From Burkholderiales bacterium (GTDB lineage: Bacteria > Pseudomonadota > Gammaproteobacteria > Burkholderiales > Burkholderiaceae_B), in NCBI GenBank assembly GCA_021300475.1, contig JAJTDO010000002.1, positions 1-64,000 of the forward strand: DNA of 64,000 nt, read 5' to 3'. Positions 1 to 64,000 of the stretch are shown piece after piece. A model generated the notes under the pieces. The model was given only the letters and a program-made list of their open reading frames with translations. It was not told where the DNA came from and searched no databases. Made by a program: the position numbers and the translations under genes. Numbering within the stretch: the first letter of the stretch is position 1; each line of letters starts with the position of its first letter.

Positions 1-755
1 TCGAGCTCTATGAGCTGGAAAAAGAGTGGGGCAAGGCAATAGAACAGGCAGACCGTCTGCGAGAATTGGGTGCCCCCATACCCTCCCGCGATCTGGCCCA
101 TTTTTACTGTGAGCAGGCAGACGCCTCCATGAAAGCCAATGATGTGCCTGGCGCCTCCTTGTTGCTTCAGGCAGCCCTGCTGGCACAACCGGACAACGTG
201 CGTTGCTCGCTGATGCTCGGTGAACTGGAGCTTGGCAAAGGCAATTTGAACGAAGCCATTGCGCAGTGGCGTTCTGCGGAAAAACAGAATCCATGGTACT
301 TGCCTCTCATAGGCGAACATCTCTGGAAAGCGTTTGAACAAAAGGGCGATATTGAAGGTGGTTTAGCGGCACTTGAGCAATATTGCACGCAATATCCCTC
401 CATTGATTTGCTGAAGGTCTGGTTCAAGGCATTGAGCGACCACCGTGGTCCTGAAGAAGCCTATTTGCGCTTCCGCACTGAAGTGCGTCGCATGCCCAGT
501 CTCTTGGGTTTGGACAAACTGCTGGAAGTGCAGTTGTCGCAGACCGAAGACGATGAAAAAGTTCAGGACTTGAAACTGATTCGTGAGTTGATGGCCAGAC
601 ACACCGACAGGCTTGCCCGTTTTCGTTGCCACGCTTGCGGTTTTCAGGCCAAAAAGTTTTATTGGCAATGTCCGGGTTGTGCGAAGTGGGACGCCATGAT
701 TCCCCGTCGCGTTGAAGAACTGGATTTCTACCCGATTCCCGAAAGAAGCGCCTGA
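1..755 (+). CDS. lapB: Lipopolysaccharide assembly protein B, 5' end outside window
   Basis: LapB (YciM) is an inner-membrane-anchored cytoplasmic TPR protein that controls LPS synthesis, in enterobacteria by promoting FtsH-mediated turnover of LpxC. The reading frame is open from base 3, so the N-terminal membrane anchor and first TPRs lie upstream of the window. Visible are TPR-like helices and, in the last ~45 residues, a rubredoxin-like metal-binding knuckle with two Cys pairs (CHAC and CPGC), which is diagnostic of LapB. It is followed 92 bases later by the heptose genes rfaE1 and hldD, a common betaproteobacterial arrangement that fits a role in LPS supply. Confidence 0.93.
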   Translation, partial: ELYELEKEWGKAIEQADRLRELGAPIPSRDLAHFYCEQADASMKANDVPGASLLLQAALLAQPDNVRCSLMLGELELGKGNLNEAIAQWRSAEKQNPWYLPLIGEHLWKAFEQKGDIEGGLAALEQYCTQYPSIDLLKVWFKALSDHRGPEEAYLRFRTEVRRMPSLLGLDKLLEVQLSQTEDDEKVQDLKLIRELMARHTDRLARFRCHACGFQAKKFYWQCPGCAKWDAMIPRRVEELDFYPIPERSA

Positions 756-847
756 GCACATTGGTCAGGCAGCTACTTTGCAGGCATTGGCTTTTACCCG
801 TTTCAAAAGGGCGCATGCTCGTGTGAGTTTGTTTTCTGGAGGCGTTA

Positions 848-1777
848 ATGAACATCAGCAAAGAACAATTAAAAGGCGCTCGCATTCTCGTTGTGGGCGA
901 CCTGATGCTCGACCGCTACTGGTTTGGCGATGTCAGTCGTATTTCCCCTGAAGCACCCGTACCTGTGGTGCTTGTCGATCATTCAGACGAGCGCCTTGGT
1001 GGCGCTGCCAACGTGGCCAGAAACGCGGCCGCACTTGGCGCCACAACGGCGATCATGGGGGTGCTGGGTGTCGATGAGCCGGGCGACCGTATTGCAAGCA
1101 TGCTGCAATCAGCCGGCATCCACACCCATGTGGTTCGCGATGACCAAAGTCCCACCATTATCAAACTGCGGGTCATCGGCCGGCAGCAGCAGTTGTTGCG
1201 CATTGATTTTGAAAAGCCGCCAAGCCGCGATGTCTTGCTGGAAAAGTTGGACCAATACGCCGCTTTGCTGCCCGATTTTGATCTCATTGTTTTGTCTGAC
1301 TACGGCAAGGGCGGGCTGACGCATGTCAAGGAAATGATTCGTTTGGCCAAGGTGGCGGGCAAGCCCGTTCTCGTCGATCCAAAAGGCGAGGAATATCAAA
1401 AATACGCAGGCGCTGATTTACTCACACCCAACCGGTCTGAGTTGCGCCAAGTTGTAGGCCGCTGGAAGAGTGAAGAAGATTTGCGCACCCGTGCCCAAGC
1501 ATTGCGCACCGAATTGTCAGTTACACATTTGTTGCTGACCCGCTCCGAAGAAGGCATGACCTTGTACGGCAGCGGCGACGAACTTCACGTGCCTGCGCAG
1601 GCCCGTGAGGTGTTCGATGTATCCGGTGCCGGCGATACCGTCATGGCCACGCTTGCCGTTGCATTGGGCAGCGGTGCAGACATCAACGACGCGGTGAAAC
1701 TGGCCAACAAGGCCGGCGGTATTGTCGTGGGTAAACTGGGTACTGCGGTTATCAGCCCGGACGAACTGTTTTCCTAA
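848..1777 (+). CDS. rfaE1: D-glycero-beta-D-manno-heptose-7-phosphate kinase
   Basis: Phosphorylates heptose 7-phosphate at C1 in the ADP-heptose pathway for the LPS inner core; cytoplasmic. The 309-residue protein is a PfkB/ribokinase-family kinase: N-terminal GDLMLDRYW motif, then the C-terminal DVSGAGDT signature carrying the catalytic Asp near residue 260. It corresponds to the kinase half of E. coli HldE only; the adenylyltransferase half must be a separate gene, as usual in betaproteobacteria. A TGGAGG ribosome-binding site lies 5 bases before the ATG. hldD follows after 52 bases. Confidence 0.95.
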   Translation: MNISKEQLKGARILVVGDLMLDRYWFGDVSRISPEAPVPVVLVDHSDERLGGAANVARNAAALGATTAIMGVLGVDEPGDRIASMLQSAGIHTHVVRDDQSPTIIKLRVIGRQQQLLRIDFEKPPSRDVLLEKLDQYAALLPDFDLIVLSDYGKGGLTHVKEMIRLAKVAGKPVLVDPKGEEYQKYAGADLLTPNRSELRQVVGRWKSEEDLRTRAQALRTELSVTHLLLTRSEEGMTLYGSGDELHVPAQAREVFDVSGAGDTVMATLAVALGSGADINDAVKLANKAGGIVVGKLGTAVISPDELFS

Positions 1778-1829
1778 AAACCATTGAAATGAATACAGGC
1801 CATGCGGTTTGCATGGCAGGAGACACAAC

Positions 1830-2843
1830 ATGACGATCATTGTGACCGGCGCTGCCGGTTTCGTGGGCAGCAATCTGGTGAAGGCCCTCAACGACAAAGG
1901 CCACAACGACATTCTCGCAGTGGACAACCTCACCAATGCAGACAAATTCCTGAATCTGACGGACTGCAATATTTCCGATTACATGGACAAGCGCGATTTT
2001 CGGGTGCGCCTGGCCAACGGTCAGTTGCCGGAAGTCACGGCGATTCTGCATGAGGGTGCCTGCTCTGACACCATGGAGCACAACGGCGTCTACATGATGG
2101 ACAACAACTACCGCTACACCCTGGAGTTGTTCGAGTTTGCGCAGGCCAAGGGCATTCCATTTCTTTATGCTTCATCGGCTGCAGTTTATGGTGGCAGTTC
2201 TCAATTTATTGAAAGCCGCGAGGTGGAGTCACCCCTCAATGTGTACGGTTATTCAAAGTTCTTGTTTGACCAAGTGCTGCGCCAGCGCATGTCACAAGGA
2301 TTGAAAGCCCCGGTGGTGGGTTTTCGCTACTTCAATGTGTATGGCGTGCGTGAACAGCACAAAGGCCGCATGGCTTCTGTGGCCTTTCACAACTTCAATC
2401 AGTTCAACGAAAATGGACGGGTGAAGTTGTTTGGCGGTTGGGCGGGCTATGAAAATGGTTGCCAGCAGCGCGACTTTGTTTCTGTTGAAGATGTGGTGAA
2501 AGTCAATTTGCATTTCCTTGAAAAACAGGGGCCTTCAGGCGTCTATAACCTGGGTTCTGGTCGGGCCCAGACCTTCAATGATGTGGCTTTATCCACCTTG
2601 AATGCGCTGCGTGTTCACAATGGAGATGCGGTTTTGTCGCTCGCAGATGCGGTTGCGCAGGGCTTTATTGAGTATTTGCCATTCCCGGATGCGTTAAAAG
2701 GCAAGTATCAAAGCTTCACGCAGGCGGATCTGACCCAATTGCGCGCTGCCGGTTACCAAGGCAGTTTCTATTCAGTGGAAGAGGGCGTGGGCCGCTATGT
2801 TGCGGCGCTGCTAAAAAAACGGGGAAAAGTTGGAACCCTTTGA
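1830..2843 (+). CDS. hldD: ADP-L-glycero-D-manno-heptose 6-epimerase
   Basis: Last step of ADP-heptose synthesis: NADP-dependent epimerisation at C6 in the cytoplasm. Short-chain dehydrogenase fold with the Rossmann GAAGFVG at residues 7-13, an SSAAVYG stretch and a YGYSK catalytic Tyr-x3-Lys. I chose the ATG at 1830 (337 residues) because AGGAGA sits 6 bases upstream and the fold begins directly there; a TTG at 1809 would only add seven unlike residues. Transcription probably ends at the hairpin at 2987-3017. Confidence 0.96.
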
Positions 2844-2874
2844 TCGGGGTTGTTACTAAAACAATGGATGATGC

Positions 2875-2922
2875 AGCGAGTGTCCTTAAAAAACACCCGC
2901 TCCAGCACTTGCAATAAGTGCT
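2875..2922 (+). other. Two tandem hairpins downstream of hldD
   Basis: Bases 2875-2883 pair with 2893-2901 (nine pairs, one mismatch), and 2904-2910 pair perfectly with 2916-2922 around a 5-base loop. They lie in the 186-base space after hldD, upstream of a strong terminator. They could be 3'-UTR structure protecting the heptose mRNA or part of a small RNA ending at that terminator. No open frame of note covers them. No family recognised. Confidence 0.45.
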
Positions 2923-2986
2923 GTTGCTACTTAAGTGAAACTTAGTTTTATTTGAATGGCTAGTCCATGTCTCCTCAAGCCCTTCG

Positions 2987-3017
2987 GACCCACTTTATTA
3001 AGTGGGTCTCTTTTTTT
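2987..3017 (+). terminator. Rho-independent terminator after hldD
   Basis: Perfect 9-bp stem (2987-2995 with 3000-3008), 4-base loop, then a run of T's with a single C. Oriented to end the lapB-rfaE1-hldD transcript; it lies just beyond the 3' end of the convergent transporter gene. Confidence 0.88.
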
Positions 3018-3029
3018 GTGCGCAGTCGT

Positions 3030-3941
3030 TCAGTCCACTGGGTCCAAGTGGGTCATCAAATACAAAACCGGATGTTTTTTCATTACATTTCGTTTGGCTT
3101 GGCGTGCAATTTCATGGCCTTGCCGCACGCTCAAGTCGCCTTGAACCTCAATATGAACGTCCACCAGCAACAAATCACCGGTTTTTCTGGTTTTAAGGTC
3201 GTGCACGCCAAGCACACCCTGTGTGGCAAGTATGTCGTCGCGTATGGCTTGTGTCAGTTTTGAATCGGCGGCTCTGTCGGTGAGATCCATCAGTGCCTGC
3301 CAGCTAAACTCCCAGCCCATTTTACCCACCATCAAGCCCACAATGAAAGCGGCCACAGGGTCCAGCAAATGGTAGCCGAGCAAGTTGCCAGCAATGCCAA
3401 TGCCCACAACCAGAGAAGACGCAGCGTCTGAGCGGGCGTGCCATGCGTTGGCAACCAGCATGCTGGACTTCACTTGCATGGCCACTTTAAGCATGTAGCG
3501 AAATAACAGTTCCTTGCTCAGCAAGGCGGTCAATGCAACCCAAAGCGCCAAGGGGGCGACGTCTGTCACCTGTTCCGGGTTCTGCAGCTTGTTGGCCGCA
3601 GACAGCGCCATGCCCACTCCGACAGCGAGCAACAACAAGCCCAGCACAAGCGAGGCGGCTGTCTCAAAGCGTTGGTGTCCGTAGGGATGCGCTTCATCGG
3701 CTTCCTTTTTGCCATGATGTACGGCCAACAGAACTACAAAATCAGCCAGCAGGTCAGACAGGGAGTGCATACCATCGGCAATCAGCGCTGCTGAATTGCT
3801 CAGCACGCCACAAACCACCTGCAATGCAGACAAAAATACGTTTACCAACACGCTGACCCAGGTTACCCGTTTACTGGCGGCCAGACGGTCAGGCGTATCT
3901 TCTTCTGTTTCGAGTTCGTCAAGTTGCTCGCGGGGATTCAT
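3030..3941 (-). CDS. Cation diffusion facilitator family transporter
   Basis: Inner-membrane divalent cation/proton antiporter (Zn, Fe, Cd or Mn class), about 303 residues. About six membrane segments start near residue 28; the metal-site helix II motif DGMHSLSD and the HPYGHQRFE motif of the FieF-like CDF group are present, as is a second HxxxD helix (HARSDAASS). The C-terminal cytoplasmic domain contains the VHDLKTRKTG and VDVHIEV pieces of the dimerising ferredoxin-like fold. The substrate cannot be fixed from sequence alone. It shares a minus-strand pair with the TM2 gene upstream (15-base gap). Confidence 0.9.
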   Translation of the reverse strand: MNPREQLDELETEEDTPDRLAASKRVTWVSVLVNVFLSALQVVCGVLSNSAALIADGMHSLSDLLADFVVLLAVHHGKKEADEAHPYGHQRFETAASLVLGLLLLAVGVGMALSAANKLQNPEQVTDVAPLALWVALTALLSKELLFRYMLKVAMQVKSSMLVANAWHARSDAASSLVVGIGIAGNLLGYHLLDPVAAFIVGLMVGKMGWEFSWQALMDLTDRAADSKLTQAIRDDILATQGVLGVHDLKTRKTGDLLLVDVHIEVQGDLSVRQGHEIARQAKRNVMKKHPVLYLMTHLDPVD

Positions 3942-3956
3942 GGTGGATTGCTGCCT

Positions 3957-4286
3957 TCAGGATGCCATACCGACAAAGTACCATTGGAACAGCACCGCCA
4001 ATGAGGCCATCATCACAGTCACCCCGATGGCGAGTGCAAGGCCCACACCCACGACTGTCAGCCAGCTGGATTGTGGGGTATCTTCTGGCAACGTGGGGTT
4101 AAAGCTTTGGTTCCAACGTTCATCTGACATTAATCCCAGCCGAAGCGCGTCAATGCAGCCTGCAAAAAAAGACAGCGGGAACAGGAAGAGATAAAGCCAC
4201 GCACGGCGTTGATTGAGGTAGAACCAGTGGGCGCCAAAGGCTCCAAACAGGAAGGCAAGCCAGGTTGCCAGGGTTTTTTGCTTCAT
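3957..4286 (-). CDS. TM2 domain-containing membrane protein
   Basis: Small inner-membrane protein of 109 residues. The first half is a TM2 domain: hydrophobic helix with GAFGAHWFYL, a short turn, then a second helix; a third hydrophobic segment lies near residues 78-102. Function unknown. I prefer the ATG at 4286 because the family begins with the MKxKxxA-type N-terminus seen here; a GTG at 4346 would add 20 hydrophilic residues and overlap the rpsP promoter. Confidence 0.75.
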   Translation of the reverse strand: MKQKTLATWLAFLFGAFGAHWFYLNQRRAWLYLFLFPLSFFAGCIDALRLGLMSDERWNQSFNPTLPEDTPQSSWLTVVGVGLALAIGVTVMMASLAVLFQWYFVGMAS

Positions 4287-4301
4287 TCTTTTATCTACCA
4301 A

Positions 4302-4330
4302 TTGAGGAAATTCTTTTACTGCGCTAATAT
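4302..4330 (+). promoter_or_regulatory. Sigma-70 promoter of the rpsP operon
   Basis: TTGAGG (4302-4307), an exact 17-base spacer, then TAATAT (4325-4330), 39 bases ahead of the rpsP start codon. It is well placed to drive rpsP-rimM-trmD and probably rplS. Confidence 0.75.
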
Positions 4331-4369
4331 AGCGGGTTTTCCGCACCAGAATTATTTTAAGGATATCAA

Positions 4370-4624
4370 ATGGTCGTCATTCGGCTCTCACGTGGTGGCT
4401 CTAAGAAGCGCCCGTTTTATAACATCGTTGCAACCGATTCACGTAACCGTCGCGACGGTCGCTTCATCGAACGCATTGGTTTTTACAACCCTACCGCGTC
4501 TGAAGGTACTGAAGGCTTGCGCGTTGCTGCAGACCGTCTGACCTACTGGCAAGGTGTTGGCGCGCAAATGTCGCCAACCGTTGAGCGTTTGGTCAAAGCG
4601 CACAACAAAAAAATCGCTGCCTGA
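4370..4624 (+). CDS. rpsP: 30S ribosomal protein S16
   Basis: 84-residue primary rRNA-binding protein of the small subunit, required for 30S assembly. The N-terminal [20 protein letters not shown] and the [12 protein letters not shown] stretch are hallmarks. AAGGA lies 6 bases before the start. First gene of the conserved rpsP-rimM-trmD-rplS cluster, with rimM starting 2 bases after its stop codon. Confidence 0.98.
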
Positions 4625-4626
4625 TT

Positions 4627-5361
4627 ATGTCGGGTTTCCGGACGCCTGCCTCGCAGGCCAATCCGGCGAGTCTTATGGGTCTCTGGGTTGATCAATCGGT
4701 TCCCACCGATTTGATCGAACTCGGTCGTATCGCAGATCCCTACGGTATCAAAGGCTGGTTGAATATTCTGCCCCACAGCGCAGACAGTTCAGCGCTGAAA
4801 AATGCCAAAGTCTGGTTTATCCAACTTCCTGTTCCAGGAGGCTACGCTGCGGCCACTCGCGCGGCAAACGCGGCTTCTGCTAAGGGCGTAAAGCCTGCCC
4901 CCCCCACCGATCTTAAACCCGTGCGCATTGCCCAAAGCAAAATGCACAGTGGTCGGTTGGTCGTTGAAATTCAGGGACTTGCTGACCGAAATCTCGCGGA
5001 AGCGTTAAAAGGTGGCAGTATTTGGGTTTCCAGGGCGCAGTTCCCACCCCTTAAAAAGGGTGAGTACTACTGGATAGATCTCGTCGGACTTTCTGTGGTG
5101 AACAGGGAAGACGTTTGCCTGGGTACGGTTGAAGAGGTGATGGATCACGGAGCGCATCCTATTCTGGTGGTTCAACCCCCGGAAACCTTGCCCCCTGGTG
5201 CGTCAAGCGATTCTACATCCACGCCTGCCGACGTGGCAGACAGCAAGCCGAAAACGCCAGCGCAAGCAGAGGAAATACTCATTCCCTTTGTGCCTGTCTA
5301 CATTGATGCCGTCAGCCTCGCAGACAAGAAAATTACCGTGGATTGGCAAGCGGATTATTAA
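4627..5361 (+). CDS. rimM: Ribosome maturation factor
   Basis: Binds S19 in the 30S head and aids late assembly and processing of 16S rRNA. 244 residues: N-terminal RimM barrel beginning at LGRIADPYGIKGW (about residue 33) and a C-terminal PRC-barrel with KKGEYYWIDLVGLSV. It is longer than E. coli RimM (about 180) through a 30-residue N-terminal extension and Ala/Pro-rich linkers (near residues 75-95 and 190-215), as is common in betaproteobacteria. Its TAA stop overlaps the trmD ATG by one base, indicating translational coupling. Confidence 0.95.
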   Translation: MSGFRTPASQANPASLMGLWVDQSVPTDLIELGRIADPYGIKGWLNILPHSADSSALKNAKVWFIQLPVPGGYAAATRAANAASAKGVKPAPPTDLKPVRIAQSKMHSGRLVVEIQGLADRNLAEALKGGSIWVSRAQFPPLKKGEYYWIDLVGLSVVNREDVCLGTVEEVMDHGAHPILVVQPPETLPPGASSDSTSTPADVADSKPKTPAQAEEILIPFVPVYIDAVSLADKKITVDWQADY

Positions 5362-6053
5362 TGACGCTACCGATGGCGCACTTTGACATTATCTCTCTGT
5401 TCCCGGACACTTTTTCAGCACTGTCCGAATGGGGCGTGGTGGGGCGTGCGTTCAAAAACGGCAAGGTCAGTTTGAAGTGCTGGAATCCCAGAGATTTCGC
5501 CTTGGATGCGCATAAAACCATAGACGATCGTCCCTACGGCGGCGGTCCGGGCATGGTGATGATGGCGCAACCTTTGGTGGATTGTCTGACTGCCATCAGA
5601 GCCTCCCACCAGACCCGTCGGCCCTTGGTTTTTTTGACGCCACACGGCCCGCTGTTGAAACAATCGCATGTGCGCGGCTTTGCCAACACTGAAGGTGCGA
5701 TTTTTTTATGCGGTCGCTATGAGGGCGTAGATCAACGGTTCATTGATACTTACGTTGATCAAACTTTTTGCATCGGTGATTTTATTGTGTCGGGCGGGGA
5801 ATTGCCCACCATGATGCTGTTGGATGCTTGGGTGCGTTTGTTGCCCGGCGTGCTCAACGATGCTCAGTCTGCGATACAAGATTCATTTGAAACAAACCGC
5901 CTGGATTGCCCACATTACACGCGCCCTGAGGTTTTTGACGGAAAAGCGGTGCCCGAGGTGCTTTTGTCGGGAAATCATGGCAAAATAGCGGGCTGGCGTG
6001 AAAGTGAGTCTTTAAAAATGACGCAACTTCACAGGCCAGACTTATTGAGCTGA
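5361..6053 (+). CDS. trmD: tRNA (guanosine(37)-N1)-methyltransferase
   Basis: Makes m1G37 in tRNAs reading CUN, CCN and CGG, preventing +1 frameshifting. SPOUT-class trefoil-knot enzyme with DDRPYGGGPGM, the CGRYEG AdoMet loop, and IGDFIVSGGELP. At about 230 residues it is 20 shorter at the C-terminus than E. coli TrmD, ending right after the RRPDLL-like segment; no conserved catalytic motif is lost. ATG at 5361 overlaps the rimM stop; a second ATG at 5373 is possible. Confidence 0.95.
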   Translation: MTLPMAHFDIISLFPDTFSALSEWGVVGRAFKNGKVSLKCWNPRDFALDAHKTIDDRPYGGGPGMVMMAQPLVDCLTAIRASHQTRRPLVFLTPHGPLLKQSHVRGFANTEGAIFLCGRYEGVDQRFIDTYVDQTFCIGDFIVSGGELPTMMLLDAWVRLLPGVLNDAQSAIQDSFETNRLDCPHYTRPEVFDGKAVPEVLLSGNHGKIAGWRESESLKMTQLHRPDLLS

Positions 6054-6187
6054 TACATCACTAAGATGAACAGGCCCTTTTTAATTTAACTTTCATCCTC
6101 TGACAGGTTTTGTACCAACAGCATTCCAATTTTGTTGGAAGCAACAATGCAAAATAAAGTCCTGATCAAGATGACATCGGAGCAGAC

Positions 6188-6577
6188 ATGAATCTTATCC
6201 AGATTCTCGAGCAAGAAGAAATTGTTCGTTTAAACAAAACCATTCCCGCATTCGGTCCCGGTGACACCCTGATCGTCAGCGTAAACGTAGTCGAGGGAAC
6301 TCGCAAACGTGTACAGGCTTACGAAGGCGTTGTTATTGCCAAGCGCAATCGCGGTTTGAATTCCTCTTTCATCGTCCGGAAAATTTCTTCCGGCGAAGGC
6401 GTTGAGCGTACATTCCAAACGTATTCACCCCTGATTGCTTCCATTGAAGTGAAGCGTCGCGGTGATGTGCGTCGTGCCAAGTTGTATTACCTCCGTGAGC
6501 GCTCAGGCAAGTCTGCGCGTATCAAGGAAAAACTGCCAGCGCGCGCATCTGCCACAAAAGCGGCAGCAGCAGAGTAA
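6188..6577 (+). CDS. rplS: 50S ribosomal protein L19
   Basis: 129-residue protein at the 30S-50S interface. It begins [12 protein letters not shown] and contains the PGDT and [19 protein letters not shown] core of the family, with an Ala-rich tail after residue 115. Separated from trmD by 134 bases that include a small inverted repeat at 6124-6140, which could be a leader hairpin. A bidirectional terminator follows at 6655-6690. Confidence 0.98.
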
Positions 6578-6654
6578 GCAATACAGCAAGCCGGGCAGCC
6601 AACAAAGCTGCAACCGGCATGCGTTTCTACCGGAGGGTTCGCTCAATGGTGGAA

Positions 6655-6690
6655 CAAAAAAAGCGACTTTCAAAAAGTCGCTTTTTTTAT
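6655..6690. terminator. Bidirectional terminator between rplS and recG
   Basis: Perfect 10-bp stem, 6661-6670 with 6674-6683, CAA loop, flanked by an A-run on the left and a T-run on the right, so it can end both rplS and the convergent recG transcript. Confidence 0.9.
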
Positions 6691-6721
6691 GTCGTTTCTT
6701 GATGCTAACAATCACTGGGCG

Positions 6722-8899
6722 TCAGCTTAACCACCATGCCGTTTCGCCAAACCACCTCGAAATCAGGCGTTGCGCCCACGGTTCGGTCTCCAGATCCACT
6801 TGTGCAGCGTAACGGCGGCTCAGTTTTACCAAGTCTTTTTCTTGCAACGGATCGGTGTAGCGCAGCATGGGTATGCCTGATTGCCTTTTGCCCAACAGTT
6901 CGCCGGGGCCTCTGATTTCCAAGTCTTTTTCTGCCAGCCAAAAACCATCGTTGCTTTCTTTCATGGCCTTGAGTCTTTGTTTGCCTGTCCATGAAAGCGG
7001 ATCGCCAAACAGCAGTATGCAAACAGAAGCTTCGCTGCCGCGACCCACCCGTCCGCGAAGTTGGTGCAGTTGCGCCAAACCGAAGCGCTCCGCGTGCTCT
7101 ATCACCATCAGCGTGGCGTTGGGCACATCCACACCCACCTCAATGACCGTGGTGCTCACCAGCAATTGCAGTTCCTTGTTCGTGAACTGCTGCATGATTT
7201 TTGCCTTTTCCTGTGCGCTGAGCCGGCCATGCAGCAAGCCAATGCCCAAGCCGGGAAGTGCCTCACACAATTCAGCGTAAGTTTGTTCAGCGGCCTGCAA
7301 TTGCAGCGTTTCGCTTTCTTCTATTAGTGGGCAAACCCAATACACTTGTTTTCCGGCCAGCAATTCTACATGCAGGCTTTTGTACAGTTCAGTTCGCCGT
7401 TTTTGCGAAAGCAATTTTGTCAGTATGGGTTGTCGCCCGGGTGGTTTTTCATTCAGGCTTGAAACATCCAGATCAGACAAAAAGGTTTGTGCCAATGTTC
7501 TTGGTATGGGCGTTGCGGTCATCATGAGCTGGTGGGGTACAGCCTGTTCTTCTTTGGCTTTAAGCAGGGCCAGACGCTGTTCAACCCCGAAGCGGTGTTG
7601 TTCGTCGATGATGACCAACCCCAATTGCTTGAATTGAACACTTTCTTCAATCAGGGCGTGCGTTCCCATCACGATGTCAATTTCGCCCAGCAGCAAGGCC
7701 TCGCAAATTCTTTTCTTTTCTTTTTTTGAGGTGGCGCCTATCAGTTGCTCACAACGGATGCCAACAGATGCAAACAGCGGCGCCAGTTTGCTGTAGTGCT
7801 GTTCGGCCAGAATTTCTGTCGGTGCCATGAAGGCTGCCTGAAAACCGGCACCCACTGCTTGCGCACAGGCCAACGCGGCCACCACGGTTTTTCCACTGCC
7901 CACATCGCCTTGCAGCAAGCGTTGCATGGGTTGCGTTTTGCTCATGTCGGCAATCAGTTCCTGCAATGCGGCATGTTGGGCTTTTGTCAGTTGAAACGGC
8001 AGACCTGCCAGCACCGCCTTGTAGGCTGCATTGGGTTGTTTACCGAGGCTGGCTGCGCAGGTGTCCTGTCGAATTTTGCGTGCCTGCTTCAAGGCCAGTT
8101 GCTGCGCCAGCAGTTCTTCAAATTTAATGCGCTGCCATGCAGAGTGGGTGCGATCGTTTAGCGCCTCTTCGGTCTCTGGGGATGCTTCGCCGTGCAGTGT
8201 GGAAACCGCCTCTGGCCAGCGGGGCAGGGGAAAATGAGGCCACCAGGAAGCGGGAAGCAAATCAATGAAGCATTCTGCTGGTGCTTGTTTTAACCACCTG
8301 GCAAAGTCTGTTTGTTTAACGCCTGAAACGGTGGGGTACACCGGCGTCAGTTTGGCCTGTGAGGGCTCTGCTGTGGTGGCAAGCAGGGCTGCGTCTTGCG
8401 TGTTTTCACCGTTGCCGCCTCTGGAAGCTTCATAGGGTGAAACATTGGCCTCTTCAAGCAGGTCAGTATTTTTGATGCGGGTAATGCTGCCAATCAACTC
8501 ATTCGGGTTTGGGTTGAAAAGCATTTTCGGGTGAATGATTTCCCAGCCGTACCGGGTTTTTCTGGTGGCGCCAGTCACTTTTACCAGGCTGCCTTCTACA
8601 AGTTTGCTCTGTTGGCCGGGATAAAAATGCAGCCATCGCAACTGTATGTCTCCGCCATCCACACTGAGTTTTGCAACCAGTTGGCGACGCGGTCGTTCAA
8701 TGATTTCGCTGGCCAACAAGGTGCCCACCAAGCTGGCTTTGGCGTTGTCGACAAGGTCAAAGTAGGTGCTGAGGGTGGCTTCATCCTGGTAGCGCGCAGG
8801 AAGGTGTAGCACCAGATCAATCCAGCGTTTCAACCCAAGTCCAGGCGTTACTTTTTCGGCGATTTTTTGCGGCAGCGGGTCAAACTCAGGGTAATTCAC
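6722..8899 (-). CDS. recG: ATP-dependent DNA helicase RecG
   Basis: Branched-DNA translocase that regresses stalled forks and remodels R-loops and Holliday junctions. 725 residues: N-terminal wedge/OB domain, then superfamily 2 helicase motifs GDVGSGKT (Walker A), APTEILAEQH, the DEQH box, TATPIPRTLA, and QLRGRVGRG in the second RecA domain. A less conserved insert lies around residues 165-190. Start is GTG. It lies next to ridA, HNH and oxyR; recG close to oxyR is a typical betaproteobacterial arrangement. Confidence 0.97.
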   Translation of the reverse strand: MNYPEFDPLPQKIAEKVTPGLGLKRWIDLVLHLPARYQDEATLSTYFDLVDNAKASLVGTLLASEIIERPRRQLVAKLSVDGGDIQLRWLHFYPGQQSKLVEGSLVKVTGATRKTRYGWEIIHPKMLFNPNPNELIGSITRIKNTDLLEEANVSPYEASRGGNGENTQDAALLATTAEPSQAKLTPVYPTVSGVKQTDFARWLKQAPAECFIDLLPASWWPHFPLPRWPEAVSTLHGEASPETEEALNDRTHSAWQRIKFEELLAQQLALKQARKIRQDTCAASLGKQPNAAYKAVLAGLPFQLTKAQHAALQELIADMSKTQPMQRLLQGDVGSGKTVVAALACAQAVGAGFQAAFMAPTEILAEQHYSKLAPLFASVGIRCEQLIGATSKKEKKRICEALLLGEIDIVMGTHALIEESVQFKQLGLVIIDEQHRFGVEQRLALLKAKEEQAVPHQLMMTATPIPRTLAQTFLSDLDVSSLNEKPPGRQPILTKLLSQKRRTELYKSLHVELLAGKQVYWVCPLIEESETLQLQAAEQTYAELCEALPGLGIGLLHGRLSAQEKAKIMQQFTNKELQLLVSTTVIEVGVDVPNATLMVIEHAERFGLAQLHQLRGRVGRGSEASVCILLFGDPLSWTGKQRLKAMKESNDGFWLAEKDLEIRGPGELLGKRQSGIPMLRYTDPLQEKDLVKLSRRYAAQVDLETEPWAQRLISRWFGETAWWLS

Positions 8900-8940
8900 G
8901 GTTTAAACCTCACTGCCGGGTGTTGTTTCAACAGGGTGCT

Positions 8941-9318
8941 TCAGAACACCAGAATGGCTTCAACTTCAAACTCGGCGCCTTTTGGCAGGCTCAGTACGCC
9001 AACCGTGGAACGGGCCGGGTAAGGCTCGGGCACAAACTCTTTCATAATTTCATTGACCACAGAGAATTGCGACAGGTCGGTCAGGAACAGGGTGAATTTC
9101 ACAACATCGCTTAATGAACCGCCGGCCTGATTGGCCACTGCCGTGAGGTTGGTGAACGCTCTGCGAACCTGCGCCTCAAAACCGGCGACCAATTCGCCGC
9201 TGACCGGATCAAGACCGATTTGGCCGGAGGTAAACACCATTGAACCTGTTTTAATGGCTTGGCTGTACGGGCCGATGGCTGCAGGTGCGTTGCTGCTGGA
9301 AATAACGAGTTTGCTCAT
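8941..9318 (-). CDS. ridA: RidA family enamine/imine deaminase
   Basis: Hydrolyses reactive 2-aminoacrylate and related enamines formed by PLP enzymes such as threonine dehydratase; forms a cytoplasmic trimer. 125 residues from the ATG at 9318, with NAPAAIGPYSQA, FTSGQIGLDP and the C-terminal YPARSTVGVLSLPKGAEFEVEAI carrying the conserved active-site Arg and Glu. The open frame extends further upstream but that part is unlike the family. The gene ends 41 bases before the recG start and may share its transcript. Confidence 0.93.
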   Translation of the reverse strand: MSKLVISSSNAPAAIGPYSQAIKTGSMVFTSGQIGLDPVSGELVAGFEAQVRRAFTNLTAVANQAGGSLSDVVKFTLFLTDLSQFSVVNEIMKEFVPEPYPARSTVGVLSLPKGAEFEVEAILVF

Positions 9319-9373
9319 GGTGATATTTGCTTGAAAATAATTCGAAGCCGTAATGATACGCCAAAGGCTGCAG

Positions 9374-9733
9374 CTACCTTTTTCGCATGCGCTGGGTTTT
9401 GCGGTTGCGGTCAATGTAGGTGCTCGGTCGTTTTTTTACCCACACAATGAATTGCGCAATCTCCGGATGCGCCTGCAGCGACTCCCAGTTGTTGAAGTGC
9501 CGGGCAAGTTCCCGCTCTGTCAGTGTGGTGTGTATTTTTTGGTGGCAAATCTTGTGCAACAGATATTTCTCTTTTCCGCCCATGCTTTTTGGAATCAGGT
9601 GGTGTTCGTCCGTGGTGACACCTGTTTCCATGGCGCGGCCACACAGCGGGCAGATTAAAACCGATTCGTTCTGTATTTGCTGTTGTGACTCGTATAATTG
9701 AGCATTGAACCTCTCACGCTTTTTGACGACCAT
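9374..9733 (-). CDS. HNH endonuclease domain protein
   Basis: 119-residue protein with a zinc-binding HNH fold: CPLCGR, then the catalytic DEHHLIP motif about 15 residues on, then HKICHQKIH. Stand-alone HNH proteins of this size are widespread in proteobacteria and have no settled role; DNA nicking or repair is an inference from the fold. Its start codon is only five bases from that of the divergent oxyR gene, so its ribosome-binding site and promoter must lie within oxyR coding sequence. No restriction or phage gene is nearby. Confidence 0.85.
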   Translation of the reverse strand: MVVKKRERFNAQLYESQQQIQNESVLICPLCGRAMETGVTTDEHHLIPKSMGGKEKYLLHKICHQKIHTTLTERELARHFNNWESLQAHPEIAQFIVWVKKRPSTYIDRNRKTQRMRKR

Positions 9734-9738
9734 TACCT

Positions 9739-10680
9739 ATGACCCTGACAGAATTGAAATACATCGTTGCCTTGGCACGCGAACGTCATTTTGGCCGTGC
9801 TGCCGACGCTTGTTTTGTGAGTCAGCCCACACTGTCTGTGGCCATTAAAAAACTGGAAGATGAACTCAATGTTTCTTTGTTTGAGAGAGGCTCGAGCGAG
9901 GTGAGCCTCACGCCGATTGGTGATCGTATCGTTGAACAGGCGCAGCGGGTACTTGAAAATGCTGCGCTGATCAAGGAACTGGCGCAACAAGGCAAGAACC
10001 CGCTCAACGGCCCCTTGCGTTTGGGAGTCATCTACACCATCGGGCCTTATTTGCTGCCGGCACTGGTGAGTCAAATGATACGTCGCCATCCTGAGATGCC
10101 TTTGCTGTTACAGGAAAATTTTACCGCCAAATTGTTGGAGCTGCTCAAACAAGGCGAAATTGATGTGGCCATTCTGGCCTTGCCGATTTCCGAGTCGGGC
10201 GTCTCTGTGCTGCCTTTGTATGAAGAACCTTTTTACGTGGCCATGCCCACTTCGCATCCGTGGGCTGATCGGCTCAGCATCGGTGCGCAGGAACTTAAAA
10301 GGGAAACCATGCTTTTGCTGGGAGCGGGGCACTGCTTCCGTGACCATGTGCTGGGTATTTGTCCGGAGCTTTCAAGGTTTTCTCAAGCCTCGGACGGCAT
10401 ACAGAGAACGTTTGAGGGCAGTTCGCTGGAAACCATCCGCCACATGGTGGCCTCGGGCATCGGCATTACTTTGCTACCCTCCACCTCGGTACCCAACATA
10501 GCGCCCCAAGATGCTTTGCTGCGGTATGTGCCCTTGGAAGAACCGGCTGAAAAGCGGACGGTTGCTTTGGTCTGGCGCAAGAGTTTTTCACGCTCAGCCG
10601 CCATCGATGCGCTGCGCGATGTGACTCAGGCCTGTGCCTTGCACGGCGCTGAAATGCTCAAGGGCGCCTCGGTGATCTGA
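9739..10680 (+). CDS. oxyR: Hydrogen peroxide-sensing LysR-type regulator
   Basis: Activates peroxide defence genes when a disulfide forms between two regulatory cysteines. 313 residues: N-terminal winged helix-turn-helix ([26 protein letters not shown]) and a periplasmic-binding-like sensor domain. Both redox cysteines are present at residues 199 and 208 in [12 protein letters not shown], exactly the E. coli numbering. The start matches the [10 protein letters not shown] family start, yet no purine-rich ribosome-binding site precedes it. ubiA follows two bases after the stop. Confidence 0.96.
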
Positions 10681-10682
10681 CA

Positions 10683-11503
10683 ATGCACAAGTTAAAACTC
10701 TATGCGGAACTGGTGCGACTGAATCGCCCCATCGGTATTTTGTTGTTGCTGTGGCCAACCCTCTGGGGGCTGTGGCTGGCCGCGGGTAAAACACCTGCAA
10801 GCCTGAACCTGTGGGTTTTTGTACTGGGTACCGTCTTGATGCGCTCTGCCGGTTGCGCTGTCAATGACTACGCAGACCGTCATTTCGACCTGCATGTAAA
10901 ACGCACAGCGCAAAGGCCTGTGACCAGTGGCCGGGTGTCACCCAGGGAGGCTTTGCTGGTGGCCGGCGCGCTGGCATTGTTGGCGGCTTTGTTGGTCTTG
11001 CTGCTTTCGCCATTGGTCTGGTTGCTGGCCATTCCGGCGGCATTTTTGGCGGCGAGCTATCCGTTCATGAAGCGTTTTTTTGCCATTCCACAGGCCTACC
11101 TTGGCATCTGTTTTGGTTTCGGCATTCCCATGGCCTATGCGGCCACCGTGAACAGCGTACCGCCCATGGCCTGGGCCTTGCTGTTGGCAAATGTGTTCTG
11201 GACCATCGCCTACGATACGGAATATGCCATGGTGGACCGTGAAGACGACTTGAAAATAGGCACAAGTACGATGTGCTGGCGGTCATGCTCTGCTATGCCT
11301 GCAGTCTGGGTTTGTTGGCCTGGGTGGCGTATCTGGAAGGCTTGGGTGTGGCTTTCTGGCCGGCATGGTGTTCAGCGGTTGGCATAGCGGCCTACCACTA
11401 CACGTTGATCAGGCACCGGGAACCCAGCCAGTGCTTCAAAGCCTTCTTGCACAACAATTGGCTGGGCGGTGCGGTGTTCGCGGGTTTTGCGCTGGGCGTC
11501 TAG
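10683..11503 (+). pseudogene. ubiA: 4-hydroxybenzoate octaprenyltransferase, broken by internal deletion
   Basis: UbiA attaches the polyprenyl tail to 4-hydroxybenzoate in ubiquinone synthesis, an integral membrane enzyme. The first frame (10683 to about 11262) reads cleanly through both Asp-rich motifs (NDYADRHFD and [16 protein letters not shown]). Expected next is a short stretch resembling IRTSALTLG before a KYD sequence; instead the sequence jumps straight to KYDVLAVM in another frame and continues intact to 11503. About 25 bases are missing near 11258-11264. Without them the first frame runs to a stop at 11387. Either a true pseudogene or an assembly or amplification error; the rest of the protein shows no decay. 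Its stop codon shares a CTAG with the proC stop. Confidence 0.88.
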
Positions 11504-12312
11504 CCCTTGCTTAACAATTCGCCGAGTTCAATGCTTCTTGCATTCGCTGCATTGGCGCCAGCCTGAATGTGGTGCGAGACTTGCCCTTGCAGCATCGCCT
11601 CCAGACCCGCTGCTGTGGTGCCGCCCTTGGAGGTGACCCGTTCCCTGAGTACGGAAAACGGTTCGTCGCTTTGGCAGGCCAGCTCTGCTGCACCCCGAAA
11701 TGTTTCGCTTACCAGGCTTCGTGCCTGCGCTGCATCAAACCCCAATGACAATGCTGCGTTTTCAAGGGCTTCCATGAACAGAAAAACATAACCGGGTCCG
11801 CTGCCGGAAATTGCGGTGGTGGGGTTCAGCATGGCTTCATTTTCCAACCAAACCACGCTGCCACAGGCCTCCAGTATGGTTTGCGCTTGTGCTTTGTCTG
11901 CGCTGTTGCAGGCTGTACTGGCAAAAACACCGCTCACGCCCATGCCCACCATGGCGGGCGTGTTGGGCATACTGCGAACAATTCGCGGATGCTGTTTTAG
12001 CCAGTCCGACAACAGCGTGATGGGCATGCCTGCAGCAATGCTGATGATCAGGCTGTTGGTCAGCGAGTCAGCCAATGGCGCCAAAGCTGCCTTCATTTGC
12101 TGTGGTTTGACTGCCAGTACGGCAACGTCCGGGGTGTAACCTTCCGGTAAAGTGTTGCTGGCGCCAACCCCCATTGCTGCAAATTTTTCTCTGGCAGCCT
12201 CCAGCAATTCAAGGACATGGATTTGCCCGGCGGCGATACCGTTTTTAAGCAGACCTTGCACAATGGCCAAGGCCATGTTTCCGCCACCAATAAAAAGCAG
12301 TGTTTGATTCAT
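11500..12312 (-). CDS. proC: Pyrroline-5-carboxylate reductase
   Basis: Last step of proline synthesis, NAD(P)H-dependent reduction of P5C. 270 residues from the ATG at 12312: Rossmann [28 protein letters not shown] and the C-terminal dimer domain with [14 protein letters not shown]. The open frame could be read 22 codons further upstream, but those residues fall over the yggS 3' end and are unlike the family. yggS lies directly upstream on the same strand, a very common pair. Confidence 0.96.
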
Positions 12313-12335
12313 GGTTTGTTTCTGTGATGGGTTAT

Positions 12336-13037
12336 TCAAGTTCGTGCGCCAAACAGTGCGCTTCCAATTCGTACGCAAGTGCTGCCGTGGGCAATGGCAG
12401 TTTCCAAATCTGCAGACATACCCATGGAAAGTGTGTCCATGCCCGGGTAGTTTGACTTCATTTTGTCAAACAAGGCTTTGAGTTGTTCAAACTCTTCTGC
12501 TTCCTTGCCAGGTTCGGGCAAGGTCATCAACCCCCTGAGTTTAAGTTGGGGCAGGCTGGCAACCAGCGCTGCCAATGCCTCAACATCTTGGGGGGCTGCA
12601 CCACTCTTGCTTTCTTCCGTGCTTAATTTTACCTGTAGACAGATGTTCAATGGGGCAAGCCCGGCGGGGCGTTGTTCAGCAAGACGCTGGGCAATTTTTT
12701 CCCGGTCTACTGTGTGTACCCAGTCAAAGTTCTCAGCAACCGGGCGGGTTTTATTGCTTTGCAATGGACCAATGAAATGCCAAGTCAAGCCGCTTAATCC
12801 CTGTTGCTTGAGAGAGGCGATTTTCTCAATGCCTTCCTGCACATAGTTTTCACCGAAATCGGTTTGTCCTGCCTGCGCCATCAGCGCGACATCGTGGGCT
12901 GGAAAGGTTTTGCTGACGGCCAGCAAGGCCACCGAGTTGCCGTGGCGATGGGAGGCGGCACAGGCTGTTTGAATTCTGTCTTTGACTTGGGTGAGGTTGC
13001 GTTGCAACCGTTGCAGTTCAGAGGCTTCTGGGTTCAT
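12336..13037 (-). CDS. yggS: YggS family pyridoxal phosphate homeostasis protein
   Basis: PLP-binding single-domain TIM-barrel protein that buffers cellular PLP; no enzymatic activity is established for the family. 233 residues with the PLP lysine in AVSKTFP at residue 43, FGENYVQE, WHFIGPLQSNK, and the C-terminal SMGMSADLETAIAHGSTCVRIGSALFG phosphate-binding signature. Ends 23 bases before proC, suggesting one transcript. Confidence 0.95.
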   Translation of the reverse strand: MNPEASELQRLQRNLTQVKDRIQTACAASHRHGNSVALLAVSKTFPAHDVALMAQAGQTDFGENYVQEGIEKIASLKQQGLSGLTWHFIGPLQSNKTRPVAENFDWVHTVDREKIAQRLAEQRPAGLAPLNICLQVKLSTEESKSGAAPQDVEALAALVASLPQLKLRGLMTLPEPGKEAEEFEQLKALFDKMKSNYPGMDTLSMGMSADLETAIAHGSTCVRIGSALFGART

Positions 13038-13171
13038 GGTTTGAGTGGCTTCTGATGGGTTTTACATACAAACCACAGCCTACGCCAATTTGACGGATTA
13101 CAAAAATCGCGCTGTCAGAGTTGCTGTGTTAATCTGCAAATGAAAATTGATACTCTAGAGACGGAGACACG

Positions 13172-13657
13172 ATGTCCTCATTTTTTGATTTTTCCACGAA
13201 AACCTTACAGGGTCAGGAATTTCCGTTTTCCAGTTTGAGCGGGAAGGTGGTGTTGGCGGTCAATACGGCCAGCAAATGCGGTTTCACCCACCAGTACAAA
13301 GGTCTGCAAGCCTTGTATGAGCAATACCAAGCCCAAGGGTTGGTGATTGTGGGCTTTCCCTGCAACCAGTTCGGCTCACAGGAACCCGGCGGTACCGCTG
13401 AAATTTCCGAGTTTTGTGAAATCAACTATGGCGTCAGTTTTCCATTGTCGGAAAAAATTGAGGTTAATGGTGCCAATGCCCACCCGGTGTACAAGTTTTT
13501 GACCAAGGAAGCCAAAGGGGTTCTGGGTACAGAATCCGTTAAATGGAATTTCACCAAGTTTCTGGTTGCAAAAGACGGTTCAGTTTTCAAGCGCTACGCA
13601 CCAACGACGTCTCCAAAAGACTTGGAAGACGACATTGCTGCGTTGCTGAAAGCCTGA
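13172..13657 (+). CDS. Glutathione peroxidase family thiol peroxidase
   Basis: Reduces peroxides with glutathione or thioredoxin; cytoplasmic, 161 residues. Thioredoxin-like fold with NTASKCGFTHQY, where Cys36 takes the place of selenocysteine, then GFPCNQFGSQEPG and the WNFTKFLV motif with the catalytic Trp and Asn. No signal peptide. GGAGA precedes the ATG by 5 bases. Stands alone between yggS and the rRNA methyltransferase gene. Confidence 0.93.
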   Translation: MSSFFDFSTKTLQGQEFPFSSLSGKVVLAVNTASKCGFTHQYKGLQALYEQYQAQGLVIVGFPCNQFGSQEPGGTAEISEFCEINYGVSFPLSEKIEVNGANAHPVYKFLTKEAKGVLGTESVKWNFTKFLVAKDGSVFKRYAPTTSPKDLEDDIAALLKA

Positions 13658-13690
13658 ACTCAGGCAGTGCAAGCGCCGACGGTGTGAATT

Positions 13691-14995
13691 TCACGCCTCG
13701 GCGGCATCGCCCGTATTTTCAGACCGGGGTCGGTAAGATCCACGGGCCAGAGGAAACTCGAAAAACCTGCAGTCCAGTCCACCGTTGAACAGCGGTGTCT
13801 TGCGCTTGGGCGATAGACCCAGCGCATGTCGCAAATCCAGATCTGCCGTCAGGCAATTGAATTTCCAGCCGGTAAACTTTTGCTTTAGCAAGGTGCCGAA
13901 TTCACCGAAAAGCGCTCGATAGGCCTCATTTTCTTCTGAATTTAAACCTTTCGCCTGCAAACGTTCGCCGTAGGGTGGATTCGTAATAATCAAGCCTGTT
14001 TCAGCCGTGGGCTCAACGGTTCTGGCGTCCCGCTGTTCAAAACGCAGGCGTCCGTCTTCCAGCAGCGCTTCCAACCCTGCCAATTTTGCATTGTGTTCTG
14101 CCAATTCAACCAGCAAACGGGTAATGTCGCTGCCGTACAAATTGAGCTGCATGACATTTTGCAGGCCGGTCTGGAAACGGGTGCGCGCTTCTTCCTGCAA
14201 AGCCCGGAAAGCGGTTGGGTCGTAGCCCTTTAGCTTTTCAAAGCCGAAGCGTCTGCCCAGTCCAGGGGCTTTGTCCACGGCTTTGCAAGCAGCTTCTATT
14301 AGTAAGGTGCCGCTGCCGCAAAAAGGATCCATCAGCGCGATGTCGGCATTCCACTGTGCGATATTGACCATGCCGGCAGCAAGGTTTTCTTTCAGTGGTG
14401 CGTTGCCTTTTTCTTGGCGCCAGCCGCGCTTGAAGAGATTTTCACCCGACAGATCAAGATAAACCGAGGTGTGGGTAGGGCCCAGTGCAGCCAGAATGCG
14501 TACATCGGGTTCGTCGATGCTGATGCTGGGTCTGCGGCCATTGATGTCCAGAAAATAATCACAGACGGCGTCTTTGACGCGCAATTGCAAAAACCGCGCA
14601 TTCGGAAGTTCAACGCCCAAGTTGTTGAGGTCGACGCGCAGCAGTTGCTTGTCTGAGAACCATTGCTGCCACTGCACTTTTTTAACCAGGCGGTAGAGTT
14701 GTTCGTCGTCGTTGCAGGCTTCGTGGGCCACGCGCAAGTAAATACGACCGGCCAGCGCTGACCAAAGGTTCATTTTTTGCAATGTCAGCCAGTCGGCGCG
14801 GAATTCCACGCCACCGCCCACGGCCTTGCCGCTTTTTGCGTCCAGGCCTTCAAGTTCGGCCAGCAGCAGGGCTTCCAGACCGCGGGGGCAACTGGCGAAA
14901 GCGGCAAATTCCTGATCGCGGATGTGCTGATCGCTGCGTTTTACGCTCAGTGTTTTTTTGGGGGTGTTTCTTGATGATTCGGTGTCGTAGGACAA
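13691..14995 (-). CDS. THUMP domain 23S rRNA methyltransferase, RlmL N-terminal type
   Basis: Probable 23S rRNA guanine N2-methyltransferase, corresponding to the N-terminal half of E. coli RlmKL (m2G2445). 434 residues: an N-terminal ferredoxin-like and THUMP domain (about residues 30-185), then a Rossmann methyltransferase domain with DPFCGSGT and the NPPYGERL catalytic motif. The K half of RlmKL is not fused here, normal for betaproteobacteria. Exact target base is inferred. Confidence 0.88.
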   Translation of the reverse strand: MSYDTESSRNTPKKTLSVKRSDQHIRDQEFAAFASCPRGLEALLLAELEGLDAKSGKAVGGGVEFRADWLTLQKMNLWSALAGRIYLRVAHEACNDDEQLYRLVKKVQWQQWFSDKQLLRVDLNNLGVELPNARFLQLRVKDAVCDYFLDINGRRPSISIDEPDVRILAALGPTHTSVYLDLSGENLFKRGWRQEKGNAPLKENLAAGMVNIAQWNADIALMDPFCGSGTLLIEAACKAVDKAPGLGRRFGFEKLKGYDPTAFRALQEEARTRFQTGLQNVMQLNLYGSDITRLLVELAEHNAKLAGLEALLEDGRLRFEQRDARTVEPTAETGLIITNPPYGERLQAKGLNSEENEAYRALFGEFGTLLKQKFTGWKFNCLTADLDLRHALGLSPKRKTPLFNGGLDCRFFEFPLARGSYRPRSENTGDAAEA

Positions 14996-15012
14996 GGCTC
15001 GGAACTCGCTGT

Positions 15013-15435
15013 TCAGAAAGGTTTTACAACGACCAAAATGATCGCAGCAAGCATGAGTATCACTGGCACTTCATTGAACCAACGATAAAACACATGACTT
15101 TTTTGATTTAATCCCAGCTCGAATTTTTTTAGTAATCGGCCACAAGCATGGTGATAGCCGAAAATCAGTACAACAATCAGAAGTTTGGCATGCATCCAGC
15201 CATTGCCCGGTCCTTTTCCAATACCGTAATACAGCCACAACAAAACCCCCAACACCGTGGCCGGCGCGGACAGAAGGGTCATGAAGCGGTAGAGCTTGCG
15301 AGCCATCTGCAACAGGCGCTTTTGTGCAGCAGGGTCTGTTTCCATCGCCAGATTGACATAAATGCGTGGCAAGTAAAACAAACCTGCAAACCACGAGGCG
15401 ACAAATAAAATATGAAAGGCTTTAACCCACAACAT
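15013..15435 (-). CDS. hemJ: CopD/HemJ family protoporphyrinogen oxidase
   Basis: Four-helix membrane protein of 140 residues that oxidises protoporphyrinogen IX in bacteria lacking HemG and HemY. The conserved His in the first helix (residue 8), the FYLPRIYVNLA segment and the WMHAKLLIVVLIFGYHHAC stretch with the family Lys are all present. ATG at 15435 gives the standard HemJ start; a TTG six codons upstream is less likely. Confidence 0.87.
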   Translation of the reverse strand: MLWVKAFHILFVASWFAGLFYLPRIYVNLAMETDPAAQKRLLQMARKLYRFMTLLSAPATVLGVLLWLYYGIGKGPGNGWMHAKLLIVVLIFGYHHACGRLLKKFELGLNQKSHVFYRWFNEVPVILMLAAIILVVVKPF

Positions 15436-15459
15436 AGAACTGCTCCAATGCAATTTGCA

Positions 15460-16719
15460 TTATTGACGAATTTCTCCATGGCCAAAGACCACGTACTTCA
15501 GGCTGGTCAGCCCGTCGAGTCCGACAGGTCCGCGGGCGTGGAATTTGTCTGTGGAAATTCCGATTTCCGCACCCAGCCCATATTCAAAACCATCGGCAAA
15601 CCGGGTCGATGCGTTGATCATGACGGAAGAAGAATCGACTTCGCGGATGAACTGCATGGCGCGGCTGTAGTTTTCCGTCACGATGCTGTCGGTGTGCTGT
15701 GAACTGTAGTGATTGATGTGTTCAATGGCGGCATCAACATCCGCGACGATGCGGATGGACAAAACAGGCGCCAGATATTCCGTTTTCCAGTCTTCTTCCG
15801 TGGCTTCAATTGCTTGTTTCAAAATACGGCGTGTGGCCTCGCAGCCTCTGAGTTCAACACCTTTTTTTGTATAGATGTCTGCCAGCGGGGGAAGCACAGC
15901 CGCTGCCACCGCGCTCGCAACCAACAGTGTTTCCATGGTGTTGCAGGTGCCGTAGCGGTGCGTTTTTGCGTTGTCTGCAATGCGGATGGCTTTTTCCAGA
16001 TCTGCGTCGCTGTCAATGTAGACATGGCAGATGCCGTCGAGGTGCTTGATGACGGGCACTCTGGCTTCTGCTGAAATGCGTTCTATCAGACCTTTGCCGC
16101 CTCTGGGCACAATGACATCCACATATTCCGGGCTGGTGACCATCGCACCGACAACGGCGCGGTCTGTGGTGTCAATCACTTGCACCGCAGTTTCCGGAAG
16201 CCCGGCTGCGGCCAATCCTTGACCGACCAGCAAAGCCAGTGCGCGGTTGCATTCAATGGCTTCTGAGCCGCCTCTGAGTATGGCCGCATTGCCGGATTTG
16301 ATGCACAGACCTGCTGCGTCTGCAGTGACATTGGGTCTGGCTTCATAAATGATGCCAATGACGCCCAACGGCACCCGCATCTGCCCGATCTGTATGCCGC
16401 TTGGGCGAATGCGCATGTTGGAGATTTCGCCGATCGGATCTGGCAATTGCGCGATTTGCTCCAAGCCCTGCGCCATGGTTTCAATGGCTTTGGCAGACAG
16501 GCTAAGGCGGTCAAGCAGGGCTGGCTCAAGCTGGTTGGCACGGGCACGCGCCATGTCGAGCTCATTGGCGGCTGTCAGTTGGGCAGCGTTTTCACGGATT
16601 GCCTGCGCAATGTTGAGCAAGGCCTGATTTTTTGCCGCGGTGCTGGCCTTTGCCATGACACGGGAAGCGCTTCTGGCAGCTTTTCCGAGGGTGTTGAAGT
16701 AGTCTTTGAGGTTGCTCAT
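15460..16719 (-). CDS. proA: Gamma-glutamyl phosphate reductase
   Basis: Second step of proline synthesis, NADPH-dependent reduction of glutamyl phosphate. 419 residues of the aldehyde dehydrogenase superfamily, with [32 protein letters not shown], the catalytic Cys in [14 protein letters not shown], and [23 protein letters not shown] at the C-terminus. ATG at 16719 overlaps the holA stop by four bases, indicating coupling. It ends the leuS-lptE-holA-proA run. Confidence 0.97.
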
Positions 16720-17771
16720 GGTGTTTCCAAAACGGGTGGGGCAGGCAATCCGGCAATGCCTAAAGCCAAACATTTTAATACATGCCAGGCATCTTCCCGG
16801 ACAAGTCCTTTGGCGACTTTGTCTGCGTGAGCGGTTTGCCTGACCAGTTCTTCAAGTTGTTTGAGGGTGTGGCGGTTCAGTGCCTTGCCAATGGCATCGG
16901 CCTTGGCGCCCCAAACCCTGAATTGTTTGACTGCAGCATTCAAGGCCATGCCTTTTTCAGCCAGTCGCTTGATGCCCACCAAGGTTTTCACCTCTTCGCC
17001 CAGTGCCCACAAAACCAGCGTGGGCGCTTCGCCTTCGGACTCAAGGCCGTCGAGCATGCGCAGTAGGTGGTCGGTTTTGCCCGCCAGCAATTCAACGCCC
17101 AAATCAAACACATTGTAACGGGCCACGTTGGCCACACTGGCTTGCAACAGTTCCAGCGTAATGACCTGACCTGCACACAAAAGCGCGAGCTTGTCGATTT
17201 CTTGCTTGGCGGCCATCAGGTTGCCTTCAAGGTGCTCGGCCAGCCACACATGACAGTTCTTCTCAGTTTTCAAACCTTTGGCCGCCAGTCGGTCTTCTAT
17301 CCACTTTGGCAGGTTTCTGGCGTCTACGGTGGGGCAGTTGATGAACACTCCCGCATTGCTCAGCGCTGAAAACCAGTCGGCCTCCATGGCTTTGCTGGCC
17401 AGTTTTGGCACGGTGACCAAGGCAATGGCGTCGCATTGCCCGGCTTTCATCCATTGGGTAATTTGTAAAAGCGCCGCAATGTGTTCTTTTTGGGGTTTGC
17501 CGGTTGGAATTCGCAACTCGACAAAGGTTCTGTCACCAAATAGCGAACCGGAAGAAAAGCAGCCCAGCAAGCGTCCTGAGTCCAGACCTTTTTCAATGGA
17601 AAGCACTTCCCGCGTGGTGCAACCCGCCTGCGTGGCGGCCTTGCGTATGGCGTCCGATGCCTCAAGGCTGAGCAAGGGTTCATCGCTCATTACCAAATAG
17701 CAAGGGGCAAGACCCTTGCCTTGTAGCGCACGGGCGAGGTGTTGCTCAAGCTGGTGTGCTTCAATCTTCAC
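16716..17771 (-). CDS. holA: DNA polymerase III subunit delta
   Basis: Clamp-loader subunit that opens the beta sliding clamp. 351 residues; recognisable pieces are [18 protein letters not shown] near the N-terminus, [30 protein letters not shown] in the middle domain, and a C-terminal helical collar domain. Overlaps lptE at its 5' end and proA at its 3' end by four bases each. This order after leuS is widely conserved in proteobacteria. Confidence 0.94.
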
Positions 17772-18289
17772 TGGGGTTCAGCCACTTTTTTGGGAGGCAT
17801 TTTAATGAATTCGAGCTGACGCACAATTTGCTGCACAGCGTCTGATTTCATATCTTTGTAAAGCGCCAGTTGTTCTGCTTCACGGGGCAGGGCAAACCCT
17901 TCGCTGGTGAGCAGTTCGCGACGAAAATTAAGTTGCTTGCTGTCAATCAGCACCTCGCCTGACGGGCCTCTGACGCGGAATGTGAGCCGGTAGCGCAACT
18001 CGATTTCACGGGCAACGCCGGCTGAGGTAAAGGTAAGAATTGACTGTTCTTGACCCTCATTGAGAATGTCGAGGATCAGCTCGGCGTCTTTCTCGTTTTC
18101 CGTGGTTTTCACACCATTGGCCCGTAACAACCGGTTGGCTTCCAAAGTAATTGCTGAATTTTTTGGAGCGTTCAGGTAGATGGATGCAACCTTCAATTGC
18201 GTGTCGCCACGCAAATGAAAACCGCAGGCGCTGAGCAACAACGAGCCGCCGATAAGCAGCACAAGCAACAGAGAGCGACAGTGAATCAA
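17768..18289 (-). CDS. lptE: LPS-assembly lipoprotein LptE
   Basis: Outer-membrane lipoprotein that plugs the LptD barrel in the final step of LPS export. About 173 residues: lipoprotein signal peptide ending LLSAC, then the diagnostic GFHLRG directly after the Cys. I prefer the TTG start at 18289 because AAGGAG lies 6 bases upstream and it gives a normal 20-residue signal peptide; a GTG at 18316 would add nine residues. Sits between leuS and holA, the classical position. Confidence 0.92.
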   Translation of the reverse strand: MIHCRSLLLVLLIGGSLLLSACGFHLRGDTQLKVASIYLNAPKNSAITLEANRLLRANGVKTTENEKDAELILDILNEGQEQSILTFTSAGVAREIELRYRLTFRVRGPSGEVLIDSKQLNFRRELLTSEGFALPREAEQLALYKDMKSDAVQQIVRQLEFIKMPPKKVAEPQ

Positions 18290-18346
18290 GCGAAACTCCT
18301 TGGTTTTTTTGTGCACTGGATTGAGCAGGAAATCCTGTAGGTCATA

Positions 18347-21058
<2,712 letters not shown>

Positions 21059-21170
21059 TCAAGGCTTGACGGCCTGACTGTCAGCATCCGCTTAACACGC
21101 TGAAAAAGCGGGTTTTCCTGTGGTTTTTCACAGAAGGAGTAAAATCAAGACTCTTTTTTGTGGGGTGCCT

Positions 21171-23192
21171 GTGTCTCTTCTCGATTTTCTGAACCCGGAG
21201 CAGTTGGCTGCCGTTACGTTGCCGCGCGAAAGCGCCCTTATTCTTGCCGGCGCAGGCAGCGGTAAAACCAAGGTGCTGACCACGCGAATTGCCTGGTTGA
21301 TACAAACCGGGCAGGTTGGACCGTCCGGCATCCTCGCGGTCACCTTCACCAACAAGGCGGCCAAGGAAATGATGCACCGCCTGGAAACCCTGTTGCCCAT
21401 CAACACGCGGGGTATGTGGGTTGGCACTTTCCACGGTTTGTGCAACCGCATGTTGCGCGCCCATTTCCGCGATGCGAACCTGCCGCAGACTTTTCAGATT
21501 CTCGACACCTCAGATCAACTGTCTGCCATCAAGCGACTCTATAAAAATATTTCCGCCGACGACGACAAATTTCCACCCAAGCAAACCCAGCATTTCATCA
21601 ATTCCTCCAAAGAACAGGGATTGAGGCCTTCAGGGCTGGATGGCAAAGATCCCCTCACCCGCAAAATGATCGAGTTCTACGACTTGTATCAGGCACAATG
21701 CGACCGTGAGGGCGTGGTGGATTTCCCTGAACTGCTGCTGCGCTGTTTTGAATTGCTGCAACGCCACCCAGCCATCGCAAATCATTACTGCGAACGCTTC
21801 CGCTATGTTCTCGTCGATGAATTCCAGGACACCAACCCCTTGCAGTACGCTTGGCTGAAACGTCTGGCAGGTCCGCAGGGTTGCATGTTTGCCGTCGGTG
21901 ACGATGACCAGTCCATTTACGCTTTCAGAGGCGCACGCGTGGCCAACATGGCTGAATTTGAACGCGATTATCGGGTTCAGCACCGCATCAAGCTAGAACA
22001 GAATTACCGCTCTGTGGGCCATGTCCTGAATGCCGCCAACCACCTGATTTCCCACAACAGGGCCCGTCTGGGTAAAAACCTGTGGACGCAGACGGGGCAC
22101 GGCGAACAGCTTCGCGTGGCCGAGTCCAACACTGATCTGGCCGAGGCGCAGTGGTTGCTGGAGGAAGTGAAGTCGCTGACCTCGGAAGGTTATGCCAATG
22201 CAGACGTTGCCATTCTTTACCGGTCCAACGCGCAGTCGCGGGTTATAGAACAAGCCTTGTTTGCTGCTGGTGTTCCTTACCGCGTTTATGGCGGTTTGCG
22301 GTTTTTTGAACGTGCCGAGGTCAAGCATGCACTGTCATATCTCCGCTTGCTGGAAAATGCCGATGACGACACCTCTTTTATGCGGGTAGTCAATTTCCCG
22401 ACCCGCGGCATCGGTGCGCGGACCCTTGAAATGCTGCAGGATGCGTCTCGCCGTCATGGTCAGTCTTTGTACCGCAGCGTCGGTCATGTAACCGGCAAGG
22501 GCGGCACTTCTCTGGCGGCCTTTGTGCAACTGATAGAAAGAATGCGCTTTGAATCACGCGGTTTGTCCTTGCCTGAAATCACTGCAAAAGTGAATCAGGA
22601 GTCCGGCTTGCTCGACCATTACCAAAACGAGCGGGAAGGTGAGGAGCGCATTGAAAACTTGAAGGAGTTGGTCAATGCCGCCGCCGCCTTCGTAAACGCA
22701 GAAGGTTATGGCATTGAAGCCGCGGCCACCGAAGTGTCCGGAGAGGAAACCCAGGCGCAGATTCAAACGCCACTGGCCGGATTTTTGTCTCATGCGTCTT
22801 TGGAAGCAGGCGACAATCAAGCCCAACAGGGGCAGGATGCCGTTCAACTCATGCTGAACGGACAAACCCGTTATTGCCTGCGTTCTCGCTTCTTATCTGA
22901 ATTGCCTGACGACTCCGTGCGTTGGTTGGCGCCGCCCAAGCCCTCCGTAGTGAATCAGGCGTGGGACAACCGTTCTGCTGCTTGGTCTCAGGCCAAGGCC
23001 AGTGCTGCCGTCAATCAAAACCGTGCATCCTGGCCGTATAAAATTGGGCAATCGGTTGCGCATCCGCGGTTTGGTTCGGGTGTTGTGGTGAGTTATGAGG
23101 GGCAGGGCGATGACCTTCGCGTGCAAATCAATTTCGGACGCGAAGGCATGAAATGGCTGGTAGTGGCTTTGGCTAAACTGCAGGCGGCTTGA
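21171..23192 (+). pseudogene. uvrD: UvrD-type DNA helicase lacking motifs V and VI
   Basis: Superfamily 1A 3'-5' helicase used in nucleotide excision and mismatch repair. GTG at 21171 gives the family start (LLDFLNPEQLAAV). Visible motifs: AGAGSGKT (Walker A), FTNKAAKEM, VDEFQDTN, GDDDQSIYAFRGA, EQNYRS, and a C-terminal Tudor-like segment (HPRFGSGVVV). After QDAVQLM (to about 22853) the protein jumps to LNGQTRYCLRSRF, skipping about 60 residues that in the family contain motif V (TVHxAKGLEF) and motif VI (VAxTRAR). The loss is in frame, so a protein would be made but should not hydrolyse ATP productively. Both expected edges can carry CATG, suggesting microhomology. Error versus real deletion cannot be decided here. 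Confidence 0.87.
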
Positions 23193-23202
23193 GTCCTTGC
23201 AA

Positions 23203-23232
23203 AAGCTCAGGGCTGCAAGAGCCCTGAAGCTT
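23203..23232. terminator. Hairpin between convergent uvrD and membrane-protein genes
   Basis: Strong inverted repeat: 23207-23214 pairs with 23220-23227, extended by a second short helix after a bulge. No T-run follows, so it may be a transcript-end stabiliser or a weak or Rho-dependent stop. It touches the stop codon of the minus-strand gene. Confidence 0.5.
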
Positions 23233-24032
23233 CAGACTCCGGTACCGTCGAATCCCAGTTCTTTTGGTTCAAATACGCTGAGGTAAGACGGATAAAACGT
23301 GCACAGCGTTACTGAAAAAATACCAACCACCATAATGAAGTTGAGTGCACCTGCCAAAAACGTGGGCAGCGGCAACAACAGAGAAATAAGGGTGAACACG
23401 GAAACGCAGGCCATCAGCCACAAAAACCAACCAGTTGCGTAAATCAGGAATGCCGTGCGGTTTCGCCACACCGCCAGAAAACTGAAAAACAGCGCTTTGC
23501 CCACAGGCATTTCATGCCACAACAGGAGAGCGGGCGCATACCAGAACAGCATCATGACGGGTAAATACGCAATCGCCATGACGGCCAACACGTTCACCAT
23601 TTGCGACATCATTTCAGCAGGGTCTGGCTTGCCATCCTGCATTACGAGGTCCATGTCTATGCTGCCAAAGGAAGACGCCAGCAAACTGACCAACAAAACC
23701 AGCAAGGCATAGAGTGAGCCCATGCGCAAGAATGGTTTGAGGAAGCGTTTGTTTTCTTCAAGAAATGCACTGAACAGTATGCTGGGGTTGATGGGTAGCC
23801 CACGCGCCACCATGCGGCAGGCCGTCAGCATGCCTGCGTTGAGTCCGGGGCTGAGCATGGCCGCCAGAACCGAGCCAGCAAACGGGATGACCAAGGACAA
23901 AAACAGCACCACGCCAAAATAACTGACAGTGAGCGAGAGCATGCCCGCAGGATTTTTTTTAAACAGGGTGAAACCAAATGTCAGCCAGCGCCAACCTTCT
24001 TTTGCTGCCACGGTTTGGGCTTGAGTTCCCAT
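23232..24032 (-). CDS. BPSS1780 family membrane protein
   Basis: 266-residue integral membrane protein with six hydrophobic segments (first at about residues 32-60). The N-terminal GWRWLTFGFTLFKKNPAGML and the repeated hydrophobic pattern match the uncharacterised BPSS1780 family, found mostly in Burkholderiales and often beside thrB and polA, as here. Function unknown. thrB lies 8 bases upstream, so the two are probably co-transcribed. Confidence 0.75.
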   Translation of the reverse strand: MGTQAQTVAAKEGWRWLTFGFTLFKKNPAGMLSLTVSYFGVVLFLSLVIPFAGSVLAAMLSPGLNAGMLTACRMVARGLPINPSILFSAFLEENKRFLKPFLRMGSLYALLVLLVSLLASSFGSIDMDLVMQDGKPDPAEMMSQMVNVLAVMAIAYLPVMMLFWYAPALLLWHEMPVGKALFFSFLAVWRNRTAFLIYATGWFLWLMACVSVFTLISLLLPLPTFLAGALNFIMVVGIFSVTLCTFYPSYLSVFEPKELGFDGTGV

Positions 24033-24040
24033 TGAATCAG

Positions 24041-25009
24041 TTACCTCTGCTTTTTGGGGAGTTGGGCAATATCGCCCGCACGGCGCAATTTCAGGATGCG
24101 CTCAAAGTGGGATGGGTCTTTCGGGGTCAGCATTTCTGCCGGGCGGGGTAAGTAGAAATCAAACAGGCGAGACATCCAGAAACGCAACGCTGCCGCCCTG
24201 AGCATCAAGGGCCAGGCTTCCATGTCTTCGTCAGTGAATGCTTGGTGGCAGGCGTAACCTTCCAGCATGGCGTTTGCCAAGGCCGGCTTGATGGCGCCAC
24301 TGGCGTGGTCTATGCACCAGTCGTTGATGCAAACAGCCAGATCAAACAGCCAAGCGTCATCGCCTGCAAAATAGAAGTCAATGACGCCGCCCAGAGCGGT
24401 TTCCGTAAACAAGGCGTTGTCACGAAACAGATCAGCATGAACGGCACTTTTGGGCAGCGACTGGTAGAGCGGCGTCGTAGCGAAATACTTTTGAATGGAG
24501 ATTTCTTCATCCATCAGTTGCCGCAAGGCTTCAGGAATGAAGGGTTGCACTGCTGCTTGTGTACTTTCCCACCACGCCAAACCGCGCGGGTTGGGGTATT
24601 TCAATGCGAAGTTTTTGGCAGCATGGTGGGCTTGCGCACAAAACTCGCCAATGTCACGGGTTTGCTGTTCATTGGGATCAAACACAGACGCCCCTGCCAG
24701 TCTATTGACCAAGGCGGCCGGTTTTCCCATCAGGCTGGAAAACAGGCGGCCATCAGGCAGCGGAAACGGAGCGGGCACGGGCAAGCCTTGTTTGGCAAGG
24801 TGTTGCATCAGGCCCAAATAATAAGGCAGTTCTTTTTCCGTCAGCTTCTCGAAAATGGTGAGCACGAACTGGCCTTGCGTGGTGTTGACAAAGTAGTTCG
24901 TGTTCTCAATGCCTGAGGCGATGCCTTTGACTTCCAGCAAATCGCCAACCTGACGGGCCGCCAGCCACGGCATCAATTCTGTGGGGGATACGGGAGTGAA
25001 GACGGCCAT
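24041..25009 (-). CDS. thrB: Homoserine kinase, aminoglycoside phosphotransferase type
   Basis: Phosphorylates homoserine for threonine synthesis. 322 residues of the APH/choline-kinase fold, unrelated to the GHMP-type ThrB of E. coli. Key residues: SGIENTNYFV nucleotide loop, catalytic HADLFRDNALF, and IDFYFAGDDAWLFDLAVCINDWC with the metal-binding Asp. Follows the DUF2782 gene by three bases, the arrangement seen across Burkholderiales and Neisseriales. Confidence 0.95.
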   Translation of the reverse strand: MAVFTPVSPTELMPWLAARQVGDLLEVKGIASGIENTNYFVNTTQGQFVLTIFEKLTEKELPYYLGLMQHLAKQGLPVPAPFPLPDGRLFSSLMGKPAALVNRLAGASVFDPNEQQTRDIGEFCAQAHHAAKNFALKYPNPRGLAWWESTQAAVQPFIPEALRQLMDEEISIQKYFATTPLYQSLPKSAVHADLFRDNALFTETALGGVIDFYFAGDDAWLFDLAVCINDWCIDHASGAIKPALANAMLEGYACHQAFTDEDMEAWPLMLRAAALRFWMSRLFDFYLPRPAEMLTPKDPSHFERILKLRRAGDIAQLPKKQR

Positions 25010-25012
25010 GGG

Positions 25013-25354
25013 TTAAAACTCCGTGATGACCCATTTGGGCACGGAAATAGTGGGCCCTATGCCTTGACCCGGCACCATTCTTCCCGATCCGTCCATGTCG
25101 ATGAGCCAGTAGGGCGGAGCGCCTTTCACTTTTACGCGCATTGCGAACAAGCGACCGCGAACCCGGTATTCCTCAACTTCCCTGTCACCCTCTGTTTTGA
25201 TGGTGACGGTGGGTTCAAGTTCGTCGTTGTAGGGTTTGTTGCTCATTTCAGGCGGGCGCGGTACTTCGGCACGCGTGGGCTCTGCTGTAACGGAGAATGG
25301 AATCGCCGCGATCAGCAGCGAAAATAGACATGCAAGTTTTGTGGTTTGGCGCAT
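25013..25354 (-). CDS. DUF2782 family periplasmic protein
   Basis: 113 residues with an N-terminal signal peptide (cleavage likely after VTA near residue 24), then a small domain with PTVTIKTEGDREVEEYRVRGRLFAMRV and PPYWLIDMDGSG. Exported, function unknown. It is regularly found between polA and thrB in betaproteobacteria, as here. Confidence 0.85.
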   Translation of the reverse strand: MRQTTKLACLFSLLIAAIPFSVTAEPTRAEVPRPPEMSNKPYNDELEPTVTIKTEGDREVEEYRVRGRLFAMRVKVKGAPPYWLIDMDGSGRMVPGQGIGPTISVPKWVITEF

Positions 25355-25444
25355 TTGGCTTCCTCTGATGGTCTATTTTAACTCAACTCACGCCCCGCCT
25401 TTGTGATGTCTTAGGGCGGGGTTGAGCAGCGCCTGCGGAAATCG

Positions 25445-26179
25445 TCAAAGATCGAGCAATCGGTCTCTTTCTTCCGGGGAGGGGGCGAATGCACGGCGCT
25501 CATAAAAGTTGAATATGGCTTCCATCGCCTCTTCGGGTGAGTCTACTGCAGTCATTAGGTCAATATCACTCGCACTGATCATGCCTTGCACCAACAATGT
25601 ACCTTTGATCCAATCCAGCAAACCCGTCCAAAAGTCACCACCCATCAAGATAATCGGAATTTTTCGCCCTTTTCCCGTCTGTATCAGTGTCAGCGCCTCG
25701 AACATTTCATCTAAAGTTCCAAAGCCACCAGGCATTACAATGTAGGCGGTTGCATATTTTGCAAAAGCGACCTTTCTGGCAAAAAAGTGTCTGAACTTCA
25801 ACGAGATGTTTTGGTAGGGGTTGCCACTTTGTTCGAAAGGCAATTCGATGTTCAAGCCGACGCTTGGCGATTTTCCCTCAAAGGCCCCCTTGTTGGCGGC
25901 TTCCATGATGCCCGGCCCCCCACCACTGATGACTGCAAAGCCGGCGTCCGAGAGCAGGCGGGCGGTTGATTGGGTTAGCTTGTAGTAGGGATGGTCTTCG
26001 GGGGTTCTGGCACTGCCGAAAATTGAAACCGAGGGACGGATTTCGGACAACCGGTCTGCCGCCTCAATGAACTCTGACATAATCCCCAAGATGTGCCATG
26101 ACTCACGGGCCTTGACGGAGGTGGAACGTTCCTGCGAAGGCAGGGCCCGGAGTGTGGGAATGTTTTTGGATTGGACCAT
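25445..26179 (-). CDS. LOG family (TIGR00730-type) Rossmann-fold protein
   Basis: Member of the LONELY GUY/putative lysine-decarboxylase superfamily, whose characterised members are nucleoside 5'-monophosphate phosphoribohydrolases. 244 residues with SIFGSART, GGGPGIMEAANKGA and PGGFGTLDEMFE, the nucleotide and catalytic motifs. The ESWHILGIMSEF segment near residue 27 is conserved in the larger LOG subgroup, so I keep the ATG at 26179 instead of the internal ATG at 26080. That start overlaps the divergent polA start codon. Substrate unknown. Confidence 0.85.
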   Translation of the reverse strand: MVQSKNIPTLRALPSQERSTSVKARESWHILGIMSEFIEAADRLSEIRPSVSIFGSARTPEDHPYYKLTQSTARLLSDAGFAVISGGGPGIMEAANKGAFEGKSPSVGLNIELPFEQSGNPYQNISLKFRHFFARKVAFAKYATAYIVMPGGFGTLDEMFEALTLIQTGKGRKIPIILMGGDFWTGLLDWIKGTLLVQGMISASDIDLMTAVDSPEEAMEAIFNFYERRAFAPSPEERDRLLDL

Positions 26180-29054
26180 GATAAAACGATTGCTCCTGGT
26201 AGACGGATCTAGTTATTTGTACCGCGCATTTCACGCCATGCCCGATTTACGTAATCGGGCCGGCGAACCCACGGGCGCCATATATGGCATGGTAAACATG
26301 CTCAACAGCCTTCGGTCAACTTATCAGACGGGTGAAGCCGTCGAAGATTGCATCGCCTGTATTTTTGATGCACCGGGAAAAACCTTCCGGGACGATTGGT
26401 ACCCGGATTACAAAGCCACCCGTTCTTCCATGCCCGAGGACCTGGCAGCCCAGATTCCCGCCATCCATGAGGTTATTTCAGCTCTGGGGTGGCCCATTCT
26501 CATGGTCAGCGGTGTTGAAGCAGATGATGTGATTGGCACCTTGGCGGCCCGGGCTGTAGGCAACGGCTATGACCGAATCGTAATTTCCACAGGCGACAAA
26601 GACCTTGCCCAATTGGTCAATGACAAGGTCAGCCTGGTCAACACCATGTCCAACACGGTTCTGGATCCTCCCGGTGTGGTGGAAAAGTTTGGTGTGCCGC
26701 CTGAACGCATCGTCGATTACCTCACCCTGACGGGGGATGTGGTCGACAATGTGCCGGGTGTTGAGAAGGTGGGACCCAAAACCGCTGCAAAATGGATCAA
26801 TCAGTATGGCAGCCTTGATGGTGTTATTGCCCACGCCGATAAAATTTCAGGCGTAGTGGGCGAGAATCTCAGAAAAGCGCTGGACTGGTTACCCAAGGCC
26901 CGTGCCTTGATCACGGTGAAATGCGATGTCGATTTAACGGGTGAAGTCCCTTCTTTTGAGGTTTTGGCCAGCCGTGGACCCGACAAACAGGCCTTGAAGG
27001 AGCTCTACCGGCGATTTGAGTTCAAGTCGTGGTTTCAAGCCCTTGGTGGTGCAGACAACGGTCCGGGTGGAAACACGGCCAAGGTCTCCACCTCGGCCAA
27101 TCCTGCTGTAGGGCAGGGAGACTTGTTTTCTGACCCTCCCGCTGATCCTCCATCGGGCGCTTCTGTCGGTGCTGCCGTGGCGAGTGATAAAGAAACAACA
27201 GCCGCACAACCCAATTCCTTGTTTGAGCGCGCGCCCACCACGGCCGCTGACATTGACTGCATTTTGGTGAACACCCCTGAATCGTTTTCTGAGTTGCAGG
27301 CACTTTTGAAATCGGCTGAATTGGTCTGTTTTGACACTGAAACCTCCAGTCTGGACCCCATGACCGCAAAAATGGTTGGTCTGGCCTTTGCAGTCAATGC
27401 GGGGCGCGGTTATTACGTACCGCTGGCCCACTGTGGTCTGGATGCCGAAGTGCAATTGCCATTAGGCGACGTGCTTGCCTCGTTGAAGCCCTGGTTTGAA
27501 GATGCGGCTTGCAGCAAGGTTGCCCAAAACGCCAAGTACGATTTGCACGTTATGGCCAACCACGGCATTCACGTTGCCGGCTTGTGCGAAGACACCATGT
27601 TGGAAAGTTACGTGCTGGAAGCACACCGTCCCCACAACATGGATGCCTTGGCCTTGCGCTGGGTGAATCACAAAGCCATCAGTTATGAAGAGGTGGCCGG
27701 GAAAGGTGCTGCGCAGGTCGGTTTTGCCGATGTGCCCATTGCCACGGCCTGCCGTTATTCTGCAGAAGATGCTGAAGTCACTTTGCGTTTGCATCAGACC
27801 TTGTTCCCCCATTTGCAGGCCTCGCCGCAATTGTTGTCTGTATACCGCGACATTGAGGTGCCTGTGTCTGCTGTTTTGTTCGACATTGAGCGCAGGGGGG
27901 TTTTGATTGATGTTGAAAAGCTGCAGGCGCAAAGCCATTTTTTAGGCAAGCGATTGCTGGAAATCGAGCAGGAGGCCTTCGGTCTGGCAGGGCAGTCGTT
28001 TAATTTGAACTCGCCAAAACAGATCGGCGAACTGTTGTTTGAAAAGCTGAAATTGCCGGTGGTTAAAAAAACACCCGGTGGAACCCCTTCAACAGATGAA
28101 GAGGTCTTGTCAAAACTGGCTGAAGACTATCCGTTGCCAAAATGCCTGCTTGAGCACCGCAGTCTGGCAAAATTGAAAAGTACTTACACCGACAAACTTC
28201 CCCGGATGGTCAATGCGGAAACCGGGCGGGTTCACACCAACTATGCGCAGGCGGTGGCCGTCACCGGTCGCTTGGCCAGCAATGATCCGAATCTGCAAAA
28301 CATTCCGATCCGCACACCAGAAGGGCGACGGGTTCGCGAGGCCTTTGTCGCTCCTCCAGAGCATCTGATTGTTTCGGCCGACTATTCTCAGATCGAGTTG
28401 CGCATCATGGCGCATATTTCCGGCGATCAGGCCTTGTGTCAGGCCTTTGCCGAGGGTGAGGATGTTCACCGCGCCACCGCCAGCGAAATTTTCGGTGTTC
28501 CGCGAAGTGAGGTCAGCAGCGACCAGCGCAGAACCGCCAAAGTCATCAATTTTGGTTTGATTTATGGCATGAGCGCTTTTGGCCTGGCGGCCAATCTGGG
28601 CATTGAGCGCGAGGCTGCAAAAATGTACATCGACCGCTACTTCACCCGTTACCCCGGCGTTGCAAAGTACATGGAGCAGACGCGCACCCAAGCGAAGGCT
28701 CAGGGTTTCGTTGAAACCGTGTTTGGTCGCCGCTTGTGGTTGCCTGAAATCAACAGCGGTAATGGACCAAGGCGGGCTGCCGCTGAGCGGGCTGCCATCA
28801 ATGCCCCGATGCAGGGTACGGCCGCCGACCTGATCAAAAAAGCAATGATCGCAATTCACAAGGGGCTGCCTGATGCAGGCCTGAAAGCGCGCATGGTAAT
28901 GCAGGTGCATGACGAAGTGGTGCTTGAGGTTCCAACGGCAGAGCTTGAGGCCGTCAAGGCGCTGCTGACACAGTCCATGACAAAAGTGGCTGATCTGCGG
29001 GTGCCCTTGGAAATCAGCATTGGTGTGGGTTCAAACTGGGATGAAGCGCATTGA
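26178..29054 (+). CDS. polA: DNA polymerase I
   Basis: Processes Okazaki fragments and fills repair gaps. 958 residues: 5'-nuclease domain from LLVDGSSYLYRAFHAMP with the Asp cluster and helix-hairpin-helix (GVEKVGPKTAAKW), a Pro/Ala-rich linker near residues 295-350, the 3'-5' exonuclease domain with FDTETSS and DAEVTL, and the A-family polymerase motifs SADYSQIELR, RRTAKVINFGLIYGM and VMQVHDEVVLE. The start MIKRLLLVDGSS at 26178 fits the family; an upstream extension from 26067 does not. ZIP gene overlaps its 3' end by four bases. Confidence 0.98.
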   Translation: MIKRLLLVDGSSYLYRAFHAMPDLRNRAGEPTGAIYGMVNMLNSLRSTYQTGEAVEDCIACIFDAPGKTFRDDWYPDYKATRSSMPEDLAAQIPAIHEVISALGWPILMVSGVEADDVIGTLAARAVGNGYDRIVISTGDKDLAQLVNDKVSLVNTMSNTVLDPPGVVEKFGVPPERIVDYLTLTGDVVDNVPGVEKVGPKTAAKWINQYGSLDGVIAHADKISGVVGENLRKALDWLPKARALITVKCDVDLTGEVPSFEVLASRGPDKQALKELYRRFEFKSWFQALGGADNGPGGNTAKVSTSANPAVGQGDLFSDPPADPPSGASVGAAVASDKETTAAQPNSLFERAPTTAADIDCILVNTPESFSELQALLKSAELVCFDTETSSLDPMTAKMVGLAFAVNAGRGYYVPLAHCGLDAEVQLPLGDVLASLKPWFEDAACSKVAQNAKYDLHVMANHGIHVAGLCEDTMLESYVLEAHRPHNMDALALRWVNHKAISYEEVAGKGAAQVGFADVPIATACRYSAEDAEVTLRLHQTLFPHLQASPQLLSVYRDIEVPVSAVLFDIERRGVLIDVEKLQAQSHFLGKRLLEIEQEAFGLAGQSFNLNSPKQIGELLFEKLKLPVVKKTPGGTPSTDEEVLSKLAEDYPLPKCLLEHRSLAKLKSTYTDKLPRMVNAETGRVHTNYAQAVAVTGRLASNDPNLQNIPIRTPEGRRVREAFVAPPEHLIVSADYSQIELRIMAHISGDQALCQAFAEGEDVHRATASEIFGVPRSEVSSDQRRTAKVINFGLIYGMSAFGLAANLGIEREAAKMYIDRYFTRYPGVAKYMEQTRTQAKAQGFVETVFGRRLWLPEINSGNGPRRAAAERAAINAPMQGTAADLIKKAMIAIHKGLPDAGLKARMVMQVHDEVVLEVPTAELEAVKALLTQSMTKVADLRVPLEISIGVGSNWDEAH

Positions 29055-29860
29055 ATTCTTTGATCTTAATGGTGATGCTGGCCTCTGCAGCAGGGGTTTA
29101 TTGCAGTCTTGCAGCGTTGTCCCTGCTCAGTCAGAAACGTCTGAACCAGTGGATTGACCCTTTGGTCAGTATTTCCACCGGTGTGTTGTTGTCTGCTGCC
29201 TTGCTGCATTTGCTGCCCGAAGCGTTTGACACCCAGAAAGGTCAGCACCACAGTTTGTTTGCGTGGTTACTGGGCGGTTTGCTGGGGTTTTTCGTTCTGG
29301 AAAAGTTGTCTTTGCTGCGGCACAGCCACCACCACGAGCACGACGGGCATGACCACGCGCATGGTTATGACGCAGAGCACGCTGGGCAGGGCGGCATTGT
29401 CATTTTAGTGGGTGAGTCAATTCACAACTTCGGCGACGGTCTGTTGATCGCCAGCGCTTTTTTGGTGGACACCCGGGTTGGCTGGCTGACGGCATTTTCC
29501 ATACTGATGCATGCCATTCCCCAACATTTAGGCGATTTTTTGGTGTTGCTCAATGCTGGCGTAAGCCGTGTGAGAGCGCTGGGCTATTTGTGTCTTACTG
29601 GCCTGGCTTCAATGTTTGGAGCTGTTTTGGGCGTGACATGGCTGAAAGACCAACCCGAGGTTTTACCCTACGCGCTGGTGTTGGCTGCGTCTAGCTTTCT
29701 GTATATCGCCGTTGCAGACCTGATTCCGCAAATGCAGCGCCGTTTAAAGCTCAGGGAAGCGGTTTCTCAGGTCGTGTTGATAGGCGCAGGCGTTTTTCTG
29801 ATCTCCCTGATAGCGGGGGAATTACACCACCACCACCTCCACGGGGCGGCTGGGGTCTGA
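29051..29860 (+). CDS. ZIP family metal transporter
   Basis: Probable importer of zinc or another divalent metal, inner membrane, about 269 residues with seven or eight membrane helices. A His-rich cytoplasmic loop near residues 91-110 (HSHHHEHDGHDHAHG) and the helix IV/V signature GESIHNFGDGLLIASAF plus HAIPQHLGDF are diagnostic of ZIP proteins. The TTG at 29051 overlaps the polA stop, with GATGAAG upstream; ATG at 29069 is an alternative. Its last 39 bases overlap the convergent sulfurtransferase gene. Confidence 0.9.
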   Translation: MNSLILMVMLASAAGVYCSLAALSLLSQKRLNQWIDPLVSISTGVLLSAALLHLLPEAFDTQKGQHHSLFAWLLGGLLGFFVLEKLSLLRHSHHHEHDGHDHAHGYDAEHAGQGGIVILVGESIHNFGDGLLIASAFLVDTRVGWLTAFSILMHAIPQHLGDFLVLLNAGVSRVRALGYLCLTGLASMFGAVLGVTWLKDQPEVLPYALVLAASSFLYIAVADLIPQMQRRLKLREAVSQVVLIGAGVFLISLIAGELHHHHLHGAAGV

Positions 29861-30724
29861 GCAGTATTCACTCCAAGAGCCCGGATACAATTTAGAGCCA
29901 CTCAAGCCCGCAATTTCCATTGCCAGCAGGTTGTTGCAAGCCGTGACACCCGAGCCGCAAGAATGCACAATTTCTTCTGGCTTTCGCCCTTTTAGCAAGG
30001 TTTCAAACTCCGCTTTCAAAACCTCTGGCGATTTGAACTTTCCATCTTCGGTTTGATTTTGCAGGAAACAGCGGTTATCTGCGCCGGGAATGTGGCCCAG
30101 AACCGGGTCGAGGTTGTCTGCCCGACCCAGAAAACGGTCTTCATCGCGGCCATCAATAATTTGAAACTCACCAGTTGCGATATTTTCAACAATGCTGTCG
30201 ACCTCAACGGTGGCCATGGAAGGTTTGAAGTCGGAAAGATCAACCGGTTCGGCCAAGCATGCAGCTTCTGTTTCACTGGGTGCGGAGCCTTCGACTGGGC
30301 CGCCCGCTGCAAGCCAGGCCTGCCATCCGCCGTCCAGCACTTTCACGTTGCCATAGCCCGCCCATCGCAGCATCCACCAAAGCCGGCCGGAGACCATGGT
30401 GTTTTGTGCATCCATGGCAATGATGATTTGCTCTTTGGACAAGCCCCAGCACTGGGTTTTTTGAACAAACTCGAAGAAAGGGGGGAGGGGGTGGCGACCG
30501 TTGGTTCCGGTTTTTTCACCACACATGTCGTGATCGATGTGAACATAACTTGCGCCCGGAATGTGCCCTTGCGCAAATTCCCTTGGGCCTTTTCCCAGGT
30601 CAGCCAATTCAAATCGGCAATCCAGCACTTTTATCTCGGGGCCCTGTTCGCCTTGTTCGGCCATGGCTGTTTTTAATTCCTGTGCTGAAATCAGCGGATA
30701 ATTTGCGGGAAGAGAGGTGCCCAT
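29822..30724 (-). CDS. sseA: 3-mercaptopyruvate/thiosulfate sulfurtransferase
   Basis: Two tandem rhodanese domains (300 residues). The N-terminal domain is inactive; the C-terminal one has the catalytic Cys loop CGSGVTAC near residue 250, the sequence type typical of mercaptopyruvate sulfurtransferases. Other marks: HIPGASYVHIDHDM and GHIPGADNRCF. Cytoplasmic, no signal peptide. Transfers sulfane sulfur to cyanide or thiols; physiological acceptor unknown. Convergent overlap of 39 bases with the ZIP transporter. Confidence 0.9.
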   Translation of the reverse strand: MGTSLPANYPLISAQELKTAMAEQGEQGPEIKVLDCRFELADLGKGPREFAQGHIPGASYVHIDHDMCGEKTGTNGRHPLPPFFEFVQKTQCWGLSKEQIIIAMDAQNTMVSGRLWWMLRWAGYGNVKVLDGGWQAWLAAGGPVEGSAPSETEAACLAEPVDLSDFKPSMATVEVDSIVENIATGEFQIIDGRDEDRFLGRADNLDPVLGHIPGADNRCFLQNQTEDGKFKSPEVLKAEFETLLKGRKPEEIVHSCGSGVTACNNLLAMEIAGLSGSKLYPGSWSEYCSDPSRPVEVVVV

Positions 30725-30783
30725 GTTTATTTCCGAGTCAGTAATGTTGTTCGCACAATGGAGATCTTGCGCTTTTGCTTATA

Positions 30784-31509
30784 TTAATACGCTTCGGGTT
30801 CCGGCTTTTTTTTGGCAGTCACCCATGAAGACAGGGTGCCACACAAGATAATAAGACAGATGCCCGCGAATGCTAATGGATCGATTCTTTCGTGCCAAAT
30901 CGTTTCACCCAAAAGAACAGAAAACAGCACAGTTGCATATTGTAACGAGGCGGAAAGCCAAGTGGAACCTCGGCTGAATGCTCTCGTCATTGCCAGTTGT
31001 CCGGCCGCACCTGTCAGGCCGATGCCAAGCAGCAGCGCCAGCGCGCCGGTGCTTTGCGGCAACACTTCAAGCCCTTGGAACAGGCATGCCAACGCGCCGG
31101 TCAAGGTGGAGGCCAGAGAAAAGAAAAACACGGTTCGCCATTCGGGCTCGCCTTGGGCACCCAGAGAGCGTTGCGTTGTCCTGCCCATAAAGCAAACCAG
31201 AATTACAGCAATGAACAGCGGGGATGTGTAGTTAAGCGTTGTAGCCGTGGCCAAGGGCAGGTGTTGCAGGGCGTAAAACCCGCTCCACATGGCAATCATG
31301 CCAAAACCGTTTCTGCGCAAATGCAGCAAGGCATTGCTGTTGAACAGGGTTTTTTTACTCAGGAAAATCCAGAGTCCTAGCAGGGCGAGGCTGGGCATGC
31401 CACGAAACAGCACAATTTGACCCAGGCTCTGAGCGGGAGAAGCCAGCTTGATGAGCGCGCCCATGGCGGCAAACATCAGGCTGGCAAGTAGCATCCATAG
31501 TCCTTGCAT
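30784..31509 (-). pseudogene. EamA/DMT family transporter with in-frame internal deletion
   Basis: Drug/metabolite transporter superfamily membrane protein. The 241-residue frame begins with a clean first EamA repeat (MLLASLMFAAMGALIKLAS, then HLPLATATTLNYTSPLFIAV) and has a clean second repeat from GAQGEPEWRTVFFFSL to GTLSSWV. Family members are about 285-300 residues; here the end of repeat one and the first helix of repeat two, about 45-55 residues, are absent near 31161-31181, where CFMGRTTQRS runs straight into LGAQGEPEW. In frame, but two or so membrane helices are lost, so topology would be wrong. Same type of lesion as in uvrD. Substrate unknown. Confidence 0.72.
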
Positions 31510-31556
31510 GGCCGTATTGTAGCCTGCCCGCTTCGGGCTGAAAATTTGCTGTTTTT

Positions 31557-32318
31557 TTAATCGGTAGAGGTGATGACGAACTTGGCTTTGCGCGGATCAA
31601 TCCAGGAGTGCCTGCTTTCCACCGGGTCGTCATGATAAGACCAGGCAACGCGCTTTACATGCACCATGGGTTGGTTGTGTGCACAATCCAGAAAGTGGGT
31701 AATGCCCTCGTCGACCAACTGTGAACCCACTAGATCGCGCACCTTCAAAACCGTTGTGGCGTAGGTGTCTTGGTAGAGTTGGTACAAATTGCCGCGGTAA
31801 CGCTCCACAAGGCGTTCATCGAGATTTGGAAAGCGGTCTGCGGGTACGGTGATCTGTTCCAAGGCAACGGGCGTATTTTCCAACAAGTGCTGCAGACTGA
31901 TGCGATACACCGCTGCACCCGGCCTTAAATTCAGGTCTTCAGCCTCTTCTTTGTGTGCGGCAGCTTTCAACAGCGTCTTCACCGCAACATCATGACTTTC
32001 CTGTGTGAGTGAAAGGTTTGAGTCGTTGGTGGCGGGAATCAGGCGCTTGAATGCAAAAGTGAAGTCGCGTGCTTCCTGCAGTGCGACAAACGTACCGCGC
32101 CCTTGGTGTCTCACCAGTATTTTTTCTTCAGTCAGCTCATCAACCGCTTTTCTGAGCGTACCGATCGAAATGTTGTAGCGCTCGGACAGTCGCTTTTCAG
32201 CGGGTATTGCCTCGCCTGGGCGCCATTCGCCTCGCTGAATGGATTCCAGCAATTGAGATTTGACGATCTTGTACAGCGGAGATCCCGCGGCAAGAACCTG
32301 TTTTGATTCGATGCTCAT
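31557..32318 (-). CDS. GntR/HutC family transcriptional regulator
   Basis: 253 residues: N-terminal winged helix (SPLYKIVKSQLLESIQRGEWRPG and IPAEKRLSERYNISIGTLRKAVDEL, then VRHQGRGTF) and a C-terminal UTRA ligand-binding domain. HutC-type regulators sense small acids or sugars and usually repress their own or a neighbouring operon. Upstream are the Rieske oxygenase gene and a GTTCGAAAT/ATTTCGAAC inverted pair that may be its operator; the EamA transporter gene lies downstream. The inducer is unknown. Confidence 0.88.
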   Translation of the reverse strand: MSIESKQVLAAGSPLYKIVKSQLLESIQRGEWRPGEAIPAEKRLSERYNISIGTLRKAVDELTEEKILVRHQGRGTFVALQEARDFTFAFKRLIPATNDSNLSLTQESHDVAVKTLLKAAAHKEEAEDLNLRPGAAVYRISLQHLLENTPVALEQITVPADRFPNLDERLVERYRGNLYQLYQDTYATTVLKVRDLVGSQLVDEGITHFLDCAHNQPMVHVKRVAWSYHDDPVESRHSWIDPRKAKFVITSTD

Positions 32319-32330
32319 GCAGCACCTCTA

Positions 32331-32442
32331 GTTCGAAATGTTTTATTGTTTTAAGACAACTACAACCTGTTGCTTGCAATTGTATTCTTAAAATGTTCAA
32401 ACAACCAGAGATGTCCATGCATGTTCTATTAAAATTTCGAAC
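32331..32442. promoter_or_regulatory. Candidate GntR operators, inverted 9-mers 94 bases apart
   Basis: GTTCGAAAT at 32331-32339 and its exact reverse complement ATTTCGAAC at 32434-32442 bracket the AT-rich space upstream of the GntR gene; the similarity extends, with small gaps, into TTTTA/TAAAA. A further 6-bp palindrome, CGAAAC/GTTTCG, lies at 32453-32469. Placement suits autoregulation, possibly by looping. Sequence evidence only. Confidence 0.4.
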
Positions 32443-32489
32443 AGAGGTTGGACGAAACTGCTAGTTTCGCAATTTATTTCGGTTTTTGT

Positions 32490-33593
32490 TTAGATTGTAT
32501 TTCCCATTTGTCTTCGAAACCATTCGTGAAAATGTAACATGCCATCTTCCATCGGCGATTGGTAAGGCCCCACTTCACTGGTACCCCTTTGGTGCAACGC
32601 CCAGCGACCTTCATCCATACGCTCTGCGATTTCATCGTCTTCAACAGCGGTTTCATGGTAGGCGGCTTGTTCAGCCTCTACAAATTCACGCTCAAACAGG
32701 GCGATTTCTTCCGGATAATAAAACTCAACCACATTGGTGGTGCGCTTGGGGCCATTGGGGTGCAGCGTTGAAACTACCAACACATGCGGGTACCACTCAA
32801 CCATTACATTGGGGTAGAAACAGAACCAGATGGCGCCGTATTCAGGTGTTTTTCCGCCGGTGAAGCGGGTGACGGCATCGTGCCATTTTCCGTAAGTGGG
32901 GGTGCCTGCTCTGCGCAGTCCAGCCTTGATACCTACAGATTGGGCGCTCCATTGCTCGCCAACATGCCATTGCAGGTTTGCGCAGTCTACGAATTGCCCC
33001 AGCCCGGGGTGAAAAGGGTCGACGTGATAATCCTCCAGATAAACCTCAATGAAGGTTTTCCAGTTGTAGTTGCATTCATGCGTCACCACTTTGTCCAGTA
33101 CGTAACCGGAAAAGTCGATGAGTTCAGCGTAGGGCGTGCCAGTCAGCGTTTTCGCGATATTTTGTGTGCTTGAAAAATTCAGGCCACGCCAGTTTTGCAG
33201 CGGAAATTTTTCCAGATTCGAGCATTTCACTTCTGGAAAGTGCGGTGCACCCATGAGTTCGCCGTTGAGTTCGTAAGTCCAGCGGTGCAAGGGGCAGACA
33301 ATGTTTTCTGCGCGGCCTGAGCCTTTCAGCATGATGGCTTGGCGGTGTTTGCAGACATTGGACAACAGTTCCACGCCTTTTTCGTTGCGAACCAGAACCC
33401 GGCCGTGACCTTCCCAGGGGATGGAATGGTACTGACCTTTTTCGGGTACCCAAAGATCGTGCCCGACATAGTTGGGGCCAGGCTTGAAGAGTAGGGCCTG
33501 TTCCTGCTGGAGAAGGGCTTCATCAAAGTACGCATGAACCGGTAATTGGGCAGATGCGGGCTTGAGCTTGGACTGTTCGCTCAGATTCGACAT
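32490..33593 (-). CDS. Rieske-type aromatic ring-hydroxylating oxygenase alpha subunit homologue
   Basis: 367 residues. N-terminal Rieske [2Fe-2S] domain with ligands CKHRQ near residue 82 and CPLHRW near residue 100; C-terminal SRPBCC-fold catalytic domain with the mononuclear iron ligands in EDYHVDPFHPG. Orphan oxygenases of this type, without beta subunit or ferredoxin nearby, sit beside ispA and dxs in many Burkholderiales; the substrate is unknown. The neighbourhood suggests, without proof, a role linked to isoprenoids or quinones. Diverges from ispA across a 301-base spacer. Confidence 0.87.
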   Translation of the reverse strand: MSNLSEQSKLKPASAQLPVHAYFDEALLQQEQALLFKPGPNYVGHDLWVPEKGQYHSIPWEGHGRVLVRNEKGVELLSNVCKHRQAIMLKGSGRAENIVCPLHRWTYELNGELMGAPHFPEVKCSNLEKFPLQNWRGLNFSSTQNIAKTLTGTPYAELIDFSGYVLDKVVTHECNYNWKTFIEVYLEDYHVDPFHPGLGQFVDCANLQWHVGEQWSAQSVGIKAGLRRAGTPTYGKWHDAVTRFTGGKTPEYGAIWFCFYPNVMVEWYPHVLVVSTLHPNGPKRTTNVVEFYYPEEIALFEREFVEAEQAAYHETAVEDDEIAERMDEGRWALHQRGTSEVGPYQSPMEDGMLHFHEWFRRQMGNTI

Positions 33594-33894
33594 GATTCCT
33601 GGGTTCCTCCCGTAGTCTCAGGCGCCATCAGGGGTTGTAGACGGGTTGTCAGGGCGGCAGTAAGTCACCCTTCGCTTGCTCAGATTTGTCATGGCGGCCA
33701 ATTGACAAATGGTTGATCGCAAACGAGAAACGGAATTGTACCCCGCGGGTTTCGGTGGGGCAAACCGGGGTCCATGCATAAAAACCTGTTTTTCTTGTTC
33801 AAATGGTGCGCATGCACGAGAAAGTCGCTTCGGGTTTCGTCCGGGGCTGGGGTAAAATAGAGGGGTTTTACTCTTTCGAAAGAAGCTGCACGCG
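33594..33894. other. 301-base intergenic region, Rieske/ispA
   Basis: No coding frame with family resemblance. In many Burkholderiales xseB (exonuclease VII small subunit) sits here directly before ispA; I find no trace of it. The space holds an 8-bp inverted repeat at 33684-33710 and, just before ispA, GTAAAA/TTTTAC at 33852-33871 with a TAAAAT that could serve as a -10 element. Confidence 0.6.
33684..33710. promoter_or_regulatory. Operator-like inverted repeat upstream of the Rieske gene
   Basis: ATTTGTCA (33684-33691) and TGACAAAT (33703-33710), perfect 8-bp arms with an 11-base centre. About 90 bases before the Rieske gene start; on the minus strand one arm supplies a TTGTCA that could be a -35 element. 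Symmetry suits a dimeric regulator. Confidence 0.4.
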
Positions 33895-34791
33895 ATGTCC
33901 GGGTCTCAGGATCAATTAAGTCATTGGATTGAATCCAGAAAGTCTCTATTGGAGCTGGCTGTCGAACGGCGTTTCCAGCATGTCAGGCCTGTCAGTCCGG
34001 TTCTGCACGAAGCCATGGTGTATGCCTGCGCGGGTGGCGGCAAGCGGATGCGTGGCCTGCTGGTGCTGGCCAGTGCACATTGTCTTGGCGCCTCCGAAGA
34101 GGCTGCGCTGCCTGCTGCCTGTGCCATTGAGGCCATGCACGCCTATTCCTTGATTCATGACGACCTGCCCTGCATGGACGACGATGACTTGCGTCGCGGC
34201 AAGCCGACCTGCCACAAAGTTTATGGCGAGGCGTTGGCGCTTCTGGCCGGTGATGCATTGCAGACGCTGGCATTCGAGTGGTTGGGGCAGGCTGATTCAA
34301 GCGAGTCAATTCGTTTCAGGCAAATGCAGGTGCTGGCTGAAGCGGCCGGTTCTCAAGGCATGGCTGGGGGGCAGGCGCTGGACTTGCTCAACGTCAACAA
34401 ATCCATGACGCTGGAGTCGTTAAAGCAAATGCACGCCTGTAAAACCGGCGCGCTTTTTAAAGCCAGTGTGCTGCTGGGCGGTTTGTCTTCAACGGCGGCG
34501 ACCTCAGAGCAATTGCAGGCCTTGACTGCTTACGCAGCTGCGCTGGGTCTGGCTTTTCAGGTGGTGGATGATATTTTGGATGTGGAAACCGACACCGCAG
34601 TGCTGGGTAAAACGGCTGGAAAAGATGCGCTGGCCAACAAGCCAACCATGGTGAGTCTGTTGGGTCTTGAGTCAGCCAAACATCTGGCCAAAGAATTGGG
34701 TGAAACGGCGCAAGTGTCGTTGTTGCCTCTGGGGCATTCGGCCTGGGTATTGCAGGGAATCATTGATCAGGTGTTAAAGCGTCGCTCATGA
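33895..34791 (+). CDS. ispA: Farnesyl diphosphate synthase
   Basis: Condenses IPP with DMAPP and GPP to make FPP for quinone and undecaprenyl chains. 298 residues, all-helical prenyltransferase fold with GGGKRMRG, the first Asp-rich motif [14 protein letters not shown] near residue 87, and the second, VVDDILD, near residue 222. The ATG is preceded by AAAGAAG. Its stop overlaps the dxs start by four bases (ATGA), so the two are coupled. Confidence 0.97.
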
Positions 34792-36595
34792 ACAAACTAT
34801 TGGATCAAATTAACAGCAGTGCCGATTTGCGTCGTCTGAGCCGTTTGCAGTTGCCCGCGCTGGCCAAGGAGTTGCGTGAATTCGTTTTGCAAAGCGTCTC
34901 CAAAACCGGCGGCCACTTGTCGTCGAATCTGGGTACAGTGGAGCTGACATTGGCATTGCATTACGTGTTCAACACGCCCGACGACCGGATTGTCTGGGAT
35001 GTCGGTCATCAAACCTACCCCCATAAAATTTTGACGGGCCGCAGGGATCGCATGCCCAGTCTTCGTCAATATGAGGGCATTTCCGGCTTTCCGCGCCGCG
35101 TTGAATCGGAATACGATGCCTTTGGTACTGCCCATTCAAGCACCAGTATTTCTGCTGCGTTAGGAATGGCGGTGGCATCCCGTCAGTTGGGTATTAACCG
35201 CAAGCACATTGCCGTGATCGGCGATGGTGCAATGTCAGCGGGCATGGCGTTTGAGGCGTTGAACAATGCCGGTGTTACTCCCGATGTTGATCTGCTGGTC
35301 ATCCTCAACGACAACGACATGTCGATTTCGCCACCCGTCGGTGCGCTCAACAAATATCTGGCCCGCCTGATGTCAGGTCGGTTGATGAACAGCGCCAAAC
35401 AAATGGGCAAAGATTTGCTCGGCGGTGTACCACCCTTGTATGAGTTGGCCCACCGTCTTGAAGAGCATGTAAAAGGCATGGTGACGCCAGCCACGCTGTT
35501 TGAGGAATTCGGTTTTAATTACTACGGCCCCATTGATGGTCACGACCTTGATGCCTTGCTGCCAACGCTTCAAAATCTCAGAACCATGCCAAGGCGGCCA
35601 AACCCAGCTACACTCAAATTTTCGGTCAGTGGATTTGTGACATGGCCCGGTCTGATCAACGTTTGATGGGCATTACACCCGCCATGCGTGAGGGTTCGGG
35701 TTTGGTGGCCTTTGAGCGGCAATTCCCCAAGCGTTATTTCGATGTGGGTATTGCAGAACAGCATGCGGTCACGTTTGCTGCAGGCATCGCTTGCGAAGGC
35801 ATGAAACCGGTGGTTGCAATTTACTCGACCTTCCTGCAGCGTGCCTACGATCAACTCATCCATGACGTGGCATTGCAGAATCTCGATGTTACGTTCGCAA
35901 TCGACCGTGCCGGCTTGGTTGGGGCAGACGGTGCCACCCATGCAGGCAACTATGACATTGCATTTTTACGCTGCATTCCGAACATGGTAATTGCAACGCC
36001 ATCCAATGAACCGGAGTGCAGGGCATTGCTCAATACAGCCTACCACTATAAGGGGCCTGCCAGCGTTCGGTACCCCAGAGGATCTGGTTTTGGTGTGGAC
36101 GCAGGCACCAGCTTGGAAGCTTTGCCTTTGGGCAAAGGTGTGGTGTTGCGTGAATCCAAACGGGTGGGCTCAGCAGTAGCAGTGTTAGGGTTCGGAACTT
36201 TAGTGGGTGTCGTGGGGTCTGTATGTGAGGATCTTGATCTCAGTCTGGTTGATATGCGGTTTGTAAAGCCGTTGGATGAAGAGTTGATTCTCCAGATGGC
36301 CAGAACGCATCAGGCCTTGGTTACCTTGGAAGATGCCTGTCTGATGGGTGGAGCGGGTGCAGCCGTTTTGGAGTTCTTGCAGTCCAGAGACATCAACATT
36401 CCCGTGCTTTCCTTGGGGTTGCCAGATGAATTCATTGATCATGGCGATCCTGCTTTATTAATGTCGCTGCATGGGTTGGATGCCAAAGGCATTTCCCAGA
36501 GCATTACGCAGCGTTTCGGGGCTTTGTTGTCTGATACAGATAACGGCCAACCTGGCTCGGTTCACCGGATTGGTGGCAAAGCAGCCTCAGCTTGA
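34788..36595 (+). pseudogene. dxs: 1-deoxy-D-xylulose-5-phosphate synthase, broken by internal deletion
   Basis: First enzyme of the MEP isoprenoid pathway (thiamine diphosphate dependent). The N-terminal half is intact to [20 protein letters not shown], including [30 protein letters not shown] and the [15 protein letters not shown] cofactor motif. Near 35585-35598 the frame breaks: KGPQFLHV through GKFDP and about 45 residues in all are missing, and the text resumes in another frame at [16 protein letters not shown], then runs intact ([36 protein letters not shown]) to 36595. The lost part is about 130 bases. dxs is essential in organisms with only this pathway, which argues for artefact. 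A second copy elsewhere is the alternative. The first frame stops at 35666. Confidence 0.9.
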
Positions 36596-36604
36596 AAGTT
36601 TAGA

Positions 36605-37420
36605 ATGAACAGTAGAGATCCAAACGCATCCGCTTCACTGGCAGACGCTGCCATTCCGGATGTGCAGAGAACCTTAGACACCCGGCAGATGCCAATTCAG
36701 GGTGTGGGCGTCAGGTCCGTCAAATATCCGTTGGTGATTCGTCGCCACGATGGCGTTGAAACCGCCACTGTTGCCGAATTTGAAATGACGGTGTTCCTGC
36801 CCGCCGATCAAAAAGGCACGCACATGTCGCGCTTTATTGCGCTGCTTGAGGAGTTGGAAGGTGCCATCGATATTCCGGCCTTCTCGTCGCTCTTGTTGAA
36901 AATGGCACACCGTTTGGAAGCACCCTCAGGCAAAATCATCGCAAAGTTTCCTTATTTTGTCTCCAAGGTGGCTCCAGTGTCTGGTGTGGTCAGTCTGATG
37001 GATTACCAAGTAACGCTGGAAGGTGAAGTTAGCAATGGCACGACCTGTGTTTGGCTGACCGTGCTTGTTCCGGTTACCAGCCTTTGCCCCTGCTCCAAAA
37101 AAATCTCTGACTACGGCGCGCACAACCAGCGTTCGCACGTCACTGTGCGGGCCCAACTCAAAGAGGCTGTGGCTTTCGAAACCTTGATCAAGATGATTGA
37201 GGAAGAGGCTTCTTGCGAGCTCTACGGATTGTTGAAACGGCCTGACGAAAAATATGTGACTGAACGGGCTTATGACAATCCGAAGTTTGTAGAAGATTTG
37301 GTGCGTGATATTGCGTTGCGTCTGAACAGCCACCCGGCAGTGGGGCATTACGTGCTCGAAGCCGAAAACTTCGAATCCATTCACAATCACTCCGCTTTCG
37401 CCCGCATCGAACGTTCTTGA
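36605..37420 (+). CDS. folE2: GTP cyclohydrolase I, FolE2 type
   Basis: Makes 7,8-dihydroneopterin triphosphate for folate; the FolE2 form works with various metals and often substitutes for zinc-dependent FolE. 271 residues with [21 protein letters not shown] and the [20 protein letters not shown] segment carrying the metal-binding Cys near residue 160. Position after ispA-dxs is conserved in betaproteobacteria. Its stop overlaps the start of the next gene by three bases. Confidence 0.95.
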
Positions 37421-38163
37421 AACCTATTCTTGTTCTTCAGCACTCCCCTGACGTTGAGCCTGGTTACTTCGGTGACTATCTCACGGCCAAGGGGTTTGCT
37501 TGGGAATGGGTAAGAATAGACCAAGGCGACAAGGTTCCTGATTCAATGGAGCCCTACGCCGGTTTGGGTTTGATGGGTGGCGCAATGAGCGTCAATGATT
37601 CGCTTCCCTGGATTCCCCTCGTTTGTGAATTAATTGTTCAGTCTGATGTGCTCGGTCGCCCGGTCATTGGGCATTGTCTGGGCGGGCAACTGATGGCCAA
37701 AGCCTTGGGGGCCCAAGTTCGGTCCCACGACCGCAAAGAGTTGGGTTGGGGTTCTTTGTCTGTCAGTCACCCCAGACTGGGTTTGGAATGGCTGGGTGTT
37801 GAATCTGGAAATATTCCTTCCTTTCAGTGGCATGGCGATACCTTTGATTTGCCAGAGGATGCAGTGCTTTTGCTGACCAATTCATTTTGCAGTAATCAGG
37901 CGTTTGTCATTGAGCGGGCAGGGCAGGTGGCTCATTTGGGCATGCAATGCCACATGGAGATGACACCAGACCTGATTACCCGCTGGGCCGTGAAGGGTGC
38001 GGCAGAAATTCAAGTGGCTTACCTTGCCGATTCGAGTTGTGTTCAAACCCAGACTGAAATGCTAAAAAACAATTCTGTGCAGTGTGAAAACTTGCACAAG
38101 TTCACCTCTCGCCTTTACGACCGGTGGATGTTGGGCGTTCTCGAAAGTTCTGCTGGGCTATAA
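37417..38163 (+). CDS. Class I glutamine amidotransferase-like protein
   Basis: 248 residues, a stand-alone GATase1 domain: nucleophile Cys87 in [10 protein letters not shown], and the catalytic His and Glu in [10 protein letters not shown] near residue 187. Resembles GMP-synthase-like amidotransferases of unknown acceptor; a gamma-glutamyl hydrolase or peptidase role is also possible. Starts at a TTG that overlaps the folE2 stop (TTGA). The last codons coincide with a TATAAT sequence likely to serve the next gene. Confidence 0.82.
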
Positions 38164-38164
38164 T
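38159..38164 (+). promoter_or_regulatory. Perfect -10 element ahead of the DUF3579 gene
   Basis: TATAAT spans the amidotransferase stop codon, 52 bases before the DUF3579 ATG. The -35 region is poor. The leader that follows contains a 5-bp hairpin with a T-rich loop (38181-38196). Confidence 0.45.
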
Positions 38165-38215
38165 TGCGCATGCACAGACAACGCCTTTTTTGGCGTATTT
38201 CGGAGAGTTCCCACC

Positions 38216-38548
38216 ATGACCGGAAAGCCTACCGGTAGTCACAAAGAGTTTTTCATACAAGGCATGACGCAATCCGGAAAGGAATTCAGACCTTCCGATT
38301 GGGCAGACCGCTTGTGTGGTGTGATGGCTCGCTTTGTTCCGGACGAAGACGCTGATGGTGCAAGTCATCTCCAGTATTCACCTTACGTTCGCCCCATTGT
38401 TGTAGGCGGATTGCGATGTGTGGTGGTAGATGAGCGACTCAATGATATTGAGCCCATGGCTTACAATTTTCTGCTTAATTTTGCACGGGACAACGACTTG
38501 GTGGCTGTTGCCGCCTGTTCTTTACCTGACCCGCCAAAGAAAAATTAA
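38216..38548 (+). CDS. DUF3579 domain-containing protein
   Basis: 110-residue cytoplasmic protein with no known function. The family core is visible: EFFIQGMTQSGKEFRPSDWADRLCGVMA, then YSPYVRPIVVGGLRCVVVD and AYNFLLNFARDNDL. DUF3579 genes usually lie beside rpsT in betaproteobacteria, as here. ATG at 38216 follows GGAGAG by 8 bases; a longer in-frame reading from 38084 overlaps the previous gene and is not family-like. Confidence 0.85.
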   Translation: MTGKPTGSHKEFFIQGMTQSGKEFRPSDWADRLCGVMARFVPDEDADGASHLQYSPYVRPIVVGGLRCVVVDERLNDIEPMAYNFLLNFARDNDLVAVAACSLPDPPKKN

Positions 38549-38575
38549 GTATTAAAACCAAATAAAAACTCCATA

Positions 38576-38613
38576 AAAAAACTGGATAGCCTTTAAAGGG
38601 TATCCAGTTTTTT
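38576..38613. terminator. Bidirectional terminator between DUF3579 gene and rpsT
   Basis: 8-bp perfect stem (38581-38588 with 38601-38608), extended inside by two pairs, flanked by A's on the left and T's on the right. Serves both convergent genes. Confidence 0.88.
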
Positions 38614-38644
38614 TACTAAGTAAGTTCACTAAGCCAGATTGAAC

Positions 38645-38908
38645 TTACGCCATTGCCTTTACAGCAGCGGCCAAACGAGACTTATGACGTGACGCCTTGT
38701 TTTTGTGGATGATTTGTTTATCAGCCACGCGGTCAAGTACGCTGGTTGTGTTGCGAAGAACTTCGTTGGCTGCGTTTTTATCGCCTGCTTCAACGGCTTG
38801 GCGAACACGCTTGACGGCGGTGCGCATCATTGAGCGCAGTGCCGAGTTATGCGAGTTCAGTTTTGCACCCTGACGGGCGCGCTTGCGTGCTTGTGCTGTA
38901 TTTGCCAT
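38645..38908 (-). CDS. rpsT: 30S ribosomal protein S20
   Basis: 87-residue primary 16S rRNA-binding protein. Starts [16 protein letters not shown], has the helical [19 protein letters not shown] centre and ends [21 protein letters not shown]. The ATG at 38908 is the family start; eight codons upstream also read open. Convergent with the DUF3579 gene and divergent from murJ. Confidence 0.98.
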
Positions 38909-38971
38909 AAACTTAGATCCGACTGGATGCAAACTGGAGAGCCACAGATTCTAACTTATTTTCGGATTCGC

Positions 38972-38977
38972 TACAAT
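38972..38977 (+). promoter_or_regulatory. Candidate -10 element for murJ
   Basis: TACAAT ends 8 bases before the murJ ATG, so initiation at the usual distance would give an mRNA with almost no leader. No ribosome-binding site is visible before the ATG, consistent with a leaderless message. The -35 is weak. Confidence 0.4.
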
Positions 38978-38985
38978 CCCACTCT

Positions 38986-40548
38986 ATGAATATCTTAAAA
39001 GCCGCTATGACCGTCAGTGCAATGACGCTGCTCTCCCGAATTACGGGTTTGCTGCGCGAGACGCTGACCGCCCGAATGTTGGGCGCTGGTGCTGAAACCG
39101 ATGCTTTTTTTGTCGCTTTCAGAATTCCCAACCTATTACGTCGCTTATTTGCAGAAGGGGCATTTTCACAAGCCTTTGTGCCCATACTGGCACAAGTGCA
39201 TCAACAAAAAGGCCATGAAGCCACCGCTGATTTGCTGTCAAAAACCGCTACCGTTTTATTTTGGACACTCAGTCTGGTAACGCTGGGGGGCATGCTCGGA
39301 GCCTCGGGTTTGGTGTGGGTCATGGCCAGTGGTCTGCAGGAAAAGCCCGAGTCCTATTCGCTTGCAGTGATACTGACGCGTTGGATGTTTCCCTATATTT
39401 TGCTCATTTCGCTGGTGTCCTTGTCCTCCGGTGTGCTCAACACTTATAAAAAATTTGCGGTGCCTGCAGCCACCCCGGTGTTGTTGAACCTGAGTTTTAT
39501 TGTGGCTGTTGGATTTGTTTCTCCATACCTCGACCAACCGGTGTTTGCCTTGGCTGGTGCTGTCATTGTAGGTGGCATGGCGCAATTGGTCGTGCAGTTG
39601 CCCGCATTGAAGCAACAAGGTTTGAGTCTTAACATCGGCTTGCATTGGTCGAAAGTGCAGGCCGCATGGTCGGATCCGCTGGTGAGAAGGATATTGCGAC
39701 AGATGTTGCCTGCGAGTCTGGCAGTGTCTGTGGCGCAGGTCAGCCTGATCATCAATACGCAGATTGCTTCGCACCTGCCCTCCGGCAGCGTGTCTTGGGT
39801 GTCTTACGGCGATCGCTTGATGGAGTTTCCCACTGCCATGCTCGGCGTGGCGCTGGGCACGGTTTTACTGCCTTCCCTGGCCCGGGTGAACGCCGCAGGC
39901 GATGGCGACGCCTATGCCCGTTTGCTGGATTGGGGGTTGCGCATTGCTTTGGCTTTGGCGCTGCCGGCCGCAGTGGGGCTGGCAACCTTCTCAGAGCCGC
40001 TGACAGCCATGCTGTTTCACTATGGAAAATTTGATGCCATGGATGTGGAAATGACGCGTCGCACTGTGTTGGGCTACAGCGTTGGCTTGTTCGGCCTGAT
40101 TGCCGTCAAGGTGCTGGCGCCGGGGTTCTATGCAAAACAAGATGTTCGCACACCGGTAAAAATCGGCATCATGGTGGTGATTGCCACTCAATTGATGAAT
40201 TTGATTTTTGTGCCGATGTTTGGCCACGCAGGCTTGCCTTTGTCGGTGGGGCTGGGTGCAAGCCTGAACGCGCTGGTGTTGTGGTGGGGTCTGAAGCACC
40301 GCGGTACATTTGTTGCGCAGCCGGGTTGGTTGGTGTTTGCCCTTAAAATTTTTGCCGCCAGCGCCTTTATGGGGCTTTTTCTGAATGTTGTGGTCTCTGG
40401 GGTTGCCTGGCTGGAGCTAGCCGCAACGCCTGCACTCAGAATTGCCATGGTGATGGCGGTGGTGTCAGTGGCGGCAGGCTTGTATTTTCTGGTGCTGTTT
40501 GCGTTGCGGTTGTCGCCCCAAATGCTATTGCGCAGACCGGTCGCTTAG
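38986..40548 (+). CDS. murJ: Lipid II flippase MurJ
   Basis: Moves lipid II across the inner membrane for peptidoglycan synthesis. 520 residues with about 14 membrane helices of the MATE/MOP superfamily; LLSRITGLLRETLTARMLGAGAETDAFFVAFRIPNLLRRLFAEGAFSQAFVP is the highly conserved N-terminal section with functional Arg residues. Its last 24 bases overlap the convergent ggt gene. Start ATG at 38986 lacks a ribosome-binding site. Confidence 0.97.
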   Translation: MNILKAAMTVSAMTLLSRITGLLRETLTARMLGAGAETDAFFVAFRIPNLLRRLFAEGAFSQAFVPILAQVHQQKGHEATADLLSKTATVLFWTLSLVTLGGMLGASGLVWVMASGLQEKPESYSLAVILTRWMFPYILLISLVSLSSGVLNTYKKFAVPAATPVLLNLSFIVAVGFVSPYLDQPVFALAGAVIVGGMAQLVVQLPALKQQGLSLNIGLHWSKVQAAWSDPLVRRILRQMLPASLAVSVAQVSLIINTQIASHLPSGSVSWVSYGDRLMEFPTAMLGVALGTVLLPSLARVNAAGDGDAYARLLDWGLRIALALALPAAVGLATFSEPLTAMLFHYGKFDAMDVEMTRRTVLGYSVGLFGLIAVKVLAPGFYAKQDVRTPVKIGIMVVIATQLMNLIFVPMFGHAGLPLSVGLGASLNALVLWWGLKHRGTFVAQPGWLVFALKIFAASAFMGLFLNVVVSGVAWLELAATPALRIAMVMAVVSVAAGLYFLVLFALRLSPQMLLRRPVA

Positions 40549-42324
40549 CACGCTGCCTTCCCTGCGCGGGTCGGCGACACCCAGCCAGCCCTCTGGTGTG
40601 CGTTGTATCCAGTGAACGCCGCTGGTCTGCGGGATGACACTGACATTCAGATTGTCAGTGGCTTCCCCCGCCGGCAGGCTCTTTTTCAGGTTTTGCGCAA
40701 AGTCTGCTGCATGCGCGCCCCGTTCAAGGTCCAGACGGTTTTCCCTCAACACCACATGCCCCACAGACACCGCAGCCGACGGTTGCGTGTTGCCCCACCA
40801 ATTCGCCATTAAACGGGAGGCAATGAACGCGGGAATTTGAGCGCCCCCCGGAGAGCCGATAACGCTGACCACCCGCATGGGTTCGGTGTTGGACAGCACG
40901 ATGGTGGGGGCCATGGAGCTGCGTGGCCGTTTGCCAGCCTCAACCTGGTTGGGCGTTTTTACCTTGGAGTCTGAGGGTTTCAAATCAAAGTCTGTCAGTT
41001 GATTGTTCAATAAAAAACCATTGACCATGATGCGTGAACCAAATTGATCTTCGATGGATGAGGTGAGGGCAACCGCATTGCCTTGCGCATCGACAATTGA
41101 AAGGTGGGTGGTGGAAGGGCGCTCTTCAGAATTCAAGCGTTGCGCCAATGAAAATTCTGTCAGCCGTTGTTTCAGGTAAGGACGGCTGATCAGTTTCTGC
41201 GTATTTACTTCCACCAGATCGGGGTCGCCTACAAAACGCGCCCTGTCTTCATAGGCCAGCCTAGATGCTTTAAGCCAGGCAGACAATTGCTCCGGTTTCC
41301 AGCGCACGAGCCCGGCAGTGTCCGTTTGCGTCATGTTGGTTTTTTTGCCCGCCAGTTGTATTTCCAGCAATTGCAGCATCTGCAAAACTGCGATGCCTCC
41401 GGCAGAAGGCGGTGGCATGCCGCAAACTTTGTTGTCCATGACCACAGCACAAATTGGAGCCCGTTCGACAGCCCTGTACTGGCTGAAGTCGCCGGGCCGC
41501 AAGGAGGATTTTTCGCCGGTTTTTACGCTGATGGCCTTGATGATCTGTTGTGGAAACGTACCTTTGTAAAATCCGTTGGCGCCTGTGTTGGCGATGGTTT
41601 TCAAAGTGTTGGCCAAGGCCGGATTGCGAAGAAAATAGCCGGCTTCCACTGCATTTTCAGCAGGGTAGTACAACGCAGCGGCATGCGGATCTTCCTTGAG
41701 CAGCGCATCGTTTTTCAACAAGGCATGCAGACGCTCAGAGACAAAAAAACCGTTCTCTGCTTTTTGCGCAGCCGGCAGCATCAGCGATTTCCACGCCAGT
41801 TTTCCATGTTGCCTGTGCGCCAGTTCCAGCATGGCCAACAGCCCGGGCACACCCACAGCCTTGCCACGCCGAACAATGTCGTAGAAGGCTTGTGGATTGC
41901 CCTCGGCATCTAGAAAATCGTCGGCCAAGGTGGCCAAAGGCGCTGTTTCCCGCCCATCGTAGGCTTTCAAGACCTGGCTTTTCTGATCCCAAACCATCAT
42001 GAAACCGCCCCCTCCAAGCCCTGAAGATTGCGGCTCCACCAAATTGAGCATCATTTGTGCTGCAATTGCAGCGTCGACCGCATGCCCTCCTTGTTTCAGT
42101 ACAAGTGCGGCGGTCTCCGTGGCGTAACGGTTTGCAGTGACGGCCATCCACTGCTGGCCGGTTTCGGCCTCAACGGCCTTGTAGCCCCGAGCAATGGAGG
42201 TGGGAGCTTCCGGTTGCAACGGTGCGGATTGGGTAGCGGGTGCCAAAGCGGCGCTCGCCAGCAACAGGGGCAAAAAAAAGCAGCCCGATGCGGCTGCCTT
42301 TTTAAAAATCAGGACAGTTTTCAC
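40525..42324 (-). CDS. ggt: Gamma-glutamyltransferase
   Basis: Periplasmic N-terminal nucleophile hydrolase that cleaves glutathione and transfers glutamyl groups. 599 residues with a signal peptide (hydrophobic core about residues 12-28), [32 protein letters not shown] in the large subunit, and the autocleavage site before Thr in [10 protein letters not shown], followed by [11 protein letters not shown]. Starts with GTG overlapping the hppA stop (GTGA), so it appears translationally coupled to hppA. Confidence 0.95.
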
Positions 42325-44318
42325 AGAATGGGAACAATCATTAAAGCAACAATGTTAATAATTTTAATCAAAGGATTGACTGCAGGCCCAGCGGTGTCTT
42401 TGTAAGGGTCGCCCACCGTATCGCCAGTGACGGCTGCCTTGTGTGCATCGGAGCCTTTGCCACCGTGGTGACCTTCTTCAATGTATTTTTTTGCATTGTC
42501 CCACGCGCCGCCCCCCGTTGTCATTGAGATGGCCACGAACAGTCCCGTCACAATGGTGCCCATTAAAACGCCGCCCAAGGCCGCTGGCCCCAACAGCAAA
42601 CCCACTGCAATCGGTACCAGCACAGGCAGTATCGAGGGAATCATCATTTCGCGGATGGCCGCGGTGGTCAGCATGTCTACGGCGCGCGAATAATCTGGTT
42701 TTGCCGTGCCTTCCATGATGCCGGGGATTTCCCTGAACTGCCTGCGAACCTCTTCCACAACGGCACCGGCTGCCCGGCCAACAGCCTCCATGGCCATGGC
42801 GCCAAACAAGAATGGAATCAAGCCGCCGATAAACAGACCGATGATCACCTCATGGTTTGACAAGTCAAACGTGACCACCTTGTTGGCTCTTTCCAGTGCG
42901 TGCGTGTAGTCGGCAAACAGCACCAAAGCGGCCAACCCCGCCGAGCCGATGGCATAGCCTTTGGTAACGGCTTTTGTGGTGTTGCCCACTGCATCCAATG
43001 GGTCGGTGATGTTGCGGACCGACTCCGGCAAGTTGGCCATTTCAGCAATACCGCCTGCATTGTCGGTGATGGGGCCGTAGGCATCCAGCGCCACCACAAT
43101 GCCGGTCAAAGACAGCATGGCTGTCGCGGCAATGGCGATGCCGTAGATACCGGCCAGCCAGAATGAACTGTAAATGGCGGCGCAAACGGCCAGCACTGGC
43201 CAAGCGCAGGCCTTCATGCTCACAGCAATGCCGGCAATGATGTTGGTGGCATGCCCGGTGGTTGAGGCTTGCGCCACATACCGTACCGGTGCGTATTCAG
43301 TGGCCGTGTAGTATTCCGTGATGACCACCAGCAGGGCAGTCAGTACCAAGCCCACGATAGATGCGCCATACAGGCGAAGAACGGCGTTGCCACCCGCCAA
43401 CGCATCGTTTGGAATCATCCAGGCCGTGATGGGATAGAACAACACCAGCGAAATTCCCCCTGTCACCATCAAGCCCCTGTACAAGGCTTTCATGATGCGT
43501 TCACCTTCCCTGACCCTCACTGCCCCGGCACCGATGACCGATGCAATAATGGAAACCCCGCCCAACAAAAGCGGGTACACCACCGCCTCCAAGGGAGCTT
43601 TTGCAACCGTGAGTGCGCCTAGAATCATGGTGGCGATCAATGTCACAGCGTAAGTCTCAAACAGGTCGGCAGCCATGCCTGCACAGTCGCCGACGTTATC
43701 ACCTACATTGTCTGCAAGCACTGCAGGGTTTCGCGGGTCGTCTTCCGGAATGCCGGCTTCAACCTTGCCGACCAGATCCGCCCCCACATCGGCACCCTTG
43801 GTGAAAATACCGCCACCGAGTCGCGCGAAAATGGAAATCAGGGAGCCGCCAAAGCCCAAACCGACGAGTGGGTGCAGCACATCTGTCAGATTCACGGTTT
43901 TTCCCAAACCGTGGGGGGCTGAAAACAGCAAAACCCCGAAGTAGCCGGCCACGCCAAGCAATCCCAGGCCCACCACCAGCATGCCGGTAATTGCGCCACC
44001 CCTGAATGCAACATCCAAGGCCTGCTGCAACCCTTGTGTGGCTGCCTGCGCGGTTCTCACGTTGGCTCTCACTGAGACATTCATGCCGATGTAACCAGCC
44101 GCCCCTGAGAGCACTGAACCAACCAGAAATCCGATGGCAGTGGGCCACCCCAAACCAGGAATAAGGGCAATTGCGATGAAGAGAACGGTTCCCACCAGGC
44201 CGATGGCCTTGTATTGGCGGTTGAGATAGGCTTGAGCGCCTTGTTGAATGGCGGCTGCGATTTCCCGCATTCGCTCGCTGCCGGTTGGCAGGCGGTTAAT
44301 CCATAGACTGGACAGCAC
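42321..44318 (-). CDS. hppA: Membrane proton-translocating pyrophosphatase, 5' end damaged
   Basis: Couples pyrophosphate hydrolysis to ion transport. Conserved parts include the [28 protein letters not shown]-like substrate segment, and [12 protein letters not shown], whose Lys and Thr mark the K+-independent, H+-pumping type. The body reads cleanly for 665 residues, but homologues begin about 20 residues earlier. Upstream of the GTG at 44318 the frame stays open and encodes CGVVAVLYG, the expected first helix, then turns into unlike sequence near 44345 with no start codon before a stop at 44376-44378. The true start seems to have been lost. Lies downstream of adk. Confidence 0.88.
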
Positions 44319-44350
44319 GCCGTATAAAACAGCGACAACCCCACACGGGC

Positions 44351-44370
44351 CTGTCGCGCATTGCGCGACA
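44351..44370. repeat. Perfect 9-bp palindrome at the damaged hppA 5' end
   Basis: TGTCGCGCA and TGCGCGACA are separated by a single base, a near-perfect snap-back. It sits exactly between the adk stop and the point where hppA homology begins. No T-run follows on either strand, so it is not a standard terminator. Confidence 0.6.
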
Positions 44371-44400
44371 CTGGGTCATTTCATGTTTTTCGGCCCTGAC

Positions 44401-45967
<1,567 letters not shown>

Positions 45968-45980
45968 TGGTGAACCTGTA

Positions 45981-46178
45981 TCAGGCTTCGCTCGATGGCG
46001 CAGCGGTGACAGGTTTCAACAGGTCACGGGCTTGCTCGGCGATCATGATGGGAATGCCATCGCGGATTGGGAAGCCAAGCTTGTCAGCCTTGCAGATCAA
46101 TTCCTGTTGGGCTCTGTCATGGTCCAAAGGACTTTTGCAAATCGGACACACCAGTATTTCAAGCATTTTTAGGTCCAC
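45981..46178 (-). CDS. Trm112/YcaR family zinc-binding protein
   Basis: 65 residues; resembles E. coli YcaR through [15 protein letters not shown] and [22 protein letters not shown]. Only one Cys pair (CPIC) plus a later Cys is seen, so metal binding may be incomplete. Function in bacteria is not settled; eukaryotic Trm112 stabilises methyltransferases. I keep the GTG start at 46178 because the preceding VDLK matches family starts and GGAAGAG lies upstream. It overlaps the end of lpxK by 20 bases. Confidence 0.88.
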
Positions 46179-47235
46179 GAAGTTTCTCTTCCAAAGCGTT
46201 TATTAACTCATCGGGAATATCAAATTCAATGTCTGCAATCCACACCCGGTCGTCATTTTTCCATTTTACGGCATCTTTGCCTGTGGTCAGAATAACGGGT
46301 GCATTCAAGGTGTCCAGAAAGTCCGGGGGGTACTGATAATGGTCAGGTACGATCAAAGGCTTGTACTGAATGTTTTGAGCGTCAATGACCCGGAAGAATT
46401 TTGACGGGTTTGCAAGCCCGGCCACGGCGACCACTGCTTGGCCCTGCCAGACGCTGGCAGCCGCCTCTGCGCTGATGGTCTGGTCTGTGGCCACATTTCT
46501 CCAGTCCTTGAAGCGCATGACCGCCCTGTAGAGGGGCTTTCTGACCGAGACCTCGCTGAGCAGCCGCCTGTCCCACTCCCCGGCTGTTAAAACAAAGGCA
46601 TCTATCCGGTGAGAGGCGGTGATGGGTTCGCGCAACGGACCTGCCGGCAAGAGAAACCCATTGCCAAAACCACGCTCATCGCACACCACAATTTCAAAGA
46701 TGCGTGCCAAGGGTTGATGTTGCAACCCGTCATCAGACACCACAACATCGAGTTGCGGGTTGGCCGAGTACAACGCTGCCAAAGTGGCATTTCGGTCCGC
46801 GCCAACGGCAATGGGGCATTCAAGGGCTTGCGCCAGCCACGCGGGTTCGTCGCCGATGCGGCTGGCCAGGGCTTGATTGTTGGCTTCCCCCGGCGTGTAG
46901 ATGCCGATGTCCTTCTCTTTTCTGCCGTAGCCTCGACTGATCACCCCGGGCTTGAAGCCCCGGGCCTTGAGCTTGTCTACAAGGTGCCTGACGACTGGGG
47001 TTTTTCCCGCGCCACCGACAATGAAATTGCCGACAATCACCACCGGAGGCAGGGCTGCACTGTGTTTTTTTTCAATCGCAGGCTGGCGCTTTAACCACAC
47101 ACGGGTGATCAGTTCAAGCAGGTGGAGCAAAGCGCGCAACGGCAGCAACAACGGCTTGTTGTTGTACCAGTAATTCAGCAGTGCTCTTTGCCAGAAAGGC
47201 CGCAGGTCTCTGTTTGCAGGATGGGTCAAGCTCAT
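46159..47235 (-). CDS. lpxK: Tetraacyldisaccharide 4'-kinase
   Basis: Phosphorylates the lipid A precursor at the 4' position on the cytoplasmic face of the inner membrane. 358 residues: N-terminal membrane-associating helix, Walker [16 protein letters not shown] near residue 70, SRGYGRK, and the DDGLQHQ motif. Overlaps exbD upstream by four bases and trm112 downstream, so it is translated as part of the exbB-exbD-lpxK-trm112-kdsB operon. Confidence 0.97.
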
Positions 47236-47654
47236 CTCTTTTGTGTAACGATGCTGACCCGATTCAACCCGACTTGAGCCACGGTGTCCAGTGCATTTAC
47301 AACCGCTTGGTGGCTTGCGTTACCATCTGCCTCAATTAGGATTGTCAATTTGTTTTTAGCGTCCGGCGTTTTCTGTACACGAAGCAGCAGTTGTTTGCGC
47401 AATTCAGTGTCTGTCAGCGGTTGATCGTTGCCTTCGAGAGCGAACAATCCTTTGGCATTTACCCGAATGGAAACCGTGTTTTCTTTTGAGCCGGACTGCT
47501 CGCTTTTGCTGTTTGGCAAACTGACCTTCAATGCGGACGGTTTGACGAATGTGGTGGTGACCATCAAAAAAATCAACACCACCAGCAATACATCAATCAT
47601 GGGTATCAGATTGATTTCCGGTTCTTCATCCTGCCTGTTTCGACGAAAGTTCAT
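47232..47654 (-). CDS. exbD: ExbD/TolR family biopolymer transporter
   Basis: 140 residues, single N-terminal membrane helix with the proton-channel Asp in INLIPMIDVLLVVLIFLMVTTTF, followed by a periplasmic domain ending in a QVGLNRVSIVTQ segment. Works with ExbB/TolQ-type partner encoded just upstream to energise TonB- or Tol-dependent envelope processes. The link to lpxK suggests envelope maintenance; no TonB gene is nearby. Confidence 0.93.
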   Translation of the reverse strand: MNFRRNRQDEEPEINLIPMIDVLLVVLIFLMVTTTFVKPSALKVSLPNSKSEQSGSKENTVSIRVNAKGLFALEGNDQPLTDTELRKQLLLRVQKTPDAKNKLTILIEADGNASHQAVVNALDTVAQVGLNRVSIVTQKR

Positions 47655-47669
47655 GGTTACCCAAGCGCC

Positions 47670-48359
47670 TTACAGAGCGGGGCGATTGAGACTGGAACCG
47701 AGCGACGCCGGCGGACGCGCCGCGCTGACACCCGGAGGTGGCGTAGAGGGTAGGGCACGTTGCGGGTTGATGACGATTTTTTCCAGCAAGGCTCGGCCGG
47801 CATCTTCAAGCTTGCCTAGAATGTCTTGTGTGTTGATGCGGAAATAGCGGTGTGCAATAGCCGCCGGAATGGCGATGATCAATCCGAACGCCGTGTTGTA
47901 GAGGGCTGTTGAGATGCCATGCGCCAAGGCGGTGGGGTCCGCACCTATACTGCTTTGCGAACCGAACACCTCGATCATTCCTACAACCGTACCCAACAAG
48001 CCCATGAGCGGGGCAATCGTGACAATCATTGACAATACCGACAGGTTTTTTTCCAGAGCACTCTCTGCCTTGCGACCGGCCACTTCAAGCGCTTCCCGAA
48101 GGTGCACACGATCGCGGTGCCTGCAAGCCAAACCACCGGCGAGTACCAAACCCAACAAACTTTGTTCAGCCATTTCGGTACATTGTTCTACCGATCTGAC
48201 CTTTTGCGTGGTCGACAAGGTTTCTTCAAGCAGATTTTCCGGCCAGACGCGTTCTTCGCGCAGCGCCCACAAGCGCTCAAAAATAATGGCGAGGGTTAAG
48301 ACTGACGTAAAAATAAGGGGCCAGATGGGCCAACCTGCTGATTGTATGATGGACCACAC
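47670..48359 (-). CDS. exbB: MotA/TolQ/ExbB family proton channel protein
   Basis: 229 residues with three membrane helices (about residues 8-28, 108-135 and 150-175). The conserved APLMGLLGTVVGMIEVF and ALYNTAFGLIIAIPAAIAHRYF segments line the channel. The tail after residue 205 is Pro/Ala-rich. First gene of the exbB-exbD-lpxK operon, diverging from sodB across a 395-base AT-rich spacer. Confidence 0.93.
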   Translation of the reverse strand: MWSIIQSAGWPIWPLIFTSVLTLAIIFERLWALREERVWPENLLEETLSTTQKVRSVEQCTEMAEQSLLGLVLAGGLACRHRDRVHLREALEVAGRKAESALEKNLSVLSMIVTIAPLMGLLGTVVGMIEVFGSQSSIGADPTALAHGISTALYNTAFGLIIAIPAAIAHRYFRINTQDILGKLEDAGRALLEKIVINPQRALPSTPPPGVSAARPPASLGSSLNRPAL

Positions 48360-48754
48360 GGGCGTGTTTCTCTTTGCAAAACTTTGAATGTGCTGCGACT
48401 TTAACGAAAAATTCCGTTTTCAACAAATGCGGTTTTTTGCGTCAGCGGTTGTGGATAACTTTGGGGAAAACCCTGTTTTATGCACCAAAAAAATGCATAT
48501 TTTTTCCCCTTGCTTGTTGCAAAATCCGCGGCTTTGCTTAAATAATAAATTAAATCATCGGGTTATACGTGCTTATGCATGTTGCAGTGCAATGACTTTT
48601 ATTTGATAAAAAACTTGTTTTTTTGTGGAAAAGAACGAGCTGCTTTCAAATAAATCAGTCGCTTAGGGTGTTTTTCCTAACAGATGAGCACCGGCAGGGA
48701 CTTTTGATTACAATCGCTTTTGTTGTAACACACTGAACACCTAAGAGGACTTAA
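48360..48754. other. 395-base AT-rich intergenic region exbB/sodB
   Basis: No credible gene; the only open frame (48388-48606) is unlike any family. In many Burkholderiales xseA lies between exbB and sodB, and it is absent here. The spacer has one perfect DnaA-box sequence (TGTGGATAA, 48450-48458) and a near match (TGTGGAAAA, 48624-48632) in the same orientation. TACAAT at 48709-48714 may be the sodB -10 element. Confidence 0.6.
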
Positions 48755-49333
48755 ATGGAACACGCATTGCCTGCTTTGCCCTACGCGATGGATGCTTTGG
48801 CCCCCCACATTTCAGCTGAAACCTTGGAATACCATTACGGCAAGCATCACCAGACGTATGTCACCAATTTGAATAACCTGATCAAGGGCACCGACTTTGA
48901 AAGCGCAAGCCTGGAAGACATCGTGCGCAAATCTTCCGGTGGCGTGTTTAACAATGCAGCCCAGGTTTGGAACCACACCTTTTATTGGAACAGCCTGTCA
49001 CCCAAGGCCAGCGGTGCACCCAGCGGTGCGCTGGCAGATGCCATCAATGCAAAGTGGGGCAGTTTCGATGCTTTCAAGGAAGCTTTCACGAAAAGCGCCG
49101 TTGGCAACTTCGGTTCCAGCTGGACTTGGCTGGTGAAAAAAGCCGACGGCAGCCTCGACATTGTCAATACCAGCAATGCAGCCACACCGCTGACAGGAAC
49201 AGACAAGCCTTTGCTGACTTGCGACCTGTGGGAGCACGCTTATTACATCGATTACCGCAATGCACGTCCGAAGTACATTGAGACATTCTGGAAACTGGCC
49301 AATTGGGACTTCGCAGGCGCAAACTTCGCGTAA
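48755..49333 (+). CDS. sodB: Superoxide dismutase, iron type
   Basis: Dismutates superoxide in the cytoplasm. 192 residues with metal ligands in [18 protein letters not shown], and [34 protein letters not shown] and length fit the Fe-dependent SodB group. No signal peptide. AAGAGGA precedes the ATG by 7 bases. Ends at a bidirectional terminator shared with the DUF192 gene. Confidence 0.97.
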
Positions 49334-49351
49334 GCACCGCAGCAGTTTCAA

Positions 49352-49388
49352 AAAAGCGCACCTGAATTTTTCAGGTGCGTTTTTTTTT
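49352..49388. terminator. Bidirectional terminator between sodB and DUF192 gene
   Basis: 10-bp stem, 49357-49366 with 49370-49379, 3-base loop, A-run on the left and eight T's on the right. Confidence 0.92.
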
Positions 49389-49842
49389 AGCGTGCCCGCA
49401 ATGCCGTAATGCCCTTGATGTTGGAGCCCTCTCCAACGCCTTTTTGCTTGAACCAGTTCTGCCGCATTTCAAGCGCATATTTTGCAGGGCCTTTTGCACA
49501 GTGGCTGACTTCGCTCAACGGCTCCATGTTCGCCACATTTAAAATATTCCCCTGCTCGTCAACAAAAGCCACAGACAGCGGTACCAAGGTATTTTTCATC
49601 CACATACAGTGGTGATTGGGTTGGTCAAACACGAAAACCATGCCATCGTTGTCCACAATCTGCTTGCGATACATCAGCCCCTGCATACGTTTGGTTTGGT
49701 CATCGGCCACCTCTGCTTGCACAACATGCATCCCCATCTGAAGCACTGTTTTTGAAAATTCTGTTGCAAAAACGCGACTGCTCAGCAAGTGAAGCGATAA
49801 AAAAACGATGTACGTCAGTGAAGAGCAAGCATTTAATTTCAT
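49387..49842 (-). CDS. DUF192 family exported protein
   Basis: 151 residues with an N-terminal signal peptide (hydrophobic about residues 10-25, cleavage likely after VFA), then the DUF192 fold: VEVADDQTKRMQGLMYR-like stretch, DGMVFVFDQPNHHCMWMKNTLVPLSVAFVD, and YALEMRQNWFKQKGVGEG. Periplasmic, function unknown. Stands alone, divergent from icd. Confidence 0.88.
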   Translation of the reverse strand: MKLNACSSLTYIVFLSLHLLSSRVFATEFSKTVLQMGMHVVQAEVADDQTKRMQGLMYRKQIVDNDGMVFVFDQPNHHCMWMKNTLVPLSVAFVDEQGNILNVANMEPLSEVSHCAKGPAKYALEMRQNWFKQKGVGEGSNIKGITALRAR

Positions 49843-49968
49843 TGTTCTGGTTTTCCTACAGGTTCGTTCTTAGAAGCAAAAGACAAGGTTTCAAACACAA
49901 GGGTACAATAGGGTAGAGAGCGTCCTCTAATTTGAGACCACATCCAATACCCATAAATGGAGAGGCTA

Positions 49969-51216
49969 ATGTATCAACACATCAAAGTTCCAAGCACCGG
50001 CGACAAAATCAAGGTGCGCCCAGATTTTACTTTGGATATTTCCGACACCCCCATCATTCCCTTCATTGAGGGAGATGGTACAGGTTTAGACATTACCCCC
50101 GTTGCTATCAAGGTCGTTGATGCGGCTGTCGCCAAAGCCTATAGTGGCAAGAGAAAAATCAGCTGGATGGAGATTTTCGCAGGTGAAAAATCCACCAAAA
50201 TTTACGGCCCGGATGTCTGGTTGCCTGAAGAAACCCTGCATGCCCTGAAGGAGTATGTGGTTTCCCTGAAAGGCCCGCTCACCACGCCAGTCGGTGGCGG
50301 TATCCGCTCCATCAACGTGGCGATGCGTCAGGAACTTGACCTGTACGTGTGTTTGCGCCCCGTCCGCTATTTCAAGGGCGTACCCAGCCCTGTGCGCGAG
50401 CCTGAAAAAACCGACATGGTGATTTTCCGTGAGAACTCGGAAGATATCTATGCAGGCATTGAATACGAAGCAGAGAGTGAAAAAGCCAAAAAGCTCATTC
50501 ATTTCCTGCGCACCGAAATGGGCGCCACTAAAATCCGCTTTCCGGAAACCTCGGGCATCGGCATCAAACCGATCTCCAAGGATGGCACTGAGCGCCTGTT
50601 CCGCAAGGCACTGCAATACGCGATCGACAACAAACGCAAATCCGTGACCATTGTCCACAAGGGCAACATCATGAAGTACACCGAAGGTGCGTTTGCGAAG
50701 TGGGCTTATGCATTGGCGCAAAGAGAATTTGGTGCCGAGATGCTTGACGGCGGCCCATGGATGAAAATCAAGGCTCCCCATGGCGACATCGTGGTCAAAG
50801 ACTCCATCGCCGATGCTTTCCTGCAGCAGATTCTCTTGCGTCCTGCCGAGTATGACGTCATTGCAACCATGAACCTCAACGGCGACTACATCTCTGACGC
50901 TTTGGCGGCTCAGGTGGGCGGTATTGGTATTGCACCCGGCGCCAACTTGTCAGACTCCATCGCCTTGTTTGAAGCCACGCATGGCACAGCGCCAAAGTAT
51001 GCAGGAAAAGATTACGTGAACCCGGGTTCCGAAATCCTGTCTGCGGAAATGATGCTGCGCCACATGGGATGGATAGAGGCGGCTGACCTCATTCTTTCCT
51101 CAATGGAGGCTTCCATCGCTTCCAAGCGCGTCACTTACGATTTTGCGCGTTTGATGCCTGGTTCCACTCAAGTGAGTTGCTCGGGTTTCGGCGATGTCAT
51201 GATAGAACACATGTAA
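49969..51216 (+). CDS. icd: Isocitrate dehydrogenase, NADP-dependent
   Basis: TCA-cycle oxidative decarboxylation of isocitrate. 415 residues of the E. coli Icd type: [32 protein letters not shown] with the phosphorylatable Ser, [16 protein letters not shown], and a C-terminal [24 protein letters not shown] region. The ATG at 49969 has GGAGAGG 4 bases upstream; the ATG at 49957 overlaps that site and is unlikely. A strong terminator follows. Confidence 0.97.
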
Positions 51217-51240
51217 GCGCATCAGTTTTGCCGCACCATG

Positions 51241-51270
51241 AAAAAAGCCAGCTTTCGAGCTGGCTTTTTT
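51241..51270. terminator. Terminator after icd
   Basis: 8-bp stem 51246-51253 with 51258-51265 closed by a TTCG tetraloop, flanked by six A's and six T's; can act for icd and for the convergent cold-shock gene. Confidence 0.93.
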
Positions 51271-51295
51271 GTGTCTCCCCTGTATGTTGATTTAA

Positions 51296-51517
51296 TCAGG
51301 AGTTGCTGTCCGAACCGCTTTTCTGAATGTTTTGTGCTTGTCGTCCTTTGGGGCCGTCGGCCACGTCAAAGGTAACTTTCATGCCTTCCTTCAGGCTTTT
51401 GAATCCTGTGGATTGAATGGCTGAAAAATGAGCGAACAATTCGCCGCCACCATCGTCAGGGGTTATGAAGCCAAAACCCTTGGCGTCGTTGAACCATTTC
51501 ACTGTACCGCTCGCCAT
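51296..51517 (-). CDS. Cold-shock domain protein
   Basis: 73-residue single-strand nucleic-acid chaperone: one OB-fold domain with [24 protein letters not shown] (RNP1) and [10 protein letters not shown] (RNP2; Leu-Phe-Ala in place of the usual Val-Phe-Val). AAGGAG lies 8 bases before the ATG at 51517. The leader upstream is long and can fold, as in cspA-type genes whose translation responds to temperature; whether this one is cold-inducible cannot be told. Confidence 0.95.
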
Positions 51518-51822
51518 TTTTATTTCTCCTTCAAAAGTTTTGCTTAGAGGCTGCAAGGCGCAAAAAAGCGCTGGCAGAGCCTTCAATTAATTCACCCACA
51601 GGGTGAGTTCATATTGTTTTAATTGTCTGCATCGGCGTCAACAATACAAATAAGTCATTTATCAAAAATCATCAAAATATGACCTTTATTCATGATTTCC
51701 TGCAGAATTTCTGAACTCTTTTTGACTTTATGTCTCAATCATTAGAAGGCTTAAACTTCTGCGGTAACGCCATGTGAAACACCCGGCTTGCAGGTTCTTG
51801 TGAAGTGATTAGAATGGGGTTT
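51518..51822. other. 305-base spacer between cold-shock gene and clpS
   Basis: No gene. On the minus strand it holds the cold-shock leader with two small hairpins (51558-51571, GCGC arms; 51592-51606, TCACCC/GGGTGA) and a candidate promoter at 51613-51641 (TTGACG, 17-base spacer, AACAAT). On the plus strand it must contain the clpS promoter, which I cannot place with confidence. Confidence 0.5.
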
Positions 51823-52094
51823 ATGAGCCAGGAAAATAGCAACAACACATCAACAGTTTTGGAGAAGCAGACTGAGAAGGCTGCTCCTCCACCCATGTTT
51901 CAAGTCGTCTTGTTGAACGACGATTACACCCCTATGGAATTTGTGGTTATCGTTTTGCAAAAGTTTTTTGGCAAAAGCCGAGAACAGGCGACCCAGATTA
52001 TGCTAAAAGTACACAGGGACGGACGGGGCGTCTGTGGAGTTTATCCGAGGGACATTGCTGTGACGAAAGTCGAGCAGGTTTGCAGTTTTTCACG
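51823..52094 (+). pseudogene. clpS: ATP-dependent Clp protease adaptor ClpS, 3' end missing
   Basis: ClpS delivers N-end-rule substrates to ClpAP. The first ~90 residues are intact: [34 protein letters not shown] with the substrate-pocket Asn-Asp, then [29 protein letters not shown]. After that Arg (about 52094) the expected last ~15 codons and stop are missing and the reading frame enters clpA coding sequence out of frame, ending only at 52272 as an unlike 60-residue tail. The deletion also removed the clpA start. Confidence 0.87.
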
Positions 52095-54368
52095 TCCAGG
52101 CAACAACGTCATGAATTCATCACCGTCGAGCACTTGCTGCTCGCGTTGCTGGACAACCCCTCTGCGGCTGAAGTTCTCAGATCCTGCGCCTGCAATATCG
52201 ATGATTTGCGCCGCAACCTGCAAAACTTTATCCGCGACAACACGCCCGTCATTTCCGGGCAGGACGAGGTAGATACCCAACCTACCTTGGGCTTCCAGCG
52301 CGTCATACAGCGCGCCATCATGCATGTTCAATCAACATCGAACGGCAAGAAGGAAGTCACGGGCGCCAACGTACTGGTTGCCATTTTTGGCGAAAAAGAC
52401 TCGCATGCCGTGTACTACCTGCACCAGCAGGGCATTACACGCCTTGATGTGGTGAACTTCATTTCCCACGGCATCACCAAGACTCCGCAAACGCCTACGC
52501 CCAAGCAAGAAAGTCCGCAGGGTTCAGACTCTGGCGAGCCGGAGCAGGAATCTGCCGCCAGCAGCGACAAACAGTCGCCTCTGGATCAATACACCCAAAA
52601 CCTGAACGCTTCTGCTCGTGAAGGCAAGATCGATCCTCTGATCGGCCGCGAGCCGGAAGTCGAACGGGTCATTCAAGTGCTTTGCCGCCGCAGGAAAAAC
52701 AATCCCCTGTTGGTGGGTGAAGCCGGCGTTGGAAAAACGGCCATCGCAGAAGGTCTGGCGTGGCGCATTGTCAAAGGTGATGTGCCGGAGGTACTTGAGT
52801 CTGCTCAGGTTTACTCCTTGGACATGGGCGCCTTGCTTGCTGGAACCAAGTACCGTGGCGATTTCGAGCAACGCTTGAAAGCGGTGCTAAAGCAACTGAA
52901 ATCCAATCCTCACTCGGTGCTGTTCATTGATGAAATCCACACCCTGATCGGTGCGGGTTCTGCGTCTGGCGGCACCTTGGATGCCTCAAACCTGCTCAAG
53001 CCGGCTTTGTCTTCCGGTCAGTTGAAGTGCATTGGGGCCACCACTTTCAATGAATACCGTGGCATCTTTGAAAAAGACCATGCGCTGTCACGCCGTTTCC
53101 AGAAAATCGATGTCAATGAGCCCACCGTGGAACAGACCATTGAAATTCTGCGCGGCCTGAAGAGCCGGTTCGAAGAGCACCATGGTGTCAAATACTCCAG
53201 CGCGGCCATTCAGGCGGCGGCTGAGTTGTCCGCAAAGTTCATTAATGACCGTCACTTGCCTGACAAGGCCATTGACGTCATCGATGAGGCCGGTGCTGCC
53301 CAGCGCATTCTGCCGAAATCCAAGCAGAAGAAAACCATCGGCAAGAACGAGATAGAAGACATTGTGTCCAAAATCGCGCGCATTCCGCCACAGTCGGTGT
53401 CCACCGACGACCGCAACAAACTGGCAACGCTTGAGCGTGATCTGAAGTCCACCGTGTTTGGACAAGATCCTTCCATTGAGATATTGGCCGCTGCCATCAA
53501 GATGTCCCGTTCCGGTCTGGGCAAGCCTGACAAGCCTATCGGCTCATTCCTTTTCTCCGGCCCCACAGGCGTAGGAAAAACCGAGGTGGCCAAGCAACTT
53601 GCATTCACCTTGGGTGTGGAACTGATTCGTTTTGACATGTCCGAATACATGGAACGTCATGCGGTGTCGCGTCTGATTGGTGCACCTCCGGGCTATGTTG
53701 GTTTCGATCAAGGCGGTTTGCTGACAGAGGCGGTGACCAAAAAGCCCCATTGTGTTTTGCTGCTGGACGAAATTGAAAAAGCCCATCCGGACATCTACAA
53801 CATTTTGCTGCAGGTCATGGACCATGGCACGCTGACAGACAACAACGGACGCAAAGCGGATTTCCGCAATGTCATTATTATCATGACCACCAATGCCGGT
53901 GCAGAGGCCTTGACCAAGCGGTCAATCGGCTTCACAGAGGCCAAGGTGCAGGGTGATGAAATGGCGGACATCAAGCGGATGTTCACTCCCGAGTTCCGCA
54001 ACCGTCTGGACGCGATTGTTTCTTTCGCAGCCTTGGACGAGAGCATTATTCTTCGAGTGGTAGACAAATTCCTGATGGCCTTGGAAGAGCAGTTGCATGA
54101 GAAGAAAGTCGATGCAATTTTCACTGACGAACTTCGCAAGTATCTGGGCAAGAAGGGTTTCGATCCGTTGATGGGTGCGCGCCCGATGCAGCGTCTTATT
54201 CAGGACGTCATTCGCAAAGCCCTGGCTGACGAGTTGCTGTTTGGTCGTCTGACCAGCGGTGGCAAAGTTACAGTGGATGTGGATGACAAAGACACCGTCA
54301 CCCTGAATTTTGACAATGGCACCACACCTCCGCAGACCACGCCTTCTGACGAGGTTGTTGTGGAGTGA
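52080..54368 (+). pseudogene. clpA: ATP-dependent Clp protease ATPase subunit ClpA, N-terminus truncated
   Basis: Hexameric AAA+ unfoldase partner of ClpP. From [23 protein letters not shown] on, everything is intact: N-domain, first ATPase module ([21 protein letters not shown]), second module (GPTGVGKTEVAK, LLLDEIEKAH) and the C-terminal sensor region. The first ~18 family residues (M-AQELEVSLHMAFVEA type) and the start codon are gone, replaced by clpS sequence; translation from a chance ATG at 52080 would give MQFFTS then the true sequence. I infer a loss of about 100-150 bases across the clpS/clpA junction. Confidence 0.9.
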
Positions 54369-54400
54369 TTTGAGAAAATCAGCCTTTCTGTAAAAAATCA

Positions 54401-54437
54401 AAACGCACCTGACTCAAATCACGGTGCGTTTTTTTTA
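54401..54437 (+). terminator. Terminator after clpA
   Basis: 9-bp perfect stem, 54401-54409 with 54423-54431, 13-base loop, then an unbroken T-run. Its arm sequence resembles that of the sodB terminator (both contain CGCACCTGA-like text). Confidence 0.88.
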
Positions 54438-54542
54438 AGGCATGGCGCTCGCCCGATGCAGCACGAACGGTTGTCTGTATTTTGATTTATAGTGGATGCC
54501 GAATTAATAAAAACGATGTTCGTTTCTCTCCAGAGGATGAAA

Positions 54543-54866
54543 ATGAAAAAGAAAATGATGACGGGTGTGGCTGCGATTGTTTGCGCTCTTATGGCCACCG
54601 TGGGTCAAAACGCCGCTGCTCAATCAACAGCGCCACAGAACGTAAAGTACCTTGCAGCCAACTGTGCAAATTGTCACGGTACCAATGGCGCAGGCAGTCA
54701 GGGCTTGCCTTCTTTGGCGGGCCTTAAAAAGGAGTACATCATCGAACAGATGAACAACTTCAAGTCGGGTGCGCGCGAGGCCACACTGATGCACCAAATT
54801 TCAAAAGGCTACACCGACGAACAGGTGGCCGCCATGGCTGCTTTTTTTGAACAACAGAAAAAATAA
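54543..54866 (+). CDS. Class I cytochrome c, probable FCSD heme subunit
   Basis: 107-residue exported cytochrome: signal peptide MKKKMMTGVAAIVCALMATVGQNAAAQ, then CANCH heme-binding motif near residue 41 and a downstream Met ligand in TLMHQ. Single heme, similar to small FccA/SoxE-type subunits. It lies 14 bases ahead of a flavocytochrome c sulfide dehydrogenase flavoprotein gene, so I infer it is its electron-accepting partner. ATG at 54543 follows AGAGGA by 5 bases; upstream ATGs overlap that site. Confidence 0.88.
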   Translation: MKKKMMTGVAAIVCALMATVGQNAAAQSTAPQNVKYLAANCANCHGTNGAGSQGLPSLAGLKKEYIIEQMNNFKSGAREATLMHQISKGYTDEQVAAMAAFFEQQKK

Positions 54867-54880
54867 AGGAGCGTCAAACC

Positions 54881-56158
54881 ATGAGTTCAATGAATCGTCG
54901 ACAGTTTTTGAACGTTTCTGGCAGCGCAGCCGTTCTAGCGGCCTTAACGGCTTGTGCCAACCGGCCTGCGGGCGGGGAAATGGGGCATGTGGTGGTCGTT
55001 GGTGGTGGTTATGGTGGCAACACAGCCGCCAAGTACCTGCGTCTTTGGTCTGAAGGCAAAATTGCCGTCACTCTCATCGAACCCAGCGCCATGTTCATTT
55101 CTTGCCCCATGTCCAACCTGGTGGTGGGTGGATCCAAAAAACTGGAAGACATCACCGTCAGTTACGATGGTCTGAGCAAACTGGGCGTTCGCGTGGTGAA
55201 GGCCTATGTAACATCCATAGACGCCGACAAACGCAAAGTGCGTCTCGACTCTGGAGAGGAAATTGCCTATGACCGTTGTGTGGTTTCTCCGGGTGTGGCT
55301 TTCCTGAACGATCAGATCGCCGGGCTTTCCAAAGCGGGTGATGTTGCACCCCATGCCTGGAAGGCGGGCGAGCAAACCGTGTTGCTGCGTAAGCAGCTTG
55401 AGGCCATGCCAGATGGCGGGGTCGCCGTTATTTCTATGCCCAAGGCGCCTTACCGCTGCCCCCCTGGCCCTTACGAGCGGCTCTGCCAGATTGGTCATTA
55501 TTTAAAAACTGAAAAGCCAAAGTCCAAGGTGATATTGCTGGATGGCAACGAGGATGTTCAATCCAAAAAGGGTTTGTTCACCAAGGTCTGGAAAGAGCAG
55601 TATTCGGGCATTGTTGAGTACAGAAACAACTCGCTGGTCACTGAAATTGATGTGGCAGGCAAAACACTGATCACCGAATTGGGTGATCGCATCAAGGCCG
55701 ATGTACTGAACGTGATTCCGCCGCAACGCGCGGGCGACATTGCGCAGACGGCAGGACTGATCACAGCGAATAATCGCTGGTGCGGTGTCGATTGGCTGAG
55801 TATGGAAAGCACCGCTGTTAAAAATGTGCATGTGTTGGGAGATGCTACGTTGTCAGCGCCAGCAATGCCGAAATCGGGACACATGGCCAACCAGCACGGT
55901 AAGGTGGCAGCTGCTGCCATTGTAGAGATACTCAGCGGCCGAACCCCGATGAACGACCCCATGATGGCCAACACCTGCTACAGCTATGTGGACAATAAAA
56001 ATGTGGTTCACGTGGCCAGCGTGCATCGTTATGACGCTGAAAAGAAAACCATGGTCACGGTGACCGGTTCAGGCGGTTTGTCTAAAGAGCCGAATTTGTT
56101 GGAGGGAAGCTACGCTTGGGGATGGGCTCAGACAATTTGGGCTGATATGCTGGTCTGA
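54881..56158 (+). CDS. fccB: Flavocytochrome c sulfide dehydrogenase, flavoprotein subunit
   Basis: Oxidises sulfide in the periplasm, passing electrons to cytochrome c; homologous to SoxF. 425 residues. N-terminal NRRQFL twin-arginine signal followed by a hydrophobic stretch ending LTAC, a possible lipobox, so it may be a Tat-exported lipoprotein. FAD-binding VVVVGGGYGGNTAAKYL; redox-active Cys in FISCPMSNLV and in PYRCPPGPYERLC; HVLGDATLSAPAMPKSGHMANQHGK binds FAD. AAAGGAG precedes the ATG. Its last 31 bases overlap the convergent GGDEF gene. Confidence 0.93.
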   Translation: MSSMNRRQFLNVSGSAAVLAALTACANRPAGGEMGHVVVVGGGYGGNTAAKYLRLWSEGKIAVTLIEPSAMFISCPMSNLVVGGSKKLEDITVSYDGLSKLGVRVVKAYVTSIDADKRKVRLDSGEEIAYDRCVVSPGVAFLNDQIAGLSKAGDVAPHAWKAGEQTVLLRKQLEAMPDGGVAVISMPKAPYRCPPGPYERLCQIGHYLKTEKPKSKVILLDGNEDVQSKKGLFTKVWKEQYSGIVEYRNNSLVTEIDVAGKTLITELGDRIKADVLNVIPPQRAGDIAQTAGLITANNRWCGVDWLSMESTAVKNVHVLGDATLSAPAMPKSGHMANQHGKVAAAAIVEILSGRTPMNDPMMANTCYSYVDNKNVVHVASVHRYDAEKKTMVTVTGSGGLSKEPNLLEGSYAWGWAQTIWADMLV

Positions 56159-57306
56159 ATTTCATTGTGGGGCGATTGAAGGTCGAGGCAGGTTCTTGAT
56201 CGCCCCAAGTGCTTTGCCCGGTACAGGGCTCTGTCTGCCCTGGCCAAGGCATCGCAAACCCGTTCTCCGATTTTTACTTCTGCGATACCCGCTGAAAACC
56301 CGATGATCAGTTCAGGGCTGGACCTTAATCTGAGAATCAGTTGCTCAGCAGCCTTTACGCTGCACTGCGGTAATGCCAATACGAATTCTTCTCCGCCAAT
56401 GCGAGCCAGTGCGTCATTGGGTCTTGAGCTTTTTTTCAGCAAGGTTCCAAATTGCCTCAGCAGGTGGTCGCCTGCAGCATGCCCCTGGGTGTCGTTGAAT
56501 TGTTTGAAGTGATCCAGATCCACCATGACAAGCGTGAGTCCGTCGCTGAGTTGCTGAGGGCTGTCGTCGAAACTTTTACAAATGCGCTCCCAGCCGCGGC
56601 GATTCAACAAACCCGTCAGTTCGTCTACTTCCGCCATTCTGGAAAGAAAGGCCTCGCGGTCAAGTTGTTGTGAGCGCCAACGATACCAACGGCCCAGCAC
56701 CCAAGTGAGCATGCACACACACATGACCAGTACGTAGGCAAACACCATCAGGCTGCTTTTCTGAAGGTCGTCCAAAGCGGTGTCCAGTTGTATGGTTTTC
56801 AGGTGCACCGCTGCGTTGATGGCCTCAACCTGCATTAACCAGCGCTGAATGACAAAATTCAGGATTTTGATATCGCTGATTTTGTCTGCGGCATCGCTTT
56901 GTGAATTCAGTATGCGCACATTCAGGCTCTCGATTTCCTCCATGAGAACATCGAGCTTCTTTAAAAAATTGTCGTTGGGTATTTTTTCCGTGCGGGCAGA
57001 CGCCACAATCATCTGGCTGCGCAGGTTATCAAGTGCAGTAGAGTAGCGTTCAATGTGAAGTGCACGGTCTTGCGGTTCAAGAAACAGGCCGATGGCGCCA
57101 TCTTTGAATTCTACGCCGGCAAAATACAAAGCCGATGAAGTTCTCTCCAATGCCCTGAGTTGCCGCAGCGATTCCGCGAATTCCACACTCTTCAGGTGCG
57201 TGATCACACTAAAGCCCACGGTGGTTGCCAGCAAGATAAGTGCGGGCATCAGGCCAATCAGAAGTTTGTAAAAATTGGTTTGTGAAGCGATGGGTTTGAT
57301 AAGCAT
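56128..57306 (-). CDS. Diguanylate cyclase with periplasmic sensor region
   Basis: Makes cyclic di-GMP. 392 residues: membrane helix at about residues 14-36, a helical periplasmic region to about residue 183, second helix at about 184-206, then a GGDEF domain with active-site GGEEF and an RPND inhibitory site five residues before it, so product feedback is expected. The signal sensed is unknown; the periplasmic part resembles four-helix sensory modules. Adjacent to the FCSD genes but convergent, so not co-transcribed. Confidence 0.9.
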   Translation of the reverse strand: MLIKPIASQTNFYKLLIGLMPALILLATTVGFSVITHLKSVEFAESLRQLRALERTSSALYFAGVEFKDGAIGLFLEPQDRALHIERYSTALDNLRSQMIVASARTEKIPNDNFLKKLDVLMEEIESLNVRILNSQSDAADKISDIKILNFVIQRWLMQVEAINAAVHLKTIQLDTALDDLQKSSLMVFAYVLVMCVCMLTWVLGRWYRWRSQQLDREAFLSRMAEVDELTGLLNRRGWERICKSFDDSPQQLSDGLTLVMVDLDHFKQFNDTQGHAAGDHLLRQFGTLLKKSSRPNDALARIGGEEFVLALPQCSVKAAEQLILRLRSSPELIIGFSAGIAEVKIGERVCDALARADRALYRAKHLGRSRTCLDLQSPHNEIQTSISAQIV

Positions 57307-57376
57307 TCAGGGTCGATCTTTGGAGAAATACTTAGTTGCCTATGATTCTCCAATGGTCTGGCCTTGATTGCAAAAT

Positions 57377-57411
57377 AGTACCCCGTTCTGATGTAGAAAC
57401 GGGGTGGTACT
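57377..57411 (-). terminator. Hairpin terminator downstream of coaBC
   Basis: CCCCGTT (57381-57387) pairs with AACGGGG (57398-57404); an outer helix AGTA/TACT extends it past a small bulge. On the minus strand a short T-rich stretch follows, so it probably ends the ribF-ileS-lspA-coaBC transcript. Confidence 0.6.
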
Positions 57412-58596
57412 TTAAAGAGCCTTGGCCAGTTCGGTGATCAGGCTTTGAGCGGCCAGCACTTTTGTTAGTCTGGGCAGTTCGACGGTGCCGGATTTCGAGA
57501 CCAACAGCAAGGCAACATCCTCTGCCCCCAGGGTGTCTTGAGCCACATTGCCCAATACCCAGTCGCAGTTTTTTGCGATGCGTTTCTTTTCTGCATAGGC
57601 TTCAACAGATTGGGTTTCAGCTGCAAAACCCACGCTGAACAGCGGTTTGTTCTTGCGCGTGCGCTTGATTTCTCCCACGGTGGCGAGGATGTCCGGGTTG
57701 AGTTCAAACTGCAGTCCGTCAAGCCCGCCTTCGGATTTTTTACGTTTCTGGTTGCTGGTGTTGGCCACTTTGTAATCTGCAACGGCAGCCACGCCAATAA
57801 AAACGTCGGCGTTTTCGATGTCTTGCCGGCAGGCTGCCATCATTTGTTCTGCGGTTGTCACGTCAACGCGTTTCACCCCCCATGGCGCGGGCAAAGCAGT
57901 TGGGCCGGACACCAGAATAACGTTTGCGCCTGCGTTGGATGCCGCTGCCGCAATTGCGTACCCCATTTTGCCGGATGACCGGTTGGTAATGCCGCGCACC
58001 GGGTCTATGGGTTCGAACGTGGGGCCGGCGGTGATCAGCACTGTCTTGTTTTTCAGCACCTGCGGCGTCAGTTGTGCCTGCAGTGCGGCGAACAGTTGTT
58101 CGGGCTCCAGCATGCGCCCCATGCCCACTTCACCACAGGCTTGCTCTCCATTGCCGGGGCCAAAAATGCCAACGCCATCTGCAACAAGCTGCGCCATGTT
58201 GCGTTGTGTCGCCGGGTTCTGCCACATTTGCATGTTCATGGCGGGTGCCACAAACAAGGGGCAGGAGCGCGCCAGGGCGAGGGTGCTCAGAAGGTCGCTG
58301 GCATGCCCGTGGGCCAGTTTTGCCAGAAAGTCGGCGGTGGCGGGTGCCACCAGCATGGCGTCGCACTGGCGGCTCAGGTCGATGTGCGCCATGCCGTTGG
58401 ACATGCGACCATCCCAGAGGTCTGTGAACACCGGATTGCCTGACAGCGCCTGGAAGGTCACTGGGCCCACAAATTCAGTTGCAGCGGGGGTCATGGCCAC
58501 ATGCACGCCATAGCCAGCCTTTTTAAGCAATCGGACCAATTCAGCCGATTTATAGGCTGCGATTCCACCGGTAATGCCGAGCAATATGGTTTTCAT
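57412..58596 (-). CDS. coaBC: Bifunctional phosphopantothenoylcysteine decarboxylase/phosphopantothenate--cysteine ligase
   Basis: Two steps of coenzyme A synthesis in one protein. 394 residues: N-terminal flavin-dependent CoaC domain with GITGGIAAYKS, catalytic His in MAHIDLSR, PAMNMQMW and Cys in GEQACGEVGMGRM near residue 153; C-terminal CoaB domain from VLITAGPTFEPIDPVRGITNRSSGKMG with GVAAVADYK. ATG at 58596 is preferred to a GTG at 58614 that overlaps the lspA stop. Confidence 0.96.
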   Translation of the reverse strand: MKTILLGITGGIAAYKSAELVRLLKKAGYGVHVAMTPAATEFVGPVTFQALSGNPVFTDLWDGRMSNGMAHIDLSRQCDAMLVAPATADFLAKLAHGHASDLLSTLALARSCPLFVAPAMNMQMWQNPATQRNMAQLVADGVGIFGPGNGEQACGEVGMGRMLEPEQLFAALQAQLTPQVLKNKTVLITAGPTFEPIDPVRGITNRSSGKMGYAIAAAASNAGANVILVSGPTALPAPWGVKRVDVTTAEQMMAACRQDIENADVFIGVAAVADYKVANTSNQKRKKSEGGLDGLQFELNPDILATVGEIKRTRKNKPLFSVGFAAETQSVEAYAEKKRIAKNCDWVLGNVAQDTLGAEDVALLLVSKSGTVELPRLTKVLAAQSLITELAKAL

Positions 58597-58610
58597 GCCT
58601 TTTTGGCCTG

Positions 58611-59159
58611 TCACTTTCCGCGTTTGACTCTCAAGATTTCATCCAGTACCAAAGCCACAGCGCCGCATGAAATGGCGATGTCTGCAACGTTGAAGGCCGG
58701 CCAGTGCCAATTGCCGTAATGAACATCCAGAAAGTCGATCACTGCGCCGTAGGCCACCCTGTCGATGAGGTTACCCAAGGCCCCGCCCAAAATGCAAGAC
58801 ATTGCGAAGGCGAACAACTTTTGAGTGGAATATTTAAACAACAAAATCAGGACCATGATGGAGGCAAAGGCGGCCAGGCCACTGAGGAAGTATTTTTGCC
58901 AGCCACCTGCATCGGCCAAAAAGCTGAAGGCTGCACCCGGATTTCGGACGTGAACCAGATTCAGGTAAGGAGTGACATCAAAACCGCCTCCCAAGACAAT
59001 CTGACTTTTCGCCATCACTTTTGTAATTTGGTCCAAGAGAATAATGCAGGCTGACAAGGCCAACCATGACCAAGCCACATTTCCACCTGCGGCCGGCACC
59101 GGTTTTTTAGGGGCAGCGTACTTCAGATCGACGCTTTTTTTCGTCGCCACTTTGTTCAT
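58611..59159 (-). CDS. lspA: Signal peptidase II
   Basis: Inner-membrane aspartyl protease that removes signal peptides from prolipoproteins. 182 residues with four membrane helices; catalytic Asp residues in GNLIDRV and FNVADIAIS. A 28-residue N-terminal cytoplasmic extension rich in Lys, Pro and Ala precedes the first helix, longer than in E. coli. ileS ends 9 bases upstream, the classical ribF-ileS-lspA order. Confidence 0.96.
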   Translation of the reverse strand: MNKVATKKSVDLKYAAPKKPVPAAGGNVAWSWLALSACIILLDQITKVMAKSQIVLGGGFDVTPYLNLVHVRNPGAAFSFLADAGGWQKYFLSGLAAFASIMVLILLFKYSTQKLFAFAMSCILGGALGNLIDRVAYGAVIDFLDVHYGNWHWPAFNVADIAISCGAVALVLDEILRVKRGK

Positions 59160-59168
59160 TGACGATCC

Positions 59169-61982
59169 TTACGCATGGGTGCGGTGTTCACCGCTGCCAA
59201 ACAGGTTGCTGACGCACCGGCCGCACAGTTCAGGGTGTGCCACGTCGTGTCCAATGTCGTCGCGATAATGCCAGCAACGCGGGCACTTTTGCTGTTTGCT
59301 GGACATCACTGTAATTTTTTCTTCATTGGCCAGTTGCAGGTTTACTTTTGAAACAATCAAGACGTATTTCAAATCATCGCCCAGACGGCTTGCATTTTCA
59401 TAATCAGCGGCGGTGAGGTGGAGGTCAAGTTCCACTTGCAGTGATGAGCCGACTTGCCCGGCCGTCCGCAGGTTCTCGATTTCCTTGTTGGCACGGGCCC
59501 GCAAGGCCAGAAGCGCATCCCACTGATCTTGTAAATTCGGGCTTTCAAGGTTTTCAGGCAGGCTGTGGTGCAGTCCGAGGAAAATACTGCCTTCTTGTTT
59601 GGCCACGAATTCCCAGGCTTCCTCAGCGGTAAAGCTTAGAACCGGTGCCATGAGTTTTAGCAGGCAGTGGGTGATGTGATGAAGCACTGTTTGCGCGCTG
59701 CGTCTGGCGAGGCTGCCTGCACCGGACGTGTAGAGACGGTCTTTGAGCACATCAAGGTAAAAAGCGCCCAAGTCTTCGGAACAAAACTGCTGAATGCCTG
59801 AAACCACGGGGTGAAATTCAAAGCGTTCGTAGGCTTGCTGCAGGTTTTTTTGAAGATTGGCAGTCAGTACGAGCGCATAGCGGTCAATTTCGAGCAGTTC
59901 TTCTGTGGGCACGCCTTGTGTGGCGATGTCGAAATCACTGATGTTTGCCAACAGAAACTTCAGTGTGTTGCGGATGCGACGGTAACTTTCAACCACGCGT
60001 TTGAGAATTTCATCAGAAATTGAAAGTTCACCGGAGTAATCGGTGCTGGCCACCCACAAGCGAAGAATATCAGCGCCCATTTTGTCGGAAACGCTTTGCG
60101 GAGCAATGACATTGCCCACCGATTTGCTCATTTTTCTGCCCAGCCCATCAACCACAAAGCCGTGGGTCAGCAGCGCCTTGTAGGGCGGGGTGCCGTTCAT
60201 CATGCAGGATGTCAGCAGTGACGAGTGAAACCAGCCTCTGTGCTGGTCTGAGCCTTCCAGATACAGGTCTGCCGGGAAAGCCAGTTGCTCGGCATGCGAG
60301 CCCCGCAAAACCGTTTCGTGGGTGGTGCCTGAATCAAACCAGACATCAAGGGTGTCCCGGTTTTTTTCATAAGCGCTTGAGTCTGCGCCCAGTAGATCGC
60401 TGACCTGCAGTTTCTGCCACGCCTCAATGCCCTCGACTTCCACCAGTTTCGCAATTTCTTCCAGAAGTCTGGGGGTTTCAGGGTGCAGGGCGCCGGTTTC
60501 CTTGTGCACGAAAAACGCCATAGGCACACCCCATTGGCGTTGGCGTGACAAAGTCCAGTCGGGGCGGTTGGCAATCATGGATTGAAGCCGCGCCTTTCCC
60601 CAGCCCGGGTAAAACTGAGTGGATTCAACGCCTTCCAAGGCCGCCTGACGCAGGGTTTTGCCTTCTTTCGGTTCCACGTCCATGCCTGCGAACCACTGTG
60701 AGGTGGCGCGATAAATGACAGGCGTTTTGTGCCTCCAGCAGTGCATGTAACTGTGCTTGAATTTGGTGGCGGAAAACAGGCAGGCCTTTTCAGCCAAAGC
60801 GTCCACAATCATCGGATTGGCTTTCCAGACATGCTGGCCTCCAAATTGCGCCAGTGTTTCAACGTACTTGCCATCGCTCATGACTGGATTGATGATGTCC
60901 TTGTCGCTCATGCCCGCTGCCTTGCAAGAGGCAAAGTCTTCCAGGCCGTGAGCGGGTGCACAGTGCACGATGCCGGTACCTGTGTCCAGTGTTACATAGT
61001 CGCCCAGGTAAACCGGTGACAAGCGGTCATAAAGCGGATGTTGGAATGCGATGCCTTCCAAGGATTTGCCGCTTGTTTTTGCGATGATTTCACCCTCAAC
61101 GGCATAGCTTTCCAGACATGCTTCCACGCGCTCTGCGGCAAGGATTAAAAAGCCGCGCTCGCTGTCGACCAGCGCGTATTCAATCTCAGGATGCAAATTG
61201 AGCGCTTGGTTGGCCGGAATCGTCCATGGTGTGGTGGTCCAGATCACAATCCAGCCGGGGTTGTTGCGCTCGGGTTTTGCACCAAACAGAGCCACATCCA
61301 CTTCAAACGCCGCAGCCACCCGTTGCAGCATCGTGGGGTCTGACGGGAAAGGGAAACCCACATCAATGGCGGTGTCTTCTTTGTCCTGGTACTCAATTTC
61401 CGCTTCGGCCAGCGCAGATCTGCAATCGAAACACCAATTGACCGGCTTGAGGCCGCGAAACACATAGCCTTTTTCTACAATTTTTCCGAGTGCACGAATT
61501 TCATCGGCTTCGTTGCGAAAATCCATGGTTTTATACGGATTGTCCCACTCGCCTAAAACGCCCAGACGAACGAAATCTTTCTTTTGTCGTTCGATTTGCT
61601 CACTGGCGTAGGCGCGGCTCTTGGCCTGCACTTCCTGGGTGGGCAGGTGTTTGCCGTGCAGTTTCTCAATCTGGATTTCAATGGGCATGCCATGGCAGTC
61701 CCACCCTGGAACGTAGGGTGCATCAAAACCGGCCAGGGTCTTGGATTTGATGATGATGTCTTTTAACACCTTGTTTACGGCGTGCCCGATGTGAATGTCG
61801 CCATTTGCGTAGGGGGGGCCATCGTGCAATATAAATTTCGGCTGACCCGCGTGCGCCTTGCGTATGGCCTCGTAAACCTTGTTTTCTTGCCAACGGCTAA
61901 CCCATTGGGGCTCGCGTTTCGGCAAGTCTCCGCGCATGGGGAAGGGGGTTTCAGGCAGGTTCAGGGTTGTTTTGTAATCCAT
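59169..61982 (-). CDS. ileS: Isoleucine--tRNA ligase
   Basis: Class I synthetase with editing domain, 937 residues. HIGH motif [12 protein letters not shown] near residue 61, editing domain [18 protein letters not shown] in [11 protein letters not shown], and a C-terminal zinc site with CPRCWHY and CGRCV. ATG at 61982, with ribF 11 bases upstream. Complete, no lesion. Confidence 0.98.
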
Positions 61983-61993
61983 GGGTCAGGCTT

Positions 61994-62977
61994 TCATGCC
62001 GTTTCTGAGCGGTTGAATGTAAATAGGGGAACGCTGGCTGGATGCTGTGCAAGGCAGGCACGCGCCTGTTCTTTGTCTTTGTTCATTTGCACAACCATGT
62101 CATCGAGCGAGTCGAATTTCGCTTCATGTCTGAGGTGTTTGATCACTTCAACTGAAATATTTTTTCCGTAGGCATCGCCTTGCCAGTCAAACACATAGGT
62201 TTCCAGCCAGTATTCGCCATTGCTCTTTACGCTGGGGCGAACGCCAAGGCTGGCCACGCCGGGCAGGGGATGTTCTTCCAGTCCGTGAACCCAGACGGCC
62301 AAAATACCGGAAAGCGCCGAGGTTCGTGATCCCAGACCCAAATTCAGTGTGGGAAATCCCAGAGTGCGCCCCAGTTTTTGTCCGTGCAGTACGTGCCCGG
62401 AGTAGGTAAGCGGATGGCCGAGGGCAGAAGTGGCCTGCGCAATGTCGCCATGTGCCAACAATTTGCGTATTTCGGTGCTTGAGACCCTTTCGTCTTCATG
62501 CAGTACGCTTTGAATGGCATCGACTTGAAAGCCCAGTTCTTTCCCTGCTTGCGTCAGCGTGGAAAAATCGCCGCTGCGTTTGTGGCCGAACTTAAAATCA
62601 TCACCCACCCAGAGATGACGGGTGTTGAGCCGTCTGACCAACACTTCTTCAATAAAATGCTGCGGGCTCTGGCTGGCAAGGTATTGGTCAAAGTGCAATA
62701 TGTGCACTTCATCAATGCCGTAGGCTTTCATCCAGGCGAGCCTGTCTCTGAGGCTGCTGATTTTCGCAGGGGCAGATGCAGCATTGAAAAATGCCCTCGG
62801 GTGCGGTTCAAAGGTGAGTACAGCCGAGCGCAAACCCTCTTGCTTCGCTGTTTTGCGAATAAGCGCAAACAACTCGCAATGCCCCTTGTGAACGCCGTCG
62901 AAGTTGCCGATGGTCACGGCGGTGCCTGAGCTGGCGGCGCTCGGCGCATCTGCGTGAAGTCGGTAACGTATCATCAT
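61994..62977 (-). CDS. ribF: Bifunctional riboflavin kinase/FAD synthetase
   Basis: Makes FMN and FAD from riboflavin. About 327 residues: N-terminal nucleotidyltransferase domain with VTIGNFDGVHKGH and the RVSSTEIRKLL segment; C-terminal flavokinase domain with GRTLGFPTLNL and YWLETYVFDWQGDAYGK. ATG at 62977 (or the next codon, 62974) is preferred over an in-frame start at 63007. A perfect TATAAT on the minus strand at 63012-63007 lies about 30 bases upstream. Confidence 0.96.
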   Translation of the reverse strand: MMIRYRLHADAPSAASSGTAVTIGNFDGVHKGHCELFALIRKTAKQEGLRSAVLTFEPHPRAFFNAASAPAKISSLRDRLAWMKAYGIDEVHILHFDQYLASQSPQHFIEEVLVRRLNTRHLWVGDDFKFGHKRSGDFSTLTQAGKELGFQVDAIQSVLHEDERVSSTEIRKLLAHGDIAQATSALGHPLTYSGHVLHGQKLGRTLGFPTLNLGLGSRTSALSGILAVWVHGLEEHPLPGVASLGVRPSVKSNGEYWLETYVFDWQGDAYGKNISVEVIKHLRHEAKFDSLDDMVVQMNKDKEQARACLAQHPASVPLFTFNRSETA

Positions 62978-63006
62978 GAATAGGTGTGCTTGCGGAAAAA
63001 TCAGCA

Positions 63007-63012
63007 ATTATA
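63007..63012 (-). promoter_or_regulatory. Candidate -10 element for the ribF operon
   Basis: Perfect TATAAT on the minus strand in the 92-base gap between ribF and the divergent purN. The -35 region at the usual distance is G/C-rich and poor. Confidence 0.45.
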
Positions 63013-63069
63013 AGGGTTTAAGGGGCGATCGCGCTCTCTGGGGCGCCTGACGGATGTTAAACTTCGCAC

Positions 63070-63729
63070 ATGAGTGAAATCAAACGAAGAAAACCCCTTC
63101 GCGTCGTGGCCTTAATTTCAGGTCGAGGGTCTAATTTGCAGGCGCTGCTGGCGCATCCGCAACACCGCCAGTCTTATGAAATTGTTGCTGTGGTGAGCAA
63201 TAAACCGTCGGCACAGGGTCTGGATCTGGCCCGTTCCCACGGCGTGCAGACCCAGAGCTTGCAGCACACAGGCTTCCCTACACGGGAACTGTTTGATGAG
63301 GCCTTGGTGAAAACCATAGATGCACACGCACCCGATCTGGTCGTATTGGCCGGCTTCATGCGCATTCTGAGTAACGGTTTCGTGGCCCACTATGCGCAGC
63401 GCCTGATAAATATCCATCCGTCGCTGCTGCCTTCTTTTGCGGGCTTGAATACCCATCAGCGCGCCATTGAAGCCGGATGCCAATTGCACGGCGCAACCGT
63501 GCATTTTGTAACGGCAGAACTGGATCACGGACCTATCGTGGCGCAAGCGGCGGTGGAAATCGCCCCCGATGACACTCCCGACACCTTGGCAGCCCGCGTG
63601 CTGCAGCGTGAACATGAAATATTACCTGCCTGTGTGCTTGCATTTGCGCATGGTCAGTTGCAGTTGGACGGATTGCGAGTGCTCTGGCACGGACAGCGTC
63701 CCTCTGTCTTTACCTCTAAGGAAGCCTAA
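63070..63729 (+). CDS. purN: Phosphoribosylglycinamide formyltransferase, folate-dependent
   Basis: Third step of purine synthesis, transferring formyl from 10-formyl-THF to GAR. 219 residues with VALISGRGSNLQALL, the phosphate-binding N-terminus, LVVLAGFMRILS, NIHPSLLPSFAGLNTHQRAIEAG with the catalytic Asn and His, and DHGPIVAQAAV with the catalytic Asp. Its TAA overlaps the next gene's ATG by one base. Confidence 0.97.
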   Translation: MSEIKRRKPLRVVALISGRGSNLQALLAHPQHRQSYEIVAVVSNKPSAQGLDLARSHGVQTQSLQHTGFPTRELFDEALVKTIDAHAPDLVVLAGFMRILSNGFVAHYAQRLINIHPSLLPSFAGLNTHQRAIEAGCQLHGATVHFVTAELDHGPIVAQAAVEIAPDDTPDTLAARVLQREHEILPACVLAFAHGQLQLDGLRVLWHGQRPSVFTSKEA

Positions 63730-64000
63730 TGGCCAAAAAACCGCGTTCAAAATCCAACGGCAGCGCTGAAAAGCTTAATAAATTCGGCGAGCGCTCTGGT
63801 GGCAAACGCTCCGGCCCGATGCGCATTGCAGATCACCTGATCAAGGTGATCAATCTGCTGGCCCGTTTCGACACACCCGCTGATGCGGTGTTGTCGCATT
63901 ATTTCAAATCCAATCCGGCCCTGGGGTCGAGTGACAGGCACTGGATTGCAGAGTCTGCTTACGCCTGGCTGCGGTTCAAGCCCAGAATCGGCCATCTGTG
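63729..64000 (+). CDS. RsmB/NOP2-type RNA methyltransferase, 3' end outside window
   Basis: Only the first ~90 residues are present. A Lys/Arg-rich start (AKKPRSKSNGSAEKL) leads into helices typical of the N-terminal NusB-like part of the family (ADHLIKVINLLARFDTPADAVLSHYFKSNPALGSSDRHWIAESAYAWLR). The methyltransferase core lies beyond the window. An RsmB-type gene directly after purN is a common betaproteobacterial neighbourhood, which supports the call. Confidence 0.72.
   Translation, partial: MAKKPRSKSNGSAEKLNKFGERSGGKRSGPMRIADHLIKVINLLARFDTPADAVLSHYFKSNPALGSSDRHWIAESAYAWLRFKPRIGHL

Follow-up and report, generated by a model that had tools for sequence, protein, structure and literature searches.

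Six genes within 41 kb of a draft Burkholderiales genome each lack one block of sequence that related genomes retain. We consider that the observation most likely reflects a fault of the assembly and that the organism itself has no such feature; on the sequence comparisons reported here, the six blocks are probably absent from the assembled sequence only, at gaps that would have been closed too short.

The window (the whole stretch of DNA analyzed, 64,000 bases) is the first part of contig C87 (100,357 bases), which belongs to a draft assembly (G000) of 118 contigs that total 2,732,592 bases, with a completeness of 97.4%. The genome was placed in the Burkholderiales from gene content and matches, with Cupriavidus, Pandoraea and the like as its closest leuS relatives (~72% identity). 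From the assembly, 406 kb (the window plus 342 kb elsewhere) was compared with 2.0 Mb of a complete relative (G005); the sole same-genus genome compared (G001) is 66% complete. At window positions 54492-56158, a cytochrome c adjoins a flavocytochrome c sulfide dehydrogenase flavoprotein, an arrangement that, going by the Pfam names, suggests sulfide oxidation. The junctions at which sequence is missing are as follows.

11263-11270, plus strand: ubiA junction (gene 10683-11503), 25 nt missing, with a frameshift
22850-22853, plus strand: uvrD junction (gene 21120-23192), ~186 nt missing, in frame, with a shared ATG
31160-31185, minus strand: EamA-family transporter junction (gene 30784-31509), 138-141 nt missing, in frame
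35588-35592, plus strand: dxs junction (gene 34788 to 36595 in two frames), 124 nt missing, with a frameshift
44345-44371, minus strand: hppA 5' junction (gene 42321-44318 as listed), start codon, upstream site and ~10 codons missing
52080-52095, plus strand: clpS/clpA junction, lacking the end of clpS, the spacer and the start of clpA

Four of the lesions are internal to genes. A tblastn search with the G001 UbiA protein matched residues 2-197 and then 204-282, 25 nt short, and nucleotide alignment to G001 gave the same 25-nt loss (11264-11270); the evidence for this lesion comes chiefly from G001, and G005 supports it more weakly. In the first ubiA open reading frame (ORF), the TIGR01474 match goes no further than positions 1-197 of 282, 0 to 1 base is common to both sides of the junction, and the frame past the lesion is open up to its stop (11501-11503). 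The uvrD block is present in 20/20 relatives, measuring 186 nt in 18 of them, 195 nt in G017 and 213 nt in G001, and the window gene is 186 nt shorter than that of G007. The best stretch of TIGR01075 in uvrD ends at 552 of 715; the PcrA_UvrD_tudor domain picks up again at residue 642. In the transporter, 46-47 residues are absent (47 by comparison with G001), and the junction is the meeting point of two-piece matches from G001 and seven other relatives. At the cut-off applied, 11 of 15 relatives had a match to the gene, and their open frames measure 286-363, compared with 270 in the window. Compared with G002, dxs is 124 nt short; TIGR00204 matches at 3-264 in its first ORF and at 323-613 of 616 in its second, and the second half is open for ~950 nt. 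A single ORF crosses the dxs site in 7/7 relatives aligned (L143-L149), and matches in seven more relatives lie in open frames of 620-680 residues; G001 was uninformative for dxs, as its contig begins within the gene.

The remaining two lesions lie at gene ends. The clpS sequence tracks its relatives to ~52080 and clpA picks up at ~52080-52095, with the NF000672 match on the clpS side ending at 92 of 104 and the NF008263 match on the clpA side starting at 12 of 758. The hppA gene was present in 4/15 relatives, and all four have an ATG ~10 codons ahead of the first conserved stretch kept here and a purine-rich site ahead of that ATG. The window hppA has neither; its first in-frame start is a GTG at 44318, and the NF001951 match starts at model position 23. 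The hppA junction adjoins a perfect 8-bp inverted repeat with a 3-base loop (44352-44370), which occurs once in the 406 kb.

An initial annotation, made from the letters alone, had proposed that each of five sites lacks one block between clean flanks, and that the hppA 5' end looks similarly affected. The relatives' sequences bear this out at 6/6 sites, hppA included (4/4 relatives with the gene), and the flanks align well. The annotation had named short versions in relatives as evidence that would speak against a loss; these were looked for among the relatives searched, and none was seen. It had further judged that this was not ordinary decay, and that view holds: the frame is shifted in 2/4 internal lesions (ubiA and dxs), yet the frames downstream are still open, so these lesions must have arisen very recently if they exist at all. 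Its proposals of short identical bases were borne out in part. At the uvrD junction, ATG is supported (Met on both sides in G001) and CATG is only possible; at the dxs junction, GCCAA has partial support, for about 3 bases, from the residues of one relative. Elsewhere in the window, 30 further ORFs were scanned; 28/30 had a Pfam match at 1e-8, with no sign of a missing block, several matches being partial by nature.

Comparison with G005 gave 128 ortholog-like pairs, 40 in the window and 88 in the 342 kb elsewhere. Internal breaks were found in 4/40 window pairs (ubiA, uvrD, EamA and dxs), where against G005 the uvrD break appears as an alignment ending at the junction and the ubiA break is clear only with G001; no housekeeping gene among the 88 pairs elsewhere showed such a break. 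Fisher's test gave p = 0.0086 (4/40 versus 0/88), or p = 0.033 if a transposase is counted (1/88); because the window was picked for its breaks, these values are inflated, and the result only suggests that the lesions are clustered locally. The transposase, an IS605-type OrfB remnant at C25:36064-36716 (L199), is disrupted by a frame break and by a stop codon within the gene and is the one such case seen in the 342 kb outside the window. Other flagged pairs were set aside: one at 29.3 kb on C25 has a 13-residue gap, yet the gene reads whole, two on C79 have normal starts, and about seven more elsewhere differ at gene ends only or are tandem paralogues. Gaps of 8 residues against G005 were also seen in the window at 7558 (recG-like) and 60305 (ileS-like), the latter with well-conserved flanks. 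Two other approaches were set aside. The 80 loci of a leuS scan gave no control, being without the other genes in synteny, and at most one locus besides the window matched any of five references; a reference-free frame-switch model recovered only 18 of 48 frame-shifting deletions that had been planted, and its 13 candidates, all unverified, entered no count.

Under the assembly explanation, the contig would have been assembled from smaller segments, six of whose gaps (~25 to 200 bases each, unsequenced) would have been shortened when they were closed during scaffolding or gap filling, so that the flanks would have been joined with little or no shared sequence. It is by inference that we regard the six junctions as joins of this kind and assign them to such a step; the absence of the blocks and the state of the assembly are observed. 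The 406 kb holds just two runs of N, both off C87: 18 N at C25:31903-31920 (L199), with an identical 25-base sequence on either side, and 19 N at C47:52125-52143 (L205), where the sequence repeated on either side is 14 bases long and the run lies just inside a putative purM gene. Flanked by these repeats, the runs are true overlaps written as gaps, with sizes off by 33-43 bases, and the assembly is thus a scaffolded draft with wrong gap sizes. No N run was found on C87. Overlapping ends alone were left as N, and with none on C87 this would fit a step that closed the other gaps.

Plain repeat or k-mer collapse was rejected, as the junctions share just 0 to ~5 bases, too few for a de Bruijn join. 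Duplicated contig ends written without N were also considered and rejected; apart from the two N-run sites, the short-distance direct repeats of the 406 kb look like native tandem repeats, and G005 has 399 such repeats in 2 Mb, so their presence or absence is weak evidence. According to two reports (PMC3446322, PMC4237348), the sequence that gap closers insert can fall short of the true gap or exceed it, and short overlap requirements lead to spurious joins. By default, GapFiller requires an overlap of 10 bases and tolerates a deviation of 50 from the estimated length (PMC3446322); since the junction overlaps are below 10 and the missing lengths exceed the tolerance, GapFiller at its defaults is not the cause. 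False gap closure as described in those reports (SOAPdenovo and GapFiller, PMC3446322; Pilon, PMC4237348) resembles the present case in clean short loss, intact flanks and a draft with estimated gaps. The present case differs in being denser (six in 41 kb of one contig) and in overlaps below the defaults named. For three of the six sites (ubiA, uvrD and EamA), the missing segments as they stand in G001 were searched for extreme GC content or folding energy and were ordinary, so sequence hidden from sequencing by GC or hairpins is not supported at those three. Hard-to-sequence segments are a common cause of gaps and not a strict requirement. Failure of coverage at the missing segments, and the clustering on one contig, are left unexplained by an assembly artefact.

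The initial annotation had favored template switching or collapse during amplification or assembly. An artefact remains the leading explanation, and its assembly half fits better, given a scaffolded draft with badly sized gaps. We regard it as improbable that chimeric molecules from multiple displacement amplification (MDA) or PCR template switching entered the library and were assembled. A completeness of 97% is unlike a single-cell genome and counts against amplification. The uvrD junction does share at least ATG and the dxs junction perhaps 3 bases, but at least 3 shared bases at 1/3 readable junctions is compatible with chance (~5% each, by our own arithmetic). In a study of MDA (PMC1855051), chimeras are likewise abrupt joins, some with short shared bases, and priming often involved at least 2 complementary bases (76.8%). 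The same study reports 406/475 chimeras as inverted (85%) and 69/475 as direct, with 11 direct joins of <10 kb. All six junctions here are direct, in order and over distances below ~0.3 kb, a class that is rare in that set (11 of at most 475, with all direct joins below 10 kb counted); as MDA chimeras are mostly inverted, template switching during MDA is disfavored.

It is quite improbable, in our judgment, that the deletions are real and that six genes, all inside 41 kb, were recently stripped of blocks in the sequenced cells or in the dominant strain. The local cluster would speak for it, though with p values inflated as noted, as would possible alternative routes in the genome. An intact HMG-CoA reductase match (403 bits) lies at C12:1339-2448, and two other UbiA-family genes lie on C15. 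With the reductase, the genome may have a mevalonate route, and in view of this enzyme and the UbiA-family genes the loss of either dxs or ubiA cannot be taken as lethal; dxs may be dispensable. The reductase weakens the argument from the essentiality of dxs in the initial annotation. The HMG-CoA reductase is itself unexpected for this group; its role could be catabolic or biosynthetic, or the contig that carries it could be a stray one. Set against real loss are the two frame-shifting lesions in normally important genes with no decay after them, the DXP reductoisomerase of the MEP pathway, which is kept elsewhere in the genome, and the single-copy state of dxs, uvrD and clpA, for each of which a second copy was searched for in the assembly and not found. 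Recent gene-inactivating deletions in a living lineage are alike in combining frame-shifting and in-frame coding losses; the window differs in showing no decay beyond the lesions, with nothing comparable in the 88 pairs elsewhere. The narrower proposal, in which a local and very recent deletion process hit six genes in 41 kb of one replicon and left the rest of the genome untouched, we hold to be highly unlikely, and the unusual deletion process raised in the initial annotation gained no positive support.

That natural length variation between species was misread as deletion is scarcely credible: in-frame gaps of at least 10 residues are not rare (12 were listed when our own ORFs were compared with G005, 143 pairs), so that in-frame gaps alone need care, but 0/12 had both flanks at 50% identity or above. 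At the present sites, by contrast, conserved flanks surround the lesions, 20/20 relatives have the uvrD block and two lesions shift the frame.

A literature search on truncated genes in metagenome-assembled genomes found none. Real deletions, produced by a clustered process in genes that normally matter and followed by no decay, would be something new. If the lesions are an artefact of assembly, as seems likely, calls of gene loss or auxotrophy based on dxs, ubiA, uvrD or clpA would be false for this organism despite 97% completeness.
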